In this document: piece by piece, positions 1-64,000 of the stretch | How positions within the stretch are numbered: the stretch's first letter is position 1 | Layout of the letters: the number at the start of each line of letters is the position of its first letter | Assembly: GCA_958295895.1 (NCBI GenBank) | Contig: CATQHI010000006.1 | Coordinates: 1 to 64,000 of the forward strand | Source: Saprospiraceae bacterium | GTDB lineage: Bacteria > Bacteroidota > Bacteroidia > Chitinophagales > Saprospiraceae | DNA: 64,000 nucleotides | Reading direction: 5' to 3' | Program-made: the position numbers and the translations under genes | The notes under the pieces: generated by a model | Database searches by the model: none | The model's input: the letters and a program-made list of their open reading frames with translations, nothing else | Told to the model about the DNA's origin: nothing

Positions 1-1
1 C

Positions 2-916
2 CTTGCTCACTCCTTCGGTCTCATCCGTACCTCGGTGGCCAACATTCGCACCGAGCCGGGCCACTCCCAGGAGCTTACCTCCCAGGCCCTGCTCGGCACG
101 CCCATCGAGCTGCTCGACGAGGCTGATGGCTGGTACTTAATCCGTACGCCCGACCGCTACCTGGCCTGGCTGGAGGAGGGAGCCTTCGTAGGGGTGGATC
201 GCAGCGGAGTAGAAGCGTGGTTCTCCGACCGGCTGCGCACCTGCGTGCCCGCCCAGACTGTCGTATTGGACCGACCGGGGGGACGTGTGGTGTCCGAACT
301 AGTTGCGGGCTGTCTGGTGCAAGTGACGGGTACACGCACCGGGGAGTTCGTGGAAGTGCGCCTGCCGGATGACCGCCGGGGCTACGTTCGGGAAGGGGAA
401 CTGCGGTCCTACCGAGCGCTCGCGCAGCCCGATCGAGTGGGCATTGATTCGGTACTACAGACGGCCTTTGCGCAGGTGGGTAGGCCCTACCTGTGGGGCG
501 GGACGAGTCCTAAGGCCATGGACTGTAGTGGGTTTACCAAGACGGCTTACTACCTGAATGGCTACGTAATTCCGCGCGACGCCTCCCAGCAGGTGCATGC
601 CGGAGTGGATGTGCCGCTGGATGCCGGCTTTACCCAGCTGCAACGGGGCGATCTGCTATTTTTTGGTAGTTACCGCGAGGATGGGAGCGAGCGGGTGACG
701 CACGTGGGCTTTTACCTCGGCAAGGGGCGGTTTTTGCACGCCGGGGCGGACAACGACTACATTACGGAGAACTCGCTGCTAGAAAAAGACGCGGATTTTG
801 CACCGCACCGGAAAGGTAGTCTGCTAAGGGTACGCAGGCTGCGGGAAGGGGCCGCCGGGGTAGTGCCGGTGGGCGAGGCCTTTAGGGCCCTTTACACCAA
901 GTCCTCGTCGCGGTAG
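2..916 (+). CDS. C40 (NlpC/P60) cell-wall endopeptidase with SH3 domains, 5' partial
   Basis: The frame stays open to the left edge (upstream residues read LAHSFGLIRTSVANIRTEP), so the true start lies outside the window; the GTG at 35 is internal. Two bacterial SH3-like segments (codons roughly 1-55 and 70-125 of the visible part) precede an NlpC/P60 domain. The catalytic Cys is in the motif MDCSGF (codon at 524-526), preceded by RPYLWGG, and the catalytic His is in THVGFYLG. The family cleaves D-Glu/diaminopimelate bonds in peptidoglycan peptides; the SH3 parts bind the wall. The 3' end overlaps the convergent 2TM gene by 25 bp. The family is clear; the exact substrate is inferred. Confidence 0.9.
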   Translation, partial: LAHSFGLIRTSVANIRTEPGHSQELTSQALLGTPIELLDEADGWYLIRTPDRYLAWLEEGAFVGVDRSGVEAWFSDRLRTCVPAQTVVLDRPGGRVVSELVAGCLVQVTGTRTGEFVEVRLPDDRRGYVREGELRSYRALAQPDRVGIDSVLQTAFAQVGRPYLWGGTSPKAMDCSGFTKTAYYLNGYVIPRDASQQVHAGVDVPLDAGFTQLQRGDLLFFGSYREDGSERVTHVGFYLGKGRFLHAGADNDYITENSLLEKDADFAPHRKGSLLRVRRLREGAAGVVPVGEAFRALYTKSSSR

Positions 917-1260
917 GGCCGCTTAGTTTCGAGCTCCCGGAGCTCTAGCGACTCATTTTCCAGGTCGGGTAGGGGAGTGCCGTCGGAGCGGCGGTTCGGT
1001 TTGTCCTCCTCCGTGGGGTGGGCATCTTCCGGATCGGCCAGGGGGCCGTAGAGGCTCAGCGCCTGGAGGGTCACCCCGATGCCCCAACCCATGATGGGCC
1101 AGATGGCCCAGCCGATGGTGCCGGTGGTGAGCAGATTGAGTAGGATGAAAAAACCGCACATGACCAGGTAAGTGCGGCTGTGCCGGCGGAAGTCGAGCTT
1201 CTTTTCCCGCAGCGTCTTCTGCTCGTAGGCGTGTTTTTTGGATCGGCTGCGGCGGCTCAT
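892..1260 (-). CDS. 2TM-domain small membrane protein
   Basis: A 122-residue protein. A basic N-terminus (MSRRSRSKKHAYEQ) is followed by two closely spaced membrane segments around residues 30-70 ending in GWAIWPIMGWGIGVTLQAL. This is the layout of the 2TM family common in Bacteroidota, often fused to histidine kinases but here alone. The C-terminal 50 residues are charged and probably disordered. It starts 4 bp downstream of the psd stop and is likely co-transcribed with psd. Function is unknown; the family assignment rests on the GWGIG pattern and hydropathy. Confidence 0.7.
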   Translation of the reverse strand: MSRRSRSKKHAYEQKTLREKKLDFRRHSRTYLVMCGFFILLNLLTTGTIGWAIWPIMGWGIGVTLQALSLYGPLADPEDAHPTEEDKPNRRSDGTPLPDLENESLELRELETKRPYRDEDLV

Positions 1261-1264
1261 GGAC

Positions 1265-1927
1265 TTAGTCTAGTTCGGCGATGACGGTCTTGTTGCCCTT
1301 GACCTTCTGGCCGATCTCGACCTTGAGGCGGGTACCGAGGGGAAGGAATAGATCGACCCGGCTACCGAATTTGATGAAGCCGAAGTCTTCGCCCTGTACG
1401 ACCTGCTGACCGACCTCGAGGTAATTTTTGATGCGTTTGGCCAGGGCACCGGCGATCTGCCGCAGGAGAATTTCGGTCTCTCCCGTATCGATGACCACCG
1501 TCGTGCGCTCGTTTTCGCTACTGCTCTTGGGGTGCCAGGCCACGAGGTACTTACCGGGGTGGTACTTGTTGTACTTGACCAGGCCGCTGACGGGATTGCG
1601 GTTGACGTGTACATTGACCGGCGACATGAAGATACTCACCTGCAGGCGTTTGGCCTTGAAGTACTCGTGCTCGTAGGCTTCCTCGATGACCACCACCTTG
1701 CCGTCAGCGGGCGCATAGACCAGGTGGTCGGCCTCCTCGGGCACCATCCGGGTGGGGTTACGGAAAAACTGTAGGATGGTGACGAAGAAAAGTCCGGAGG
1801 CGATAGCTACTACCGGCAACTGCGCCGGGGCCCGGTAGTAGACCAGGGTACAAATCAGGGCGAGACCGACGAAGAGCAGGGCAAGCACCCGCCTACCTTC
1901 CGGATGGATCTTAATCGGTTTACGCAA
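1265..1927 (-). CDS. psd: Phosphatidylserine decarboxylase, short (archaetidylserine-type) form
   Basis: A 220-residue protein with a membrane hairpin at residues 15-55 and then the decarboxylase core: APADGKVV, FMSPVNVHVNRNP and the autocatalytic site FIKFGSRVD, where the Ser of GS becomes the pyruvoyl group on self-cleavage. It makes phosphatidylethanolamine from phosphatidylserine at the inner membrane. The length matches the short PSD class of Bacteroidota (about 215-230 residues). The start is a TTG; no better in-frame start is visible upstream. It is followed at once by the 2TM gene on the same strand. Confidence 0.92.
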   Translation of the reverse strand: MRKPIKIHPEGRRVLALLFVGLALICTLVYYRAPAQLPVVAIASGLFFVTILQFFRNPTRMVPEEADHLVYAPADGKVVVIEEAYEHEYFKAKRLQVSIFMSPVNVHVNRNPVSGLVKYNKYHPGKYLVAWHPKSSSENERTTVVIDTGETEILLRQIAGALAKRIKNYLEVGQQVVQGEDFGFIKFGSRVDLFLPLGTRLKVEIGQKVKGNKTVIAELD

Positions 1928-2013
1928 AGCGGGGGAGGTTTAGCAATCGCAAAGATCGGTCTTTCTGCAAGGGTAACGTAGAGGGACGAAAAAACGTTTT
2001 TCCATTAAGGAGC

Positions 2014-3502
2014 TCATAGGGGTAGGGCGGCGCGTAAATCCAGCAGCCGCTGACCCGTCGTCACCACCTCCCGCAGCATCGCCTGTAGATGCCCCGAGGT
2101 TGTAAAGGCATTGGTAAGGGTACAGCGTAGGTAAGTCTGCCCCGCGATCTTGGTCTGTACGATGTAGCGGCGACCGTCCTGGGTGAGGGTGCTGCGGATC
2201 AGCTCATTCACCGCGCTGCGCTGCTCCACCGGCAGAGCGGGAGCCACGAAGCGAAAGCAAACGATGTTGACGTCCGGTTCCATGAAGAGCTCCAAGTTTG
2301 GGTCCTGCCGCACCAGCCGGGCCAGTTCCCGCCCGAGCACGCCCACCTGTACCACGTAGTCCCGAAACACCTCCGGCCCGTAAGCACTCAGCAGCGTAAA
2401 CACCCGCAAACTCAGCGTCCGCTTCGTACACTCGAAACTTCGCTTCGCGATATCCGACCAGCCTGCCGGTCGTTGGCCGACTCCCTCAGCAGCCGGCTCG
2501 TCCGCCGACTCCCTCAGCAGATAATCCGCCTCCTGCTGAAACGTCCGGTACTGATCCCCCGCCTCCCGAAAGAATAGCCCCGTAGTCAGCGCCGGGGCCA
2601 TCAGCATCTTGTGGAAATCCAGCGTCAGGCTGTCGACCCGCTCCAGCCCCGCGGTGAGGTGCTGCCGGTCGGGATCGAGCCGCACCGCTGCCCCGTGCGC
2701 CCCGTCAATATGTAACCACAACTGATGACGGGCGGCGGCATCGGCCAGGGCGCCGATGTCATCGTAGGTACCGGTGCTGGTCGTACAGGCACTACCCACC
2801 AGCGCCACCGGGGTCAGGCCCCGCTCACGTGCAGCGGCTACCAGTTCGTCAATGAGCTCGGTACGCATCCGCAGTTCCCCGTCCGTAGGCACGTGAATAA
2901 TGCCCTCCGTCCCCCAGCCCATGATCCGCACCGCCCGGTCGATGCAGTAGTGGGCCTGGGCGTTGACCAGCAGACAGGGGCGTACGGGGCCGTTGCCATC
3001 GCGCCAGGCATCCCCCCCCCGCCGGCCACTGCCGGGCGCGGGCGGCCAGCAGGGCGGTCAGGTTAGCCAGGGTACCGCCACTGGTTAGGAAGCCGCCCGC
3101 CGTGGGCGCAAGCCGGAGCATTTCGGCGAAGCGCTCCATCACCAGCTCCTCCATCGCCACCCCCGGCCGGCCCATCTCGAAGATGGCCTGGCCGGCATTC
3201 ATCAGACTGGCCGCTACGTCCCCCAGGGCGGCCAGCGGGGCGGGTGGGACCACCTGGTGACCCATATAGTCGGGGTGGTGCAGGTGCACGTTGTCCTGGA
3301 TCAGCTGCCGGTACACCTCCTGCGGGGCGGCCCTGCGGTCGAGGAGCTCCCGAAATACGGCCAGGCTCTGCGCTGGGGTAGCGTAGGGATTGGCGGGGTA
3401 ATCCGTCACCCCCTCCAGGTAATCGGCCAGTTGGTCGATCAGGGCGTGTCCCTCGGTGCGAAAGGTAGCCGGATCGTAGGCCCGGCGCAGCAGCTCGGTC
3501 AT
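2014..3502 (-). pseudogene. Group II PLP-dependent amino acid decarboxylase, frameshifted at a C9 run
   Basis: Two overlapping frames make one decarboxylase of about 496 residues. The N-terminal part (3502 down to about 3020) has FLTSGGTLANLTAL. The C-terminal part (about 3012 down to 2014) has HIDGAHGAAV and the PLP lysine motif DFHKMLMAP. The frame changes at a run of nine C on the + strand (3012-3020). With eight bases the protein reads through as QWPAGGDAWRDGNGP. The family includes aromatic-amino-acid and diaminobutyrate decarboxylases; the substrate cannot be told. The gene lies 3 bp after the phosphohexomutase on the same strand. The break may be a real indel, phase variation, or a sequence error. 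Confidence 0.85.
3012..3020. repeat. C9 homopolymer at the decarboxylase frameshift
   Basis: Nine C in a row on the + strand, read as G9 by the decarboxylase gene. Loss of one base restores a single frame. Runs of this kind change length by strand slippage and are also frequent sites of sequencing error. Confidence 0.9.
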
Positions 3503-3505
3503 GAC

Positions 3506-4918
3506 CTAGATGCCCATTTCGGCGCGGCCGGCGTCAAGGATCTTGCGGGTCTCGGCCGCATCGGCTCCCTGGGCGTACACCCGTAGTACCGGCTCGGTGC
3601 CGCTGGGGCGTACCATCAGCCAGCGGTCGTCGCCGTCGAGGTAGAACTTGGTGCCATCCACGTGCTTGACGTCGGTGACGGTGTAGGGGCCGATCTTCTG
3701 GAAGGGATTTTCCTTCGCCTGCTTGACGATCTCCCACTTGCGGTCGTTGTCGACGTGTACGTCGTCGCGGTCGCAGTTGAAGCTACCCACCTTGGCGTAG
3801 ACGTCCTGGATGAGGTCGTTGAGTGACTTGCCGGTCTTGGCCATGTACTCGGCGATCATGAGGCCGATCCAGATGCCGTCGCGCTCGGGAATGTAGCCGG
3901 CTACGGCCAGTCCGCCCGACTCCTCCCCCCCCACGATGACCTTGCGCTCGGCCATGATCTCGGCGATGTACTTAAAGCCGATTTTGGTGATCTCGTAGGG
4001 CAGGCCGTAGACATCGGCCAGCTGCTTCAGCTTATCGGTGACGGAGAAGGTAAAGATCACCTCACCCTCCTTGATGTTCTTATACTCGTACTGGTACATC
4101 AACAGCAGTAGCAGAATGTGGTGGCTATCGACAAAGTCTCCGTTCTCGTCGTAGAGTCCGATGCGGTCGGCATCCCCGTCGTTGGCGATGCCCAGGCTCA
4201 GGTTCGGATCGTTCTTGATCACGTCGCTGAGCTGCGTCAGGTTACGGGCGATGGGCTCGGGGGCCTGCCCCATAAAGCTTGGGTTGTACTCGCAGTGCAG
4301 GTGGCGCGCCTCGGGGAGCAGGCGGATCATGGCCGACTGCCCGGCCCCGTACATCGCATCGTAGGCAATATTGAAGGGAGCGTTGCGGATCAGCTCCATA
4401 TCGAAGTTGGCCAGCACATTGTCGACGTAGATCTGCTCGAAGTCGTGCTCCTCGACTAGTCCCTGCTCTTTGAGATCTTCAAGCTCGGGCAGGTCGGTGG
4501 GTACCTCATCGGGGATCAGTGCTTCCACGGCGCTTACGTCGTCCGGCACGCTCGGTCCGCCCAGTTTTGACTTCAACTTGTAGCCGTTGTAGTCCGGCGG
4601 ATTGTGGCTGGCGGTGATCACAACGCCCAGGTCGGCACCGGTTTTGACCACGCCCAGGCTTACCATGGGGGTAGAGATAAAGGCCGGGGCCAGCAGACTG
4701 GTAATCCCGTGCTTACCGAATACACGGGCAGTGGTCTCCGAAAACAACTGGCCGGCGAAGCGGCAGTCGTAACCGATCACTACCCGGGCCGTATCGCCTT
4801 GCTGCTTGAGCCACAGGGCGGTGCCCTCAGCGACGCGCTTCACGTTGTCTACAGTATATTCCTGAGCGATGATGGCGCGCCAGCCGTCGGTGCCGAACTT
4901 AATCTTGATGGGATCCAT
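3506..4918 (-). CDS. Phosphoglucomutase/phosphomannomutase family phosphohexomutase
   Basis: A 470-residue alpha-D-phosphohexomutase. Visible in order: substrate entry motif FGTDGWRAI (8-16), catalytic phosphoserine loop TASHNP (Ser104), metal-binding NDGDADRIG (about 245-253), sugar-binding GEESGG (about 330) and phosphate-binding RPSGTEPVLRVYAQ (about 440). The enzyme moves phosphate between C6 and C1 of hexoses, feeding cell-wall and glycan sugar-nucleotide pathways. Whether it prefers glucose, mannose or glucosamine phosphate cannot be read from the motifs. It is the first gene of a two-gene unit with the decarboxylase downstream. All key residues are present. Confidence 0.92.
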   Translation of the reverse strand: MDPIKIKFGTDGWRAIIAQEYTVDNVKRVAEGTALWLKQQGDTARVVIGYDCRFAGQLFSETTARVFGKHGITSLLAPAFISTPMVSLGVVKTGADLGVVITASHNPPDYNGYKLKSKLGGPSVPDDVSAVEALIPDEVPTDLPELEDLKEQGLVEEHDFEQIYVDNVLANFDMELIRNAPFNIAYDAMYGAGQSAMIRLLPEARHLHCEYNPSFMGQAPEPIARNLTQLSDVIKNDPNLSLGIANDGDADRIGLYDENGDFVDSHHILLLLLMYQYEYKNIKEGEVIFTFSVTDKLKQLADVYGLPYEITKIGFKYIAEIMAERKVIVGGEESGGLAVAGYIPERDGIWIGLMIAEYMAKTGKSLNDLIQDVYAKVGSFNCDRDDVHVDNDRKWEIVKQAKENPFQKIGPYTVTDVKHVDGTKFYLDGDDRWLMVRPSGTEPVLRVYAQGADAAETRKILDAGRAEMGI

Positions 4919-5005
4919 AGGAGGGGGTCGTTTTAATGGGTGTCGTGCGAAGGTGGTAAATTTTGGTAGTATGGAGGTTATGTAGGCGCTTTCTTCTGCC
5001 CCGCG

Positions 5006-5013
5006 TACCTTCG
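5006..5013 (+). promoter_or_regulatory. -7 promoter element TACCTTCG
   Basis: TACCTTCG fits the Bacteroidota -7 consensus TAnnTTTG at seven of eight positions and ends 4 bp before the GTG of the LysE-like gene, implying a very short leader. Confidence 0.5.
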
Positions 5014-5017
5014 CGGT

Positions 5018-5644
5018 GTGGATTTCGTCACCGCGCTGCTGCTCGGCCTGGCCGCAGCGGTCGGGGCCACCTGGTTTCCCGGGCTCCTCAACATGAACAG
5101 CGTCAGTGTCACCCTACGGGCCGGCCGCCGGGCGGGTTACCTCTTCGGGGCGGGCATGACGGTGGCCTTCACCGCCCAGGCCGCCCTGGCCGTTTTCTTC
5201 GCCTCGTACTTCGCCGCCCACCCCCGTATTCTCACCTTTATGCGGCAGTGGGCGGTGCTAGTATTGCTCGTGCTAGCGGCCTTTTTTCTGGTCAAGGGTT
5301 TTCGGGCCCAACTACGGCACGAAGACTCCGAGAGTACGCCCTACCACGGCAGTCCGTTCGTGCGCGGCATCGCGCTTGCCCTGATGAATTTTCTCACCGT
5401 CCCCTACTTCTTCGCGGTCTGTGGCTGGCTGCTCTCCGACGGCCACCTCCGGGGCGATCTAGGCTCCCGCACCGGCTTTACCCTGGGCGCGGGCGCAGGT
5501 GCCATGCTTGTCTTCGCAGCCTATACCCGCAGTGCACGCTGGATGCAGCAGCGGGCCCATTTTCTGACCCGCAACATTAATTTCGTACTGGGCGGTATCC
5601 TGATCCTACTAGCTATGATACAGGCGATCCGGATGTACTCCTAG
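5018..5644 (+). CDS. LysE/RhtB-like multi-pass membrane transporter
   Basis: A 208-residue protein with about six hydrophobic segments: 4-24, 42-68, 72-92, about 115-140, 150-175 and 185-205. The N-terminal pattern LLGLAAAVGATWFPGLLNMNSVSV resembles the first helix of LysE-family exporters, which carry amino acids or related solutes out of the cell. The GTG start at 5018 sits just after a TACCTTCG promoter box, which favours it over later starts. It is divergent from the phosphohexomutase. A 3-mismatch copy of the dispersed 19-bp motif encodes the GAGAGAM stretch. The substrate is unknown. Confidence 0.65.
   Translation: MDFVTALLLGLAAAVGATWFPGLLNMNSVSVTLRAGRRAGYLFGAGMTVAFTAQAALAVFFASYFAAHPRILTFMRQWAVLVLLVLAAFFLVKGFRAQLRHEDSESTPYHGSPFVRGIALALMNFLTVPYFFAVCGWLLSDGHLRGDLGSRTGFTLGAGAGAMLVFAAYTRSARWMQQRAHFLTRNINFVLGGILILLAMIQAIRMYS
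5485..5503 (+). repeat. Dispersed 19-bp motif, 16/19 variant
   Basis: Compared with GGGCGGGGCCGCAGGTGCA, positions 6, 9 and 19 differ. It lies inside the LysE-like gene and encodes Gly/Ala codons, so it could be coincidental. Confidence 0.35.
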
Positions 5645-5735
5645 CCCCCTGCGAACCGCAACGACGGCCCCCCCTTGCTCAAATATTTGCAAATTCGCCA
5701 CAACACCAGACCGAAATACGGTATTTGGGCAGTAT

Positions 5736-6857
5736 ATGATTCGTCTACCCGCCCTCCCCGCTCCCGCGCCCGTCGAGCTCGCCCGCCGGCTGCAGCAGCA
5801 GTTTGCCGAGTGGGCTCCCGAGACCTTTGCCTCGGCCGCCTACCCCCAGCGGGAGATGGATGCCATACGCCAAGCCGGTCTGCTCCACATCACCCTGCCC
5901 GGGGAGGCCCTCGATCTTCGCCACAGCAATACGCCCGCCCTGCTCCAGCTCCTTCGGTACATCGGACAGGGTAACCTCTCGGTGGGGCGCATCTACGAGG
6001 GGCACGTCAATGCCCTCCAGCTCATCGCCGTCTACGGTACCCCGGCCCAGCAGCAGCGCTGGTTCGCCGATGCCCGCGCCGGTCACCTCTTCGGCGTGTG
6101 GAATACCGAGATGCAGGATGGTATTCACCTGGACCGGCAACGCACCGGAAAGGTGCGCATCCGGGGAAGTAAGAGTTTTTGCAGCGGCTCGGTCCACGTG
6201 ACGCGCCCCATCGTGCCCGGCGTGCTCCACGACAGCAAGGGCAGGGCGCTAGGTTGGCAGATGGCTATCGTGCCCCTGGACCGCCACGACCCTCCCGTTG
6301 ATAAGAGCTTCTGGACGCCGCTCGGCATGCGCAATAGCGTGAGCCATAAGATCGATTTCACCGGCATTTTGCTCGAACCTACCGATCTGTTGGGCCATCC
6401 CGGCGACTACAACCGCCAACCCTACCTCAGTGGGGGGGCCATCCGCTTCGCTGCCGTGCACCTGGGCGGGGCGGCGGCCGTCCTGGAAGCCATACGGGAG
6501 TACATTCGCCAGCTTAAACGCACCGAAGACTGCTACCACCGCAGCCGCGTCGGACAAATGGCCATCCTGGTCGAAAGCGGTAACCAGTGGCTGGAGCGGT
6601 CCGGCCGCCTGACCGACCAGAGCAGTGATACCGACGAGATCATCTATTACGCCAACATGACCCGCACGGCCATCGCCAGTATCTGCACCGATTGTCTGCG
6701 TCTGGCCGAGCACAGCGCCGGCGCCCGGGGCATGCTACATCCCTACGCCCTGCCCCGCCTGCACGCCGACCTGACCATGTACCTGCGCCAACCCGCCCCC
6801 GACGCCGCCCTCGAGGCCGTCGGCAAACACTACCTAGATGACCACCCTACCCACTGA
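5736..6857 (+). CDS. Acyl-CoA dehydrogenase family protein
   Basis: A 373-residue acyl-CoA dehydrogenase-like flavoprotein with the helical N-domain (1-110), the beta domain (FGVWNTEMQDG and GSKSFCSGS near 125-155, the FAD region) and a helical C-domain. Compared with fatty-acid oxidation enzymes it is divergent, and I see no clear catalytic Glu motif. Its ATG at 5736 is followed by a 20-bp overlap with the PIG-L/methyltransferase gene, and a GT2 gene faces them. The same trio occurs together in other bacteria, which suggests oxidation of a carrier-bound or glycan-linked intermediate rather than beta-oxidation; that role is an inference. Confidence 0.8.
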   Translation: MIRLPALPAPAPVELARRLQQQFAEWAPETFASAAYPQREMDAIRQAGLLHITLPGEALDLRHSNTPALLQLLRYIGQGNLSVGRIYEGHVNALQLIAVYGTPAQQQRWFADARAGHLFGVWNTEMQDGIHLDRQRTGKVRIRGSKSFCSGSVHVTRPIVPGVLHDSKGRALGWQMAIVPLDRHDPPVDKSFWTPLGMRNSVSHKIDFTGILLEPTDLLGHPGDYNRQPYLSGGAIRFAAVHLGGAAAVLEAIREYIRQLKRTEDCYHRSRVGQMAILVESGNQWLERSGRLTDQSSDTDEIIYYANMTRTAIASICTDCLRLAEHSAGARGMLHPYALPRLHADLTMYLRQPAPDAALEAVGKHYLDDHPTH

Positions 6858-8220
6858 CCCGCACGCGCTGGCTGAGCGCAAGGCCAGCCTGTACACCGAC
6901 GCCCCCATTCACCCCCACGGCGACCTGCACCCCTGGCATAGCACGGTGGTGTTTTCTCCCCACCAGGACGATGAGTCGCTGGGCTGCGGCGGCCTCATCG
7001 CCACCCTCACCGACCGCGGCCAGCAGGTACGCGTGGTGTTCGTCAGTGACGGCAGCATGTCGCACCCCCAGTCGGAAAAGTTTCCCCGTCATGCGCGCAT
7101 TACCCTGCGCCGCGCCGAGGCCGTAGTTGCCTGCGCCACCCTGGGGGTACCCCCTCAGCACGTGCACTTCATGGCCCTGCCCGACGGGGAGGTGCCCCGG
7201 CAGTGGCACCCGGATTTCGGCTCCATCGTCGATGACCTGAGTCAGCGTCTGACGGACTGGCAAGCCGATACCCTGGTCGTGCCCTGGCGGCGCGATCCCC
7301 ACCCCGACCACCGGGCCACCTGGGAAATTTGCCGGGCCGCCGCCGAGCACTACCGTCCGGAGGGGATTCGGTGGATCGAGTACCCCGTATGGCTGTGGGA
7401 GGCCCAGAACGTGGTCGACCTGCCCCGCCCCGACGAGATGATCGTCTGGCAGCTCGACGTAGCCGCGCAGCAGGAGCGCAAACAACGCGCCATTCACGCC
7501 CACGTTTCCCAGTACGCCGGTATCATCGACGATGCGCCCGACGGGTTCCAGCTCCAGGAGCATATGCTCAACCACTTCCGCCAGCCTACCGAGGTGTTTT
7601 TCGAGGAGGCTGCTAAACGGCACCGCACCCTGCCGGAGGATTACTTCGACGGCGTCTACGCCCATACCGAAGACCCCTGGGACTTCGAAACCAGTACCTA
7701 CGAGCGCGAAAAGTATGCGGCTACTGTGGCCGCCCTGCCCGAGGCGCAGTATACCTCGGCCTTTGAGATCGGCTGTTCCATTGGAGTGCTCACGGAGTTG
7801 CTGGCCAGCCGCTGTGACGCCCTACTTGCCATCGACATCAATGAGGCTCCCCTGATCCGCGCCCGCGAGCGGCTGGCCGACCAGCCCCAGGTCACCTTCC
7901 GCAGAATGACGGTGCCGAAGGAGTTTCCCGCCGAGCGCTTCGACCTAGTCGTGCTCAGCGAGGTAGGTTACTACTGGAGCTCCGAAGACCTCACCCGGGC
8001 CATAACGCTCATCGGGGAGGCCGTTCTGCCGGGGGGTACGCTCATTCTAGTCCACTACACGCCCTACGTACCGGATTATCCGCTGACTGGTGATGAGGTG
8101 CACGAGACGTTCAGTCAACTTCTACGGGGCTTTCATCACCTGAAGGCGGAGCGGGCCGAGCGGTACCGGATGGACGTCTGGAAAAAAAAGGGCGGGGCCG
8201 CAGGTGCACCGAACGGGTAA
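6838..8220 (+). CDS. Bifunctional PIG-L deacetylase / SAM-dependent (NodS-like) methyltransferase
   Basis: A 460-residue fusion. Residues 1-240 are a PIG-L/LmbE deacetylase with the zinc motif HQDDESLGCGG (about 41-51) and the second metal motif PHPDHRATW (about 153-161). Residues 265-455 are a class I methyltransferase with the SAM-binding segment AFEIGCSIGVLTELLA and a following acidic residue in LAIDINEA, resembling NodS N-methyltransferases. Together the halves could remove an N-acetyl group and methylate the freed amine of an amino sugar. The last residues (GGAAGAPNG) are encoded by an exact copy of the dispersed 19-bp motif, and the 3' end overlaps the convergent glycosyltransferase by 110 bp. 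Confidence 0.88.
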   Translation: MTTLPTDPHALAERKASLYTDAPIHPHGDLHPWHSTVVFSPHQDDESLGCGGLIATLTDRGQQVRVVFVSDGSMSHPQSEKFPRHARITLRRAEAVVACATLGVPPQHVHFMALPDGEVPRQWHPDFGSIVDDLSQRLTDWQADTLVVPWRRDPHPDHRATWEICRAAAEHYRPEGIRWIEYPVWLWEAQNVVDLPRPDEMIVWQLDVAAQQERKQRAIHAHVSQYAGIIDDAPDGFQLQEHMLNHFRQPTEVFFEEAAKRHRTLPEDYFDGVYAHTEDPWDFETSTYEREKYAATVAALPEAQYTSAFEIGCSIGVLTELLASRCDALLAIDINEAPLIRARERLADQPQVTFRRMTVPKEFPAERFDLVVLSEVGYYWSSEDLTRAITLIGEAVLPGGTLILVHYTPYVPDYPLTGDEVHETFSQLLRGFHHLKAERAERYRMDVWKKKGGAAGAPNG

Positions 8221-9334
8221 ACCGGCGCAGGTCGCGGATCACCTCCTCAAAGGGGGCGTCGGAAAACTCCTGGGTGTGTTCTAGTATTCTGCGGATGTCC
8301 TGGTACAGCCCGCCGGCGGATTCAGCCGTAGCGATACGGTGCTCGAGCTCCCCGTAGGGCATACTCAAATAATCGGCTAACTCAAAGAGGGCCGGGCTGT
8401 TGCCGATGCGTCGCTCCAAATAAGCACGGCGCAGCGCTACCTTCCACTTGAACAGCATGATGCAGTGCTGGAGGCCCCACACCGCCGGTTGGCGGCCATC
8501 CTCTGCCATTTTTCCCCATTCGTCCAGGGTGCGACTAAAGGCGATGCCTTCGATGCGGTCGCTCTCCCGGTCGCTGGTGTAGACCTTTATTTTAGAGTCG
8601 TGCACGACCGGCACGTCGATCCGTTCCAGGGCCCACATCAGGTGAATGTCTTCGATACAGCTCACGGCCGGCATGCCGCCACAGGCTAGGTAGGCGTCCT
8701 TACGCACCGCAATACTCGGACCGTAGTGCTGGAAGTGGCGCGGCCAGGGGTCTTTGGTGCAGGGGTCGATCAGCGATTCCAGCAACACCTGCAGCATGCG
8801 GTAGGTGACATCCTGAAGGTGGGTCTTCCGGTAACGGCGTCGTTCCTGTTGGCGCACGATGATACGGCCCCCCACGGCCGAGGCGCCCCGGTCGAAGGCA
8901 CAGCGGGTATAGTACAGCCAGTGCCGGTCTACGGCACTATCGGCGTCCGTCGTGCAAATGATTCCGTGCGCGGGCAGGCGGTCTACGGCCAGGTCTCCCA
9001 GCAGGCGGCGGGCTACACCCACGCTGGCTACCTCGGCGGGAACCGTCACCTCCAGTACCTGCAGCCGAAAGTCGGGGTGGGCAGTGGCGTACGCTCTAGC
9101 CACCTCGGCGGTGTCGTCGCTACAGTTATTCGCTAGCAGCAACACTTCGTAGGCGTTAGGGTCTACCCGGTGGCCGTGTGGGTCGACCTGTAGGTGCAGT
9201 GCCCGTAAAGCTTCGGTGATGTGAGCCGCCTCGTTTTTTGCCGGAAGCGTGATGCAGAACAAGCATTCCGGATGTGCACGTTCCGAACCGTCGGCTACGG
9301 TCAGAGGAGGTATACCGGGGGGTAAGTCAGCCAA
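8111..9334 (-). CDS. Family 2 glycosyltransferase
   Basis: A 407-residue GT-A glycosyltransferase: ITLPAKNEAAHI at about 29-40 (nucleotide-sugar binding), DAD metal motif in TTDADSAVD (about 125-133), and an ED motif in CIEDIHLMWAL (about 238-248). No membrane helices are evident, so it is probably cytoplasmic. A TTG start is used. The C-terminal 35 residues (from VHLRPRPFF on) lie in the 110-bp overlap with the opposite gene and are rich in Pro/Arg. The tail may be non-homologous extension caused by the 19-bp motif at the junction. It probably adds a sugar to the substrate modified by the two neighbouring enzymes. Confidence 0.85.
   Translation of the reverse strand: MADLPPGIPPLTVADGSERAHPECLFCITLPAKNEAAHITEALRALHLQVDPHGHRVDPNAYEVLLLANNCSDDTAEVARAYATAHPDFRLQVLEVTVPAEVASVGVARRLLGDLAVDRLPAHGIICTTDADSAVDRHWLYYTRCAFDRGASAVGGRIIVRQQERRRYRKTHLQDVTYRMLQVLLESLIDPCTKDPWPRHFQHYGPSIAVRKDAYLACGGMPAVSCIEDIHLMWALERIDVPVVHDSKIKVYTSDRESDRIEGIAFSRTLDEWGKMAEDGRQPAVWGLQHCIMLFKWKVALRRAYLERRIGNSPALFELADYLSMPYGELEHRIATAESAGGLYQDIRRILEHTQEFSDAPFEEVIRDLRRFTRSVHLRPRPFFSRRPSGTARPAPPSGDESPVEVD
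8190..8208 (+). repeat. Dispersed 19-bp motif, exact copy
   Basis: Exact GGGCGGGGCCGCAGGTGCA. It lies in the overlap of two convergent genes and encodes GGAAGA at the end of the PIG-L/methyltransferase and HLRPRP in the tail of the glycosyltransferase. Confidence 0.8.
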
Positions 9335-9402
9335 GAAGGTGAAATTGCGTTACGGCTGGAAGCACGTTTAACCGCGTGGTGTTGCGTGTACACTATACTA
9401 TG

Positions 9403-10398
9403 TTACATCCCGCCCACCAGCTGCACCTCCCGCTCCAACTGCACCCCGAACTGCTCGGCTACTGTGTCCTGTATCCGCTTACTGAAGTCCAGTACATCGC
9501 GTCCGCAGGCACCGCCCCGGTTCACCAGTACCAGGGCCTGACGGTCGTAGGTGCCGACGCGCTCGTTGCCCTGGCCGCGGAGGCCGGCCCGGTCGATGAG
9601 CCAGCCGGCGGGTAGCTTGACGTGCGCCTCGTCGATAGGGTAGGCAGGTAGGTCACTATGCGTCTGTAGTAACCGCTCATAGGTGCTGCGGGCTACCACC
9701 GGATTTTTGAAGAAACTGCCACTATTGCCCAGGAGGAACCAGTCGGGAAGCTTACTGCGGCGGATGCCGGTCACCGCGTTTGCCACGTCGGTGGCGGTAG
9801 GCTGCTCGATCCCCAGCCGATCCAACTCGCCCCGGATGGCCCCGTAGTCTAGCTTCAGGGCGCGGGGAGTGCTGAGGTCGAAGCTGACCGCCGTGATCAG
9901 GTAGCGCCCCGGCTCCCGTTTAAAGCGGCTATCGCGGTAGCCGAAGGCACAGTCGGCCGGGGACAGATCAACCGGGCCCACCCCGTACTCCCAGGCGTGC
10001 ACCGCGGTGATGAACTCAGCCACCTCCGCCCCGTAGGCTCCGATGTTCTGTACGGGGGCTGCTCCCACCGTGCCGGGAATGAGAATAAGGTTTTCCATTC
10101 CCACAAAGCCCCGTTCGAGGGTGTAGCGCACGAACTGGTTCCAGTCGGCACCGGCAGCCACCCGGAAGCGACCTTTACCGTCCGACCAGGTGATGCCGCT
10201 CAGTAATACGTGTACGGTTAGTCCCGGCAGGTCTTCGAGCAGGAGTAGGTTACTTCCGCCACCTAAGACTAGGTCTGGCGCCTGCCGGAACTCCTCTCCC
10301 TCCAGTTGAGCCAGGTCGGTGAGTGGCAGGTACTGCTCGGCTACGGCCGGCAGACCGAAGGTGTTGAAGCGCCGTAGGTCTACCCCGTACCGCATCAT
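9403..10398 (-). CDS. murB: UDP-N-acetylenolpyruvoylglucosamine reductase
   Basis: A 331-residue type I MurB. Visible: FNTFGLPA at the N-terminus, FAD-binding LGGGSNLLLLED (about 46-57), PGTVGAAPVQNIGAYGAE (about 110-126), catalytic YRDSRFK, and GNSGSFFKNPVV with the proton-donating Ser. It reduces enolpyruvyl-UDP-GlcNAc to UDP-MurNAc in peptidoglycan synthesis. Its start codon overlaps the stop of the upstream ABC transporter by 4 bp, so the two are translationally linked. Confidence 0.95.
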   Translation of the reverse strand: MMRYGVDLRRFNTFGLPAVAEQYLPLTDLAQLEGEEFRQAPDLVLGGGSNLLLLEDLPGLTVHVLLSGITWSDGKGRFRVAAGADWNQFVRYTLERGFVGMENLILIPGTVGAAPVQNIGAYGAEVAEFITAVHAWEYGVGPVDLSPADCAFGYRDSRFKREPGRYLITAVSFDLSTPRALKLDYGAIRGELDRLGIEQPTATDVANAVTGIRRSKLPDWFLLGNSGSFFKNPVVARSTYERLLQTHSDLPAYPIDEAHVKLPAGWLIDRAGLRGQGNERVGTYDRQALVLVNRGGACGRDVLDFSKRIQDTVAEQFGVQLEREVQLVGGM

Positions 10399-12242
10399 TC
10401 CGCCAGGTCGAATTGCAGGCGGGCCAGGGCGGAGTAGGCCCCGTGGGGCCGCACGCTGAGCTCTTCGTGGGTACCGGACTCCACGATCGTGCCATTCTCA
10501 ATGACGTAGATCCGGTCGACGTTACGAATGGTAGCCAGCCGGTGGGCGATGATGATGCTGGTACGGCCGTGCATGAGGTTATCGAGGGCCTCCTGGACGA
10601 CGCGCTCGCTCTCGGCATCGAGGCTGCTGGTCGCCTCGTCGAGCAGCAGAATCTTGGGATCTTTGAGGATGGCCCGGGCGATGGCCACCCGCTGCCGCTG
10701 TCCGCCGCTGAGCTGAATGCCGCGATCCCCAACCAGCGTATCGAACCCCTCGGGGAAGGCCTCGATGAAGTCCAGGGCATTCGCCTGCCGGGCGGCGGCG
10801 CGCACCTCCTCGTCGGTGGCATCGAGCTTCCCGTAGGTAATATTCTCCCGGATGGAGCCGCCGAAGAGCAGTACCTCCTGCGGCACCAGCGCCAGCTGAT
10901 CGCGGTAGGGTTCGAGGTCGAAGGATTCGATGTCGTGCCCATCGATGCTGATGTGCCCCTCGGTAACGGGATAGAAGCGCAGCAGCAGTTTCACAATGGT
11001 CGACTTACCGCTTCCGCTCGCCCCGACCAGGGCTACCTTTTCGCCGGGAGCGACGTGGAGGTCGATGCCCCGGAGTACGGTCACATCCGGACGGGTGGGG
11101 TAGGCGAAGACCACCCGCTGGTAGTCGATGGCTCCGGTGAACGCGGTGGTAATCAGCTCCTCCCCCGATTCACTTGGCACCGGCGGCCCCGCCCCGTCTG
11201 CTGCTTGTTCCACGCCCTCGTATTCCTGGCTTTCGAGGATGTCGACGACGCGGTCGGAGGCGCCCAGCGCCCCCACGATCTCCCCGTAAAAGCTGCCGAG
11301 ACTGGCTACGGAGCCCCCAATAATGCCCGTCAGAACGATGAAGGTGAAGAGGTCACCGACCGGTAGATTGCCCGACTGCACCAGCAGGATGGCGCGGTAA
11401 ATAATGAAGAACAGCGCCCCGAACATGACGCTGACGATGAAGGCCGAGAAGAGGCCGCGGGCGTTAGCCGTGCGGATGGAAATAGCGACGGATTCATCAA
11501 TGCTGCGGCCGTAGCGGGCCAGCTCGAAATCCTCGTTGGTGTAGGCCTTGACGGTGGAGATGCTCTGAAGCGTTTCCTCGACGATGACGTTGCTCTGGGC
11601 GAGTTGTTCCTGGCGGGCCTTGGTCATTTTGCGGACGTAGCGGCCGAAGAACATGGCCACGATGACCACCACAGGAAAGACGATGAGACTCACCAGCGCC
11701 AGGCGGAACATGGTGAAAAGGATGAAGGCCGTAGCCCCGATCAGAATAATGATCTGGCGGGCAAACTCCGTAAGCGTGAGGCTAAACACCCCCTGGATCT
11801 GGGTGATGTCGTTGGTGATGCGGCTGGAGAGCTCGCCCACCCGGCTGCGCTCGAAGTAGGGGACGCTGAGGTGCAGCATTTTGGCGAATAGCTCCTTGCG
11901 CAGCGCAGCCATGGAGCGTTCGCTGACGATGGCCTGGATGCGGACGCGGTAGAAGCTCAGCGGGGCCTGGATGATCACTAGGGCGGCTAGGAGCTGGAAC
12001 ACCTCATCGACCGTGAGCCCGTACTTACCCTTCCCGTTGTAGATATTCAGGGCCTCGCCGGGCAACTGGATAAGGACCAGGAATACCAGCGAGCTTAGGC
12101 CCAGGATGACGAAACTCAGGGCAAACAGCCAGCGGTACTGCCAGACGTAGTCGAAGATGCGCAGACTACGGCGCAGGCGCTCCTTCGTGATACGGGGTTT
12201 GGCCTCCTCGGTGGGGGCCGCTGCGGGGGTGATGGTGGCCAT
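10395..12242 (-). CDS. MsbA-like ABC exporter (fused permease and ATPase)
   Basis: A 615-residue half-transporter. Six transmembrane helices lie within residues 35-330. The C-terminal ATPase has Walker A GASGSGKST (about 412), the Q-loop region LVPQEVLLFGG, signature LSGGQRQR and Walker B ILLLDEATSSLD, followed by the switch His in IIIAHRLAT. Homodimers of this type export lipids or drugs; an MsbA-like lipid A flippase role is plausible but not shown. A linker of about 25 residues (VEQAADGAGPPVPSESGEE) between the domains is longer than usual. murB follows with a 4-bp overlap. Confidence 0.9.
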   Translation of the reverse strand: MATITPAAAPTEEAKPRITKERLRRSLRIFDYVWQYRWLFALSFVILGLSSLVFLVLIQLPGEALNIYNGKGKYGLTVDEVFQLLAALVIIQAPLSFYRVRIQAIVSERSMAALRKELFAKMLHLSVPYFERSRVGELSSRITNDITQIQGVFSLTLTEFARQIIILIGATAFILFTMFRLALVSLIVFPVVVIVAMFFGRYVRKMTKARQEQLAQSNVIVEETLQSISTVKAYTNEDFELARYGRSIDESVAISIRTANARGLFSAFIVSVMFGALFFIIYRAILLVQSGNLPVGDLFTFIVLTGIIGGSVASLGSFYGEIVGALGASDRVVDILESQEYEGVEQAADGAGPPVPSESGEELITTAFTGAIDYQRVVFAYPTRPDVTVLRGIDLHVAPGEKVALVGASGSGKSTIVKLLLRFYPVTEGHISIDGHDIESFDLEPYRDQLALVPQEVLLFGGSIRENITYGKLDATDEEVRAAARQANALDFIEAFPEGFDTLVGDRGIQLSGGQRQRVAIARAILKDPKILLLDEATSSLDAESERVVQEALDNLMHGRTSIIIAHRLATIRNVDRIYVIENGTIVESGTHEELSVRPHGAYSALARLQFDLAE

Positions 12243-12285
12243 GACTCACAAAGGAACCACTTTGGGGAGTAAAAGGTCAGGGGGG

Positions 12286-12318
12286 CGGGCTTTTTTGAAC
12301 TTACTGTGAAAAAGCCCG
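12286..12318. repeat. 10-bp inverted repeat CGGGCTTTTT / AAAAAGCCCG
   Basis: Arms at 12286-12295 and 12309-12318 with a 13-nt loop. It lies between two divergent genes, so it is not an obvious terminator; it could be an operator or leader hairpin. Confidence 0.4.
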
Positions 12319-12421
12319 GTAGTACCCATTCACTCCCGGGGGCAGGCGGCCGACTGAAGTAGCGTGACGCGTTGACAATTTTACCGTCGAAAAAGTGTTC
12401 TATTTGTATTGTCCCTTATTC

Positions 12422-12429
12422 TAACTTAG
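12422..12429 (+). promoter_or_regulatory. -7 promoter element TAACTTAG
   Basis: TAnnTTnG element ending 4 bp before the ATG at 12434 of the DUF6089-like gene. The mRNA would be nearly leaderless. Confidence 0.5.
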
Positions 12430-12433
12430 CTTG

Positions 12434-13300
12434 ATGAACTATCCTTCCCTACTTCTCGTGCTCCTGGCCGTGCTTTGTCTGGGTACTCCCTCTACCGCCT
12501 CCGCGCAGAGCTACTTCGAGGTCGGCCTACAGGGTGGCGATATGCCCTACAATGGCGACCTGAGTGAGCCCGGGATCGGCTTTCTCAAGGACTGGAATAC
12601 CTACGGTGGCTTTTACCTGCGGTACCGGCCCGTGAGCCGGATCGGTCTGCGCTTCAACGGCATTTTTGGCCGCATCGAGGCGGAACAGGAGACTACCGTG
12701 CGGGTAAGCTCCTCGGAGCGGGCCATTATCGACCGCAACTTCCGTTCCCGAATCCAGGAGTTTAGTCTGGCCGCCGAGATCGACCTGTTCTACATCGGTG
12801 ACCCCGAAGATCGTTTTGTGGCCCCGTACGTCATGGTGGGCATCGGCCGTACGGCCTTCGAGCCCCAGTCGCAGGTCGATGGGGTGTACTTTGACCTACA
12901 GCCCCTAAAAACGGAGGGACAAGGCATCCTGAACGGTAACTACGACCCGGCCCCCTACGAACTCAACATTACGACCTACCACGTCGGCGGCGGTCTGCGG
13001 GCTAAGCTCGGTGAGCGCGTGGTCGTCGGTGGCGAGGTCAGTGGCCGGCTTACGGGTACGGACTACCTCGATGATATCACCGGTCGGCGCCTGGTGTACG
13101 GCGACGTGCTCACCAACAGTGGTACACGGGGGGCTTTTTTCTCCAACCCCGCCGCTCAGCCCGGCGAGACGGCTGACGATCTTTCGTATAGCCGGGGGGG
13201 CAACTCCGATGACTTCTACTTCCTCATCAACCTCACCGTAGGCATTCGCCTGGGCGGGTGGGGCGGCGGGCGCGGTGGCAGCGGGTGTTACTCCTTTTAG
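12434..13300 (+). CDS. DUF6089-like outer-membrane beta-barrel protein
   Basis: A 288-residue protein. The first 25 residues are a signal peptide ending ASAQ. The mature part begins YFEVGLQGGDMPYNGDLS, a pattern I associate with the DUF6089 family of Bacteroidota outer-membrane proteins, and has alternating hydrophobic strands and aromatic residues as in small beta-barrels. The C-terminus is Gly-rich (RLGGWGGGRGGSG). The ATG at 12434 is chosen over the TTG at 12431 because it follows a TAACTTAG box. It is a probable stand-alone gene divergent from the ABC exporter. Function unknown. Confidence 0.75.
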   Translation: MNYPSLLLVLLAVLCLGTPSTASAQSYFEVGLQGGDMPYNGDLSEPGIGFLKDWNTYGGFYLRYRPVSRIGLRFNGIFGRIEAEQETTVRVSSSERAIIDRNFRSRIQEFSLAAEIDLFYIGDPEDRFVAPYVMVGIGRTAFEPQSQVDGVYFDLQPLKTEGQGILNGNYDPAPYELNITTYHVGGGLRAKLGERVVVGGEVSGRLTGTDYLDDITGRRLVYGDVLTNSGTRGAFFSNPAAQPGETADDLSYSRGGNSDDFYFLINLTVGIRLGGWGGGRGGSGCYSF

Positions 13301-13396
13301 TGCGGGCGTAGCAAATTTAGCTCGGGTACAAACCTCATGACACAAAGCGGGTTAGCTTGGGTGGCAATACCGCCAACCAGACAACACCCGCATTCT

Positions 13397-13819
13397 ATGA
13401 GTCTACGCACGTTTACCCTCTCCCTGCTGCTGACGCTGCTCGCCTTTGGCCCGTTGAGCGCCGCTATCGTCGTTCCCGTCACCCCCCCTACCACCGAGGA
13501 GGCTACCACCGCCAACGAAGCGGCCGCTCTGGAGGCCGCCCGCGCATACCGGGAGTCCCTCAAGAATATGAGCGCCAAGGAGCGCCGCGAGCTCAAGCGT
13601 GAGCAGCGCCGCGCCGTTAAGGAAGCGATCAAGAGTCACCGCCAGGACGACATCGCCGACAACACCCTGCTGCTCGTCCTGATCACGATCCTGCTTCCGC
13701 CCCTGGGGATGTACCTGTACCAGGGAGAGGCCAATAACAAGTTCTGGATCAGCCTAGTCCTGTGGCTACTGTTCTACTTTCCCGGACTCATTTACACGCT
13801 GATCACGATTTTGGGCTAA
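13397..13819 (+). CDS. YqaE/Pmp3-like membrane protein with signal peptide
   Basis: A 140-residue protein starting at the ATG at 13397. Residues 1-22 are a signal peptide; 30-85 are an Ala/Lys/Arg/Glu-rich, probably helical segment (ERRELKREQRRAVKEAIKS); 95-138 are two membrane helices with ITILLPPLGMYLYQG and FPGLIYTLITILG, the YqaE/Pmp3 pattern. Fusions of a signal peptide and charged spacer to YqaE are frequent in Bacteroidota. A role in membrane-potential or stress tolerance is known for plant and yeast Pmp3 only. The stop overlaps the end of convergent lpxB by 4 bp. Confidence 0.75.
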   Translation: MSLRTFTLSLLLTLLAFGPLSAAIVVPVTPPTTEEATTANEAAALEAARAYRESLKNMSAKERRELKREQRRAVKEAIKSHRQDDIADNTLLLVLITILLPPLGMYLYQGEANNKFWISLVLWLLFYFPGLIYTLITILG

Positions 13820-14901
13820 GCCTTAATAATTTCCGCAGCCGCCCGCTCAGCTGCGCCACCCCGACCGAGTTGTTGGCGCAACCGGGCGAGGTCCTTCAGT
13901 TGCCGGTCCCGCGTGGGGCCGGCAATTGTTTTTTGGAGCTCTTGGGTCAGCCGCACCGCATTGAAGTCTGCCTGAATCAGCTCCGGTACCACCTCCCGGT
14001 CCATCACCAGGTTGACCAGCGAGATAAACTTGATGCGGCTGGCCACCAGCCGGCGTGCCAGCCAGTAGTTGAGCGCACTACCCCGGTAGCAGACGACCTG
14101 GGGTACGCCAAAGAGGGCCGTTTCCAGGGTGGCCGTACCGCTGGTCACCACGGCGGTGTGGGCCGCGGCGAGCGTCTCGTACGTCTTGCCGTGTACGAGC
14201 GCTAGGTTGGGGGGCACGTCGGTTGCCTCTAGATAGGGCTGGTAGGTAGCCGCATCCTGTCCGGGAGCCCCGGCAACAATGTAGTGCTCGTCAGGAAGCT
14301 GAGCTGCCGCGGCCAGCATTACGGGCAGACTTCGGGCGATCTCCTGCGCTCGGGAGCCGGGCAGCAGGGCTACGTGGGTACGGGGCCGCTCCTCGGTCTG
14401 CTGCACCACGTCGAGTAGGGGGTGGCCCACGAAGGTCGCCTGCACCCCGTGTTCCGCATAGAAAGCCTCTTCGAAGGGTAGGATCACCAGCATACGGTCA
14501 ACGTTAGCGCGCACCTGCCTGACCCGGCTCGTATGCCAGGCCCAGAGTTGGGGGCTGATGTAGTAGCTGACGTCGTAGCCCCGTTTGCGCGCCCACTTCG
14601 CCATGCGCAGGTTGAAGCCCGGGTAGTCGATCAGCACCAGCCGGTCGGGGGCAAAGGCCTCGATATCGGCCTGGCACTCCCGGAAGTTGCGCAGGATGGT
14701 CGGCAGGTTCTTCACCACCTCCACGAAGCCCATGAAGGCTAGCTCGCGGTAGTCCTTGACCACTTCGGCTCCGGCGGCGGCCATCAGCTCACCCCCCCAG
14801 GCCCGGATGGTGGCTTCGGGATCGAGCCGCCGCAGGGCCTCTACGAGCTTAGCACCATGGAGGTCTCCGGAGGCTTCGCCGGCGATTAGGTAGTAGTGCA
14901 A
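13816..14901 (-). CDS. lpxB: Lipid-A-disaccharide synthase
   Basis: A 361-residue GT19 enzyme: IAGEASGDLHGAKL (6-19), FMGFVEVVKNLP (about 56-67), IDYPGFNLRMAKWAR (about 92-106), YISPQLWAWH (about 115), LPGSRAQEI (about 185) and GTATLETALFGVPQVV (about 260). It joins UDP-diacylglucosamine and lipid X into the lipid A disaccharide at the inner membrane. The start appears to be a TTG. It is monocistronic here and convergent with the YqaE-like gene. Confidence 0.95.
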   Translation of the reverse strand: MHYYLIAGEASGDLHGAKLVEALRRLDPEATIRAWGGELMAAAGAEVVKDYRELAFMGFVEVVKNLPTILRNFRECQADIEAFAPDRLVLIDYPGFNLRMAKWARKRGYDVSYYISPQLWAWHTSRVRQVRANVDRMLVILPFEEAFYAEHGVQATFVGHPLLDVVQQTEERPRTHVALLPGSRAQEIARSLPVMLAAAAQLPDEHYIVAGAPGQDAATYQPYLEATDVPPNLALVHGKTYETLAAAHTAVVTSGTATLETALFGVPQVVCYRGSALNYWLARRLVASRIKFISLVNLVMDREVVPELIQADFNAVRLTQELQKTIAGPTRDRQLKDLARLRQQLGRGGAAERAAAEIIKA

Positions 14902-15043
14902 GGTGAGTTGTTGAGTGGATGCGTTATTGCGTTATTGGATTGCTGGCGTGATAGGTGTGCGGGGTCGCGGGTGCGAAGTGTAGGGCAAAGGTAGCGAGTA
15001 GCGTTTCCGGGGGTGGTTGTTACTTCGTGGTAAAGTTTATCCT

Positions 15044-15505
15044 ATGGCAGTGGAGTGGAAGCACTATGCGTTTGCGGATCTTGATGTGAATTTGCTCTAT
15101 GCGATTCTAGCGCTGCGGCAGGAGGTGTTCGTGGTGGAGCAGACCTGCTACTACCTGGATGCCGACGGTAAGGACCGGGAGGCGCTGCACGTGGTGGGGA
15201 TGCAAGAGGGTAAGCTGATAGCTTATACGCGGGTGCTGGCCCGGGGCGGATCGTACCCCGACTACGCCAGTATTGGGCGAGTTGTGACCTCTCCGGCGGT
15301 ACGGGGGCAGGGCCTGGGCCGGCCGCTGATGCAGGAGTCGCTGCGGGTGCTCTACGCGCACTACGGGGAGCAGCCGGTGAAGATCAGTGCGCAGGCGCAT
15401 CTGCAGGACTTCTACGGTAGCCTGGGGTACCGGGGAGTGGGGGAGGGGTACGACGAGGATGGGATACCGCACCGGGCAATGGTGCTGGACCTGCCGGCTT
15501 CCTAG
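15044..15505 (+). CDS. ElaA-type GNAT acetyltransferase
   Basis: A 153-residue protein starting MAVEWKHYAF. The GNAT acetyl-CoA-binding region is SIGRVVTSPAVRGQGLGRPLM (split here: SIGRVVTSPA then VRGQGLGRP), and the N-terminus LYAILALRQEVFVVEQTC is typical of ElaA. The ATG at 15044 is preferred over the longer frame from 15017 because homologs begin near WKHY. The acceptor is unknown. The gene sits 38 bp upstream of rarA, a frequent neighbour in Bacteroidota. Confidence 0.85.
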   Translation: MAVEWKHYAFADLDVNLLYAILALRQEVFVVEQTCYYLDADGKDREALHVVGMQEGKLIAYTRVLARGGSYPDYASIGRVVTSPAVRGQGLGRPLMQESLRVLYAHYGEQPVKISAQAHLQDFYGSLGYRGVGEGYDEDGIPHRAMVLDLPAS

Positions 15506-15530
15506 ACGTACCGGCTCCCGGCATCCTTAG

Positions 15531-15538
15531 TACCTTCG
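15531..15538 (+). promoter_or_regulatory. -7 promoter element TACCTTCG
   Basis: TACCTTCG located 5 bp before the rarA ATG, in the short gap after the acetyltransferase; it suggests rarA has its own promoter. Confidence 0.5.
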
Positions 15539-15543
15539 CCCCC

Positions 15544-16824
15544 ATGCAACCCCTCGCCGAACGCATGCGCCCGACCTCGCTGGACACTTACGTAGGCCAG
15601 CAGCACCTGGTGGGGCCGGGGGCGGTGCTGCGGCGGGCAATTGAGACGGGGCGGCTACCGAGCTTCATCCTGTGGGGGCCGCCGGGAGTGGGAAAAACGA
15701 CCCTTGCACGCATTATCGCCACGCAGTTAGAGGTACCCTTCTATATGCTCTCGGCGATCAACTCGGGAGTGAAGGACGTGCGCGAAACCATCGAGAAGGC
15801 CAAGCGGGGGAAGTTCTTCCAGTCGGCCTCGCCGATTCTGTTCATCGATGAGATTCACCGCTTCAGTAAGTCGCAGCAGGATAGTCTGCTGGGGGCCGTA
15901 GAGGCGGGTACCGTGACGCTCATCGGCGCAACGACCGAGAATCCCAGTTTCGAGGTCATTCCCGCGTTGCTGAGTCGGGCTCAGGTGTACGTGCTGGAGC
16001 CACTGGGAAGAGAGGAGCTGGTCAGCATGGTCGACCGGGCGCTGGCGGAGGATGAATACCTGAGCGAGATGGGCGTAGTAGTTGAAGACTACGACACTTT
16101 GCTGCGTTTCTCAGGCGGTGACGGGCGCAGGCTCTACAACGTGCTCGAACTGGTCACCCACGAGGCCGCCGGCGGACAGCACGTGGTGCTCACTACTGAC
16201 TACATCACCGCCCGGGTACAGGAGAACCTAACGCGCTACGATAAGACCGGCGAGCAGCACTACGACATCGCCTCGGCGATGATCAAGTCCATTCGGGGTA
16301 GCGATCCAAACGGCGCCGTATACTGGCTGGCCCGTATGGTAGAGGGAGGCGAGGACCTTAAGTTCATCGCCCGCCGATTGGTTATTTCCGCCTCCGAAGA
16401 TATCGGCCTAGCTAATCCTAACGCCCTGCTCATGGCCACGACCGCCGCCCAGGCCGCGCAACTGGTAGGCTACCCGGAAGCACGCATCATTCTCAGTCAG
16501 GCGGCTATCTACCTGGCGACCAGTCCAAAGTCCAACAGCAGCTACAAAGCCATCGGTGCGGCCCAGCAGGCGATCCGCAAAACGGGTACCCTACCCGTAC
16601 CGTTGCACCTGCGTAACGCGCCCACTAAGTTGATGAAGCAGCTGGACTACGGAAAGGACTACAACTACAGTCACGATAACCCCGGCAACTTCCGGGCCCA
16701 GGAGTACCTGCCGGATGAGCTCGCCGGCACGGCATTCTTTGAACCGCAGGACAACAATGCCACCGAGGTCAAAATCGCCGAGCGGATGCGGCAACTGTGG
16801 GGGGAGAAGTATGGGGGCGGCTAG
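15544..16824 (+). CDS. rarA: Replication-associated recombination protein A (AAA+ ATPase)
   Basis: A 426-residue RarA/Mgs[18 protein letters not shown] near the N-terminus, Walker [11 protein letters not shown] (43-52), Walker [11 protein letters not shown] (about 98-107), sensor 1 [11 protein letters not shown], and the C-terminal tetramerisation region with [13 protein letters not shown]. It acts at stalled replication forks. Length and motifs are normal. Stop overlaps the end of the convergent alpha/beta hydrolase by 4 bp. Confidence 0.95.
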
Positions 16825-17696
16825 ATCTCTTCCAGCAGGAAGTGGAGGTAGTGCTTGAGCAGTTTCGGGGCGGTGTAGAGCAGGTCGTGCTCCCTGCCCT
16901 TCACCATGTGGTGGACTACCGTGGGGGCGTTGGTGAGCTTATCGCAGGCGTAGTAGGCGTTGCGGGGGTAGATGAGCCAGTCGTCGGTGCCATGGAGAAT
17001 GACGGTGGGGGCATCGATGTTTTTCCACTCCGAGGCCATGTCTTCTAGCTCGGCCTGGTGGGCGAGCTTTTCGTAGTTGGCGGTATGGATACCACTAGGC
17101 AGGAGCCAGGAGAGTGACCAGTGGGAGGTGGGGTGGGTGATCCAGTAGGTGTATTCCTCCTCGGGGGCCATGCTGGCTGATTGAAGAAGAAGCCCGTCGA
17201 CCAAATTGGGAAAATCCATCGCCAGCCGGGCACTCACCGTACCGCCGTAGCTGCTACCGTGCACGATCACCTTCTGACCGACCTGCCGGCGGCTACGGAT
17301 GACGGAGGCGACGTTCTCGGCCTGCTCTTCTACAGAAGTCATGGGCTGACCCAGTCCGCTACCACCGTAGCCCGGTCGGTCCACCGCCAGAATATTGGCC
17401 TCGGCACGCAGGGCGGAGTCGCGCATCATCGTAATCCACCACGCGCTAGAGGAGGGGGCACCGTGAATAAATACGAGTAGGGGCTTAGCGGGATCTTTAC
17501 CGATCTGTAGGTAGCGCAACCGGCGGGTGGAGCCCTCCTGGTAACCGATCTCAGCGTCTAGCTTTTCGCTCTGCAGAATAGCGCTGAGCTAATGATCGTC
17601 CATTTGGATGCGCACGTACGGTTCCAATCGGTACACGGCGTATGCTAAGAAGCAAAACACGGCAAGCAGGACCAGAAAACGTTTCTTAAGCAGCAT
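16821..17696 (-). pseudogene. Membrane-anchored alpha/beta hydrolase with internal amber codon
   Basis: The open frame from the TTG at 17519 encodes an alpha/beta hydrolase: oxyanion HGAPSSSAWW, nucleophile elbow GSSYGG (Ser), acid in HGTDDW, catalytic His in GREHDLL. In the same frame upstream, an ATG at 17696 starts a membrane anchor (MLLKKRFLVLLAVFCFLAYA, then VYRLEPYVRIQMDD) interrupted by TAG at 17589-17591 (codon 36), after which the frame runs on to the hydrolase. A single C-to-T change in a CAG codon explains it. The gene is either a recent pseudogene or makes an unanchored product from the internal TTG. Confidence 0.82.
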
Positions 17697-17762
17697 CGGG
17701 ATATAATGTGCTTATAATACGCAGGTGGACAGTAGCCGGTTGCGCATTTTCGGCAAAGCGCG

Positions 17763-17770
17763 TAATTTCG
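17763..17770 (+). promoter_or_regulatory. -7 promoter element TAATTTCG of tRNA-Arg
   Basis: TAATTTCG ends 6 bp before the first base of the tRNA, which supports this octamer as a genuine -7 box with initiation about 7 bp downstream. Confidence 0.6.
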
Positions 17771-17776
17771 CCGCAC

Positions 17777-17850
17777 GCTCCGTTAGCTCAGTTGGATAGA
17801 GCAGGAATCTTCTAAATTTCAGGTCAAAGGTTCGAATCCTTTACGGGGCA
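17777..17850 (+). tRNA. tRNA-Arg (anticodon TCT)
   Basis: A 74-nt cloverleaf. The acceptor stem GCTCCGT pairs with ACGGGGC with one G-T pair, discriminator A at 17850. D-arm TAGCTCAGTTGGATAGAGCA, anticodon loop CTTCTAA with TCT, T-arm with GGTTCGAATCC. CCA is not encoded (next bases CTA). It reads AGA arginine codons. Its 3' end overlaps the stop codon and last codons of the convergent phenylalanine hydroxylase gene. Confidence 0.95.
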
Positions 17851-18593
17851 CTATTCCACCGCGTAGCCAGCTCATCCACCGCAGCAAAGAGCTCGCTGAA
17901 GTCGCGGATGGCGAAGTACAGCATCTGCACCTTGTCGATCACGAAATCCTGCTGCATGATCGCGTCGAGGTCGAAGGGCTTGATGACTACGGCGTTGTCG
18001 CTGTAAATGTGCTTGGTCTCGGAGGTGCTGCTACAGATACCGGCCCCGTAGACCTTCACCTCGCTATCCTGCCGCATCACCCCGAACTCGATGGTGAACC
18101 AGTACAGCCGCTGGAGTTGTGTGATTTTTTCCTCATTGGCGGCGTGCTTGACTCCGAGGGCCCCGAGCTTCTGGGCAAAGTTGGCGTAGTCCTTATTGAG
18201 GTACAGCGGGATGTGACCGAAAATATCGTGGAACATATCCGGCTCTTCCAGGTAGTCGAGTTGGTTCTCATTGCGGAGCCAGGTACTGGAGCAAAAGCGG
18301 CGCTTGCTCAGTAGATCGAAGAACTCATCGACCGGCAGGAATCCCTTTACCACCTCGATAGACCAGCCGTGGGCCTCGGTCAGGGTACGATTCAGGTCGC
18401 TGAAGCGCGGCGGGTGATCGGCCGAGAGGATGGGGTAGAGCTGCTGTAGGCACTCCAGGTACTCAGCGCAGGCAGCAGACTTAAGCGCCGCGAGCTGCCG
18501 CTGGGTGAGCGTACGCCAGATGCGGTAGTCGGTGGGGGTATAGGCGGCGTAGTCCTGGCGTAGGGGAGTGGCGGTGGGGGCGGGCGTGGACAT
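17841..18593 (-). CDS. phhA: Phenylalanine 4-monooxygenase
   Basis: A 250-residue single-domain aromatic amino acid hydroxylase. Iron ligands are two His in EPDMFHDIFGHIPL and the Glu in YWFTIEFG; pterin-binding region around GFLPVDEFFDLLSKRRFC. It converts phenylalanine to tyrosine with tetrahydropterin and O2. No N-terminal regulatory domain is present, as usual in bacteria. The last codons (NSAP-stop) are read from the complement of the tRNA-Arg 3' end, a 10-bp overlap. Confidence 0.93.
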   Translation of the reverse strand: MSTPAPTATPLRQDYAAYTPTDYRIWRTLTQRQLAALKSAACAEYLECLQQLYPILSADHPPRFSDLNRTLTEAHGWSIEVVKGFLPVDEFFDLLSKRRFCSSTWLRNENQLDYLEEPDMFHDIFGHIPLYLNKDYANFAQKLGALGVKHAANEEKITQLQRLYWFTIEFGVMRQDSEVKVYGAGICSSTSETKHIYSDNAVVIKPFDLDAIMQQDFVIDKVQMLYFAIRDFSELFAAVDELATRWNSAP

Positions 18594-18738
18594 GGTCGGC
18601 TGGGTTTGTTAGTGCAAACGTTGTTTTGGCAAGAATGACGTTAAAGTTAGGAGTTCTATTTATAATGTACCGGTTGCTGTGTGGTATTTGTTTGGCTTTG
18701 CTCGCTGTCCTCTGTGTTGAGCCCACGAGCGCAGCGAG

Positions 18739-19926
18739 CTACCCCAAGTTCCCCTGTGTAACCCGCTCAGGCGCCCCCCGAAAGCCCACCTCGAGCCGGT
18801 AACCAGCACCGATATTACCGACCAGCGGCCCGAACATTGTTTCCATCAGTTGCTGGGCCTGGGTCTTGGCGCGGTCCATGATGTCACTCTCTAGTGCCTC
18901 CTCGCGGAAGCTTTCGCGCAGGGCATTTACCCCCTCGTCGATATTGGTACCCTTGACCTCGCGCAGCCAGCCGATGTCGAGCTTTTCTACCTTTGGTAGC
19001 ACCTCGTGACTGAGGATTTCGGGCTCCGGTAGGGTGATGCGGACCGTCTTGTTCTGCTCGTCGAGGGCAAGATCGAAGTACTCATTCAGGCGAAAGCCCA
19101 CCTTTAGAATACTCAGGGCGGTGATCTCCACATCGGTCTCGGAGACGTTCATACCCCAGATGGTCGTCTGTAGGTTCTTGCTGATGCCCTTTTTGTCGCG
19201 TACCTCGATGGTGGCCAGCTCCCCAATGACGTTCTCCACCTTCTCCTGGAAGAGCCCCTTACTCCGACTGAAGTCCTCGATGGCCGCCCGTTCCCGCATC
19301 CGGGCCACTAGTGGGCGTAGGGCTTCCCCCATGGCGATGGAGCAGGGGTTCTGCACGTCCGCCCCCCGCGCCAGAATATTCCCGTTACGGGTACGGATCA
19401 CCGCGGCCAGCACCTTGTTGAGCATGAAGCAGGTGTAGTTGCTGGCCACTTCCTCGAAGATCTCAGTCACCTTTTGTCCGCCTTCATCGTACCAGGTCTC
19501 GTAGAGCGCCGCCGAGGTATCGCGCAGCCGCATGAAGTCCTGGTAGTACAGCTCGGTCAGTTGCGGGTGCTGCCGGTCGTACTCCAGCATTACCTCCTGC
19601 TGGAGGCTATCGTTGAGCCCCAGGCGGTTGCTGACGTGCCGTAGGATGTCGGTGTTGATATCGTGCACCAGTTCGTCGAACTCCCGGCGGTAGCGCCGTG
19701 GATTCTGTAGGATGGCCAGGGCCGTCTCCGGGTCGATATTGTAGTTGAAGTCCGCCGGTCGGTACTGTAGCTCATACTCCGCGGGCCCGGCCAGGAAGCT
19801 CCCCGGTGTATTGCGCAGCGCCCGGTAGCCCAGTACGCCGAGAATGCCTAAGATCGCTACGACTATCAGGATCTGAGCGGTACCTACGCCTTGCTTGGTG
19901 GGGGGTGGATTGTAGTGTTGGGCCAT
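18739..19926 (-). CDS. DUF4230-like membrane-anchored protein
   Basis: A 395-residue protein with one N-terminal membrane helix (residues 16-38, AQILIVVAILGILGVLGYRA) and a large soluble part. Residues 225-330 contain VRDKKGISKNLQTTIWG and ITLPEPEILSHEV, which resemble DUF4230 proteins, and a C-terminal amphipathic segment. Residues 60-200 are helical and do not match anything I recognise. It is probably exposed in the periplasm. It lies 66 bp after folP on the same strand. Function unknown. Confidence 0.55.
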   Translation of the reverse strand: MAQHYNPPPTKQGVGTAQILIVVAILGILGVLGYRALRNTPGSFLAGPAEYELQYRPADFNYNIDPETALAILQNPRRYRREFDELVHDINTDILRHVSNRLGLNDSLQQEVMLEYDRQHPQLTELYYQDFMRLRDTSAALYETWYDEGGQKVTEIFEEVASNYTCFMLNKVLAAVIRTRNGNILARGADVQNPCSIAMGEALRPLVARMRERAAIEDFSRSKGLFQEKVENVIGELATIEVRDKKGISKNLQTTIWGMNVSETDVEITALSILKVGFRLNEYFDLALDEQNKTVRITLPEPEILSHEVLPKVEKLDIGWLREVKGTNIDEGVNALRESFREEALESDIMDRAKTQAQQLMETMFGPLVGNIGAGYRLEVGFRGAPERVTQGNLG

Positions 19927-19992
19927 GCGTCAAAACAAAACGACCCCGGTCAACGAGATGTTGATGCTGCTCATAATAACGCACTAACCCCC

Positions 19993-20838
19993 TCAACCCC
20001 CCAACAATTGCCAAAGCTTCACCACCTGCACCGCCTCCCGCACGTCATGGACCCGCAGCACCGAGGCCCCCTGCTGTAGTGCGTAAAGATTGAGCGCGGC
20101 GGTAGCCGAAAGACTCTCCTCCGGACCGATCTTCAGCGGCTTGTAGACCATTCCCTTTCGACTCATTCCTGCCAGCACCGGCACACCCAGGTAGTGAAAG
20201 GCGTGCAAGTTCTTCAGCAGCGTGTAGTTCTGCGCCTGGTTCTTGCCGAAGCCGAAACCGGGGTCCACGAGAATATCCAGCACACCAAGGTTACGGATGC
20301 GCACGAGGTGCTCGGCCAGGAAGTCCCAGACGTGGGTCACGACATCCTCGCCGTAGTCCTGCGTATGCTGCTGCATGGTGGCCGGCGTGGCGTCGGGCAT
20401 GTGCATGAGCACGTAGGGCACGCGTAAGTCAGCTACGGTGGGTAGTAGCTCCTTATCGAAGCGGCCGGCACTGATGTCGTTGATCATCCCGGCGCCGGCG
20501 GCGACGGCGGCGCGGGCCGTAGCGGCGTAGACCGTGTCGCAGCTGATCACGACCTTCGGGTCCACTGCCCGCACCGCCTCGATGACGGGCAGCACCCGCT
20601 CCTGTTCCTCGGCGGCGGTGATGAGCTCTGCGCCGGGCCGGGACGACATCCCCCCCACGTCGATGATCGCAGCGCCCGCCTCCACCATGGCACCTGCGGC
20701 CGCGCCCACCTGTTCAGTTTGCACGCGACTGCCGGCGTAGAAGCTATCCGGCGTAGCGTTAAGGATGCCCATGACCAGCGGCCGTTCGGCGCGCAGGAAG
20801 AAGCCGTTGCAGTTGAGGGAGAAGGGTTCGAAAAGCAC
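19993..20838 (-). CDS. folP: Dihydropteroate synthase
   Basis: A 281-residue DHPS: MGILNATPDSFYAGS (23-37), DVGGMSSRPGAE (about 60-71), GMINDISAGRFD, VLMHMPDATP, DPGFGFGK and the C-terminal RVHDVREAV. It joins p-aminobenzoate to hydroxymethyl-dihydropterin diphosphate in folate synthesis. The start is a GTG. A 2-mismatch copy of the dispersed motif encodes GAAAGAM near residue 45. Divergent from the 507-aa membrane protein. Confidence 0.94.
   Translation of the reverse strand: MLFEPFSLNCNGFFLRAERPLVMGILNATPDSFYAGSRVQTEQVGAAAGAMVEAGAAIIDVGGMSSRPGAELITAAEEQERVLPVIEAVRAVDPKVVISCDTVYAATARAAVAAGAGMINDISAGRFDKELLPTVADLRVPYVLMHMPDATPATMQQHTQDYGEDVVTHVWDFLAEHLVRIRNLGVLDILVDPGFGFGKNQAQNYTLLKNLHAFHYLGVPVLAGMSRKGMVYKPLKIGPEESLSATAALNLYALQQGASVLRVHDVREAVQVVKLWQLLGG
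20689..20707 (-). repeat. Dispersed 19-bp motif, 17/19 variant
   Basis: On the - strand it differs from the consensus at positions 6 and 19. It lies in folP, coding Gly/Ala. Confidence 0.45.
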
Positions 20839-20892
20839 GTGTGCGTCGGGTTAGCTGCGAATAACCGCATAAAAGCCGACTTTTACCGCGCG

Positions 20893-22416
20893 ATGCCGTA
20901 CACCGAGCAACAGATCCGCGGCCTGGCCATCAATTTTTTGCGCTTTCACTATAAGCTGCGGCCCCGTCATCCGGCCGCGGCGGGTACCCGCATCGTCGAC
21001 AAGCCGCACTACTACCAGGGGGTGCTGATCGACGCCCGCCTGGCCTACCGCCGCCCCGACGGCTCTTACTTCACCGCCACCGTGGAGGCCACTAGCCAGG
21101 ACCGGCAGGACGAAATTCTCTACCAGACCAATTACTGGCGTATCACCGCGCACACCCTCGTTTGGACCCTGCTGCTCACCACCGCACTCATATGGGCGGG
21201 CACGCAGGTGCAAAGCTTGAACCTATTTCGGCTCTTCGGTACCCCGAATGCTTATCTGGTGCTGATGCTGCTTTTCGTGACTCTCTTCACGGTAGTAGGG
21301 GCAATGCTGCGCGGACTGAAGCGCTACCGCTACATCTACGCCGTAGATCAATTCAAGCATTTCTACGCCGATGCGCAGTGGGTGGCCTACGACGTAAAGA
21401 TTTTTGCGGCCGATACGCGGCGTACCCGGCGGCGGTACGAGGAATTAGAGCGGCAGTGCGTGAAGTACGGCTTCGGACTGCTGGCGGTAGAGGAGGAAAA
21501 GGTGGTGCGTAATGTGATGAGTCCGAGTCAGGTCGATCAGTTCGGTGGCCACCGTATCCGGCTGCCGCGCTGGCTGGCCCGGGCGGAGGTAGCCGCGCCG
21601 CAGGTGGCCGTGCCGCCCCCGGAAGCGATCGACCCACTGGCGGTGGAGAAGCCGGTGCGGGCCGTGGTACCCGCGAGTCCAGGTCGGCCGCCTGCTTTGC
21701 GGCAGTTGGGTAAGCGGGGGGTACTGCTCCGGGCGCGCATACGCCGGTTTTACCGCGGCCTATTTCCCTCTGGACTGCGGCGGCGACCGGGTTACTATAA
21801 GTTGGGGGGCTGGGTGTTTACGCTAGGGGTACCGGCAGTGCTACTGCTGGGCTGGGGAGTATACCGACAGGCAGCCTATTCTCCCATCGCGCTGGAGGGA
21901 CGTCGTGGTGCCGAACCCGACCTGGCGATCCTGGAGCCCGCCGGTGAAGCAGCGCCACCCTTAGCGGTCGAGGAGGGAGAATACCAGCGGCCCGAAGTTG
22001 ATACGCTGTCCGAAGAAGCATCACCAGTGAGCCCGCCCGAGGAGCCTCTTATCGCCCCGGTCCCCATAGAAAACTCAGATAGCTTAAAGCGTTACCGACT
22101 GGATGTGGATGGAGCGGAACGACTCGATTATGACTGTCTGCCGTTGTACACCCTGGGCGAACCGGTCTACATTCTACTCTTCGGTCGCTACGCAAGTTTC
22201 GCTACCGCCCGGCAATGGGCCCTGGAGCTCAACCGCCTGTACCAATCGCCGGTTACGGTAGCGGCGGGCAGTTGCGTAGAATCATCTACCTCGACGGACT
22301 ACCTGCTCTACATCGACGGCCCGACGCGGGAGGAGGGGGATGCCAACCTGCTGGCGCGGACCTTTGTACGACGCAGTGGGCTGGAGGTGGAGATTTTGGA
22401 GGTACAGGGAGAGTAG
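20893..22416 (+). CDS. Hypothetical three-helix membrane protein
   Basis: A 507-residue protein if it starts at MPYTEQQIRGLA (20893); the open frame reaches back to 20719 but would overlap folP. Residues 1-80 are soluble, 85-130 hold two membrane helices (TLLLTTALIWAG and YLVLMLLFVTLFTVVGAML), 135-215 are basic/helical, about 300-325 is a third helix (WVFTLGVPAVLLLGWGVY), followed by an acidic Pro-rich linker and a C-terminal domain with ILLFGRYASFATARQWALEL that faintly recalls SPOR repeats. The N-terminal part may be nuclease-like, but I see no convincing catalytic motif. Function unknown. Confidence 0.6.
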   Translation: MPYTEQQIRGLAINFLRFHYKLRPRHPAAAGTRIVDKPHYYQGVLIDARLAYRRPDGSYFTATVEATSQDRQDEILYQTNYWRITAHTLVWTLLLTTALIWAGTQVQSLNLFRLFGTPNAYLVLMLLFVTLFTVVGAMLRGLKRYRYIYAVDQFKHFYADAQWVAYDVKIFAADTRRTRRRYEELERQCVKYGFGLLAVEEEKVVRNVMSPSQVDQFGGHRIRLPRWLARAEVAAPQVAVPPPEAIDPLAVEKPVRAVVPASPGRPPALRQLGKRGVLLRARIRRFYRGLFPSGLRRRPGYYKLGGWVFTLGVPAVLLLGWGVYRQAAYSPIALEGRRGAEPDLAILEPAGEAAPPLAVEEGEYQRPEVDTLSEEASPVSPPEEPLIAPVPIENSDSLKRYRLDVDGAERLDYDCLPLYTLGEPVYILLFGRYASFATARQWALELNRLYQSPVTVAAGSCVESSTSTDYLLYIDGPTREEGDANLLARTFVRRSGLEVEILEVQGE

Positions 22417-22489
22417 GGACGGGGGAGGAAGAGATAAGGGAGGGACGGACGCGGGATTGGGGGGGGTAGGTATAAAGTGTAAATGAACT

Positions 22490-23848
22490 ATGGAAGTAAA
22501 GAATAACATCCTCGAGACCATCGGTAATACACCGCTAGTCGAGCTACATAAGGTGGTGAAAGGCCTGCCGTGTCGGGTACTGATGAAGGTGGAGACCTTT
22601 AATCCGGGTCACTCGATCAAGGACCGCATGGCCCTCAAGATGGTCGACGATGCCGAGGCCGATGGGCGGCTGCGGCCCGGGGGCACCATCATCGAGTGTA
22701 CCAGCGGGAATACCGGCATGGGACTGGCCCTGGCTGCCTGCGTCAGGGGCTACCGCTGTATATTCACTACCTCCGATAAGCAGAGCAAGGAGAAGCTCGA
22801 TATTCTGCGGGCTATGGGGGCGGAGGTGATTGTGTGTCCCACCAACGTGAGTGCCGAGGACCCGCGTAGCTACTACTCTGTCGCGCGGCGGCTCAGCGAG
22901 GAGATCCCCAACAGCTTCTGGTTCAATCAGTACGATAATCTGAGCAACCGGAAGGCGCACTATGAGAGCACGGGGCCGGAGATCTGGCGGCAGACCGATG
23001 GGCAGGTTACTCACATTGTAGTCGGCGTCGGTACGGGAGGCACCATCAGTGGCACCGGGAAGTACCTGAAGGAGCAAAATCCGGATATAAAGGTATGGGG
23101 CGTGGATACCTACGGCTCGGTGTTCAAGAAGTACAAGGAAACTGGGGAGTTCGACGAAAAGGAGATCTACCCCTACATCACCGAGGGCATCGGCGAAGAT
23201 ATTCTGCCGAAGAACGTGGACTTCGACGTAATCGATCTCTTTGAAAAGGTGACCGATAAGGACGGGGCGGTGATGGCCCGCCGGCTAGCACGGGAGGAGG
23301 GCCTGCTACTGGGCTACTCCGCGGGCAGTGCGGTTGCGGGCCTGGTACAGCTAAAAGACAAGCTTGAGCCGGATGATCTGGTCGTCGTAGTAATCCACGA
23401 CCACGGCAGCCGCTACATCGGTAAGATCTACAACGACGACTGGATGCGCGACCGCGGCTTCCTCGACGCCGAGCTCAAGGTGCGCGATCTGATCAGCGCC
23501 AAGAAGGAGGAAGCCTTCGCCGGCATCAACCGCGACGATAGCGTGCGCCAGGCGCTTAAACTAATGAAGGAGCACGACTTCAGTCAAATGCCCGTGCTTA
23601 ACGGAGAAGAGGTCGTGGGCTCCATCACCGAGACCGACGTACTCAACTACCTCCTCGAAAACCCCATGGAGCACGCCGAGCAGCCGGTGCGCAAGATCAT
23701 GCGCCGCCCCTTCCCGGAGGTGAGTACCGACCTGACGCTGAGTGAGCTAGGTAAGCACATTACGAAGGAAAACCCGGCGGTGGTGGCTACGGACCGGAGT
23801 GGGCGCAAGCACCTGATTGCGCAGTACGATATTTTGCAGGCGATCTAG
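22490..23848 (+). CDS. Cystathionine beta-synthase / cysteine synthase with CBS-domain pair
   Basis: A 452-residue fold-type II PLP enzyme. IGNTPLVEL (11-19), PLP lysine in HSIKDRMA (Lys44), phosphate loop TSGNTGMG (about 70-77) and GTGGTISGTGKYL (about 185). Residues 335-452 are two CBS domains (VRDLISAKK and VRKIMRRPF). Full-length CBS uses serine and homocysteine to make cystathionine; the CBS pair usually binds adenosyl ligands. Cysteine synthase activity cannot be excluded. It stands alone, 73 bp after the hypothetical membrane protein. Confidence 0.88.
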   Translation: MEVKNNILETIGNTPLVELHKVVKGLPCRVLMKVETFNPGHSIKDRMALKMVDDAEADGRLRPGGTIIECTSGNTGMGLALAACVRGYRCIFTTSDKQSKEKLDILRAMGAEVIVCPTNVSAEDPRSYYSVARRLSEEIPNSFWFNQYDNLSNRKAHYESTGPEIWRQTDGQVTHIVVGVGTGGTISGTGKYLKEQNPDIKVWGVDTYGSVFKKYKETGEFDEKEIYPYITEGIGEDILPKNVDFDVIDLFEKVTDKDGAVMARRLAREEGLLLGYSAGSAVAGLVQLKDKLEPDDLVVVVIHDHGSRYIGKIYNDDWMRDRGFLDAELKVRDLISAKKEEAFAGINRDDSVRQALKLMKEHDFSQMPVLNGEEVVGSITETDVLNYLLENPMEHAEQPVRKIMRRPFPEVSTDLTLSELGKHITKENPAVVATDRSGRKHLIAQYDILQAI

Positions 23849-23858
23849 TAGAAGCTGG

Positions 23859-23925
23859 ACTTTGAAGCGTCCATTGGGTGATTTACCGCCCTTCGGACAC
23901 TTTGAGGTCCTAGCTTGTAGCAAAC
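23859..23925. repeat. Degenerate relative of the 29-bp palindrome
   Basis: The stretch contains GGACTTTGAAGCGTCC and, 30 bp on, GGACACTTTGAGGTCCTAG. These resemble the arms of the perfect palindrome at 29990-30050 (shared cores GAAGCGT and GAGGTCCTA) and pair imperfectly (about 12 of 16). It lies between two genes next to another Uma2 gene. Confidence 0.4.
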
Positions 23926-23928
23926 AGC

Positions 23929-24513
23929 CTAGTCGCTATTTGCTGGAAAAACTACCCCGTCGTACACCACCGCAAGGGGTACAGTTACCCCCAAAGAGAT
24001 CACCTCCATTTCTTGCTCCGGCCGGGTATAATTACCGATGCGCCACAACTCCTCCGTCTCCCGGTAGTAAGACTGCACCAGCATGGAGAGGCTGTCGATG
24101 AGGATATATTCTCTAAGGCTGGGGAGCTTCCAGTAGGCCTGGAACTTCTCGCCGCGGTCGATGTTAGCGGTCTTTTTCGAGAGCACCTCGATGATTAGCG
24201 AGGGGTTGCGGAGTCTTTCGATGCCGCCCTCCTCATCTTCAGCCTCCCCGCAGATGGCACTGAGGTCGGGGAAGTAGATTTTATTCAGGGGGTAGACGGA
24301 GATAGCGGTATCGCTCAGATACACCTCACATTCGTCCGATGCCTGATCCAGTGCACGATTGCAATTTTTGACGATCCGGTTGTGTGGTGCCTTCGCACCA
24401 GCCATCATCCGCAACGATCCATCCAGAAACTCATACTTGTACTCACAGCTCTCAATGAAGTCGAGGTATTCCTGCTTGGTGTGATAGTGATCGGTCAGTT
24501 GGCGGGCTTCCAT
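23929..24513 (-). CDS. Uma2-family (DUF820) putative PD-(D/E)XK protein
   Basis: A 194-residue protein starting MEARQLTDHY; the frame extends 18 bp further upstream, but the other two paralogs begin at the same MEARQ. Residues include YEFLDGSLRMMAGAKAPHN, a nuclease-like core IYFPDLSAIC and LIIEVLSKKTANIDRGEK, where Asp, Glu and Lys fit the PD-(D/E)XK arrangement. Uma2 proteins occur in many copies in cyanobacteria and Bacteroidota; their biological role is unknown. One of three paralogs within 6 kb. Confidence 0.85.
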   Translation of the reverse strand: MEARQLTDHYHTKQEYLDFIESCEYKYEFLDGSLRMMAGAKAPHNRIVKNCNRALDQASDECEVYLSDTAISVYPLNKIYFPDLSAICGEAEDEEGGIERLRNPSLIIEVLSKKTANIDRGEKFQAYWKLPSLREYILIDSLSMLVQSYYRETEELWRIGNYTRPEQEMEVISLGVTVPLAVVYDGVVFPANSD

Positions 24514-24563
24514 AGACTGCAAAATAGGCAATTCAACCGGACTGTACGTTTTGGGTATACGAT

Positions 24564-25172
24564 CTAGTTGAGACCGTCCTCTGGATCGACATCGGGTAGA
24601 GCCACTCCTTCATAGAGTTTGGTCAGTGGGATCTTTATACCGAGCGTATGAATAGGTAGGACTTGATCCATACGGTAGAAGCTTCCTATTTGCCAGGAAT
24701 TTCTTTCCTGCCGGTAGTAACTTTCAATAGCGCACTTTCGGCTGTCAATAAGGATATATTCACGAAAACTCTCCAATCTACGGTAGGCTGCAAATTTTTC
24801 CGATCGATCGTACTCAGCTGTTTTTTGCGAGAGCACTTCGACGATAAGTGCAAGATTGATTAGTCTGGCAATCCCCCCGCCTGGTTCGTACTCAACGCTA
24901 TCGGCGCACACGGCTGTAGTATCAGGAAAATAATACCGGTTGAGCTCCTGGATAGACACTGCATTTTCGCTTCCCTTGATGAAGCAGTCGTGCTCAGCGG
25001 AACGCAGCGCGTAACCCAAATTATCAATGATGTCGTTGTGGGCAGCGGTACCGCCGGCCATCATTAGCAGCCGACCATCAAGAAACTCATATTTGTGTAG
25101 CGAATCTTCCAGCACCCTAAAGTACTCTTCTCTACTATACCTGATATCAGTGCGTATCTGTCTTGCCTCCAT
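24564..25172 (-). CDS. Uma2-family (DUF820) putative PD-(D/E)XK protein
   Basis: A 202-residue paralog of its neighbour: MEARQIRTDIRYSREEYF, YEFLDGRLLMMAGGTAAHND, YYFPDTTAVC and LIVEVLSQKTAEYDRSEK. The same acidic and Lys residues are kept. A TATCTTGC sequence a few bases before the ATG may be its -7 box. It is 50 bp upstream of the previous copy on the same strand. It has likely arisen by local duplication and diverged. Confidence 0.85.
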   Translation of the reverse strand: MEARQIRTDIRYSREEYFRVLEDSLHKYEFLDGRLLMMAGGTAAHNDIIDNLGYALRSAEHDCFIKGSENAVSIQELNRYYFPDTTAVCADSVEYEPGGGIARLINLALIVEVLSQKTAEYDRSEKFAAYRRLESFREYILIDSRKCAIESYYRQERNSWQIGSFYRMDQVLPIHTLGIKIPLTKLYEGVALPDVDPEDGLN

Positions 25173-25243
25173 AACCGCAAGATAAGGAGTTCGACTTTTA
25201 GAGAAATAATCCTCGTAACTGCTACCCCCAGTTACGAACTTAG

Positions 25244-28200
25244 CTACCCCTTGAGCATCTCCAAGATCTGGTCCACCTCCAGCTGCCCCGCCTCACCCGT
25301 GCCGGCCAGGATCTGGTCGGCCAGGTCGCGCTTGTCGGCGTGCAGGGCCAGCACCTGCTCCTCGATGGTACCCTCGGTGACGAAGCGGTACACCGTCACC
25401 GGCCGCTGCTGCCCGATGCGGTGGGCCCGGTCGCTGGCCTGATCCTCGGCTGCCGGGTTCCACCAGGGGTCGAGGTGAAGTACGTAGTCGGCCGCGGTGA
25501 GGTTGAGCCCCGTGCCGCCGGCCTTCAGGCTGATGAGGAAAAGCTGCCCCTGCCCGGACTGAAAGGCCTCCACCGCCTCGGCCCGCTTCCTGCCCGGCGT
25601 GCTTCCGTCCAGGTACTGGTACGGGATGTCGTGCCCCTGCACCCACTGCTCCACCAGCCGCAGGTGCCTGACGAACTGACTGAAAATGAGCGCCTTGTGC
25701 CCGTTATCGAGGAGCTCCAGGATGGTCTCGCCCACCAGTTGCAGTTTGGCGCTGGGTATTTTACTCTTCGGCCGCACCAGTTTCGGATTACAGGCCGCCT
25801 GCCGCAGCTTGGTGAGCTGGGCCAGCACGATGAATTTCTTCTGCTCCGGTGGGGCCTCCAGGACTTCCTTCAGGGCGGTACGGCGCATGGCCTCATATAG
25901 GGCAGCCTCCTCGGGGCCGGGGGTGACGTTAAGTACCACTTCGGTTTTGGCCGGCAGTTCCTTGAGTACCTCATCCTTACGACGGCGCAGGATGAAGGGC
26001 TGCACCAGCTTACGCAGTTGCTCGCGCCGCGCCTTATCGTCTCCCCGCGCGATCGGAATCGCATATTTTTCCCCGAACGCCTTCTTACTACTCAGTAGCC
26101 CCGGATTAAGGAAGCGAAAGAGGCTCCACAGCTCCCCCAGGTGATTCTCAATGGGCGTACCCGTGGTGGCTACCTTGAATTTACCCCGTAGCTCACTCAC
26201 GATCCGCGCCCGCTTCGTGGCGGAGTTCTTGATGGCCTGCGCCTCGTCGATTACGATGGTCCCGTACTCCAGGCTACCGAGCTCTTCATTCACGTAGGTC
26301 AGCAGACCGTAGCTTACTAGCAGCACATCACCCGACTGCAACTGCTCCACCAGGTGGGTATCGCTACTGTGGGCCAGCAGCACGGGGCGCAGGGCTGGGG
26401 CAAAACGTTCGCACTCCGCGCGCCAGTTGCGGATCACGGAGGCGGGGGCCAGTACCAGGGCAGGACCTTCCTCAGCGCGGGCGGTGAGTACGGCCAGGGC
26501 CTGTACGGTTTTACCCAGTCCCATATCGTCGGCCAGGCAGGCTCCCACCCCCCAGGCGGCCAGGCGCATCATCCAGTCGTAGCCCTCGGTCTGGTAGTCG
26601 CGCAGCGTAGCATTGAAGTGTTCCGGAGGGCGGGGCCGCAGGTGCCGGGCGGATTGGATGCGCTCTAAAGCCTCCTCCCACTCCGCATCGTACTGCAGGT
26701 GATCGAGATCCTGGGCGACCTCCGCAAAGGCCCCGGCGGCCAGGGTGGGTAGTTGCAGTTTACCGCCACGCTCGTGCAGCAGGCCTTCCATCTGGTCGAT
26801 GCGCTGGCGGAGCTCCTCGGTCAGGGCCACGAACTCTCCTTCTTTTAGGCGCACGAAGCCGCTGTCGTTGTTGCGGGTCTGTTCGAGTAGGAACTGTAGG
26901 TCGAGCACCCGGTCCTCGTCGATGCGCAGACTACCGTCTACCTGGAACCAATCGCGCTGCTTGCCCACCCGCAACTCCAGGTCGTCGAAATCAACGTTGC
27001 CCTCCAGCCGCAGCTTCTGGCCCCGGGGGTACTCGACGCTTACCCGTCCGTCCCGGACCAACTTGCGTAGCTCGAGCAAGAAGCGTAGGGCGGTCAGCTC
27101 CTCCGGTAGCTCCCAGTGGTAGTGCCCGTGGCTGGGCTCGCCGAGGGTGGGGCAGTCGGTGCGCAGGGCCTCGGCGGTGGCCGTCTCCCCAGTCAGGTCC
27201 CGTTCCAGGATGCGGCGTCCCTCTTCACCCGCGACCAGGCTGCGCAGGAGCCCCGCGCCGGGGGGATAGTAAAGCGGCAAATCCGGCAGGGGGCGAGCCA
27301 GGAACTCGACGCGGTAGCCCTCCGCCAGCGGCAGCAGGTGGGCACTGATGTGGTCGCTGCCGGCCACTACCGGCAGGTCGCTGTTGAGCAGGTCGGTATC
27401 GGAGTGGATGGTCACCCCCTCGCGCATGGCCTCCAGACTGGCCTCCAGGCGGTCGCGGGCCTCCAGCGGCACGTCGATGCCGTACTCGATGGCCTGGCAG
27501 AGGGCTAGCTGGTGGTCGTCGAGCCGGTAAACGGCGTAGCGGGTAGGCGTGACCTTCTTGAACTGGTAGTGGCCGGGGCCGGAGGGCGGGGGATCGAAGC
27601 GGACCTCCAGTCCGTCGTCCCGCTCGGCCACCGATACGCTGGCCTCCTCGCGCCGTAGCTCGACGGGGATGCGCCTGGCATCGTCGATGTAGAGGCGGGG
27701 GTGGCCGACGAGCTCCCAGAGCAAGCGGCCGAAATCGGCCACGATGTGGTCGTCGTTGAAGTAGCCGTCCAGGGCCAGGGCACGACCGTTGCTGTTGCGT
27801 AGGGCGTTGAGGGTGCTAAGGTCCTCCTTGGTGCGGAAGCTCCGCTGGCCGGTAGCGAAGAGCTCCTCCCAGCGGAGCTTACGCCCGGGCGTGTAGCCGC
27901 CCTTGCCCAGCCTTTGCTCCTTTACGGCGGCCTGCTGGGTCTGGAAGTCGAGCACCCAGATGGTGCGTAGGAGAGGCTCGGCTTCCTTCACCACTTTGCT
28001 TGCACCGGCGGCCCCGCCCTCCTTAGTGAGCTGTTCCACCCGTTGCAGGGCGGTCTGCCAGGTAGGGGTGAGGGGGCGCAGGCGCAGCAGGTAGTGAAAG
28101 TCGTACCGCTCGCCCAGCATATCCAGGCGGCTACGCCACACGGGGGCGGCGGGGTGCAGGGGGAACAGCCGCGCGAGGGCGTTGAGGAGCTCGCCTTCCA

Positions 28201-29362
28201 CCCAGGCCAGGTGGGCGTAGGTACCCCGATCAAGGGCCTGGAGCAGGGGGTCGAGCACGGCCGCGGGCGGACGAACACCCCGCCAGCAGCAGACCCACAC
28301 CAAAAGTATATGATCGAAGGGCGTGAGGGGTAGCCTGGTGTACCACTGCGTGAGTTGCTCGTCGGTCGGCGGCGGCGGCGGCGGCGGCGGCTGCTGCTGG
28401 TCGGTAGCCGGCGTGAGGTAGTGCCGCATGAGTTGAATGCCGGCTACGGATGACGTCAGCTTGGCGGAGTTCAGCAGGCGGCTAGCGGCGGCCGGCGTGA
28501 TGGCTTCCTGCGCAAGCCCGAACAGGAGCAGTACGATGTCGAGCAAGTCGACGCGCTGCTCGATCACCGCAATGCGTTCGCGGAGCAACTGGTCATCCGG
28601 TTGGTGACCCTGCAGAAGGTGAGCCAGCAGGTCGAGGTCGACGTGTTTGCGGCGCACGTCGGGCCGGCCGATGACATCGTGGATGAGGTAGACGCCGGGC
28701 AGTTCGACGCGGCGCCAGTCGTCGATCTCCAGCAGGTCGTGGCGGGCATAGAGATCTAAGATGGTCTGGGCGAGCGGCGCGGTGATGCCCAGTGGCCGGG
28801 TGCCGTTCACTCCCAGAAACTCGCCGATGATCTCGGGGTGGCGCCAGCTCCAGAAGTCGGCCTCTTCGACGGCAAAGAGGCGGTCGAGGGCTTCGGTATC
28901 GGGGCGGTAATAGGAGGCGCCCTCCAGGGCGCGGGACAGGTCGGCCAGACTTTCCCGGAAGGCGGCCGGGTCGTTGGTGATGGCGGCTAGGAGTACGGGC
29001 TCTACGGTGGCCCAGTGGTAGTAATAGCCGCGCTGTGCGGTAGATTTCGTGCTGCGGTACCGCGTCAGGGCCAACTGGCGTAGGGCGGCGTTGTCCTGCG
29101 TAGCGCGCTTACCGAGTAGGGCGATGCGGGCGGCGACGGGGATGGAGTAGCCGGCGCCGTAACTGCTCTTAGTGACTAGCTCGGGCACGGTATCCAGGGC
29201 CCTGCGGATGGCGGCGGCGGAGTAGACCCGGCCGTTGGTCTGGGTGACCTGAGCGTCCTCCAGCAGCTGGCGCAGGGGGGTGGAGGAGTCTACCTGACCG
29301 AGGATGAGCAGGGCGTCGAGGCAGGTAAGGGTGACCGGATCGAGGGGAGGGGCGCTTGGCAC
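25244..29362 (-). CDS. SNF2-family DEAD/DEAH helicase
   Basis: A 1372-residue protein. About 900 residues of poorly conserved N-terminal region (with eight prolines near residue 330) precede the Swi2/Snf2 motor. Motor motifs: LADDMGLGKTVQAL (motif I), VIDEAQAIKN (II), TTGTPIENHLGELWSLF (III), SLKAGGTGLNLTAADYV (V) and SDRAHRIGQQRPV (VI). Such proteins translocate on double-stranded DNA; many sit near nuclease or defence genes. The frame opens at a TTG at 29428, but the GTG at 29362 fits better because TAGCTTTG lies 5 bp before it. Copies of the dispersed motif encode GGAAGAS and HLRPRP linkers in this protein. Confidence 0.88.
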   Translation of the reverse strand: MPSAPPLDPVTLTCLDALLILGQVDSSTPLRQLLEDAQVTQTNGRVYSAAAIRRALDTVPELVTKSSYGAGYSIPVAARIALLGKRATQDNAALRQLALTRYRSTKSTAQRGYYYHWATVEPVLLAAITNDPAAFRESLADLSRALEGASYYRPDTEALDRLFAVEEADFWSWRHPEIIGEFLGVNGTRPLGITAPLAQTILDLYARHDLLEIDDWRRVELPGVYLIHDVIGRPDVRRKHVDLDLLAHLLQGHQPDDQLLRERIAVIEQRVDLLDIVLLLFGLAQEAITPAAASRLLNSAKLTSSVAGIQLMRHYLTPATDQQQPPPPPPPPTDEQLTQWYTRLPLTPFDHILLVWVCCWRGVRPPAAVLDPLLQALDRGTYAHLAWVEGELLNALARLFPLHPAAPVWRSRLDMLGERYDFHYLLRLRPLTPTWQTALQRVEQLTKEGGAAGASKVVKEAEPLLRTIWVLDFQTQQAAVKEQRLGKGGYTPGRKLRWEELFATGQRSFRTKEDLSTLNALRNSNGRALALDGYFNDDHIVADFGRLLWELVGHPRLYIDDARRIPVELRREEASVSVAERDDGLEVRFDPPPSGPGHYQFKKVTPTRYAVYRLDDHQLALCQAIEYGIDVPLEARDRLEASLEAMREGVTIHSDTDLLNSDLPVVAGSDHISAHLLPLAEGYRVEFLARPLPDLPLYYPPGAGLLRSLVAGEEGRRILERDLTGETATAEALRTDCPTLGEPSHGHYHWELPEELTALRFLLELRKLVRDGRVSVEYPRGQKLRLEGNVDFDDLELRVGKQRDWFQVDGSLRIDEDRVLDLQFLLEQTRNNDSGFVRLKEGEFVALTEELRQRIDQMEGLLHERGGKLQLPTLAAGAFAEVAQDLDHLQYDAEWEEALERIQSARHLRPRPPEHFNATLRDYQTEGYDWMMRLAAWGVGACLADDMGLGKTVQALAVLTARAEEGPALVLAPASVIRNWRAECERFAPALRPVLLAHSSDTHLVEQLQSGDVLLVSYGLLTYVNEELGSLEYGTIVIDEAQAIKNSATKRARIVSELRGKFKVATTGTPIENHLGELWSLFRFLNPGLLSSKKAFGEKYAIPIARGDDKARREQLRKLVQPFILRRRKDEVLKELPAKTEVVLNVTPGPEEAALYEAMRRTALKEVLEAPPEQKKFIVLAQLTKLRQAACNPKLVRPKSKIPSAKLQLVGETILELLDNGHKALIFSQFVRHLRLVEQWVQGHDIPYQYLDGSTPGRKRAEAVEAFQSGQGQLFLISLKAGGTGLNLTAADYVLHLDPWWNPAAEDQASDRAHRIGQQRPVTVYRFVTEGTIEEQVLALHADKRDLADQILAGTGEAGQLEVDQILEMLKG
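26628..26646 (+). repeat. Dispersed 19-bp motif, 18/19 copy
   Basis: Differs only at the last base. On the coding strand it gives HLRPRP just ahead of the SNF2 motor domain. Confidence 0.7.
28001..28019 (-). repeat. Dispersed 19-bp motif, 18/19 copy
   Basis: One mismatch to the reverse complement of the consensus. In the SNF2 gene it encodes GGAAGA, the same peptide as at the end of the PIG-L/methyltransferase. Confidence 0.7.
28368..28391. repeat. (GGC)8 trinucleotide tract
   Basis: Eight GGC units encode eight consecutive prolines of the SNF2 protein, followed upstream in the protein by a short Gln run. Length changes would stay in frame. Confidence 0.9.
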
Positions 29363-29367
29363 GGGGG

Positions 29368-29375
29368 CAAAGCTA
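29368..29375 (-). promoter_or_regulatory. -7 promoter element TAGCTTTG of the SNF2 gene
   Basis: Exact TAnnTTTG match on the - strand, 5 bp before the GTG at 29362. Its first three bases are the TAG stop codon of the upstream Uma2 gene. Confidence 0.6.
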
Positions 29376-29969
29376 AGTGACGGCCGGGGGTTCGGGGTCC
29401 AGTACGACGCCTTCGTAAAAAACGGCAAGGGGCAGGGAGATATTCAGGGTATTGATGAGCACCCCCTGATCGAGCTCCTGGTAGTCGGCGATGCGCCACA
29501 GGTCGGGTTGTTCGCGGTAGTAGGTTTCTACGCTATACCGTCTGCTATCGATGAGCAGCAACTCCCGAAAGCTCGGCAGCTGGCGGTAGGCGCTGAACTT
29601 GGTGGTGCGGTCGTAGTCGGCGGTGCCTTCGGAGAGGACTTCGACGAGCAGGGCGGGGTTGGTGAGGCGGGCGATGCCGCCCTGCTCGTATTCGTTCCGC
29701 TCTTCACAGACAGCACTCATATCCGGGAAAAAAAACTTGTTTACCGCAGCTACCGAGACTGCTGTTTCACTGCTTTTTATTCGACAGGCATGCTTGGCAT
29801 TACTCAGTGCAAGAAAAGTTCTGTCTACAATATCTGCGTGTGCTACGGTGCCTCCCGCCATCATCTTGACGCGCCCGTCTAGGTACTCATACTTGTGCTG
29901 GGAGCTGCGGAGTAGGGCGAAGTAGTCTTCCCTAGTGTAGTAGCGTTGGGTGAGTTGTCTGGCCTCCAT
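29373..29969 (-). CDS. Uma2-family (DUF820) putative PD-(D/E)XK protein
   Basis: A 198-residue third paralog: MEARQLTQRYYTREDYF, YEYLDGRVKMMAGGTVAHAD, FFFPDMSAVC, LLVEVLSEGTADYDRTTK. The open frame reaches 30014, inside a palindrome, but the ATG at 29969 matches the other copies and follows a TATTTTAG box (29981-29974). It lies directly upstream of the SNF2 gene. Relative to the others, the Lys after EVLS is Glu-Gly (EVLSEGTADYD), so the later Lys would have to serve if it is a nuclease. Confidence 0.85.
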   Translation of the reverse strand: MEARQLTQRYYTREDYFALLRSSQHKYEYLDGRVKMMAGGTVAHADIVDRTFLALSNAKHACRIKSSETAVSVAAVNKFFFPDMSAVCEERNEYEQGGIARLTNPALLVEVLSEGTADYDRTTKFSAYRQLPSFRELLLIDSRRYSVETYYREQPDLWRIADYQELDQGVLINTLNISLPLAVFYEGVVLDPEPPAVT

Positions 29970-29973
29970 GGGG

Positions 29974-29981
29974 CTAAAATA
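29974..29981 (-). promoter_or_regulatory. -7 promoter element TATTTTAG
   Basis: TAnnTTnG element on the - strand, 4 bp before the Uma2 ATG at 29969; it decides the start. Confidence 0.5.
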
Positions 29982-29989
29982 CGGCAAAT

Positions 29990-30050
29990 AGCATAGGACC
30001 TCGAAGCGTTCCATGCGCGTAGCGCATGGAACGCTTCGAGGTCCTATGCT
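29990..30050. repeat. 29-bp perfect palindrome with 3-nt loop
   Basis: Arms at 29990-30018 and 30022-30050 pair without mismatch around loop GTA. It lies between divergent genes (Uma2 on the left, vWA on the right), so it is not placed as a terminator. It could be a REP-like element, a cruciform binding site, or a shared leader hairpin. Confidence 0.95.
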
Positions 30051-30095
30051 TTGAATTTATTCTCAACTTAGTTTGCAAATCAAACTAACTACCCC

Positions 30096-30103
30096 TATCT
30101 TCG
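30096..30103 (+). promoter_or_regulatory. Promoter of the vWA/PurA-like operon
   Basis: TATCTTCG at -7 with TTTG 21 bp upstream (30071-30074) as -33 element. The leader would be about 35 nt. Confidence 0.55.
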
Positions 30104-30143
30104 TATCGCAATTACTTCGTTTAACCTTTAAACTATCTCCACC

Positions 30144-31025
30144 ATGGGATACGGAAAATGGTCCAGCGCCGAGTACGGCCGCTACCGCACGTCTTACGCC
30201 TCCCGCCGTACGGACGACATCTTCACCGCCAACCGCCACGGTCGCATCGACCCCCGGCTCGATCCCTTCCGCGTAGGCATGCGGGAGAGCCGCGACTCGG
30301 CCGAACACCCCGCCACCCTAGCCGTCTCGCTCTACCTCGACGTCACCGGCTCTATGGGTATGGTGCCCGAGGATATGGTGCGCAACCAGCTCGGCGGACT
30401 CATGGACACCATGATCGGCCAGGGCGTCACCTCCCCCCAGCTGATGTTCTCGGCCGTGGGCGATCACCGCTGCGACCGGGCACCGCTACAGCTCGGACAG
30501 TTCGAGTCCTCCACCCAACTGGTCAACGACGGCCTGAGTCGCCTCTGGCTCGAGGGGGGTGGGGGAGACGCCCCCGAGAGCTACCTGCTGGCCTGGCACG
30601 CAGCGGCCCGCCACACCAGCATCGACTGCTGGGAAAAGCGGCAGCAGAAAGGTTTTCTCTTCACCGTTGGGGATGATACCACCCACACCGTGCTGGAGAT
30701 ACCCCAGCTGATGAAAATCTTCGGTTACGAGCGGCCACAAAGCGAACGCGCTACCGACCTGCTTGCCGAGGCCCAGCGCAGCTACCACGTTTTCCACATC
30801 AACCTCGATCACGGCCGCGGCGGACAGAGCGCCCGGGTCACCGACCAGTGGTATGACCTGCTGGGCAAGCGGGCCATCACGCTGACCGACCACCGCAAGA
30901 TCGGCCTGCTAGTAGCCACCATCGTGGCCGTCATGAGCGGAGCCGACGCCGACACCATCGTCAAAAACCAGGCCACCGACGCCCGCCGCGAGCTCTCGGA
31001 CGCTCTTAACTCCTTAGCCTTATGA
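30144..31025 (+). CDS. von Willebrand factor A domain protein
   Basis: A 293-residue cytoplasmic protein without signal peptide. Residues 58-270 form a vWA domain with MIDAS motif DVTGSMG (about 67-73), a Gly-rich GGGGDAPESY segment that would supply the second metal ligand, and GDDTTH (about 175). vWA domains mediate metal-dependent protein contacts, often with AAA+ or enzyme partners. The stop overlaps the start of the adenylosuccinate-synthetase-like gene (ATGA), so the two are made together. Function unknown; partner role is an inference. Confidence 0.85.
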   Translation: MGYGKWSSAEYGRYRTSYASRRTDDIFTANRHGRIDPRLDPFRVGMRESRDSAEHPATLAVSLYLDVTGSMGMVPEDMVRNQLGGLMDTMIGQGVTSPQLMFSAVGDHRCDRAPLQLGQFESSTQLVNDGLSRLWLEGGGGDAPESYLLAWHAAARHTSIDCWEKRQQKGFLFTVGDDTTHTVLEIPQLMKIFGYERPQSERATDLLAEAQRSYHVFHINLDHGRGGQSARVTDQWYDLLGKRAITLTDHRKIGLLVATIVAVMSGADADTIVKNQATDARRELSDALNSLAL

Positions 31026-32161
31026 TCACCCACTGCGTCATCGGACTTGGCTACGGCGACGAGGGTAAGGGAGCTACCACCGATGCCCTCGTCCGCCAAT
31101 CTCAGCGCCCCCTGGTCGTCCGCTTCAGCGGCGGGCACCAGGCGGGCCACACTGTGATCGGGGAGGATGATCAACCTCATGTATTCAGCAACTTCGGGGC
31201 CGGCAGCCTGGCCGGGGCGCCCACTTTCTGGAGCCGCTACTGCACCTTTCACCCGGTGGGGTATGCCAACGAGTTTGACGCGCTTTGCACCCGCGGCCCC
31301 GCCCCAGAGCTGATTGCCGACGGCCGCTGCCCGGTTACCACCCCCTACGACCTGCTCTACAACCGCAACCGTGAGACTAAGCTGCGCCACGGCAGCTGCG
31401 GACTCGGCTTCGGCACCACCGTAGCCCGCCACGAAGGCCCCCACAAGCTGCACGTACAGGACTTGCTGAACGACTTCGTCCTCCAACAAAAGCTACGCTC
31501 CGTAGCCCTGTACTATGAAAAGCTCGGTGCCACCTTTGATGCTGCGGTGCTGGAACGTGCCCTGGCGGATTTCCACGCCGCCATCGCTGAAGTGCGCCGT
31601 AGCCTCCGGGTCACCGACGCCCGCTCCTTCTTCTGGGACCTGCCCTACGATACGATCATCTTCGAGGGCAGTCAGGGGGTACTGCTCGATCAGGAGTTCG
31701 GCTACTTCCCCCACGTGACGCGGGCGCACACCACGAGTCGTAATGCCTTTGCGCTGTGCCAGGCCCATGGGCTGCCGAAGCCGCAGGTACACTACGTCAC
31801 TCGCTGCTACCAGACGCGGCACGGTAACGGTCCGCTGACCAATGAGAGCCTGCCGGGCCTGGGTCTGCGCGACACCCCCGAGGAGACCAACGTCTACAAC
31901 CCCTGGCAGGGCCACCAGCGCCGTACCCTATTGGATGTAGACCAGCTTCGGTATGCGCTAGCCTGCGATAGCCACTACGCCGGTACGGCCAGGCGGGAGG
32001 TGGTGGTGACGTGTCTGGATCAATTGACGGGGCCGTGGCGGGCCACGATGGATGGTCGCTCGCTGAAGCTGAACGATCTGGATAAGCTGGGTGAGTTACT
32101 ACAGCTTCCGGTGAGACGGTCAGGTATGCTGAGTACTCGTCGGCAAGTCGGAGCCGGGTGA
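31022..32161 (+). CDS. Diverged adenylosuccinate-synthetase-like enzyme
   Basis: A 379-residue PurA homolog, shorter than PurA (about 430). Kept: GDEGKG with catalytic Asp (about 12), GGHQAGHT with catalytic His (about 40), EGSQGVLLDQ and QTRHGNGPLTNE. Changed: the GDEGKGK Lys is Ala; the aspartate-binding loop TTGRxRR reads NPWQGHQRR; the guanine-binding TKLD reads TCLD; the C-terminal GP-x-R segment is missing. It likely still activates a 6-oxo group with a nucleotide, but the amino donor and/or purine may differ. It overlaps the vWA gene by 4 bp. A one-mismatch copy of the dispersed motif encodes TRGPAP. Confidence 0.82.
   Translation: MITHCVIGLGYGDEGKGATTDALVRQSQRPLVVRFSGGHQAGHTVIGEDDQPHVFSNFGAGSLAGAPTFWSRYCTFHPVGYANEFDALCTRGPAPELIADGRCPVTTPYDLLYNRNRETKLRHGSCGLGFGTTVARHEGPHKLHVQDLLNDFVLQQKLRSVALYYEKLGATFDAAVLERALADFHAAIAEVRRSLRVTDARSFFWDLPYDTIIFEGSQGVLLDQEFGYFPHVTRAHTTSRNAFALCQAHGLPKPQVHYVTRCYQTRHGNGPLTNESLPGLGLRDTPEETNVYNPWQGHQRRTLLDVDQLRYALACDSHYAGTARREVVVTCLDQLTGPWRATMDGRSLKLNDLDKLGELLQLPVRRSGMLSTRRQVGAG
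31286..31304 (-). repeat. Dispersed 19-bp motif, 18/19 copy
   Basis: One mismatch (C for T at base 7 of the complement). It lies in the PurA-like gene and reads CTRGPAP. Confidence 0.65.
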
Positions 32162-32162
32162 T

Positions 32163-32170
32163 TATCTTCG
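32163..32170 (+). promoter_or_regulatory. -7 promoter element TATCTTCG
   Basis: Starts 1 bp after the stop of the PurA-like gene and ends 18 bp before the ATG of the first tricorn protease. Confidence 0.5.
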
Positions 32171-32188
32171 CAGGCAAACCATCCGGTT

Positions 32189-35100
32189 ATGCGCAAGTTG
32201 CTTCTCTGCCTGCACTTCCTCGTTCTTTGCACCTGCGTCCGCGCCCAGACCTCCCCGGAATGGATGCGGTACCCGACGATTTCGCCGGACGGGCAGACCA
32301 TCGCGTTTGCCTACCAGGGGGATATTTTTATGGTGCCCACGGAAGGGGGGCAGGCGCGGCCCGTGACGCTCGGCGAGGACTATGCCTACATGCCGGTGTT
32401 CAGTCCCGACGGGGAGCAGCTGGCCTTTGCCAGTGACCGCTATGGGAATTTCGACGTGTTCGTGATGCCCGCGCGGGGGGGAGCGGCCCGGCGGCTGACC
32501 TACCACAGCGGTGGGGACTATCCGTACACCTTTACACCCGACGGAAGCGCGGTAGTGTTCGGGGGGCACTACCAGGATGCAGCCAGCAATATGCTCTTCC
32601 CAACCGGGGCGCAGCCGGAGCTTTACCGGGTGGCCGTGGCGGACGGGACGATCAGTCAGGTCTTTACCGTACCGGCCGAGGAAGCGCGCTACTCCGCCGA
32701 CGGCACCTACCTGTACTACCAGGACCAGAAGGGCTACGAGAACGAGTGGCGCAAGCACCATACCTCGGCCATCGCCCGCGATCTGTGGCGCTACAATACC
32801 ACTGACGGGAGCTTCGAGCAGTTGACCGATCACGAGGCCGAGGACCGCCACCCCGTGGTAGCCCCGAACGGACAGACGGTCTACTTCCTCAGCGAACGCA
32901 ACGGGGACTTCAACGTCTTTTCCATGCCCGCCAGTGGTGGGCCGGCTACGCAGCTGACGAACTTCGAGCGGCATCCGGTCCGCTTCCTGAGCATTAGCGA
33001 CGACGGGCTGCTGGTCTTCAGCTGGCACGGGGAGCTGTACACGCTCCGGCCGGGGGAGGAGGCCAAAAAAGTGAACGTACAGCTGAACTACGACGGGCGG
33101 CAAGCGCAGGATGCAGTGAAGCCGCTAGCGGGCGAGTTTACCGAAGCCACCCTTAGCCCCAATGGCAAGGAGTACGCCTTCGTGTTCCGCGGTGAAGTGT
33201 TCGTGAGCAGTGTGGAAACGGGTACGACGAAGCGCATCACCAATACCGCGCAGCAGGAGCGTAGCGTGAGCTGGCACCCGGAAGGGAAGGCCCTCTACTA
33301 CGCCTCGGAGAACGACAAGAGCTGGGACGTAATGAAGACCAGCATCGAGCGCGACGACGAGCCCTACTTTTTTGTGTCGACACTACTGAAAGAGGAGCCC
33401 GTGGTGGCTACGGAGGCCGAGGAATTTTACCCTCAGGTGAGTCCAGACGGCGAGAAGGTGGCCTACCTCAAGGACCGCACGACGATCATGGTCCACAACC
33501 TGAAGTCAGGTAAGGAGGTCATGGTCCTCGGCCCCGAGCACAACTACTCCTACTCCGACGGTGATATGTACTTCGCCTGGAGCCCGGACAGCCGGTACCT
33601 GACGGCGGACTTCGGTCGGCCGGAGCGGGTAGCCTTTTTCACCAACGTGGCCCTACTCGACATCACCAAAGAGAACGCGCCGATCAACGTCACCTACGGC
33701 GGCTATAGCGACGGCGGTGCCCAGTTCAGCCGCGACGGTAGCATGCTCTATTACTACAGCGTGCGGGAGGGTAACCGGGCGGAGAACGGCTGGTTTTCCG
33801 GCGATGGGAACACCTACGCACTGTATCTGACGCGGGAGGCGCGCGACCGGGCGGAGTTGAGCGAGGAGGAATTTGAGCTGGTCAAGGAGCTTGAAAAGAA
33901 GGAGAAAGAAGATAAGGGGGAGGACGAAGAGGAAGACGAGAAGAAGGAAGACAAAGACTCACTGGACGTCAAGCCCATCAAGATCGAGTGGGAGGGCATC
34001 GAAGATCGTAAGGAGCGGCTGACGGAGTTTACGGATGCCTACGCCGATCAGTTGCTGAGCGAGGATGGGGAGACGCTGTTTTATCTCGCGGAAAGTGACG
34101 GCAAATACAACCTACACAAGGTCAAGCTGCGGGACGAGGAGACAGAAAGCCTAGCCGATCTCGGAGCAGACCGGGCCGGGGGCATGGAACTGAGCAGGGA
34201 CGGCGAGTCCATCTTCCTACTTGCCGACGGTACGCCCACCATGGTTACCATTGCCGATGGCAAGGTGAAGAAGCTGCAGTCGAAGGGCGAGATGGTGCTG
34301 AAGGCCGACGAGGAGCGCGCCTACATCTTCGACCACGCCTGGCGGCAAATGCGCGAGAAATTCTATGTCGAGGACATGCAGGGCGTCGACTGGGCCTTCT
34401 ACCGCGATGCCTACCGCCCCAAGCTCAAGGACATTAATAACAACTACGACTTCGCCGAGCTGCTGAGCGAGATGCTGGGCGAGACCAACGCTAGCCATAC
34501 CGGTAGTGGATTTCGGCACTCCGAGCTGTTGGGCGATAAGACAGCAGCGCTCGGTGTCTTATTTTCCCTCGACGGCGAGTCGCTGCGGGTGGAGGAGGTG
34601 CTGCGCGATGGTCCGCTCGATAAGGCGGATGTCGACGTGGAGCCGGGTGAGGTGCTCACGGCCGTAAACGGGCAATCGGTCAGTCACCTCGGGCAGCTGC
34701 ACCAGGCGCTCAACCGGGTGGAAGGGCAGCGGGTACTACTCACCTTTGCGGGTGGCAAGGGTAAAGACCATACCGAGACCGTTGAGCCCATCAGTACTGG
34801 GGCGGAGAACGAACTACTCTACGACCGCTGGGTGCGGCAGCAAAGGGCTATGGTAGATAGCCTCTCCGGGGGCGAACTCGGCTACGTACACGTGCGGGCC
34901 ATGAACGATGCCAGCATGCGCGACGTGGTCGATGCGGCCCTGGGTCGGTACATCGGGGCTAAGGCCCTGGTGGTGGACATCCGCTTCAACGGCGGCGGTA
35001 ACCTGCACGACCGGCTGGCGGACTTCCTCGACGGCAAGAAGTACATGGACCTAATCCCCCACGGCCAGTACATCGGCTCCGAGCCCCTTAACCGCTGGAC

Positions 35101-35425
35101 CAAGCCGAGCATCGTGCTGGTCAACGAGAGTAGCTACTCCGACTCCCACATCTTCCCGGTGGCCTATACGCTCAAGGGTATCGGTGAGACGGTCGGTATG
35201 CCCGTGCCCGGCACCGGCACCTTCGTGTGGTGGGAGACGCAGATCGACCCGACGCTCTACTTCGGCATCCCGATGGGGGGCTGGAAGGTGGAGGAGGGGT
35301 ACTTTTTAGAGAATACGCAGTTCGAGCCTACGATCGAGGTGGCGTTGGAGCCGGGGGAGGTGAGCCGGGGGGTGGATAGCCAGACGGCGGCTGCGGTGGC
35401 GGAGTTGCTGAAGCAGGCGCGGTAG
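32189..35425 (+). CDS. Secreted tricorn-type S41 protease
   Basis: A 1078-residue protein with an N-terminal signal peptide ending VRAQ. Residues 20-560 are beta-propeller PD40 repeats (ISPDGQTIAFAYQGDIF, FSPDGEQLAFASDRYGNFD). A charged Lys/Glu/Asp linker follows (about 565-600), then a second propeller part, a PDZ domain (about 800-870) and the S41 core. The Ser of NESSYSDSHIF (Ser984) aligns with the tricorn nucleophile. Tricorn enzymes degrade peptides released by other proteases; this one should act in the periplasm or outside. A second copy of equal size lies convergent 3 kb away. Confidence 0.92.
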   Translation: MRKLLLCLHFLVLCTCVRAQTSPEWMRYPTISPDGQTIAFAYQGDIFMVPTEGGQARPVTLGEDYAYMPVFSPDGEQLAFASDRYGNFDVFVMPARGGAARRLTYHSGGDYPYTFTPDGSAVVFGGHYQDAASNMLFPTGAQPELYRVAVADGTISQVFTVPAEEARYSADGTYLYYQDQKGYENEWRKHHTSAIARDLWRYNTTDGSFEQLTDHEAEDRHPVVAPNGQTVYFLSERNGDFNVFSMPASGGPATQLTNFERHPVRFLSISDDGLLVFSWHGELYTLRPGEEAKKVNVQLNYDGRQAQDAVKPLAGEFTEATLSPNGKEYAFVFRGEVFVSSVETGTTKRITNTAQQERSVSWHPEGKALYYASENDKSWDVMKTSIERDDEPYFFVSTLLKEEPVVATEAEEFYPQVSPDGEKVAYLKDRTTIMVHNLKSGKEVMVLGPEHNYSYSDGDMYFAWSPDSRYLTADFGRPERVAFFTNVALLDITKENAPINVTYGGYSDGGAQFSRDGSMLYYYSVREGNRAENGWFSGDGNTYALYLTREARDRAELSEEEFELVKELEKKEKEDKGEDEEEDEKKEDKDSLDVKPIKIEWEGIEDRKERLTEFTDAYADQLLSEDGETLFYLAESDGKYNLHKVKLRDEETESLADLGADRAGGMELSRDGESIFLLADGTPTMVTIADGKVKKLQSKGEMVLKADEERAYIFDHAWRQMREKFYVEDMQGVDWAFYRDAYRPKLKDINNNYDFAELLSEMLGETNASHTGSGFRHSELLGDKTAALGVLFSLDGESLRVEEVLRDGPLDKADVDVEPGEVLTAVNGQSVSHLGQLHQALNRVEGQRVLLTFAGGKGKDHTETVEPISTGAENELLYDRWVRQQRAMVDSLSGGELGYVHVRAMNDASMRDVVDAALGRYIGAKALVVDIRFNGGGNLHDRLADFLDGKKYMDLIPHGQYIGSEPLNRWTKPSIVLVNESSYSDSHIFPVAYTLKGIGETVGMPVPGTGTFVWWETQIDPTLYFGIPMGGWKVEEGYFLENTQFEPTIEVALEPGEVSRGVDSQTAAAVAELLKQAR
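32228..32246 (-). repeat. Dispersed 19-bp motif, 17/19 variant
   Basis: Two mismatches. It encodes CTCVRA at the end of the tricorn protease signal peptide. Confidence 0.5.
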
Positions 35426-35429
35426 GAAG

Positions 35430-35514
35430 GCGCAACACAGAGGTAAGCGCGGAGGCACACAGAGCCGTCGTGACAAGAAGGGAACCAGAGGCCAGCACCT
35501 AGCGGTGCTGCGGG
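35430..35514. repeat. ACACAGAGG-type repeat and small hairpin
   Basis: Downstream of the tricorn gene are AACACAGAGG and CACACAGAG, the same unit as in the palindrome at 43389-43461, followed by a 7-bp hairpin CAGCACC-TAGC-GGTGCTG (35493-35510) that may act as a terminator. Confidence 0.4.
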
Positions 35515-35554
35515 AGGTGGAGTCTAGCCTATATTTACCGGACACAGAGACGCT

Positions 35555-36871
35555 ATGAAGAAAACCGTGTTCGTACTAGCCGCCACCGTGCTTCTGCTGA
35601 CGGTACTGTGCCTGGGGAGCTACGTGGTGGTGCTGGCAGCGGGCGGAAGTAATTTAGGCGGACTGGGAGGTCCCATCCGGCAATTCGCCTACTTCCCCAA
35701 TCTGGTCCAGGAGGTGGTCGGGGGGCAGGAGGTGCGGAACATTCCCCTCAGCCTCATACCCACCGATGATGGCTACGATCCCGAAAGCCAGGATGTCAAC
35801 CGCCTCGATGAGGACCTGTACGGACTGATGGCATTTTACGCCGAGGGGGAGGGGCTCTGGCGGGTCGTGCTGGAAAATTACCGCACTGGAGCTTTGCTAA
35901 AAGAATGGAAGCTGCCCCGCAACCTGTACGTGCTGAATACCGGACGGCAGTATATGGCCTCCCGACCCAAGCACAGCATTTTACTGCCCAACGACGATCT
36001 ACTGGTCAATTTCACCCGGTCGAAAAACCTGATGCGCATCGACGCCCAGTCCAACCCGGTGTGGGTCAACCGCGATATGCTCTACCACCACTCCATGAAC
36101 CTGGACGCGGAGGGCAATGTCTGGACCTGCGGCACCCCCTACCTGGACGATCGGCCGGACCCCCTCCTGAATTTTGATTATGAGAATGCCGACGGCAGTG
36201 TGTACAGCTTCCGCGACGACCATATTGTCTGCCTCGATACCGAAACGGGCGAGACGCTCCGGGATATAAGCATTGCCGCCCTCCTGGCCGCGCATGGGGA
36301 GTTCGGACGACTGGTGGGGCACCGGAACAACGACGATCCCATTCACCTCAACGACGTACAGCCCATCCTGGAGGACGGCCCCTACTGGAAGCGGGGCGAT
36401 CTGCTGCTCAGCATGAAGCACCTCTCGACCGTGATGCACTACCGGCCGGCTACCGACGAGATCATCAAGTTTATTGAAGGACCGCTCATCCACCAGCACG
36501 ATGCGGCCGTCTATTCGGATCACGAGGTATCGGTGTTCAACAACAACTATTCTGAATCCGGTAACCCTACCGCCTCGGGTAAACCGGGGGTGAGGCTGGC
36601 CTCCTCCGAAATCCTGGTGTACGATTACCGCAGCGACTCTACTCGGGTGGTCTTTAAGGAGGTGATGAACAAGAATGGGCTGCATACGCCCACCGCCGGT
36701 CTGCACTATGCGCTGGCCGGAGGAAAGATGCTGATCGACCTCGACGATTTCGGCCGCCTCGTCGTGTTGGACAGTACCGGGATTATCTTTAGCAAAACCT
36801 ATCCGGCAAAGCGGGCGGAGTACAAGCACCTCACCAGCTGGCCGAGAATCTACGAGACGCTTCCTAACTAA
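35555..36871 (+). CDS. Arylsulfotransferase (ASST)-family protein
   Basis: A 438-residue protein with one N-terminal membrane segment (4-30) that anchors or exports it. The rest is a beta-propeller with MASRPKHSILLPNDDLL, MLYHHSMNLDAEGNVW and DPIHLNDVQPI, the pattern of arylsulfotransferase-like proteins. ASST enzymes transfer sulfate between phenolic compounds with catalytic His; the HHS and HLND His residues are candidates. It begins an operon with a 46-aa membrane protein and a PAPS-type sulfotransferase. Confidence 0.78.
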   Translation: MKKTVFVLAATVLLLTVLCLGSYVVVLAAGGSNLGGLGGPIRQFAYFPNLVQEVVGGQEVRNIPLSLIPTDDGYDPESQDVNRLDEDLYGLMAFYAEGEGLWRVVLENYRTGALLKEWKLPRNLYVLNTGRQYMASRPKHSILLPNDDLLVNFTRSKNLMRIDAQSNPVWVNRDMLYHHSMNLDAEGNVWTCGTPYLDDRPDPLLNFDYENADGSVYSFRDDHIVCLDTETGETLRDISIAALLAAHGEFGRLVGHRNNDDPIHLNDVQPILEDGPYWKRGDLLLSMKHLSTVMHYRPATDEIIKFIEGPLIHQHDAAVYSDHEVSVFNNNYSESGNPTASGKPGVRLASSEILVYDYRSDSTRVVFKEVMNKNGLHTPTAGLHYALAGGKMLIDLDDFGRLVVLDSTGIIFSKTYPAKRAEYKHLTSWPRIYETLPN

Positions 36872-36883
36872 ACACGCTTATTT

Positions 36884-37024
36884 ATGCTACTCTACATCGG
36901 CCCGGGACTGGGCGTAGGAACTATTGTCCTGGTACTGGTAGTACTGGCCCTGATCGTCTTTTCGCTGGGCTACGTACTGTGGGTGCCCCTTAAGCGCTTC
37001 TTCAGTACCCGGCAGAAGCCCTAG
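36884..37024 (+). CDS. 46-residue single-helix membrane protein
   Basis: A small gene starting MLLYIGPGLGVGTIVLVLVV. One membrane helix (12-34) is followed by a basic C-terminus (LKRFFSTRQKP). It sits 12 bp after the ASST gene and 15 bp before the sulfotransferase, on the same strand. Spacing and clean composition support a real gene; it may tether or stabilise its neighbours. No known family can be named with certainty. Confidence 0.65.
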   Translation: MLLYIGPGLGVGTIVLVLVVLALIVFSLGYVLWVPLKRFFSTRQKP

Positions 37025-37039
37025 ACAACTCACTACCGT

Positions 37040-38449
37040 TTGCTTGCTACCGCACTTGACTGGGGGCTTGCCGTACTCAGCGGAGCCCTCCTCTCCCTTG
37101 GCCTGATCTACTGGGCGGGGGCCTTCTTTACCCTGGCCCTCCGCTCTGTTGGCCTCCTCAATATCTTCCTGACCGAAGGGATCGACGAGGATACCCGACA
37201 CGCCAGGGTGGTCGGTCGGTTGGGCGGCACGGTGCTGGCCCTGATCGTGTTTGTGGTGTACCTGGGTGGGGTGGCTGTGCTTTCCTTCGCACCGATCTAC
37301 CTGTTTACCGTCGTCACCGGGCAGCCCTATATCTTGCTAGAGCAGCAGCCGGTCTATTTCTGGCTCGCGTTCGGACTGGGGTCGTTGCTGCCGCTTCTCC
37401 TACCGACTTTGCGGGGCTCGTCCGCTAGTGATTATTCGCCCCTTTCTCAGCTACTCCACCGCCTGATCCTGGGTAATTATGCCGTATCGCGCAAGCTCTT
37501 CCGCCTGGAGGCCGCACGGATTGCGCACGATGCTGTCGATGAGTCCTTCGTCATCGTGTCCGGACTGGCCCGGGCGGGCACCACGGCCCTGTGCAAGATG
37601 CTGGCCGAACGGGGTGCGCTCTACTCCCTACGCTACGCCAACGTACCATTTCTGATGAGTCCCCGGCTGTGGGCGAAAATCTATCGGCCGCGGTCGGACC
37701 GGGAGCGGGAGCGCAGTCACGGAGATTCGGTCGGCTTCGGGTACAACTCCGTCGAAGCGCTCGAGGAATACTTCTGGAAGAATATGCTCGACGATGCGTT
37801 CATCACCCCCGGTGCACTGACCGAGCACGAGGTATCCGCCGAGACCTATACCGATTACCTGAAGTATCAGCAGCTGGTCAAACCGCAGGACGGTAGCGGC
37901 GGCACCTACCTGGCTAAAAACAACAACTTCATCCTGCGCTATGCCTCTCTACGCAGTCACAACCAGGCCTTCAGTATCATTTGTCTGATTCGGGAGCCGC
38001 TTGACCACGCATCCTCCTTGCTCAAATTACACCGGAGGTTCTCCGAGCAGCAGCGCGCTGACCCCTTCGTGCTGGAGTACATGGACTGGCTGGGCCACCA
38101 CGAATTTGGCACTAACCACAAACCTTTCCGTTTTGACGATCAGGAGGAGGCACTGCCGGAGGGCAATCCCGCGCAGCTAGACTACTGGCTGCATGTTTGG
38201 CTTAATTACTACCGTAGAGTTGCGACGCTGGTCGATGACGAGAAGTTCTACTTGCTCTGCTACCGCGAACTGGTGGAGCGGCCCGCCGCGGTCCTGGCCG
38301 AGCTGTCGGCCCGTATTGGGGTGCCACTGCGTACCGAGGGGCTGCGGCCGTTTACTGCTACGTCGACGTATGATGAGGCTACCGCGGACCGGGGGCTGCT
38401 TGAGCAGTGTCGCGCGCTCTATGAGGAGTTGCAGCGGTATGCGGTGTAG
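37040..38449 (+). CDS. Membrane-anchored sulfotransferase
   Basis: A 469-residue protein. Three membrane helices occupy residues 7-125. The soluble part has the 5'-phosphosulfate loop in VSGLARAGTTALCKML (about 172-187) and the 3'-phosphate segment IICLIREPLDHASSLLKLH (about 312-330), the hallmarks of PAPS-dependent sulfotransferases. The TTG start at 37040 is chosen because it follows the small gene by 15 bp. It probably sulfates a lipid, glycan or protein at the membrane. It ends 5 bp from the convergent second tricorn gene. Confidence 0.85.
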   Translation: MLATALDWGLAVLSGALLSLGLIYWAGAFFTLALRSVGLLNIFLTEGIDEDTRHARVVGRLGGTVLALIVFVVYLGGVAVLSFAPIYLFTVVTGQPYILLEQQPVYFWLAFGLGSLLPLLLPTLRGSSASDYSPLSQLLHRLILGNYAVSRKLFRLEAARIAHDAVDESFVIVSGLARAGTTALCKMLAERGALYSLRYANVPFLMSPRLWAKIYRPRSDRERERSHGDSVGFGYNSVEALEEYFWKNMLDDAFITPGALTEHEVSAETYTDYLKYQQLVKPQDGSGGTYLAKNNNFILRYASLRSHNQAFSIICLIREPLDHASSLLKLHRRFSEQQRADPFVLEYMDWLGHHEFGTNHKPFRFDDQEEALPEGNPAQLDYWLHVWLNYYRRVATLVDDEKFYLLCYRELVERPAAVLAELSARIGVPLRTEGLRPFTATSTYDEATADRGLLEQCRALYEELQRYAV

Positions 38450-38454
38450 AAGCC

Positions 38455-41400
38455 CTACTCCACCTCCCCCAACAGCTCCACCACCGCCCGCTCCAACTGC
38501 TGATCCCGCCCCTTATCGATCACGCCGGGCATGTTCTTCACCTTGATCAGCGGCTCCGTCTGATTGTTTTCCATCCAGTCGCCGTCGATGTCCTTGGCGC
38601 TGACGGGCACCACGCCCCAGACCGAGCCATCCGGTAGCCGCTCCCAACCGGCGAAACTGCAGGTGCCCGGGGTGGGCATACCTACGGTCTTGCCGATCTT
38701 CAAGTCAGTGTAGCCGGCGGCAAAGCAGTGGCCGTCGGAGTACTGTGCCTCGTTGATGAGGGCCAGGGTGGGTTTGGTCCAGCGGGAGGTGGGCTCGCCG
38801 CCGACGACCTTGGCCTCGGTGGCATAGCTGATGAAGGGCACGCCCGTGAAAAACATCGCCAGGTCGGCCACTAGGTCACCGCCGCCGTTGAAGCGGGTGT
38901 CGACGATCATGCCCTTGCGGTCGTAGTACTTGCCCATCATATCCTGGTAGATATCGCGGTAGGGCCCGTCACTCATGCCGGGGATGTGTACGTAACCCAG
39001 CTGTCCGCCGCTGAGCGAGTCGACCTCGGCCGCATTGCGCTTCACCCACCGCTTGTACAGCAGGTCGTCCTCGTCGGAGAGCGCAATGGGCTTGACGGTG
39101 ATCGTCTTAATCGAATCGGTCCTCGGGTCCCGCAGTTGTAGCAGGGTAAACTGACCCTCCATGCGGTTGAGGTAGCTGGCTACGTCGCGCTCCGACGAGA
39201 TCGTATCGCCGTTGATGCGCTCGATAACCATGCCGGGGGCAATCTCATAGCTGGCCTTGTCCAGGGGGCCACCCAGCAGGATCTCCTCGATCCGAATCCC
39301 GTCGCCCGCGTAGTCGTAGTCCATAAGGATACCCAGCGAGGCCGTCTTGTCCGGATTCTCGAAACCCGAGGGCCGGTAGCGCGCTCCGGCGTGGGAGACG
39401 TTGAGCTCGCCCAGCATCTCGGAGAGCATCTCGGTGAGCTCGAAGGCGTTGCCGATGGAGGGCAGGTACTTCTCGTACTCCACGCGCATGCTGTCCCAGT
39501 TTATACCGTGGAAGTCGGAGCGGTAGAACACCGCCTTCGTACGCAGCCACACGTGGTCGAACTCCGCCGCCCGCTCTGCCTGCTCGTCGAAGGCCATCTC
39601 GCCCTGCAACTTTACCGGCTTCTGCTCGCTCTTGTCGAGGTCGAGCTTACTGATTTTGCCGCCGCTGAGGAGGTAGAGGTTCTCCATGTCCTTGTCCCAT
39701 TCCAGGCTGCCGTTACTGGCTCCGAGCTTCATTTCCTGCTTCGTCTCCTTGGTACGAATCTTGGTGCTCCACAGGTTCTGTTTATCCTCGAAGCTAGCCA
39801 GGTAGTACAGCGTCTCTCCATCCTTCGACAGCACCGCATCGCCCAGCCGCGAGGAGTTGATCGTCAGCCGTGCCGACCGCTCGTCCAGGTTCTCCCAATC
39901 GAAGGTGAGGGGATCTACCTGGGTAGAGTCTTTCTTACTGTCCTTATCGTCCTTTTTCTTGTCTTTCGCGTTCTCGGCCGTTTCTTCTTTCTTAGCCTCT
40001 TTGATGGCCTTTAGCAGCTTGTTCTCCTCGTCCGTCAGCTGAAAGCTGTCCCACGCCTCCTGGGTAAAGAACATGGCGTACACATCCTGCTCCGACTGCC
40101 CGCTGGTGGCGTACGATTTCAGTCCGTCGCGGTTGCTGAACCAGATCATCTGCTGGCCCTTGCCCGTCCATTTCGGCTCGGAGTCGTAGTAGCCGCTCTT
40201 GGTCAGGTTGACGCGCTTCGAGCCGTCGGACTTCATCAGCAGCACCTCGCTGTTGTTGAGCAGGGCATCCCACTCCACGAGTAGCCACTTGCTGTCGGGG
40301 CTCCAGGTGAAGTACTTGTCCCCGTCCTGCATATGGAATAGGTCCGTGGAATCGAGTAGGGTAGTGGCGGTATCGGCCCCAAGGTCCTTGACCCGCAGGC
40401 TGCGGCGCCCTTCGATCCAGGCTAGCGACTTGCCGTCGGGGGCGTACTTGGGCAGGTAGTTATCCTTGCCGTTTTCGATCACCGGTGTTTCCTTCACCAG
40501 GGTAGCTGCAAAGAAGAAGGGCTCTTCCTCGCGTACTTTTTCCGTCTGGTAAATGCTCCACTTGCCGTCGCGCTCACTGGCGTAGACAACCGATTTACCC
40601 TCCGGCCCCCAGCTCACGAAGCGCTCCGGCTCCGGCGTGTCGGTGAGGCGCTTGGTGAACGACTCATCGACCGAGGTCACGAACACCTCCCCACGGGCCA
40701 CGAAGGCGATCTCCTTTCCGCTGGGCGAGACGGCCATCTCCGTAATCCCGTCCTCGAGCGAGATGAAGCGGTCGTTGTTGTCGATGGCCTGGGTGCGGAT
40801 ATTCACCGCCACTTTTTGCGGTGCCTCGCCCTCCCGTAGGGTATACAGCTCCCCGTCGTAGCCGAAACTCAGCAGGCCCCCGCCACTACTCAGGAAACGT
40901 ACAGGGTGCATGCGAAAATCGGTCAGTTGCTTATCGCTCTCGGCATCGTCCAGCTGCCGCTGGTGCACGTTGAAGTTGCCGCTGCGCTCGCTCAGGTAGT
41001 ACATGCCCTCGCCGTCAGAGGTGAACACGGGCTGGCGGTCCTCGGCCGCATCGGTCGTAAGCTGGCGGTGGGCACCGGTTTGCATATCGTAGGCCCAGAT
41101 GTCGCGGGCAATGGAGCTGGTCTGGTGCTTGCGGTACTCATCCTCCCCACCTTTTTTGTCATGGTACAGTAGGGTACGACCATCGCGACTTACCTGCACG
41201 TACTCCGCCGGCACCGTTAGCACCTGCGTTACCCGCCCACCTTCTGTGCCTACCGCGTAAAGTTCCGGCTGCGAGCGGTGGGGAAACTGCCGGTGCTGGG
41301 CCGCATCCTGCCGGAGTCCGCCGAAGAGTACGGTAGAGTCGCCCTGGGTGAAGGTATAAGGTACCTCATCGTTGCTGTGGTAGGTGAGTCGCCGGGCCGG

Positions 41401-41685
41401 TCCGCCCGTGGCCTCCATGACGAACACATCGAAGTTGCCGTAGCGGTTGGAAGCGAAAGCCAGTTGCTTCCCATCGCTGCTCCAAGTGGCCATGTAATCG
41501 TGGGCCGGGTGGTAGGTCAGCTGGGTAGCATCACCGCCCTGGCTCGGCACGGTATACAGGTCGCCCTTGTAGGTAAAGGCGATGCGGGAGCCATCGGGCG
41601 AGATGCTGGAGTGGCGGAGCCAGTTGGCCGGTTCCTGGGCGTGGAGGGCACTGACGAGCAGGCAAAGCAGGGGGAGGTAGCGCAT
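38455..41685 (-). CDS. Secreted tricorn-type S41 protease, second copy
   Basis: A 1076-residue paralog of the protease at 32189. Signal peptide MRYLPLLCLLVSALHAQ, PD40 repeats (ISPDGSRIAFTYKGDLY, ASNRYGNFDVF), a Lys/Asp-rich linker (about 560-600), PDZ and S41 core with NEAQYSDGHCF, where the Ser is the nucleophile. Domain order and length match the first copy; sequence divergence suggests an old duplication or separate acquisition. A TATTTTTG box lies 4 bp before the ATG. Role as for the first copy; a different peptide range is possible. Confidence 0.92.
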   Translation of the reverse strand: MRYLPLLCLLVSALHAQEPANWLRHSSISPDGSRIAFTYKGDLYTVPSQGGDATQLTYHPAHDYMATWSSDGKQLAFASNRYGNFDVFVMEATGGPARRLTYHSNDEVPYTFTQGDSTVLFGGLRQDAAQHRQFPHRSQPELYAVGTEGGRVTQVLTVPAEYVQVSRDGRTLLYHDKKGGEDEYRKHQTSSIARDIWAYDMQTGAHRQLTTDAAEDRQPVFTSDGEGMYYLSERSGNFNVHQRQLDDAESDKQLTDFRMHPVRFLSSGGGLLSFGYDGELYTLREGEAPQKVAVNIRTQAIDNNDRFISLEDGITEMAVSPSGKEIAFVARGEVFVTSVDESFTKRLTDTPEPERFVSWGPEGKSVVYASERDGKWSIYQTEKVREEEPFFFAATLVKETPVIENGKDNYLPKYAPDGKSLAWIEGRRSLRVKDLGADTATTLLDSTDLFHMQDGDKYFTWSPDSKWLLVEWDALLNNSEVLLMKSDGSKRVNLTKSGYYDSEPKWTGKGQQMIWFSNRDGLKSYATSGQSEQDVYAMFFTQEAWDSFQLTDEENKLLKAIKEAKKEETAENAKDKKKDDKDSKKDSTQVDPLTFDWENLDERSARLTINSSRLGDAVLSKDGETLYYLASFEDKQNLWSTKIRTKETKQEMKLGASNGSLEWDKDMENLYLLSGGKISKLDLDKSEQKPVKLQGEMAFDEQAERAAEFDHVWLRTKAVFYRSDFHGINWDSMRVEYEKYLPSIGNAFELTEMLSEMLGELNVSHAGARYRPSGFENPDKTASLGILMDYDYAGDGIRIEEILLGGPLDKASYEIAPGMVIERINGDTISSERDVASYLNRMEGQFTLLQLRDPRTDSIKTITVKPIALSDEDDLLYKRWVKRNAAEVDSLSGGQLGYVHIPGMSDGPYRDIYQDMMGKYYDRKGMIVDTRFNGGGDLVADLAMFFTGVPFISYATEAKVVGGEPTSRWTKPTLALINEAQYSDGHCFAAGYTDLKIGKTVGMPTPGTCSFAGWERLPDGSVWGVVPVSAKDIDGDWMENNQTEPLIKVKNMPGVIDKGRDQQLERAVVELLGEVE

Positions 41686-41689
41686 GGCG

Positions 41690-41697
41690 CAAAAATA
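41690..41697 (-). promoter_or_regulatory. -7 promoter element TATTTTTG
   Basis: Exact TAnnTTTG match on the - strand, 4 bp before the ATG of the second tricorn gene. Confidence 0.6.
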
Positions 41698-41705
41698 CGG
41701 TACGG

Positions 41706-42495
41706 TCAGGGGGGCGGGGCCGCAGGTGCAATATCCCGCAGCAGTGGCCGCAGTTGGTCGTAGGGTAGATCAAGAGCAATCGTACCGGAGGCATAGGGGC
41801 CGATCGCGTAGGGTTCGTACAAAAAAACGGACACCGTCGGGCAGGGGAGCCATGTTCTCGGTCACCGGCACCGTATCGACGTAGATACGCCCCGCCATAT
41901 CGGGTGCTTTGGCCCGGTCGGTGAGGAGCTGACTTAGCGTATCCTCGCTACCATCGACGAATACATCCCGGAAGCGTAGGCGACGCACCGGGTGTAGCGT
42001 AAAGGTGAGCAGCTCGGTGTGTGACATACCGTGCGCCCCGCCCTGGTAACCGTACCAGGTGTTAGTGAGCACGTAGAGGCTGTCGGACTGGTACACTACC
42101 TCCGTCCGGTACTCCTCCTGCCGGCTGTAGGTATGGGGCGCTTCTTTGAGTAGGTCTTCGTCCACCTCGGTGCTACGGTAGTTGGCGAACAAGCGATCGG
42201 CGTGGGCCGACAGGGCGGCTTCCAGGGTGCTATCGCCGGCCGGCACGTGGCCGATGATTGCGGTAGCCAGCGCATTATTGATGGTATCGCGTAGGAGGGG
42301 GTCTCCCCCGGTAGCGACCAGGGTACTGACGCGGAAGGTCGAATACGGAATACCGGTACGCAGCGATACGGAATCGGCGAAGGTGAGGGGCTCAAAGAGC
42401 ACGGCCGTCCATTCCTCTTCGAGTGATACTAGCTCGCCGGGGTCGGCCTGGCAGCCTAGCAAAATGAACGGGAGCAGGAAGCTAATTACTCGCAT
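41706..42495 (-). pseudogene. DUF3298-like lipoprotein, frameshifted near the C-terminus at A7
   Basis: A lipoprotein (MRVISFLLPFILLGCQAD, lipobox LLGC). The body has a DUF3298-like region with YGYQGGAHG and LRFRDVFVDGSEDTL. The open frame ends at 41770 after a non-homologous tail. At a run of seven A (41821-41827), loss of one base would give LYEPYAIGPYASGTIALD and a natural end at 41706, the expected family ending. In that frame the last residues (IAPAAPPP) come from an exact copy of the dispersed motif. Function of the family: periplasmic, unknown. Confidence 0.75.
41712..41730 (+). repeat. Dispersed 19-bp motif, exact copy
   Basis: Exact consensus. It lies at the end of the restored DUF3298 frame and just upstream of the second tricorn promoter. 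Confidence 0.8.
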
Positions 42496-42542
42496 AACTA
42501 CCAGTTAAGAACCGTGAAGGTATGACGTACCTTGCCCGATCC

Positions 42543-43364
42543 ATGCTCGCCGTAAGTCAACTCTACATCTACCCCATCAAGTCCCTCGGTGGCATCACCG
42601 TAGCACAGGCCGAGGTGACCGACCGGGGCCTGGCCCACGACCGCCGCTACATGCTAGTCACCCACAATGGGGTATTCATGAGCCAGCGTAGTACACCACG
42701 GATGGCCCTGTTGCACCCAGCGCTGACCGATACCGGACTGGAAGTATTCAACGCCGGCATCGACGGTAGCTCGGTTTCCATCGTGCAACCCCCCGTAGAT
42801 GCGCCCACGGACCACCGGGTCACCATCTGGCGGCAAACCGTAGCCGCCCAGCACGTCTCCGACCGGGCGGATAGCTGGTTTTCTCACGCCCTGAAGACCA
42901 AGTGTGAGCTCGTGTACATGCCCGACCGCAGCCTGCGACGCGTGGAAAGCAGCACCGGTCAGCGACCCGCCGGGAAGGTGACCTCCTTCGCCGATGCCTA
43001 CCCCTTCCTACTGATCGGCGAGGAATCGCTGGCGGACCTTAACCGGCGGCACCCCGGCGATACTGAGCTGACCGTGGCCCGCTTTCGGCCCAATATTGTG
43101 TGTGCCGGAGGCGAGCCCTACGCCGAAGACGAGATCGGGAGCTTCGCCATCAACGGTATCTCCTTCACCGGGCTGGAGAAGTGTGCGCGCTGCGGGGTAC
43201 CTAACATTGACCCGGTTACCGCTAAGGTTCCCTCCGGCCAGAAGCCGCTGCGTACGCTGGCTGAGTACCGCACGGAGGAGCGTAAGGTGTACTTTGGGAT
43301 GAATCTTATTCACAGTGGGACTGGTAGGATCGCGGCAGGAGACTTGCTTTTACCACCGACGTAG
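42543..43364 (+). CDS. MOSC-domain protein (YcbX-like)
   Basis: A 273-residue protein starting MLAVSQLYIYPIKSLGG. Residues 1-120 are the MOSC N-terminal beta-barrel, 125-270 the MOSC domain with ARFRPNIVCAGG and the Cys-containing LEKCARCGVPNID, which would coordinate the molybdenum cofactor. YcbX-type enzymes reduce N-hydroxylated compounds. The ATG at 42543 is preferred to the longer frame from 42522 because TACCTTGC lies just ahead. Divergent from the DUF3298-like gene. Confidence 0.87.
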   Translation: MLAVSQLYIYPIKSLGGITVAQAEVTDRGLAHDRRYMLVTHNGVFMSQRSTPRMALLHPALTDTGLEVFNAGIDGSSVSIVQPPVDAPTDHRVTIWRQTVAAQHVSDRADSWFSHALKTKCELVYMPDRSLRRVESSTGQRPAGKVTSFADAYPFLLIGEESLADLNRRHPGDTELTVARFRPNIVCAGGEPYAEDEIGSFAINGISFTGLEKCARCGVPNIDPVTAKVPSGQKPLRTLAEYRTEERKVYFGMNLIHSGTGRIAAGDLLLPPT

Positions 43365-43388
43365 GGGGCAGCTCCGTGGCTGAAAATT

Positions 43389-43461
43389 AACCACATAGGT
43401 CGCAGAGAACACAGAGGTGTTTCCGAAGACGTCTCTGTGGCCCTCTGCGCACTCTGTGGTT
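43389..43461. repeat. Imperfect 28-bp palindrome with CACAGAG units
   Basis: Left arm 43389-43416 and right arm 43433-43461 pair imperfectly (AACCACA...CAGAG...CACAGAG against CTCTGTG...CTCTG...TGTGGTT) with a 16-nt loop. Similar units follow the first tricorn gene. It lies between the MOSC gene and the RidA promoter. Confidence 0.75.
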
Positions 43462-43498
43462 CAAACCCAGTGCCGTTAGGCACCTACCGCCACGCTCT

Positions 43499-43506
43499 TA
43501 CCTTCG
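43499..43506 (+). promoter_or_regulatory. -7 promoter element TACCTTCG of the ridA operon
   Basis: TAnnTTnG element 17 bp before the ATG at 43524. It supports that start against the longer open frame from 43437. Confidence 0.55.
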
Positions 43507-43523
43507 CAGTTCAACCCACTCAC

Positions 43524-43916
43524 ATGCAAAAGCAACAAATCACCCACCCCCGGCGCCAGCCAGGCTTCACCACCGGCGCCTACTCCGACGGTGTAGTCTG
43601 CGATGGCCTACTCTTCGTGAGCGGACAGGCCTGCGTAGACTTCACCACCTCCACCTTCGCCCTGGGTACTATCGAGGAGGAAACTCGCCGTACGCTCGAC
43701 AATGTCAAGGCCATCGTAGAAGCCGCCGGCGGTAGCCTCGACAACGTGCTGAAGTCGACCGTCCACCTGGCCGACATCAACGACTTCGACCGTTTCAACA
43801 AGGTGTATGGTACCTACTTTACGGGGGTACGGCCCGCACGGACCACGGTACAGTCAGGACTCGGCCACGGCATTAAGGTGGAGATCGACGTGGTGGTCAA
43901 GCTGCCGCGATCGTGA
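43524..43916 (+). CDS. RidA/YjgF-family enamine/imine deaminase
   Basis: A 130-residue protein with the RidA pattern GAYSDGVVCDGLLFVSGQ (17-34), TRRTLDNVKAIVEAAGG and the catalytic Arg in RPARTTVQ (about 107). RidA hydrolyses reactive enamines released by PLP enzymes. The stop overlaps the GTG of the next gene, a D-threonine-aldolase-like PLP enzyme, which fits that protective role. Confidence 0.92.
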   Translation: MQKQQITHPRRQPGFTTGAYSDGVVCDGLLFVSGQACVDFTTSTFALGTIEEETRRTLDNVKAIVEAAGGSLDNVLKSTVHLADINDFDRFNKVYGTYFTGVRPARTTVQSGLGHGIKVEIDVVVKLPRS

Positions 43917-45028
43917 GCTTCACGCTGGATGAGCGGTACCGGGTGGAGGGCGTAGAGCAGATTGACTCACCGGCCCTCCTGGTGTTTCCCGAGATCGTCA
44001 AGACCAACATCACTAGGGCGGTGGAGCTCTGCCGCACCCCGGAGGGCAGCTGCCTACGCCCCCACATCAAGACCGTAAAGTGTCGCGAGATCGCCGAACT
44101 AGCCATCGCTCAGGGAGTGACCCGCTTCAAGTGCAGCACGGTGAGCGAGGGGGAGGTGCTGGCTGAGGCCGGAGCTACGGAGGTGCTGCTGGCCTACCAA
44201 TTAACACGGGTAAAGGCGGAGCGCTGGGGGAAGCTACGGGCGCTGTATCCTGCTACGCGCTTTGTGAGTATCGTGGACAACATCGCCTCCGCACAGGTGC
44301 TGACGGAGGTACTAGGTGACGCGGGGGCGGAGGTGTACGTCGATCTCAACGTAGGCATGAACCGCACCGGCGTTGCACCTGCGGCCGCGGCCGGACTGTT
44401 TGCCGAGCTGAATGCACTGCCAAAGTTGACGGTGCGTGGATTGCACGCCTACGACGGCCATTTGCACCAGCCGGACAAGCGGGAACGACGGGAGCTGGCT
44501 GCCCAAATCTACCGGGACGTGGACGCACTGCGGCAACAATTAGAAACTCGCCACGGCACCAGCTACGAGCTCGTCATGGGTGGCTCGCCGACCTTCCCCT
44601 ATTACGCGGGCAAACCCAATACAACGGTGGGGCCGGGCACCTTTTACCTCTGGGATGCGGGCTATACGCGAGACTTTCCGGAGCTTCCCTTTGAGCCGGC
44701 CGCGCTGCTGTTAATGCGCATTGTATCGGTGGTGGACGCTACGACGATCTGCTTCGACCTGGGCTCGAAGGCCGTCTCGCCGGACTCCCCCCTACCACGG
44801 GTGGTCATCCCTACGCTAGCAGAGTATACCGTGACCGGGCAGCACGAGGAACACCTGAACGTGCGGGTGCCGGATACGAGCCGCCATGCGGTGGGGGAGG
44901 TGCACTACGGCATCCCCGTGCACGTGTGCCCGACGGTAAATCTGTACGCCGAGCTACTGCCGGTGACCGACGGGCGGGTGGAAAAGCCCTGGGCGGTGGC
45001 GGCGCGCGATCGGAAGATCACGGTGTAG
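43913..45028 (+). CDS. D-threonine aldolase-like (alanine racemase fold) PLP enzyme
   Basis: A 371-residue fold-type III enzyme. PLP lysine is expected in RPHIKTVKC (about 48-56), followed by YVDLNVGMNRTGV, LHAYDGHLH and GSPTFPYY, with metal-binding H-x-C near HVCPTVNLY (about 341). Members of this D-TA family cleave or dehydrate D-beta-hydroxy amino acids. GTG start overlaps ridA. It is followed 12 bp later by an M19 dipeptidase. Substrate inferred from family. Confidence 0.9.
   Translation: MSFTLDERYRVEGVEQIDSPALLVFPEIVKTNITRAVELCRTPEGSCLRPHIKTVKCREIAELAIAQGVTRFKCSTVSEGEVLAEAGATEVLLAYQLTRVKAERWGKLRALYPATRFVSIVDNIASAQVLTEVLGDAGAEVYVDLNVGMNRTGVAPAAAAGLFAELNALPKLTVRGLHAYDGHLHQPDKRERRELAAQIYRDVDALRQQLETRHGTSYELVMGGSPTFPYYAGKPNTTVGPGTFYLWDAGYTRDFPELPFEPAALLLMRIVSVVDATTICFDLGSKAVSPDSPLPRVVIPTLAEYTVTGQHEEHLNVRVPDTSRHAVGEVHYGIPVHVCPTVNLYAELLPVTDGRVEKPWAVAARDRKITV
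44374..44392 (-). repeat. Dispersed 19-bp motif, 17/19 variant
   Basis: Two mismatches. It reads VAPAAAAG in the D-threonine-aldolase-like gene; codon bias toward GC-rich Ala codons could also produce it. Confidence 0.4.
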
Positions 45029-45040
45029 CTTCACAGTACC

Positions 45041-46156
45041 ATGCCCGACGTCCCCTTCCTCATCGACGCTCACCTGGATCTGGCGACCAATGCTATGCAT
45101 CTAAACCGTGACCTGCGGCTGCCGGTGCACGAGATACGAACTAGGGAGCGGGAGTTAGAGCAGACGGACTATCTTGACCGTGGCAACGGCACGGTGGCGC
45201 TGCCGGAGCTAAGGGAAGGAGGCATCGGACTAGTCTGGGGCACCCTCATCGCCCGTTACGCCGCACGGGGCACCCCGGCACCGGCGAATCTGGCGCTACC
45301 CGGCTGGCAATCACCAGAGCAAGCTTATGCAGCGGCGCGGAGTCAGCTCGCCTGGTACCGCGAGATGGAGCGGGTGGGGGAGCTGACCCCGATCACAACC
45401 CGGACGGAGCTAGACGCACATACGCAGCGTTACCGGGAACGAAAGGAAGGGGAGAACTTACCAATCGGCTACGTGCTGGCCCTGGAGGGGGCGGATTCCA
45501 TCGTCACCCTCGATCACCTGCATGCTTACTATGCGGAGGGCCTGCGGTCGATCGGTCCGGCGCACTTCGGTCCGGGGCGGTACGCGGCCGGTACGCAGTC
45601 GGATGGGAGCGGGCTGACGGCGGCGGGGCGGGAGCTGCTACGGGAGATGAACCAACTCGACATGCTGCTGGATCTGACACACCTGACCGACCGGGGCTTT
45701 CTGGAGGCGCTGGAGGTTTATCACGGGCCGGTACTAGCCAGCCACCAGAACTGCCGGGCGCTGGTGCCGGGGGAGCGGCAGTTCAGTGACGCGCAGCTGC
45801 GGGCGGTCATCGCGCGGGGTGGGGTGGTCGGCGGCGCGCTGGATGCCTGGATGCTCAAACCGGGCTACCGGCGGGGCGGACCGAGTCCGCGCGAGCTGGG
45901 AATCACCCTGGAGCGGATCGTAGACCACTACGATCACGTGTGCCAGTTGGCGGGCAACGCCGACTACATCGGGATCGGCAGCGACCTAGACGGACTGTTC
46001 GGCATTGAGCAGACGCCCTACGATCTGGATACGATTGCTGATCTGGCGCGGCTGCCGGAGCTGTTGCGGCGGCGGGGGTACGCTGCGGAGGATGTTGACA
46101 GGGTGCTGTACGGGAATTTTGCGCGGCTACTGCGGGAGGCCCTACCCGTAGGGTGA
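45041..46156 (+). CDS. Peptidase M19 (membrane-dipeptidase family)
   Basis: A 371-residue zinc dipeptidase. DAHLDLA near residue 9 gives the first metal ligands, LEGADSI (about 147) the bridging Glu, LTHLTDRGF and ASHQNCRAL the His ligands, GIGSDLDG (about 308) the Asp. M19 enzymes cut dipeptides, including those with a C-terminal D-residue. Together with ridA and the D-TA-like gene this suggests use of D-amino-acid-containing dipeptides, for example from cell-wall turnover. No signal peptide, so cytoplasmic. Confidence 0.92.
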   Translation: MPDVPFLIDAHLDLATNAMHLNRDLRLPVHEIRTRERELEQTDYLDRGNGTVALPELREGGIGLVWGTLIARYAARGTPAPANLALPGWQSPEQAYAAARSQLAWYREMERVGELTPITTRTELDAHTQRYRERKEGENLPIGYVLALEGADSIVTLDHLHAYYAEGLRSIGPAHFGPGRYAAGTQSDGSGLTAAGRELLREMNQLDMLLDLTHLTDRGFLEALEVYHGPVLASHQNCRALVPGERQFSDAQLRAVIARGGVVGGALDAWMLKPGYRRGGPSPRELGITLERIVDHYDHVCQLAGNADYIGIGSDLDGLFGIEQTPYDLDTIADLARLPELLRRRGYAAEDVDRVLYGNFARLLREALPVG

Positions 46157-46203
46157 AGGGGAGGGGTGAGTTATCTTAACCCACACAAACTACTACCTCC
46201 ACT

Positions 46204-47838
46204 ATGCAAATTGCCGGTCCATCACTGCTGTGTGCCCTACTACTTACCGCCGCAGACTGCCGCGCCCAGGAGGTGTACAGCGAGGAGCTCCTGCCCGACG
46301 AGCGCTGGTACGGCGGGCTCTCCGTAGACGGCTACCGGATGCCCTACACGGTGGAGAGTGACATTGAACGGAACCTCTATGGCAACAATGCAGGCAATCA
46401 GGCACAACCCCTGCTCCTATCCGACAAGGGCCGCTACGTGTGGAGCGAGGAGCCATTCCGCTACGTGATTCGCGACGGGCGTATCGAGGTGACAGCGCAG
46501 GGAAAAGACGGCGAGTTGATGACGGGCACTGAGGGCGATAACCTCCGGGAGGTATACCGCTACGCGAGCAAGCGCTTTTTTCCGAGCAACGGCAAGACGC
46601 CGGCCCCGCTCCTGTTTACCCAACCACAGTACAACACCTGGATCGAACTCACCTACGATCAGAAGCAGGAGGCGATCCTGACCTATGCCCGTAGCATCAT
46701 CGATCAGGGCTACCCACCGGGGGTGCTCATGATCGACGACACCTGGCAGGAAGATTACGGGGACTGGCGCTTCAGCGGCAGCCGCTTTGCCGATCCGGAG
46801 GGCATGATGGACTCACTACACGCCCTGGGCTTCGAGGTGATGCTCTGGATCTGTCCCTTCGTAAGCGCCGACTCCGACGAGTACCGTTACCTGGCCGAGC
46901 GGGGCCTGCTGCTGCTGGACGGTAGCCTGCCCGGTCCGGAGGGCGACGCGCGCTGGCAGAACACCCGTGACCGGGTGGCCATCGTACGCTGGTGGAATGG
47001 GGCGAGTGGACTGCTGGACCTGAGTAACCCGGCCGCCCGCGACTGGCTGCAGGCCCAGCTCGATACGCTACAGGAGCAATACGGCGTTGACGGCTTTAAG
47101 CTTGATGCGGGGGATGCGGCCTTCTACGCCGATAGCACGCTGGTATCCTACAATCCCTCCAGTCCGAACGATCACACCACCTACTTCGCCGAGATCGGAC
47201 TAAAGTACCCCTTGAACGAGTACCGCGCGAGTTGGAAGATGGCGGGGCTACCGCTGGTGCAGCGCCTGCGCGACAAGGCCCACGACTGGGGGGACCTGCA
47301 GCAGCTCGTACCCGGCATCATCGCCCAGGGGCTGATGGGCTACGCATATACCTGTCCGGATATGATCGGGGGTGGCGAGTACACCAGCTTCCTACCGGGC
47401 TCGGTGATTGACGAGGAGCTGGTGGTGCGCAGTGCCCAGACCTCGGCCCTGATGCCAATGATGCAGTTCAGCGTAGCGCCGTGGCGGGTGCTCTCGGTGG
47501 AGAATAACCAGATCTGTAAGGACATGGCGCTGTTGCACGTGGAGTACGGCGAAGAGATATTTGCCCTGGCCGAGGAGTCGTCGCGTACCGGTGAGCCCAT
47601 CGCCCGCTCGCTCGACTACAACTACCCCGGGGCGGGGTACGGCGACGTCCATGATCAGTTCATGCTGGGTACCCGCTTACTGGTGGCCCCCATTACGGAG
47701 CAGGGGGCACGGGAGCGGTCCGTCACCTTTCCGGAGGGTGAGTGGCGGGGGGATGATGGGAGTACGGTCACCGGTCCGACCACCCTCACCATTGACGTAC
47801 CCCTGGAACGCCTGCCCTACTACCGCCTGACCGAATGA
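46204..47838 (+). CDS. Glycoside hydrolase family 31
   Basis: A 544-residue secreted enzyme with signal peptide ending CRAQ. GH31 barrel: [30 protein letters not shown], catalytic nucleophile in DGFKLDAGD (Asp301) and probable acid/base in CPDMIGG (Asp386). GH31 members act on alpha-glucosides, xylosides, sulfoquinovosides and others; the substrate is not determinable. Stop overlaps the start of a sulfatase, which suggests a sulfated or anionic glycan. A TATCTTAA sequence 24 bp upstream may be the promoter. Confidence 0.9.
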
Positions 47839-49424
47839 AGCAACTCACCTACCTACTCTGCCTGCTGGGACTGCTAAGTGGCTGCACGGCCGACGAGCCC
47901 GCCGTGCCCGCCCGCCCCAATATCCTCTTCTGCATCGCCGATGATGCCTCCTTTCCGCACATGGGCGCCTACGGTACCCGCTGGGTGATTACGCCTGCCT
48001 TCGATCGGGTGGCACGAGAGGGGCTGCTCTTCCAGCGGGCCTACACCCCGAATGCCAAGTGCGCGCCGAGCCGGGCCTGCATCCTCACCGGCCGCAACAG
48101 TTGGCAGTTGGAGGAGGCGGCTAATCACTCGCCTACCTTCCCCGCCAAGTTCGCCTCCTTCGTAGAGGTGCTGAGTCAGAGCGGCTATCGCACTGGCTTT
48201 ACCGGCAAGGGTTGGGCTCCTGGCGACCCCGGCACGGTAGCGGGGCAGCGGCGGCAGCTTACCGGTGAGCCCTTTCAGGACCTACATACGAGCCCGCCGA
48301 CCGCAGCGATGTCAGAGATTGATTACGCGGCGAACTTCACCGCCTTCCTGGATGCCGCACCTGCGACCGCGCCCTTTTTCTTCTGGTACGGCGGCTACGA
48401 ACCCCACCGGGCCTATACCTACGGCAGTGGGCTGGACGGTACCGGTCGCTCGCTGGATGACGTGGACGACGTACCCCCCATGTGGCCCGATACCGACACG
48501 GTGCGCACCGACCTGCTCGACTATGCCCGCGAGATCGACTACTTCGACGAGCACCTGGGCCGGATGCTGGCCGAGCTCGAGCGGCGGGGGGAGCTGGACA
48601 ACACGATCGTGGTGGTGACGGCCGATAATGGTATGCCCTTTCCGCGCATCAAGGGGCAGGCCTACGAGATGAGCAATCATTTGCCGCTGGCGGTGCGCTG
48701 GCCTGCGGGGATCAAAGTAGCTGGGCGCACGGTGGAGGACTTCGTGAGCTTTGTGGACCTAGCACCTACCTTCCTCAATGTGGCGGGGGTGGCGTGGGAT
48801 TCCTCAGGTATGTCGCCTACGGTGGGCCAGAGTTTGCGTCCAATCTTGGAAAATACTCAGGAGGAGCCCTTCCGTGACCACGTGCTGATCGGTAAGGAGC
48901 GGCACGACGTGGGCCGGCCGGGGGATGTGGGCTACCCCATCCGCGGCATCGTGCGTGGTGATTACCTGTACTTGCGCAACTACGCTACGGACCGCTGGCC
49001 GGTGGGCAATCCCGAAACCGGCTACCTGAATACGGACGGCTCCCCCACCAAGACGCTGCTACTCAATCGACGCCGCAACGGAACGGACACGGCCGGTCTC
49101 TGGCAGCTCAACTTCGGTAAGCGGCCGGCGGTGGAGGTGTATAATATTGCCGCCGATCCCTACTGCATGGACAACCTGGCTGACGACCCCGAGCTAGCTA
49201 CCCTGATCGCGGGCATGGAAGAGGAGATGACTACGGAGCTGCGGGCGCAGGGGGATCCGCGGATGGTGGGTCGGGGGGAGGTGTTTGACCGGTATCCGTA
49301 CTACGGGGCGGTGGCGGGCTTTTACGAGCGGTATATGGGTGGGGAGGCGGTGGAGGCTGGTTGGGTGGAGGCTGGAGACTTCGAAGCAGCTCCGGTAGAG
49401 GAGGAGGCTGCTGAGGAACAATGA
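47835..49424 (+). CDS. Lipoprotein sulfatase (type I, formylglycine)
   Basis: A 529-residue protein with lipobox LLSGC (Cys17). The formylglycine motif CAPSR begins at Cys76; metal ligands include Asp36/Asp37 and the DNG of [10 protein letters not shown] (about 262). It resembles heparan N-sulfatase-like sulfatases of marine Bacteroidota. The tail (from about 505) is Glu/Ala-rich. It overlaps the GH31 gene by 4 bp and should act at the cell surface or periplasm on the same glycan. A separate maturase is needed for formylglycine; none is in this window. Confidence 0.9.
48356..48374 (-). repeat. Dispersed 19-bp motif, 16/19 variant
   Basis: Three mismatches; reads AAPATAP within the sulfatase. 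Possibly coincidental. Confidence 0.3.
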
Positions 49425-49652
49425 TCGATGTAGTTGCTGTATTTGCGCTTGTCCATCTAGGAATGGGATGCATCAACGACCGGTTGCAAGATGATTCGTT
49501 TAGGCATTTTTGGGGACTGGATTGCTAGGATTAGGGGATGAAAGTAACGGGGTTGGGGGCGGGCGATAGCCATGGCGCGCGGATGCAAGGCAGGTAGGAA
49601 TGTTAAAGTTTTTGTTTGAGAAAATAAATTCTCGCAAAGTGGAGAAGACGAC

Positions 49653-49660
49653 TATTTTCG
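49653..49660 (+). promoter_or_regulatory. -7 promoter element TATTTTCG
   Basis: TAnnTTnG element 34 bp before the ATG of the T9SS cargo gene. The rest of the 270-bp gap (49425-49694) has only a 5-bp hairpin GAGAA/TTCTC and no clear gene. Confidence 0.5.
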
Positions 49661-49694
49661 ACACAGCATTTCCACCAAACACACACTAGTTAGC

Positions 49695-51944
49695 ATGAAG
49701 CACGTCTACTATTTCCTTGTAGCTCTTTTCTTCACCAACGTTCTCAGCGCCCAGCGGGTGCAGGTTGTGCCCGACACCTACGGTGACCTAGCCTACGTAT
49801 CCAGCCGCAATGCGATCTACGCACTACGCTTAGCTCAGGACAGTAGCAGTAACCAACTCTCCCGTATCGATGCTGCCACCGGCGAAGTGCTCAGTCGCTT
49901 TGACCTTGACGGTGACCCCCTACTGCTACGCCCTACCAGCTCGGGCGACTACCTCTACGTAGCCTTCCGCGACTCCAACCGGGTGGTACGGGTAGATCTG
50001 ACTACGGAACAGATCGATCAGGACTTCACCCTAGGCGGGGTGGGTACGACCACCAATCGCTTCCGCATCGCCAATCTGTTGCCGGTGCGGGGTAGTGACG
50101 ACCGCATCGTCGTGAGCAGTCCGGTACAGTGCTGCGAGCCTGCCTTTACCGGACTGGCGCTGGTAGAGGGGGGAACGTTGGTAGCGCTATTGCCCACCGA
50201 CACCTACCGACCGACCACCCTGGCATACACGGACCGGGACGATCGGATCGTAGGGTTTGACGATACCGGTAATACTTACGGTTTCTCCTATATCACTATA
50301 GCGGACGACGGCATTGTACTCTCCCCACCGGTCAATCAAATCTTTGAGGGCGGCACCATACTGGAGTATGATGGAAATCAGCGAGCCTATACCACCGGAG
50401 GAACTATCATCAATCTTGGATCTGATGCGCCGGAGGTACTAAATCAGTTCCCTGTGTTTAACAACTTCAGTGGCGGTTCCCTAGCGGTCGAAGCCGATCT
50501 CGCTACCGATAAGGTGTACTACCTAGGGTATGGCTATAACGGGTCATCCCTGCTGGTCGAATACGATGCAACTACGCTAGAGCAGACCTCCGCTCAGAGC
50601 ATCCTGCCAAATGAATTTAACTCCTTCGGTGTCCCGTTCGACCTAGAACTACTCAGCACACCCTCCACCTTCGCCTTTCTATCGGGCGCCGGAACCCTGG
50701 GAATTGCCACACTCTGCACCTCCACGATCACCGAAGTGCCGCCGCCCTACAGCGGCAGTACCACCATCTGTCCGGACCAGGAGGCCCTGCTACTTACCGG
50801 CCCAACGGACATTCTTGCTGAAGGTCAGACCTTTCTTTGGTCCGACGGGCAAGTAGGGGATAGTATTCTGGTGAGCGAGTCCGGCGCGTATAGCTACCGG
50901 GTTACAGATAACAGTGGCTGCCCCGGCCCCTTCAGCGATGCATTCTTTGTCAACCGGCAGGACTTCCCGGACAGCCCCCCCTTCATCCAGGAACCCGCTA
51001 CTACCGTACTCTGCGCCGGTGCTACCGTAGAACTGATCGGCTCCTGGTTCTACGAGAATAGTATTACCTGGAACACCGGCCTACGCAGCGATACCCTCCT
51101 GGTCACCGAAGCCGGCAGCTACACCGCCCAGGCCGTCAATCCATTTACCGGCTGTGTGTCGGAGACTTCGACTCCCATCGTGATCGAGGCCATCGCCGAT
51201 AGCGTACCCCCGGCACCCATCGTAGACCAGGGTACCGAGATCGACACCTGCACCTTCGAGACCATTGTCCTCTCGGTCAGCACCCCGGCGCAGGAATACT
51301 TCTGGCGGACTACCAATTTCCTCTACGCTACCGGTAGTGAGGTTCCGGTCTTTTACAGCACTGAGCCTACCGTCCTCGACGTCTCCGTGCGCGACTTCAA
51401 CGGCTGCGTAAGTCCGTCCACTACCGTGACCGTCAACTTCTTTGAGCCGGTTCAGAGCCCCGTCATCGAGTACAACCGGACGAGCAACACCCTGGCTGCC
51501 TTCGGTACGCTCGGCCCCATTCAGTGGTACCGCAACGGGGTGTTCGAAGCGGAGACCCAGCGGCTATTCTACCAACCGACGCAGAGCGGCTTCTACACCG
51601 CCCGGGTCCGCGGCGAGCAGTGCCTATCGGACGATAGCAACATCATCAACGTCGAGGGCGTCACCACCTCCGTCATTAACCTGGAGCAGGTCGTCGGCAT
51701 CGATATCTTCCCTAACCCGGTCCACGACGAGCTCACCATCTCGGTAGACGTACCCGATCTACGCGGCCGTCAGCTTCACTACGAATTGGTGAGCGTGACG
51801 GGTAGTCTGGTGCGTAGCGGGCAGTTGGCGGCCGTGGGGCTGTCTACTCCGGTCTCGGTCGCTGAGTTGGCTCCTGGTATGTACGTACTGCGCCTGCGTC
51901 ATGGTGCGCAGGAGGTAGTGCGGCAGCGGGTAGTCGTATTTTAG
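49695..51944 (+). CDS. Secreted protein with type IX secretion C-terminal domain
   Basis: A 749-residue protein. Signal peptide of 19 residues ending SAQ; residues 25-350 look like a beta-propeller of about seven blades (SRIDAATGEVLSRFDL, RVDLTTEQIDQDFTL); 355-650 are Ig-like/PKD-type repeats with SGAYSYRVTDNSGCPG and AGSYTAQAVNPFTGC; residues 670-749 are the type A T9SS signal (IDIFPNPVHDELTISV ... ending RQRVVVF). It is exported across the outer membrane. Function beyond adhesion or binding is unknown. Confidence 0.88.
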   Translation: MKHVYYFLVALFFTNVLSAQRVQVVPDTYGDLAYVSSRNAIYALRLAQDSSSNQLSRIDAATGEVLSRFDLDGDPLLLRPTSSGDYLYVAFRDSNRVVRVDLTTEQIDQDFTLGGVGTTTNRFRIANLLPVRGSDDRIVVSSPVQCCEPAFTGLALVEGGTLVALLPTDTYRPTTLAYTDRDDRIVGFDDTGNTYGFSYITIADDGIVLSPPVNQIFEGGTILEYDGNQRAYTTGGTIINLGSDAPEVLNQFPVFNNFSGGSLAVEADLATDKVYYLGYGYNGSSLLVEYDATTLEQTSAQSILPNEFNSFGVPFDLELLSTPSTFAFLSGAGTLGIATLCTSTITEVPPPYSGSTTICPDQEALLLTGPTDILAEGQTFLWSDGQVGDSILVSESGAYSYRVTDNSGCPGPFSDAFFVNRQDFPDSPPFIQEPATTVLCAGATVELIGSWFYENSITWNTGLRSDTLLVTEAGSYTAQAVNPFTGCVSETSTPIVIEAIADSVPPAPIVDQGTEIDTCTFETIVLSVSTPAQEYFWRTTNFLYATGSEVPVFYSTEPTVLDVSVRDFNGCVSPSTTVTVNFFEPVQSPVIEYNRTSNTLAAFGTLGPIQWYRNGVFEAETQRLFYQPTQSGFYTARVRGEQCLSDDSNIINVEGVTTSVINLEQVVGIDIFPNPVHDELTISVDVPDLRGRQLHYELVSVTGSLVRSGQLAAVGLSTPVSVAELAPGMYVLRLRHGAQEVVRQRVVVF

Positions 51945-51985
51945 GGGGCGGGTGCGCGGGTGCTGAGTCAAATGAAAAGGCTCTA

Positions 51986-52032
51986 ATTAACCTACTAATT
52001 CTCCAATCCGATTGGAGATTTAGCAGGTTAAT
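51986..52032. repeat. 22-bp hairpin with 3-nt loop
   Basis: Arms 51986-52007 and 52011-52032 pair at 20 of 22 positions around CCG. It lies 40 bp after the T9SS cargo gene and could be its terminator, though no T-run follows. The rest of the 269-bp gap before katG shows nothing else. Confidence 0.75.
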
Positions 52033-52213
52033 CGATGTACGAGAGAACTGCCAAGCTCAAAGCTTACGGGTCACTACATAAGCTGATCTGGGGCATGCAC
52101 CATAAGGTCGAGGCCCCGCCCAGTCCCACTCCACTACCTAGCCGTCCAAACATTTTTCTCAGAATGCGCTTCTGACTACGCGCCGTGTGCGCCCTGTTAA
52201 AAACCCAGCTCCC

Positions 52214-54511
52214 ATGAAAACGATGGCCAACCCCGAAAGCCTTGCATCCTGTCCCTTCCGCGGTACCCGTATTGGAGGAGCGTTCGGCACGCCGCCGCAG
52301 GCTGACGACTGGTGGCCCAACCGCCTGCAGGTTGAACTGCTGCACCAGGACCCCAGGGCGGCTAACCCGCTGGACGGCGAGAGCTACACGGAGGCCTTCA
52401 ATAAGCTGGATTTTCAGCAGCTGAAAACGGACATCAAGGAACTGCTGGTGGATTCCAAGGACTGGTGGCCGGCGGATTATGGCAACTACGGTCCGCAGGT
52501 GATCCGCACGGCCTGGCACTCGGCGGGCAGCTACCGGATCGCCGACGGGCGTGGGGGAGCGGGGCAGGCCATGCAGCGGTTTGCGCCGATCAACTCCTGG
52601 TGGGACAACGGCAATACCGATAAGACGCGGCGGTTGCTCTGGCCCATCAAACAGAAGTACGGGGCGGGACTAAGCTGGGCCGATCTGATCGTGCTGGCGG
52701 GCAACTGCTCGCTGGAGATCATGGGTTTTCCCACTTATGGCTACGGGGCGGGGCGGCGCGATGCCTGGGAGCCGGACCGGAGTACCTACTGGGGCCCCGA
52801 GTTCTGGAACGGGAACGGCTACACCAAGGCCCACGCGGGCGAAAGCCACCCCGGCCACCCCGAGGAAATGGTGAACCGCGGCCTGCGCTGGGTAGGCTCG
52901 GTGAAGGAGGAGGTGCACGACCTGGAGAACCCCCTGGCGGCAACCCACCAATCGCTGATCTACGTCAATCCGGAGGGACCGGACGGCAACGGGGTGCCCA
53001 TGGACTCAGCGCGGGATATCCGCGAGTCGTTTGCCCGCATGGCGATGGGTGATGAGGAGACGGTGGCCCTGATTGCCGGTGGCCACGCCTTCGGCAAGAG
53101 TCACGGGATGGTGCCAGCGGCGAAGATCGGTGCGGCCCCCGAGGCGGCTTCCATCCAGGCGCAGGGGCTCGGCTGGCACAACCCCCAGGGTGATGGCAAC
53201 GGCGCCGACACCATGACCAACGGCATCGAGGGCAGCTGGACGCCCGACCCTACGCAGTGGGACAATAGCTACCTGGAAAACCTATTCAGGTTCGAGTGGG
53301 AGCAGACGGAGAGTCCGGCCGGTGCCCTGCAGTGGACGCCGAAGGACAAAGGCGCCCCCAAGACCCCCGACGCCCACCGCCCCGGCCAAATGAACGACCT
53401 GATGATGATGACCTCCGACATTGCCCTGAAGGAGGACCCGGTGTACCGTGAGATCTGCCAACGGTTCCTCAACGACTTCGACTACTTCACGACCACCTTT
53501 GCCAAGGCCTGGTATAAGTTGACGCACCGCGATATGGGTCCGAAGGATCGCTACCTCGGCCCGGAGGTCGCCGCCGAGGACTTCCAGTGGCAGGACCCCG
53601 TGCCGCCCCTCGACCACGACCTCATCGACGCTATTGACATAGCCGGGCTGAAGGACTGGATCATGGGTAGCGGGCTATCGGTCTCGGCGCTGATCGCGGC
53701 GGCCTGGTCGGCGGCGGCTGTGTACCGCGACTCCGACAAGCGCGGCGGGGCCAACGGGGCCCGCGTGGCGATGGAGCCGCAGAATGGTTGGGTAGTGAAT
53801 CGTCCGGAGGAGCTAGTTCAGGTGCTGGATGTGCTGAAGGGTATTCGCAGCGAATTTAACGGGGTACAAAAGAATGGCAAGCGTGTCTCCCTGGCCGATC
53901 TCATCGTACTGGGTGGCTGCGCAGCACTGGAGAAAGCTGCCCATGATGGGGGCACCGACATCACCGTCCCCTTCACCCCCGGTCGCATGGACGCTACCCT
54001 CGACCAGACCGACGTGGAGAGCTTCAACTGGCTGCAGCCCGTCTCGGACGGCTTTCGCAACTACCACAACGACCGCGTCGGCTACCGGGTGCCGCCGGAG
54101 CGCATCTTCCTCGACCGCGCACAATTGCTCACCCTTACCGTGCCGGAATGGACGGTGCTGGTAGGGGGACTGCGGGTGCTGGACCAGAACTACGATCACT
54201 CCAAGCATGGCGTCTTTACCGACCGGCCGGGTCAGCTTACCAATGACTTTTTCCGGGTGCTTACGAGTATGGATTACGAGTGGGCGCCGGCGGATGCGGA
54301 GGAGATGTCGTTTGTAGTTAAGGACCGTCAGACTGGTGCGACCAAGTATACAGCTACGCGTTGCGATCTCATCTTTGGCTCGAATGCGCAACTCCGGGCG
54401 GTGGCTGAGGTATACGCCGCGGATAATGCCAAGGAACGGATGGTACGGGATTTCGTGTGGGCGTGGGATAAGGTGATGATGCTGGATCGGTATGATGTGA
54501 AGGAGGGGTAG
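52214..54511 (+). CDS. katG: Catalase-peroxidase
   Basis: A 765-residue KatG with N- and C-terminal halves. Distal residues in [13 protein letters not shown] (Arg, Trp, His), covalent adduct Tyr in [10 protein letters not shown] and Met in [11 protein letters not shown], proximal His in [10 protein letters not shown]. It removes H2O2 with heme b. The start [17 protein letters not shown] at 52214 is preferred to the longer frame at 52187 because homologs begin there. One variation is [10 protein letters not shown], where many have GNVALESMGF. No regulator gene is adjacent. Confidence 0.95.
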
Positions 54512-54524
54512 GCGGCGCGCGCCC

Positions 54525-55817
54525 TTAACCTTCAAACAACACACCGTACAATTCCCCAACCTCCCCCCTCGACTTAGTCATCAATCCTTGCCGCTGTTTG
54601 GCGTCACCAAAAGTTGCAAGGAGTATCTCTTGCCAGTCATACGGTTGGCAGGAAGGCTTTACGGCCAGTAGTAAGCGCAGGGCGGCGGGGTCCGTAAATG
54701 CTTTCCGGATGACCCGGTGGGGCGGCAAGTCTTCCTGTGCACAAGACACCAAGTTCAGGTAGTGTGGCAAGCTCTGCTCGGTGATACCGTAGCGCTCGAC
54801 GAAGGCCACCGCAAAGCGGCTCTTTACGTACTGGTGTTCGTCGTCGACGATCTCGAGATAGCGATCGAGCAGGAGAAAGTAATCAGGACTCGCCAGCGCA
54901 AGGGCGAAGACCGCGAAGGTACCGGGCAGGGCGGGCTCCTCCTCATCCAGGTCAAGCAACCAGTGGTCCTCCACCATCGCTAGGTCGGCATAGCGTTCCA
55001 GCAGGGGGTGCAGTTCCGGGAAGCGTACGGCCCCGGCGGCCAGGTAGTGGGCGCCGACTTTCTTGAGCCCCTTCACCGGCAGGGTCTGCTTCTCCTTCGT
55101 GGAGCATTTGAGCGAAAAGCTATGCGGAAATTCCGGCAGATCCAGCAACTGGCAGATCAGCGTGTAGGCGGTTTGGTAGGCCTGGGGCACGTCCTGTAGT
55201 AGCGTGACGGCAATGCTTGCGAAGGCGTCGTTGGCCCGCAGACGCACGTACTCGTCGGCGTAGTTGGCCAGGGCCGGGTCGAGGGCACCGCTTCCGTGTT
55301 TTTTCAGTTGCTTGACGAGATCGGACCCAAGGGCCGTCACCAGATCGAAAAGACGCTTCACCTGTACACTGGCGTAGCTCGGTCCGTACTTCTGATGGCT
55401 GGGGGCGAGGTAGCACACGAAGCGGAGAAACTCCTCGTCCTCAGGTCCAAGCGGAGCAACCGGCTCGCGGACCTTCCAGTAGGTACCTGAGCGGGTCTGG
55501 GTGAAGTCGGCGTAGCGTTCGGTGATCTGCGCTTCGACCCAGTGATCAAGAGGATCCCGATAGCGCCGGAAGCCAGTTTCGGGTCCGGGGGCCAGGCGTA
55601 GGCGTTCGAAGAAAGCGGTGTGGCCTTCCAAGTCCAGCGGCCGCGTAGTGAGGAAGTACCGTACGGTCGTATCGAGCAGGAAGCGTTCGCCGGTGTCCAG
55701 CACCAGCGGGAAAGGGTAGTCGGAACTGACGGTGTATCCCTGACCGGTTTCCAGGGCGGTGAGGAGGCGTTCTAGGAGGGCTTCGTTGCCGGGGATGGTG
55801 GTGCGGTAGTTTACCAT
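54525..55817 (-). CDS. Hypothetical protein of 430 residues
   Basis: Soluble, no signal peptide or membrane helix. Residues 1-110 include YRTTIPGNEALLERLL; 170-330 are Leu-rich and probably helical, in places like HEAT-type repeats; the end (SRGEVGELYGVLFEG) is compact. I do not recognise a catalytic motif; a DUF6138-like identity is possible but unverified. A TACCTTAC sequence just before the ATG may be its -7 box. Convergent with katG (13-bp gap). Confidence 0.6.
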   Translation of the reverse strand: MVNYRTTIPGNEALLERLLTALETGQGYTVSSDYPFPLVLDTGERFLLDTTVRYFLTTRPLDLEGHTAFFERLRLAPGPETGFRRYRDPLDHWVEAQITERYADFTQTRSGTYWKVREPVAPLGPEDEEFLRFVCYLAPSHQKYGPSYASVQVKRLFDLVTALGSDLVKQLKKHGSGALDPALANYADEYVRLRANDAFASIAVTLLQDVPQAYQTAYTLICQLLDLPEFPHSFSLKCSTKEKQTLPVKGLKKVGAHYLAAGAVRFPELHPLLERYADLAMVEDHWLLDLDEEEPALPGTFAVFALALASPDYFLLLDRYLEIVDDEHQYVKSRFAVAFVERYGITEQSLPHYLNLVSCAQEDLPPHRVIRKAFTDPAALRLLLAVKPSCQPYDWQEILLATFGDAKQRQGLMTKSRGEVGELYGVLFEG

Positions 55818-55880
55818 GGCGCTGGTAAGGTAGCTTGCACCACCTAGTTGAACTTAGCTTTAGCCACCAACCTTACCCCG

Positions 55881-56021
55881 GTGCCAGATTCCATATTCCT
55901 ACTGCGGGGCGACGATACCCTCCAGCAGTTTTTGGGCGGGGACGCAGGTGCGGAGTGGGAGGAGGGCAAGTTGTGGACGTTTTTGGGGGTGTTTGATTGG
56001 TTTGTGGAGCAGATACGGTAA
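55881..56021 (+). CDS. Possible 46-residue ORF
   Basis: GTG-initiated frame VPDSIFLLRGDDTLQQF followed by GGDAGAEWEEGKLWTFLG, rich in Trp/Phe at the end. It contains a 2-mismatch copy of the dispersed motif (GGDAGA). No homolog is recognised; it could be a gene fragment. The rest of 55818-56161 appears non-coding. Confidence 0.25.
   Translation: MPDSIFLLRGDDTLQQFLGGDAGAEWEEGKLWTFLGVFDWFVEQIR
55934..55952 (+). repeat. Dispersed 19-bp motif, 17/19 variant
   Basis: Two mismatches (A at 9, G at 19). Lies in the gap between the 430-aa gene and the VapBC-like remnant. Confidence 0.5.
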
Positions 56022-56161
56022 TTAGGGTAGCTTACGCTAGATATAATTGGACATGAGAACCGCACAAAATGAGTAGTATGACTAAGTAGCATCCGTCCAT
56101 CAGCCCCCTCTGTCGACCGCAACGTTTGCTCGGCTTTACCTCTTCCTTTGTAAATTTCGCC

Positions 56162-56395
56162 ATGACATCACCACAAAGCTACCGGGTTACGATCAAGAAG
56201 GCTTCTGCTCTTGCTATCCTAGAGTCGCTTATGGCTATGCAAGCCATAGGGCTGGAGCCCGAGCCAGGGACTGGTAGTCGCCAGCGGGCCGATATTCAAT
56301 CTTTGCGGGGAAGTGTGAAACGCGAAGCTGGCGAGGCGATGCTGCGGCATACGGAGCTGGCACGCAACGGATGGGAAAAGGAAGATTTGGAATGA
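56162..56395 (+). CDS. Small protein in antitoxin position
   Basis: A 77-residue protein (MTSPQSYRVTIKKASALAIL, charged helical C-terminus ending GWEKEDLE). It overlaps the following fragment by the ATGA arrangement common in toxin-antitoxin pairs. TAAATTTCG sits 2 bp before the ATG. A VapB-like or other antitoxin identity is suggested only by position and size. Confidence 0.45.
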   Translation: MTSPQSYRVTIKKASALAILESLMAMQAIGLEPEPGTGSRQRADIQSLRGSVKREAGEAMLRHTELARNGWEKEDLE

Positions 56396-56553
56396 CTTTA
56401 GTGGATACTAACACTCGTTCGAAGGTGCTGCCGGGTTTCCTTTATGGTATTATTGGAGTGAGGAATTACTTGATGCTCAATCGCTTGATTGGAGGAAACG
56501 CGTCATCCATACTAATTTGGAAAGCGGAGAAGTTTGCTGGTAAGCGAGGCTAA
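56391..56553 (+). pseudogene. Probable truncated PIN-domain (VapC-like) toxin
   Basis: Begins MTLVDTNTRS, like the first strand of PIN-domain toxins with the first catalytic Asp, but after about ten residues the sequence (KVLPGFLYGIIGVRNYLML) no longer fits, and the frame stops at 53 residues instead of about 130. It looks like a toxin start joined to unrelated sequence. Low confidence because the match is short. Confidence 0.3.
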
Positions 56554-56614
56554 CGGTACATGTATAAACTTCAAACACCTACCTTAAGCCTGCCTATAAG
56601 CTCACTCCAGTTAC

Positions 56615-58646
56615 ATGTCTTCCAATCCAGTTTCTTCCTCCTTCAGCCTCGAAGCGCTGTGGCAACACTTCGAGTTCACCCCAAACGAGGGCTAGCGCCG
56701 TGCCATTGCGTACGTGGACGGCCCTCTGCTGCTCACCGCTGGCCCCGGTTCCGGCAAAACACGTGTGCTGCTATGGCGGACCGTCAACCTTATCACTTTT
56801 CACGGAGTATCACCTAGTGAAATCTTCCTGGCCACCTTCACCGAGAAGGCAGCGCGGCAACTCAAAGAAGGTCTACAGCAGTACCTGGGATTCGTAACCA
56901 ACCAAACTGGGAAAGCCTACGATCTCTCCGATATGGCGATCGGTACAGTGCACGCCATTTGCCAGCAGCTACTCACCGATCGGCGGTTCTCACGGGGTGG
57001 TGATCGACGGGTCGTACCCCGCCTGATGGACCAACTCGGACAGTACTTCTATCTCAGCAGGCAAGTTTGGAAGGACTTAATGGAGCACGGCGGTTTTTCC
57101 ATCAGCGAGGAATATGGTAGTTACCAAGCTGGCCATCAGTTTGTAAATGGATATCTAGATCCGAAGGATAATCCCCCCGGTAGCCGGCACTTTGCAGTGC
57201 AGAATATTCAGCGTGTATTCAACCGGTTTAGTGAGGAAATGATCGGTGACCGGGAGGTAGTCGAGTCCGAGGCAGCGGACGATACGATGCTGCGGTTGTA
57301 CGCACACTACCGAAATGGGCTAAAGGACAAGTATGCCGCAAAACCGACTTCTCGCTCTTGCAGTCTTCGTTGCTCTCCGTACTCACTTCGCACCCGCGTA
57401 CCCGCCAAATATTTCGTCATGTTATCGTTGATGAGTACCAGGACACGAACGCCGTACAGGAGCAACTGTACTTTCTGCTTGCCGAGGGGCACCAAAATAT
57501 CTGTGTCGTAGGGGATGACGATCAGGCCCTCTACCGCTTCCGGGGAGCTACGGTGGAGAACCTGGTGAAATTCGAGAGTCGCTGTACACAACGTTTAGGC
57601 ATCAAGCCACGACGGGTCAATTTACAGATCAACTACCGTAGCCGTAAAGCGATCGTAGACTGCTATACCCGGTTTATGGTCGAAGCCGACTGGACCAAAC
57701 AGCAGGAAGGGCACTACCGGGTGATGGACAAGGGGATACGTGCGAATAGCACTGATGCGGGTGTCAGCGTAGTTACCACAAACCGGCAAGACGATCGCGA
57801 CGCCGCCTTCGCGCAAATCGCCGCGCGTGTAAAAGCAATGAAAGAGATGGGTTGCATTGAGGATTACAATCAGGTGGCCTGTTCTTCGAACGCAACTACG
57901 AAATGCTGCGTGCGGAAGGCGGCAGGCCGCTTACCGGCTTCATGCGCGCCAAAGCCCTCAACCAGGTCAAGCAGTATTACGCCAAGATGCGGGAGGTAGC
58001 CGATAAGGTGACCGAGACGGAGGTGAAGCTATCTTTACCAGAACAGCGCACCCCCGACGGGCGGCGCTTCAGCATCGAAGGGGTGGTGGATATCGTCAAG
58101 GAAGACGATGAGATCGTGATGTACGACATCAAGACCCACCAACCGGAGATGATTCGCGACAACCAGGAGCTCTACGCCGAGCAGCTGAATGTATACGCCT
58201 ATATCTACCAGACCCTACGGGGAAACCAGCTCGATGAAACGGCCATCATCTGTACCAGTTTCCCGTCGAGTCTCGACGAAGCCCTGAAGTCCCAGAATGC
58301 CGCCCGCATCACCCGCGAATTCATGCAGTGGAATTCCGTCATCTCCATCCCCTTCGACCAGGAGGGCGTGGATCGGATGATCGAGAACTTCGGCAAGGTG
58401 ATCGACCGCATCGAGACTAAGGACTTTGCCCCGCCACAACTGGATCGCCTACGGGAAAAGTTCGGAGAGGGTAGGGGAGTGTTCGCTAACAAGATCTGCC
58501 GGCAGTGTGACGCCCGCTTCAGCTGCGAGAGCTACCGTGCCTTCGCCCGCCAGCGGTACGGCCGTGGATTCGACTTCCGCCGCTTCTTCGCCGAGGACCG
58601 CGACGAAAACGAGCAGGAGGACTGGATCACCGGCAATCTGGGCTAA
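56615..58646 (+). pseudogene. UvrD/Rep-family helicase with PD-(D/E)XK nuclease, degraded
   Basis: The gene begins MSSNPVSSSFSLEALWQHF at 56615. Damage: (1) TAG at 56693-56695, where FTPNEG-stop-RRAIAYVDGP suggests Gln; (2) a lost A near 57336-57339, after which the frame resumes as KTDFSLLQSSLLSVL; (3) an internal deletion near 57876-57882 where NQVA joins LFFERNYEMLRAEGG. Remaining motifs: Walker A AGPGSGKTRV, DEYQDTN, VVGDDDQALYRFRGA, INYRSRKA, and a C-terminal nuclease domain with VVDIVKEDDEIVMYDIKTH and the Cys cluster CRQCDARFSC. Helicase motifs IV-VI are missing. It was probably a defence or repair helicase-nuclease. Confidence 0.85.
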
Positions 58647-58739
58647 GTACAATGCTGCCTCCGGCTGCGCTGGTATACCGAATGCACTAGTATGGTACAC
58701 TTTCAATTAAGTGGGATCGATCTGACTGGTTACCTTCCG

Positions 58740-59153
58740 TCACTTCAGGGAAAAATAGAACCGCCACACCGCCCGCCCGCCTGCGTAGCGACCGTTACCT
58801 TCCGTTACGGTGACATCCAGATAGAAACTTTCATCCGTAAGAGCTTTCTGAAGCAGGTCTGCGGTTAGCACCCGGGTCGTATGTCCATCGTCGATATACT
58901 TTTCATTTGTCTCCTCAACAGCCACGGAAAGTTCATAGCGGTTAACAGGTTCAAGCCTCACAGCACGTCCACGCTCCAGGGGATTACCATTCAGCCATAC
59001 GCTGTGGGTCCACTCATTGCCAACGTGCTGATTTAGGATTAGCTCAGCATCAACGTAGGTGAGGCTGAGGGAGGATTGACCGCGTAGAGAATCTGCACTA
59101 CCGAAGAGTAGGATAACTACTATCAAAAGGTATGCGGCCATCAGTGATCTCAT
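58740..59153 (-). CDS. Small secreted hypothetical protein
   Basis: A 137-residue protein with a signal peptide (MRSLMAAYLLIVVILLFG, cleavage around RGQ) and a beta-rich mature part (SLSLTYVDAELILNQHVGNE, AGGRAVWRFYFSLK). Its first codon overlaps the end of the UPF1-like helicase gene by 4 bp, so it is probably expressed with it. No family recognised. Confidence 0.6.
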   Translation of the reverse strand: MRSLMAAYLLIVVILLFGSADSLRGQSSLSLTYVDAELILNQHVGNEWTHSVWLNGNPLERGRAVRLEPVNRYELSVAVEETNEKYIDDGHTTRVLTADLLQKALTDESFYLDVTVTEGNGRYAGGRAVWRFYFSLK

Positions 59154-61546
59154 ACCTCTACCTCCTCCGCCACCGACACCAACCCGTGCAGCAACTGTCC
59201 CGGCCAGTTCCCCCAGTTGTCAGCGTTACAGACGATAATCAGTTCCTTCTTCGCACGGCTCACTGCCGTATTGATGACGTTGAGTCCCTTCGAGCCCACG
59301 TTATTGGTGTCCGTAAACCAGTGGGGGGAGGCATTTGCCACGCTAAGAATGACCGTATCCCACTCCCGGCCCTGACTCTTGTGCACGGTGAGAATGCGTT
59401 CTTCCTTTTGATCCTTTGGCATCTTGTGGCCTAGGGCAGCAATTTGCGCGCGGTATGGTGCCAACGTGACGTAATTAGCTTTAGGGTTTTCCCTACGCAT
59501 TGCCGTTACCAACTTCAAGACTTCAGCCACCTCACCCGACGAGGTGTTCTTCTTGTCCTTCGCATCACGTAGCGCGTGGATTACCCTGATTCTCGTACTG
59601 TGTTTCTTAGCCGCACTCCTGAACGCTCCGCCGTACACGTACTGACTTAAGATATCCGCTAGTTGCTTCCCGAAGCGGTGCGTAGCCGTTAGCTGCGACC
59701 ACGCCATCACCTCACTGAGTGGGGGGTGCGTATTCTTCAAGTAGAAATTTCTGCACGCCGAGGAGGTATGCTCGCCAAAGAGAAATCCGACGTGCAGGGC
59801 CGATTCCGCCCACAGATACATCTCCCCAAAGCCCGCCACCTTCTCAATGTCGGTATCGTTGATCTCACAGACCGGCGGCAGCTGCATATGATCACCCAGA
59901 AAGGTGATCGGCACGCGGTGGTTAAACAGCGTAAGGGCTTTCACCTGATTGGCGTAGCCGGCCTCGTCTAGAAATAGGTGATCGACTTCCATCTTCCGGT
60001 TGGCGTAGCGGCCGATGTAGGTATCCAGCGTCACGGCGATGATGGCCGCCCGTTCCTCCCGCTCTTCTGTACCCGAAGCCTCGAGATCGGCACGTTCCTT
60101 CTCGTACTCCGCACGGGTAGCGGCGAGCATCTCAGGACTGTACCCAATGTAGGCCTTCGCCAGGGCGGCCTTACCATCTAACTCCTCCAGGTGGTCATCG
60201 ATCTTCACGAGTAGTTCCGCAGGCTCTTCCAGGACGGTTCCACCACTGGTCTCGACCAGGTCCCTCATCCAGTCGTAGGTAGCTAACTGCGTAAGTAGTT
60301 GGGTGTGGACGTTGCTGAGTACCCTTTCCACTTGTTGTTTCGCTTTTCTGGTAGTCTGTAGCCGCTCGTACAGCACATCGTAATCCTGCTGATGAAAGAG
60401 TTTTTCCTTCTCCAACTCCTCGATACGTTTCTGGTGTCCTACTATATCGGTTTCGACATCTTCGCGGGCGCTGCCGAACCAGCTCTTCACCTTCGTCCAG
60501 AAGCTATCCCGCTTTTTCACCAGCTGCACGATGGTGGCTTGCCTTGCGGCGATCTCCTTATCGGGGTAGTCTACGTCAATCTTCTTTTTTCGTACCGCGA
60601 TGGCTGCGGCCTTTTCCTCTTCCACCCGCTCGCGTAGCGCGGCGGCCCGCTGCTCCACCCGCCCAGGGTGAGTCGCGACCTGCTTCTTCAGGTCCGTCAG
60701 GTCTTCCTCCTCCGCACGCACCTCCTGTAGCGTATCCAGAATTTTCAGTTGCGCGTCGATCTCGTCGATCTTCTTCTGGATGCCCATCACCTCGCACACT
60801 TCGGGGAACTCGTTGGCGAAGGCCTTAGTGGGCGTACCGAGCCGCAGTATCCGCTCCCGACTTACGCCCTCCAGGTCGGTCATCTCCATCATTCCACGCA
60901 GCACCTGCTCCAGCGAAAGGTTAGTTGGGGCTACGATGCCGACCTTCTTCCCCGCCCGGATATACCGTAGCGCGGAGTAGGCCAGTACGAATTGTGTCTT
61001 CCCCGTACCCGGCGCGCCCCACACGTAGGAGAACGGCTTGGTGGAGATCATCTCAATCGCCTGCACCTGCTCCTCACTCGGCGTCTTACCGGATAAAGCC
61101 TCGCTCGCTATATCAAATTGGGCATTGAGGGACGATGCCTCGTCTGGGATGGCGATCTCCGCCCCATTTACTTCATACCAGGATTTGGTACGCTCGATCA
61201 GAAACCGGAGGTCACTCACCACGACGATCTCTTCCTTCTTCAGTGCGTTAAAGATTGGCAGATACTCATCCTTCGGCCGCACTACCAGTAGGCCCTTGTC
61301 GCGATCGTAGTACTTCACCTTCACAGCCCCCGTATCCAATTCGTACGTTAGCACACTCAGTTTGAAGAAGATTGACTCTAGACTAAATAGTCGTTTCCCG
61401 ATGGTGAGGCTGAACACCTTCGACCCTTCCTTCCGCTCGATCTTGCTCACCTTCACCTCGTCCCGGCCCTTCTTCTGCTCCTCCATCCACGACAGCATCT
61501 TCGTCGCGCTCGCAGTGGCCGTAGCCTGTATCTCCTGGGGTGTCAT
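59150..61546 (-). CDS. UPF1-like superfamily I helicase
   Basis: A 798-residue protein if started at MTPQEIQATATAS (61546); the frame continues upstream to 61645 but that part is encoded over the dispersed motif and reads CTCGPALPYL. Motifs: Walker A WGAPGTGKTQFV, a long coiled coil (about 260-450), HLFLDEAGYANQ (II), LGDHMQLPPV (III), THRFGKQLADIL (IV), VHKSQGREWDTVIL (V) and NTAVSRAKKELI (VI). This is the AAA_11/AAA_12 helicase type. Its N-terminal 150 residues are unique. It may act in RNA/DNA processing or defence, given the broken nuclease and methylase genes around it. Confidence 0.85.
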   Translation of the reverse strand: MTPQEIQATATASATKMLSWMEEQKKGRDEVKVSKIERKEGSKVFSLTIGKRLFSLESIFFKLSVLTYELDTGAVKVKYYDRDKGLLVVRPKDEYLPIFNALKKEEIVVVSDLRFLIERTKSWYEVNGAEIAIPDEASSLNAQFDIASEALSGKTPSEEQVQAIEMISTKPFSYVWGAPGTGKTQFVLAYSALRYIRAGKKVGIVAPTNLSLEQVLRGMMEMTDLEGVSRERILRLGTPTKAFANEFPEVCEVMGIQKKIDEIDAQLKILDTLQEVRAEEEDLTDLKKQVATHPGRVEQRAAALRERVEEEKAAAIAVRKKKIDVDYPDKEIAARQATIVQLVKKRDSFWTKVKSWFGSAREDVETDIVGHQKRIEELEKEKLFHQQDYDVLYERLQTTRKAKQQVERVLSNVHTQLLTQLATYDWMRDLVETSGGTVLEEPAELLVKIDDHLEELDGKAALAKAYIGYSPEMLAATRAEYEKERADLEASGTEEREERAAIIAVTLDTYIGRYANRKMEVDHLFLDEAGYANQVKALTLFNHRVPITFLGDHMQLPPVCEINDTDIEKVAGFGEMYLWAESALHVGFLFGEHTSSACRNFYLKNTHPPLSEVMAWSQLTATHRFGKQLADILSQYVYGGAFRSAAKKHSTRIRVIHALRDAKDKKNTSSGEVAEVLKLVTAMRRENPKANYVTLAPYRAQIAALGHKMPKDQKEERILTVHKSQGREWDTVILSVANASPHWFTDTNNVGSKGLNVINTAVSRAKKELIIVCNADNWGNWPGQLLHGLVSVAEEVEV

Positions 61547-61584
61547 CTCGTAAGGGGTGTAGCATTCTTCCGTAAGGTAAGGCA

Positions 61585-61603
61585 GGGCGGGGCCGCAGGT
61601 GCA
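61585..61603 (+). repeat. Dispersed 19-bp motif, exact copy
   Basis: Exact consensus between the divergent UPF1-like helicase and methyltransferase remnant, upstream of the helicase start. Confidence 0.8.
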
Positions 61604-61670
61604 ACGAAGTTCCCTACCTTGCCCATCGTCGCCCCAAGTGTACATCGTAAATTGTCTATCGTAGATCGAG

Positions 61671-62118
61671 ATGCCCCTCCAGCCGTTCCAACCTCACTAT
61701 CCCTTTACCGACGAAAAACTTGCCGCCCTCCGCACCATCGTACCCTAAGCCTTCGAGGACGGCCGCCTCAACTTCGACACCCTCCGCAAGGTACTGGAGC
61801 CTAACCTCGACCCGGAGGGCACCGTCGACGATGACGGCGAACGCTTCGGCCTCCTCTGGCCCGGTAAAAAGGAGGCCCGCCGGCTAGCCGCCATTCCGAG
61901 TAAGGGCACGCTAGCCCCCGTGTACGGACAGGGACTGAAGGCCGACGGCACCCCCGACAACGACGGCCACAACGACTCGCGCAACGTCTTCATCGAGGGC
62001 GAAAACCTGGAGGTGCTCAAGATCATGCAAAAGGCCTACGCCGGCCGCGTGAAGATGATCTACATCGACCCGCCCTACAATACCGGCAACGACTTCGTAT
62101 ACGACGACAACCAGGATA
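61671..62118 (+). pseudogene. Site-specific DNA methyltransferase (Mod-type) remnant
   Basis: Starts MPLQPFQPHYPFTDEKLAAL, has an in-frame TAA at 61746-61748 (TIVP-stop-AFEDG), then continues to the DPPY catalytic motif in IYIDPPYNTGNDFVYDDN. Homologs are 600 residues or more; here the gene ends at about 62112-62121, joined to the antisense AbiEii toxin. The GRLNFDTLRKVLEPN segment before the motif is typical of type III Mod and adenine-N6 enzymes. No restriction partner remains. Confidence 0.85.
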
Positions 62119-62520
62119 GTGTCGGAGTACGGCATCGATATCTAACGGGTCGTTGGGCCGACGCTCCGGCCGGTCGTCAAAAGCAATTAGTTTGAGTAAG
62201 ACAACGGCCGGGATGAAGCAGACCTTCAGGGTATCATCTTCAATTCGGATATCTTCCAGGGCGTGCAGGTAGGTCTCCATAAAGCCGTCCAGTCTCACCT
62301 CGACCAACCCTTGCCCATCGACTATCACCTTCCCATTTTGCTCTATCTCACCGAAGGGTAGGAGGTCCACCGGGATGCCATACGGGGAGTTCAAACAAAA
62401 GGCGTTGTGGGGTGCGGAACGGTAGGCGTGGTCGCGAATCAGCCTTGTCCTGAGTCGATGATATACTTCTATTTGCTTGAGGTGCGGGTTATGTAACGCG
62501 CTATAGAGAAGGTCGGACAT
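62023..62520 (-). pseudogene. AbiEii-type nucleotidyltransferase toxin, 3'-truncated
   Basis: The true part (62520 down to about 62116) is the C-terminal portion-like AbiEii/DUF1814 pattern: KVIVDGQGLVEVRLDGFMETY, FIPAVVLLKLIAFDDRP, NDPLDIDAVLRHY. After LRHY the frame enters the complement of the methyltransferase remnant and ends in an Arg-rich nonsense tail. Its ATG overlaps the AbiEi gene by 20 bp. Such toxins transfer nucleotides to RNA targets; this copy is probably inactive. Confidence 0.7.
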
Positions 62521-63472
62521 GCGTTTCGTAAAGTTGTGCCGCCGCCGCTAAGTTTCTCGACGTTGGCCGGTACCGCAGATCAGCGTATACCAGTAGTAAA
62601 TTAACGGTTAATTCTTCGCTAGGAATACCAGTCCAGAACTGACGCACAATCTCTACGGGGCCCTCCTCTCCGGCCGGTACTAGATCGAGCATTCTGGCTA
62701 GTCCATGAAAGGACTGGTCCGTGTAAAGCGTAGCGCGGTCACCAATCAAGTCGGTGCCGAGCATGTCGGCAGCTAGTTCGCCCCCTAGCGTGTTTGGGGC
62801 ACAGTTTCTTGCCAAATCATGTGGCCCGGTGTCGCGTCCGAAGGAGAAGTATGCTGACTTCAGTCTGGGGCGTAGTATCCTGTTGTACGCGGTCACCCAG
62901 TTTTCAACTAGCTCAGCCTGTTTGTTGAGCCCATATAACTTCGGTCTTGTCTCTATCAGGTAAGCCGAGGAGAGTAGATCCTTTACTGTTTTACTTACGG
63001 TGTCAATGCTCACACCGGCTAACTCGCCAATCTCCCGGTAAGGGCGATTGATAGCATCATTGATGAGAAACTGGTACACCACCCGCAGTCCCGCCTGGGT
63101 GAACGCCCTACCTTTTGGTATAGGGGAGACTCGTGCCGACTTTCCGGTCTCAATATAGACTAAGACCTCGCCGGCAATGCTTAAGTAAGCGTTTCCGATA
63201 GCATCGAGGTAGTTGATCTCGTGTTCCCTCAGGTACCTTTTGGCCGCAGCGCTGATGTAGTGCGAGACCAAAAGATGAGCTTCTTCAGGAGACCTTTCTA
63301 CACTGCTCGCTTTAGGGGCAGTGACTGATTTAGCTACGCTGTAGGAAAATTGATGGCGGTTTCCGTGATCGCTCAGTATTATATGCTTATCACTGGCGAC
63401 GGTCAGTGATAATCCGGTCAACGTAGCGAAGTTGGCCACGCTGGTTTCAACAATGTCATCTAGGTCATTCAT
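62501..63472 (-). CDS. Type IV toxin-antitoxin AbiEi-family antitoxin/repressor
   Basis: A 323-residue protein starting MNDLDDIVETSV at 63472 (the frame opens 48 bp earlier, within the promoter). N-terminal region 70-130 is a divergent domain; 115-190 contains a winged-helix DNA-binding segment (REIGELAGVSIDTVSKTVKDL); 200-320 is the antitoxin domain (LGGELAADMLGTDLIG). AbiEi antitoxins counter AbiEii and repress their own promoter. Its partner here is truncated, so it may now act only as a regulator, or counter toxins elsewhere. Confidence 0.75.
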   Translation of the reverse strand: MNDLDDIVETSVANFATLTGLSLTVASDKHIILSDHGNRHQFSYSVAKSVTAPKASSVERSPEEAHLLVSHYISAAAKRYLREHEINYLDAIGNAYLSIAGEVLVYIETGKSARVSPIPKGRAFTQAGLRVVYQFLINDAINRPYREIGELAGVSIDTVSKTVKDLLSSAYLIETRPKLYGLNKQAELVENWVTAYNRILRPRLKSAYFSFGRDTGPHDLARNCAPNTLGGELAADMLGTDLIGDRATLYTDQSFHGLARMLDLVPAGEEGPVEIVRQFWTGIPSEELTVNLLLVYADLRYRPTSRNLAAAAQLYETHVRPSL

Positions 63473-63483
63473 ATGGGTGTACG

Positions 63484-63491
63484 CAAAGGTA
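63484..63491 (-). promoter_or_regulatory. -7 promoter element TACCTTTG of the AbiEi gene
   Basis: Exact TAnnTTTG on the - strand, with TTTG at 63515-63512 as the -33 element and a 20-nt spacer. Start codon 11 bp downstream. Confidence 0.65.
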
Positions 63492-63495
63492 GCAC

Positions 63496-63512
63496 GTATG
63501 TTTAAAACATAC
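63496..63512. promoter_or_regulatory. Palindromic operator GTATGTTT-A-AAACATAC
   Basis: A perfect 8-bp inverted repeat with one central base, located between the -33 and -7 elements. A bound repressor would block RNA polymerase; AbiEi autoregulation is the likely use. Confidence 0.6.
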
Positions 63513-63665
63513 AAAGTCAAATAGCATACAATCTAGCCGGCTGCGAAACCGAACATTTAATCACCGATGCCAATTCGTGAACTACCACGCTACTACCTAC
63601 CTTACACCCCCCAAACAACCAACCCCCCTTCACCAACCCCCCCCCGCACCAGCGCCCCCGCCCAA

Positions 63666-64000
63666 ATGCTTCACCCCCACACCCGCCTCCAGCACATCTC
63701 CGACGTCGTTGGTTACGGCATTTTCGCCACCGAACCCATCCCGGCCGGTACCATCGTGTACGTCAAGGATAGCCTGGAGATCAGCGTGACGCCCGACGAG
63801 TTCGAGGGCCACGGACCCGAGATGCGCGAGGTGATCGATAAGTACTCCTACATCGACGAGCGCGGCGACCGCATCGTGTCGTGGGACCTGGCTAAGTACG
63901 TCAACCACTGCTGTCAGTGCAACACGATCTCGACGGGCTACGGCTTCGAGATGGCCCTGCGCGACATTGCCCCCGGCGAGCAGCTGACCGATGAGTACGG
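63666..64000 (+). CDS. SET-domain protein-lysine methyltransferase-like, 3' partial
   Basis: An ATG at 63666 opens a frame that runs off the right edge (111 complete codons). It begins MLHPHTRLQHISDVVGYGIF and has the SET features: YGIFATEPIPAGTIVY (SAM-binding strand), YVNHCCQCNT (the NHxCxPN-like motif) and GEQLTDEYG (the catalytic-Tyr loop). Bacterial SET proteins methylate proteins; the target is unknown. TACCTTAC around 63597-63604 may be the promoter, and a 16/19 match to the dispersed motif (63645-63663) lies just before the ATG. Confidence 0.8.
   Translation, partial: MLHPHTRLQHISDVVGYGIFATEPIPAGTIVYVKDSLEISVTPDEFEGHGPEMREVIDKYSYIDERGDRIVSWDLAKYVNHCCQCNTISTGYGFEMALRDIAPGEQLTDEY

Follow-up and report, generated by a model that had tools for sequence, protein, structure and literature searches.

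What is the role of a short word that recurs along a bacterial chromosome, within genes as well as between them? The question is raised by a 19-bp sequence dispersed through 64,000 nucleotides of DNA (the window, meaning here the whole stretch that was analysed) from a host that is Neolewinella, a marine member of the Bacteroidota. A preliminary description proposed a DNA uptake or segregation sequence, a short mobile repeat or a site bound by a chromosome-organising protein. Of these the uptake sequence is the best supported: comparison of genome sequences suggests, with a probability of about 0.7, that the motif marks self-DNA for uptake in the manner of the DUS/USS of Neisseria and Haemophilus, but in a new lineage. 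The mobile repeat and the polar segregation signal are not borne out.

The window holds 16 matches at up to three mismatches, where 0.11 are expected (mean of 100 dinucleotide shuffles), and the claim that the 19-mer is not there by chance holds. All 13 sites named earlier are confirmed with their mismatch numbers, and the twelve firm ones are divided six and six between the strands, as described. "About twelve" is right for the named sites and too low as a total, since three more copies were missed in the first reading. Copies lie between genes, at gene ends and inside genes, all three of which had been reported. The copies, with one more degenerate site, are the following.

236..254, minus strand: three mismatches; inside the NlpC/P60 gene at 35-916 (plus), in the opposite orientation; missed in the first reading.
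5485..5503, plus strand: three mismatches; inside the gene at 5018-5644 (plus); encodes LGAGAGAM.
8190..8208, plus strand: exact; last codons of the PIG-L/methyltransferase gene at 6838-8220 (plus).
11176..11194, minus strand: two mismatches; inside the MsbA-like ABC transporter gene at 10395-12242 (minus); missed in the first reading.
14957..14975, plus strand: degenerate copy with four mismatches, accepted by a weight matrix.
20689..20707, minus strand: two mismatches; inside folP (dihydropteroate synthase) at 19993-20838 (minus); encodes VGAAAGAM.
21194..21212, plus strand: two mismatches; inside the gene at 20893-22416 (plus); encodes WAGTQVQS; missed in the first reading.
26628..26646, plus strand: one mismatch; inside the SNF2-type helicase gene at 25244-29362 (minus), in the opposite orientation.
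28001..28019, minus strand: one mismatch; inside the same helicase gene, in the same orientation; encodes EGGAAGAS.
31286..31304, minus strand: one mismatch; inside the adenylosuccinate-synthase-like gene at 31022-32161 (plus), in the opposite orientation.
32228..32246, minus strand: two mismatches; in the signal-peptide-like start of the tricorn-protease-like gene at 32189-35425 (plus), where the antisense reading is CTCVRAQ.
41712..41730, plus strand: exact; between the genes at 38455-41685 (minus) and 41770-42495 (minus), 26 bp upstream of the former and in the opposite orientation to it.
44374..44392, minus strand: two mismatches; inside the BhcC/alanine-racemase-like gene at 43913-45028 (plus), in the opposite orientation.
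48356..48374, minus strand: three mismatches; inside the sulfatase-like gene at 47835-49424 (plus), in the opposite orientation.
55934..55952, plus strand: two mismatches; intergenic, 116 bp upstream of the DUF6138 gene at 54525-55817 (minus).
61585..61603, plus strand: exact; in the opposite orientation to the AAA-helicase gene at 59150-61498 (minus; longest frame to 61645), upstream of it or within its first codons depending on the start.
63645..63663, minus strand: weak copy with three mismatches in a G-rich stretch outside predicted genes; noted beforehand with "perhaps", it may be a chance match.

At the gathering threshold, the sole Rfam match is a tRNA-Arg.

The surplus also withstood a whole-genome count. 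The host genome (G000, 4.77 Mb) contains 387 matches at up to one mismatch and 696 at up to two, against 0 and 2 for the reversed-pattern control. The 387 matches comprise 217 forward and 170 reverse copies, figures that are unusable as a measure of polarity because the contigs are arbitrarily oriented. An unsupervised k-mer search of 400 kb of G000 returned the motif in all 22 of the top listed 11-mers. What is over-represented on both strands is a short non-palindromic word, an asymmetric sequence of about 20 bp with the core GGGCGSGGNCGCRGGTGCRR and a weak extension G....T. The USS of the Pasteurellaceae have the same anatomy of an asymmetric core and a weak extension. Codon usage does not account for the copies inside genes: in 464 kb with 342 predicted genes (models and starts from a simple in-house gene caller), 52 matches at up to three mismatches were found, while 60 synonymous-codon shuffles gave a mean of 6.57 and a maximum of 11. 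At least half of the copies are within predicted genes, where they occur, unevenly, in all six frame-orientation classes, so that the motif is found within and between genes and in several frames beyond what codon usage yields.

The motif is genus-wide in Neolewinella and near-absent elsewhere in the family and order searched. The surplus predicted for relatives is present in most of the 21 genus members, and there are 8 matches in total among 99 other genomes of the family and order. Within the genus the word exists in dialects. Type A is GGGCGSGGNCGCRGGTGCA and type B, dominant in two sister species (G001 and G007), is GGGCGNCGGNGCGCRGGW; the two are spacing variants with a two-base difference. 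The unsupervised word search led to GGCGGAGCGCAGGTAA-type words in G001 and to CGCCGGAGCGCGGGAG-type words in G007, and exact type B words number 491 in G001, 618 in G007, 0-186 in the other 19 genus members and at most 2 per genome in 39 genomes outside the genus. A divergent species (G011) carries a wholly different word, GGCTAACAAAGTAGCA, found by the same kind of search, with 907 copies genome-wide (control 5) and 0-9 in the other 99 genomes searched. In G017, the k-mer method gave no clear word in a 140-kb sample although a pattern search of the genome finds 327 type A and 140 type B matches; the method therefore misses mixed dialects in short samples, and for this reason a negative pattern-free search of 180 kb of the one other genus covered in this way (G025) is weak. 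Dialects of related species agree with the phylogeny, and a folP tree (one gene only) groups the type B pair G001 and G007 (support 88/91).

Comparison of orthologous places indicates that some sites persist while their letters change. When G000 is compared with G009 (N. maritima), a G009 site lies no more than 20 bp away for 42 of 65 alignable sites (shifted control 1/390), and all 42 keep the same orientation; the site at 8190 is exact in both. The 14 invariant columns of the motif are 88% identical between the two genomes and all 19 columns 82%, compared with 72% for the flanks (-20 to -1 and +30 to +49) and 80% for all aligned DNA. Between these two species, orthologous motif copies are better conserved than the DNA immediately around them. 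When G000 is aligned to G001 or G007, an own-dialect site is found at the place in 9 of 29 alignments (control 3/174; Fisher p 1.2e-6, the true p being weaker because these are sister species, three places are counted in both and only 6 are distinct), always in the same orientation; in the other 20 the dialect site is absent. At some places, then, position and orientation are kept while the letters follow the host dialect. Site 236 is one example, with a copy of two mismatches in G009, one of three in G017, and own-dialect copies in both G001 and G007. Site 11176 aligns with own-dialect copies in G001 and G007, site 14957 with a G007-dialect copy, and site 21194 with an own-dialect copy in G001; in G009 site 21194 is not kept. 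In folP, the motif (up to three mismatches) is present in six congeners (G009, G016, G017, G012, G020 and G004) and absent in G001, G007 and ten more distant species, and its presence goes with differences in the encoded protein.

These alignments bear directly on the proposal that the motif is a mobile or REP-like short repeat, propagated by copying and insertion. Many near-identical short copies within and between genes would suit such an element, and the motif stands beside gaps in some alignments, mainly outside genes (where some alignments are ambiguous). However, orthologues with and without the motif, compared as had been suggested and judged by eye, differ mostly by substitutions, which reach into the protein, and position and orientation are often kept. 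The 42 sites common to G009 and the change of dialect at the same place are not what insertion produces. A longer conserved unit around the motif was looked for without success and the motif is no inverted repeat, which leaves a mobile element with a very slim chance. A REP-like unit was also sought by way of inverted repeats and presence or absence of insertions, and was rejected. A Chi- or KOPS-like signal for recombination or segregation is scarcely more credible. The motif is dispersed, short, asymmetric and genus-specific, as such a signal might be, but Chi and KOPS are polar relative to replication, and none of 8 stretches of 64-400 kb showed an orientation bias (p 0.23-1.0, with the origin not located). 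Moreover, Chi is far shorter than a word of about 20 bp.

Placement relative to genes raises two further alternatives. Across five genomes, copies are enriched outside genes by a factor of 3.1 to 5.6. Close to gene starts most copies run antisense to the gene, with opposite/same counts of 41/14 in G000, 69/22 in G009 and 44/14 in G001, each significant, and of 27/15 in G007 and 12/6 in G011, neither significant. Such a bias is not expected from plain DUS theory. Signal peptides with a fitting antisense reading, such as CTCVRAQ at 32228, may explain part of it. The antisense orientation could also mean that the motif controls many genes from the promoter or 5'-UTR, and a few copies stand directly upstream of a TAnnTTTG box, the -7 element of the Bacteroidota. 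Yet a scan of the 80 bp downstream of 65 intergenic sites found only 5 such boxes in the antisense direction, at scattered distances, against 3 in the sense direction, and half or more of the copies are inside genes; a control element is accordingly most improbable. The gene-start bias and the enrichment outside genes would also suit an intracellular protein, nucleoid-associated or a global regulator, that binds the motif at about one site per 3-5 kb and whose DNA-binding domain changes between species. Spacing is also fairly even (CV 0.64-0.84 in 6 of 8 stretches). The chromosome-organising protein of the preliminary description is kept as a rival, but it is unlikely in view of the many copies inside genes in all six classes and of copies that go with differences in encoded proteins, as in folP. 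The appearance of a new dialect at some of the same places and the different word of G011 would, moreover, be hard to obtain at hundreds of sites unless the sites themselves have a transmission advantage.

The uptake signal is favoured by the dialects, by positions kept in variable DNA, by restriction to the genus and by the lack of strand polarity. A putative surface receptor of Neolewinella would prefer the motif during DNA uptake by natural transformation, and motif-bearing fragments would be taken up and recombined preferentially. Motif-bearing alleles would then spread by molecular drive and build up wherever the DNA is permissive, and a change in what the receptor recognises could convert the set of sites into a new dialect. 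Core genes of natural transformation are present: ComEC in 21/21 genus members and DprA in 20/21. Since ComEC also occurs in 35/39 outside genomes and DprA in 17/19, neither discriminates between the genus and most motif-free genera. HHH_3 (ComEA-like) proteins, found in 18/19 genus members, are uninformative because all 11 outside genomes examined have them. The type IV pilin signature PF07963 is found in 0/21 genus members (8/14 controls are positive; a divergent pilin could escape). Matches to PF00437 in 18/19 members are partial stretches of 19-25 bits, 10 of them at or just above the cut-off, compared with 410-423 bits in two outside genomes, and a convincing pilus ATPase was not found in the genus members examined. 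Type IV pilus machinery with a minor-pilin receptor (ComP, ComN) was likewise not found. With neither pilin signature nor convincing ATPase, the receptor would be other than a ComP-type minor pilin. Whether self-DNA uptake without a type IV pilus operates here, its putative receptor co-evolving with a word of about 20 bp from the A/B spacing variants to the G011 word, is an evenly balanced proposition on the genomic evidence.

Among the cases in which bacteria recognise their own DNA, uptake sequences are the clearest. In the available text of the cited work, sequence-defined uptake words belong to the Neisseriaceae and Pasteurellaceae, and their receptors are known or predicted type IV minor pilins. 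The Neolewinella motif resembles the DUS of the Neisseriaceae (Frye et al. 2013, PMC3630211; Treangen et al. 2008, PMC2397512) in its many copies per genome and in species dialects that follow phylogeny. Treangen et al. describe the neisserial DUS as a conserved word in permissive DNA, and here too the motif is conserved in locally permissive DNA. Neisserial DUS are also commoner in core DNA, and the motif may be so as well (modestly, in one comparison). It differs in phylum, in its greater length and unrelated sequence, and in being known from sequence alone; the Neisseria receptor is the minor pilin ComP, whereas no pilin signature was found in Neolewinella. With the USS of the Pasteurellaceae (PMC12616744) it shares a dispersed word and divergent dialects within one family, but not sequence, phylum or the predicted receptor, a type IV minor pilin (PpdA/ComN). 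In the same phylum, Riemerella columbina is a precedent for self-preference in uptake, as its own DNA outcompetes foreign DNA in natural transformation (PMC7965970). Its putative DUS are A/T-rich k-mers of 7-10 bp (Table 3 of that paper), and in the text available, unlike in Neolewinella, there is neither a dispersed asymmetric word nor dialects. Among the matches listed from the open-licence PMC literature, this paper alone gives putative uptake k-mers for Bacteroidota, and none of the listed titles or abstract openings on Bacteroidota, Saprospiraceae or Neolewinella names such a motif. If the uptake reading is true, an independent origin in the Bacteroidota, apparently without type IV pili, would show this strategy to be a recurrent outcome of evolution and would set off the hunt for a receptor of a new kind. 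Neolewinella has a graded series of dialects, with spacing variants and one unrelated word, which makes receptor-word co-evolution and molecular drive testable in marine isolates.

The distribution between core and accessory DNA may point in the same direction to a modest degree. Near genes conserved in G009 there are 97 sites in 305 kb (0.318 per kb), compared with 11 in 63 kb near the rest (one-sided p 0.03, from this one comparison); the density is 0.058 per kb near weakly matched genes (1 in 17 kb) and 0.217 near unmatched genes (10 in 46 kb). DUS are usually rare in foreign DNA. Against the uptake reading, viral-labelled DNA carries copies of the motif, and some of these contigs, which were selected for having one, carry two or three.

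A DNA uptake sequence, one of the candidates in the preliminary description, fits the dispersed 19-mer (type A) better than any rival. The copy number, asymmetry, species-specific versions of the word (dialects), replacement of dialects at certain fixed positions, conservation of the motif amid permissive DNA, and restriction to the genus jointly match the DNA uptake sequences of the Neisseriaceae (DUS) and Pasteurellaceae (USS). From these genomic features we infer a function in uptake itself. The word's own transmission advantage would drive its spread and would explain the appearance of a new dialect at many places, proteins included.

The 13 places named for the 19-mer in the window are all confirmed with their mismatch counts, but the list was incomplete, as further copies lie at 236, 11176, and 21194. 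With up to three mismatches the window holds 16 matches, compared with 0.11 in dinucleotide shuffles. The surplus extends to the whole 4.77-Mb source genome (G000, Neolewinella), which has 387 matches with at most one mismatch and none to the pattern read backwards. The window corresponds to positions 1-64000 of its contig C6. In 400 kb of contig C2, 17, 25, 30, and 20 matches occur at zero, one, two, and three mismatches; first-order Markov sequence gives approximately 0.6 at three mismatches and the reversed pattern gives two, both with none below. At five mismatches there is no excess in these 400 kb (67 versus 72 for the reversed pattern). The surplus within genes also withstands synonymous-codon shuffling (60 shuffles), with 20 matches at up to one mismatch (shuffle mean 0.27, maximum 2) and 52 at up to three (mean 6.57, maximum 11). 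Genes throughout are those of our own simple gene caller, and gene starts are therefore approximate.

A weight matrix, refined by iteration over 464 kb of G000, accepted 138 sites, approximately one per 3.4 kb; when the two stretches were shuffled independently, each shuffle gave one match by chance. The consensus, GGGCG[G/c]GG[n]CGC[A/g]GGTGC[A/g][A/G].G....T, is asymmetric, spans approximately 20 bp, and continues weakly at one side. No significant strand bias was found in any of eight stretches from five genomes (p 0.23-1.0). In six of these stretches the sites are spaced slightly more regularly than at random (CV 0.64-0.84), the other two having CVs of 1.11 and 1.22. Sites inside and outside predicted genes number 73/65 in G000, 145/74 in N. 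maritima (G009), 50/50 in N. xylanilytica (G007), 58/53 in Lewinella sp. IMCC34191 (G001), and 34/34 in a divergent genus member (G011), a 3.1- to 5.6-fold per-base enrichment outside genes. All six frame-orientation classes are represented among the in-gene sites of G000, although unevenly and in one class by a single site. The encoded peptides are of the types GGAAGA, APAAPP, AGTQVQ, LHLRPRP, and CTCVRAQ. Signal-peptide-like N-termini contain several copies; several encode the signal-peptide end, CTCV[RP]A followed by Q.

The distribution survey covered 120 genomes, the source genome included (21 genus members and 99 from different genera of the same family and order). With up to two mismatches, type A has 20-1039 matches in 19 of the 21 genus members, and only eight in total, from six genomes, outside the genus. 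Only three matches were found in G001 and four in G011, and therefore over-represented words were sought by an unsupervised search. This search returned gGGCGGCGGAGCGCAGGTAAA as the word of G001, a different word, GGGCGCCGGAGCGCGGGAGC, in G007, and ttGGCTAACAAAGTAGCAgtG in G011, which is A/T-rich and wholly different from the other dialects. The G011 word has 68 sites in 220 kb (33 versus 35 by strand); its 16-base core has 907 genome-wide matches with up to two mismatches (control 5) and zero to nine in each of the other 99 genomes searched. In 180 kb of G025, of another genus, the same search found nothing comparable, a negative of little weight since the mixed dialect of N. aquimaris (G017) likewise escaped it in a 140-kb sample. 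Other high-copy words in N. maritima (L171-L190), of the GAGCGAAGCGATCTA and CCCTTAACCCC type, resemble repeats of a separate kind, either dispersed or tandem.

The form dominant in G001 and G007 (type B, GGGCGN[C]GGN[G]CGCRGG) contains two bases more than type A. Exact type B words number 491 in G001, 618 in G007, 0-186 in each of the 19 remaining genus members (G000 has 57, control 0), and at most two in each of 39 outside genomes. Most genus members carry both forms at A:B ratios that vary by species and are only relative, because type A was counted with up to two mismatches and type B exactly. The two forms coexist, at dozens to hundreds each, in N. litorea (G012), N. marina (G016), N. aquimaris, G002, G004, G015, and G020. 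In the folP tree, G001 and G007 are sisters (support 88/91) nested in a clade of species with both forms, and G011 stands on a very long branch of unsure placement. The folP product of G000 has an 86% match to N. maritima and 73-77% matches to five other Neolewinella/Lewinella.

Sites often hold their positions between species. Of the 65 G000 sites alignable to 800 kb of G009, 42 lie within 20 bp of a G009 site, without a single change of orientation (1/390 at shifted control places). An own-dialect site occurs at the aligned place in 4/14 cases in G007 and 5/15 in G001, all in the same orientation (controls 1/84 and 2/90); the pooled Fisher p of 1.2e-6 is too strong because the two are sisters and three places were counted twice, leaving six distinct places. 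The remaining 20 of 29 alignments to G001 or G007 have no own-dialect site at the place. G017, scored by the G000 matrix, has a site at 7/13 aligned places (control 1/78). At one place in an NlpC/P60 gene, G000 reads GGGCGGGCACGCAGGTGC, G017 GGGCGGGTACGCAGGTGC, G001 TTGCGGCGGAGCGCAGGTAA, and G007 TTGCGCCGGAGCGCAGGCAA. The folP genes of G000, G009, G016, G017, G012, G020, and G004 encode VGxxAGAM or a close form with the motif (up to three mismatches), and those of G001, G007, and ten more distant species encode other residues and have no motif. The FolP protein sequence itself differs at the motif place, irrespective of the direction of change.

Across 60 fully alignable sites, G000-G009 identity is 88% in the 14 invariant motif columns and 82% in all 19, compared with 72% in the flanks (-20 to -1 and +30 to +49), 76% farther out, and 80% in all aligned DNA. 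In-gene sites alone give 88%, 82%, 73-74%, and 77-78% for invariant columns, all 19, near flanks, and farther flanks. The same combination of a conserved word within permissive DNA is described for neisserial DUS (Treangen et al., PMC2397512). Among the 287 of 342 genes within syntenic blocks, site density is 97 in 305 kb around genes conserved in G009, one in 17 kb around weakly matched genes, and 10 in 46 kb around unmatched genes (conserved versus the others pooled, one-sided p 0.03).

ComEC is found in 21/21 genus members and 35/39 outside genomes examined, and DprA in 20/21 and 17/19; the genome of the one genus member with no DprA match is 55% complete. No type IV pilin bearing the N-methylation signature turned up in any of the 21 genus members, in a search that detects such pilins in eight of 14 known genomes. 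Matches to the pilus/T2SS ATPase family are only partial (19-25 bits) and occur in 18 of 19 genus members examined, ten of them at or just above the cut-off, compared with 410-423 bits in two outside genomes; the partial matches are read as putatively unrelated ATPases. The genus is therefore unlikely to use a ComP- or ComN-like receptor (type IV minor pilins), barring a divergent pilin that escaped the search. A receptor prediction for the uptake signal is available for the Pasteurellaceae (PMC12616744), and dialects acting as barriers are known in Neisseriaceae (PMC3630211). Riemerella columbina, of the same phylum, prefers its own DNA; the only candidates put forward for it are A/T-rich k-mers (PMC7965970).

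An intracellular protein that binds the motif is a possible alternative, and two observations count against an uptake sequence. Near gene starts (-150 to +100) the motif is mostly antisense, with opposite/same orientation counts of 41/14 in G000, 69/22 in G009, and 44/14 in G001 (27/15 in G007 and 12/6 in G011, not significant). Signal-peptide coding may account for part of this bias; promoter boxes do not explain it. Additionally, DUS are usually depleted in foreign DNA, and two or three copies are present on some viral contigs, at a density near the genome's, although these contigs were picked for having a copy. These copies run against an uptake sequence unless the viruses are host-adapted phages or prophages.

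Five IMG/VR viral contigs (L273, L279, L290, L294, and L300) have similar flanks and two GGGCGCGGACGCAGGTGCA-form copies approximately 3-4 kb apart in opposite orientation, and similar inverted pairs occur within different sequence in L287 and L302. These contigs may belong to phages that infect Neolewinella-like bacteria and bear the host word. Other features of the window are as follows.

29990-30050, a perfect inverted repeat (arms of 29 nt, loop of 3 nt), upstream of the gene at 30144-31025
32189-35425 and 38455-41685, two tricorn-protease-like paralogues (PD40, Tricorn_C1, Peptidase_S41) in inverted orientation, 3 kb apart
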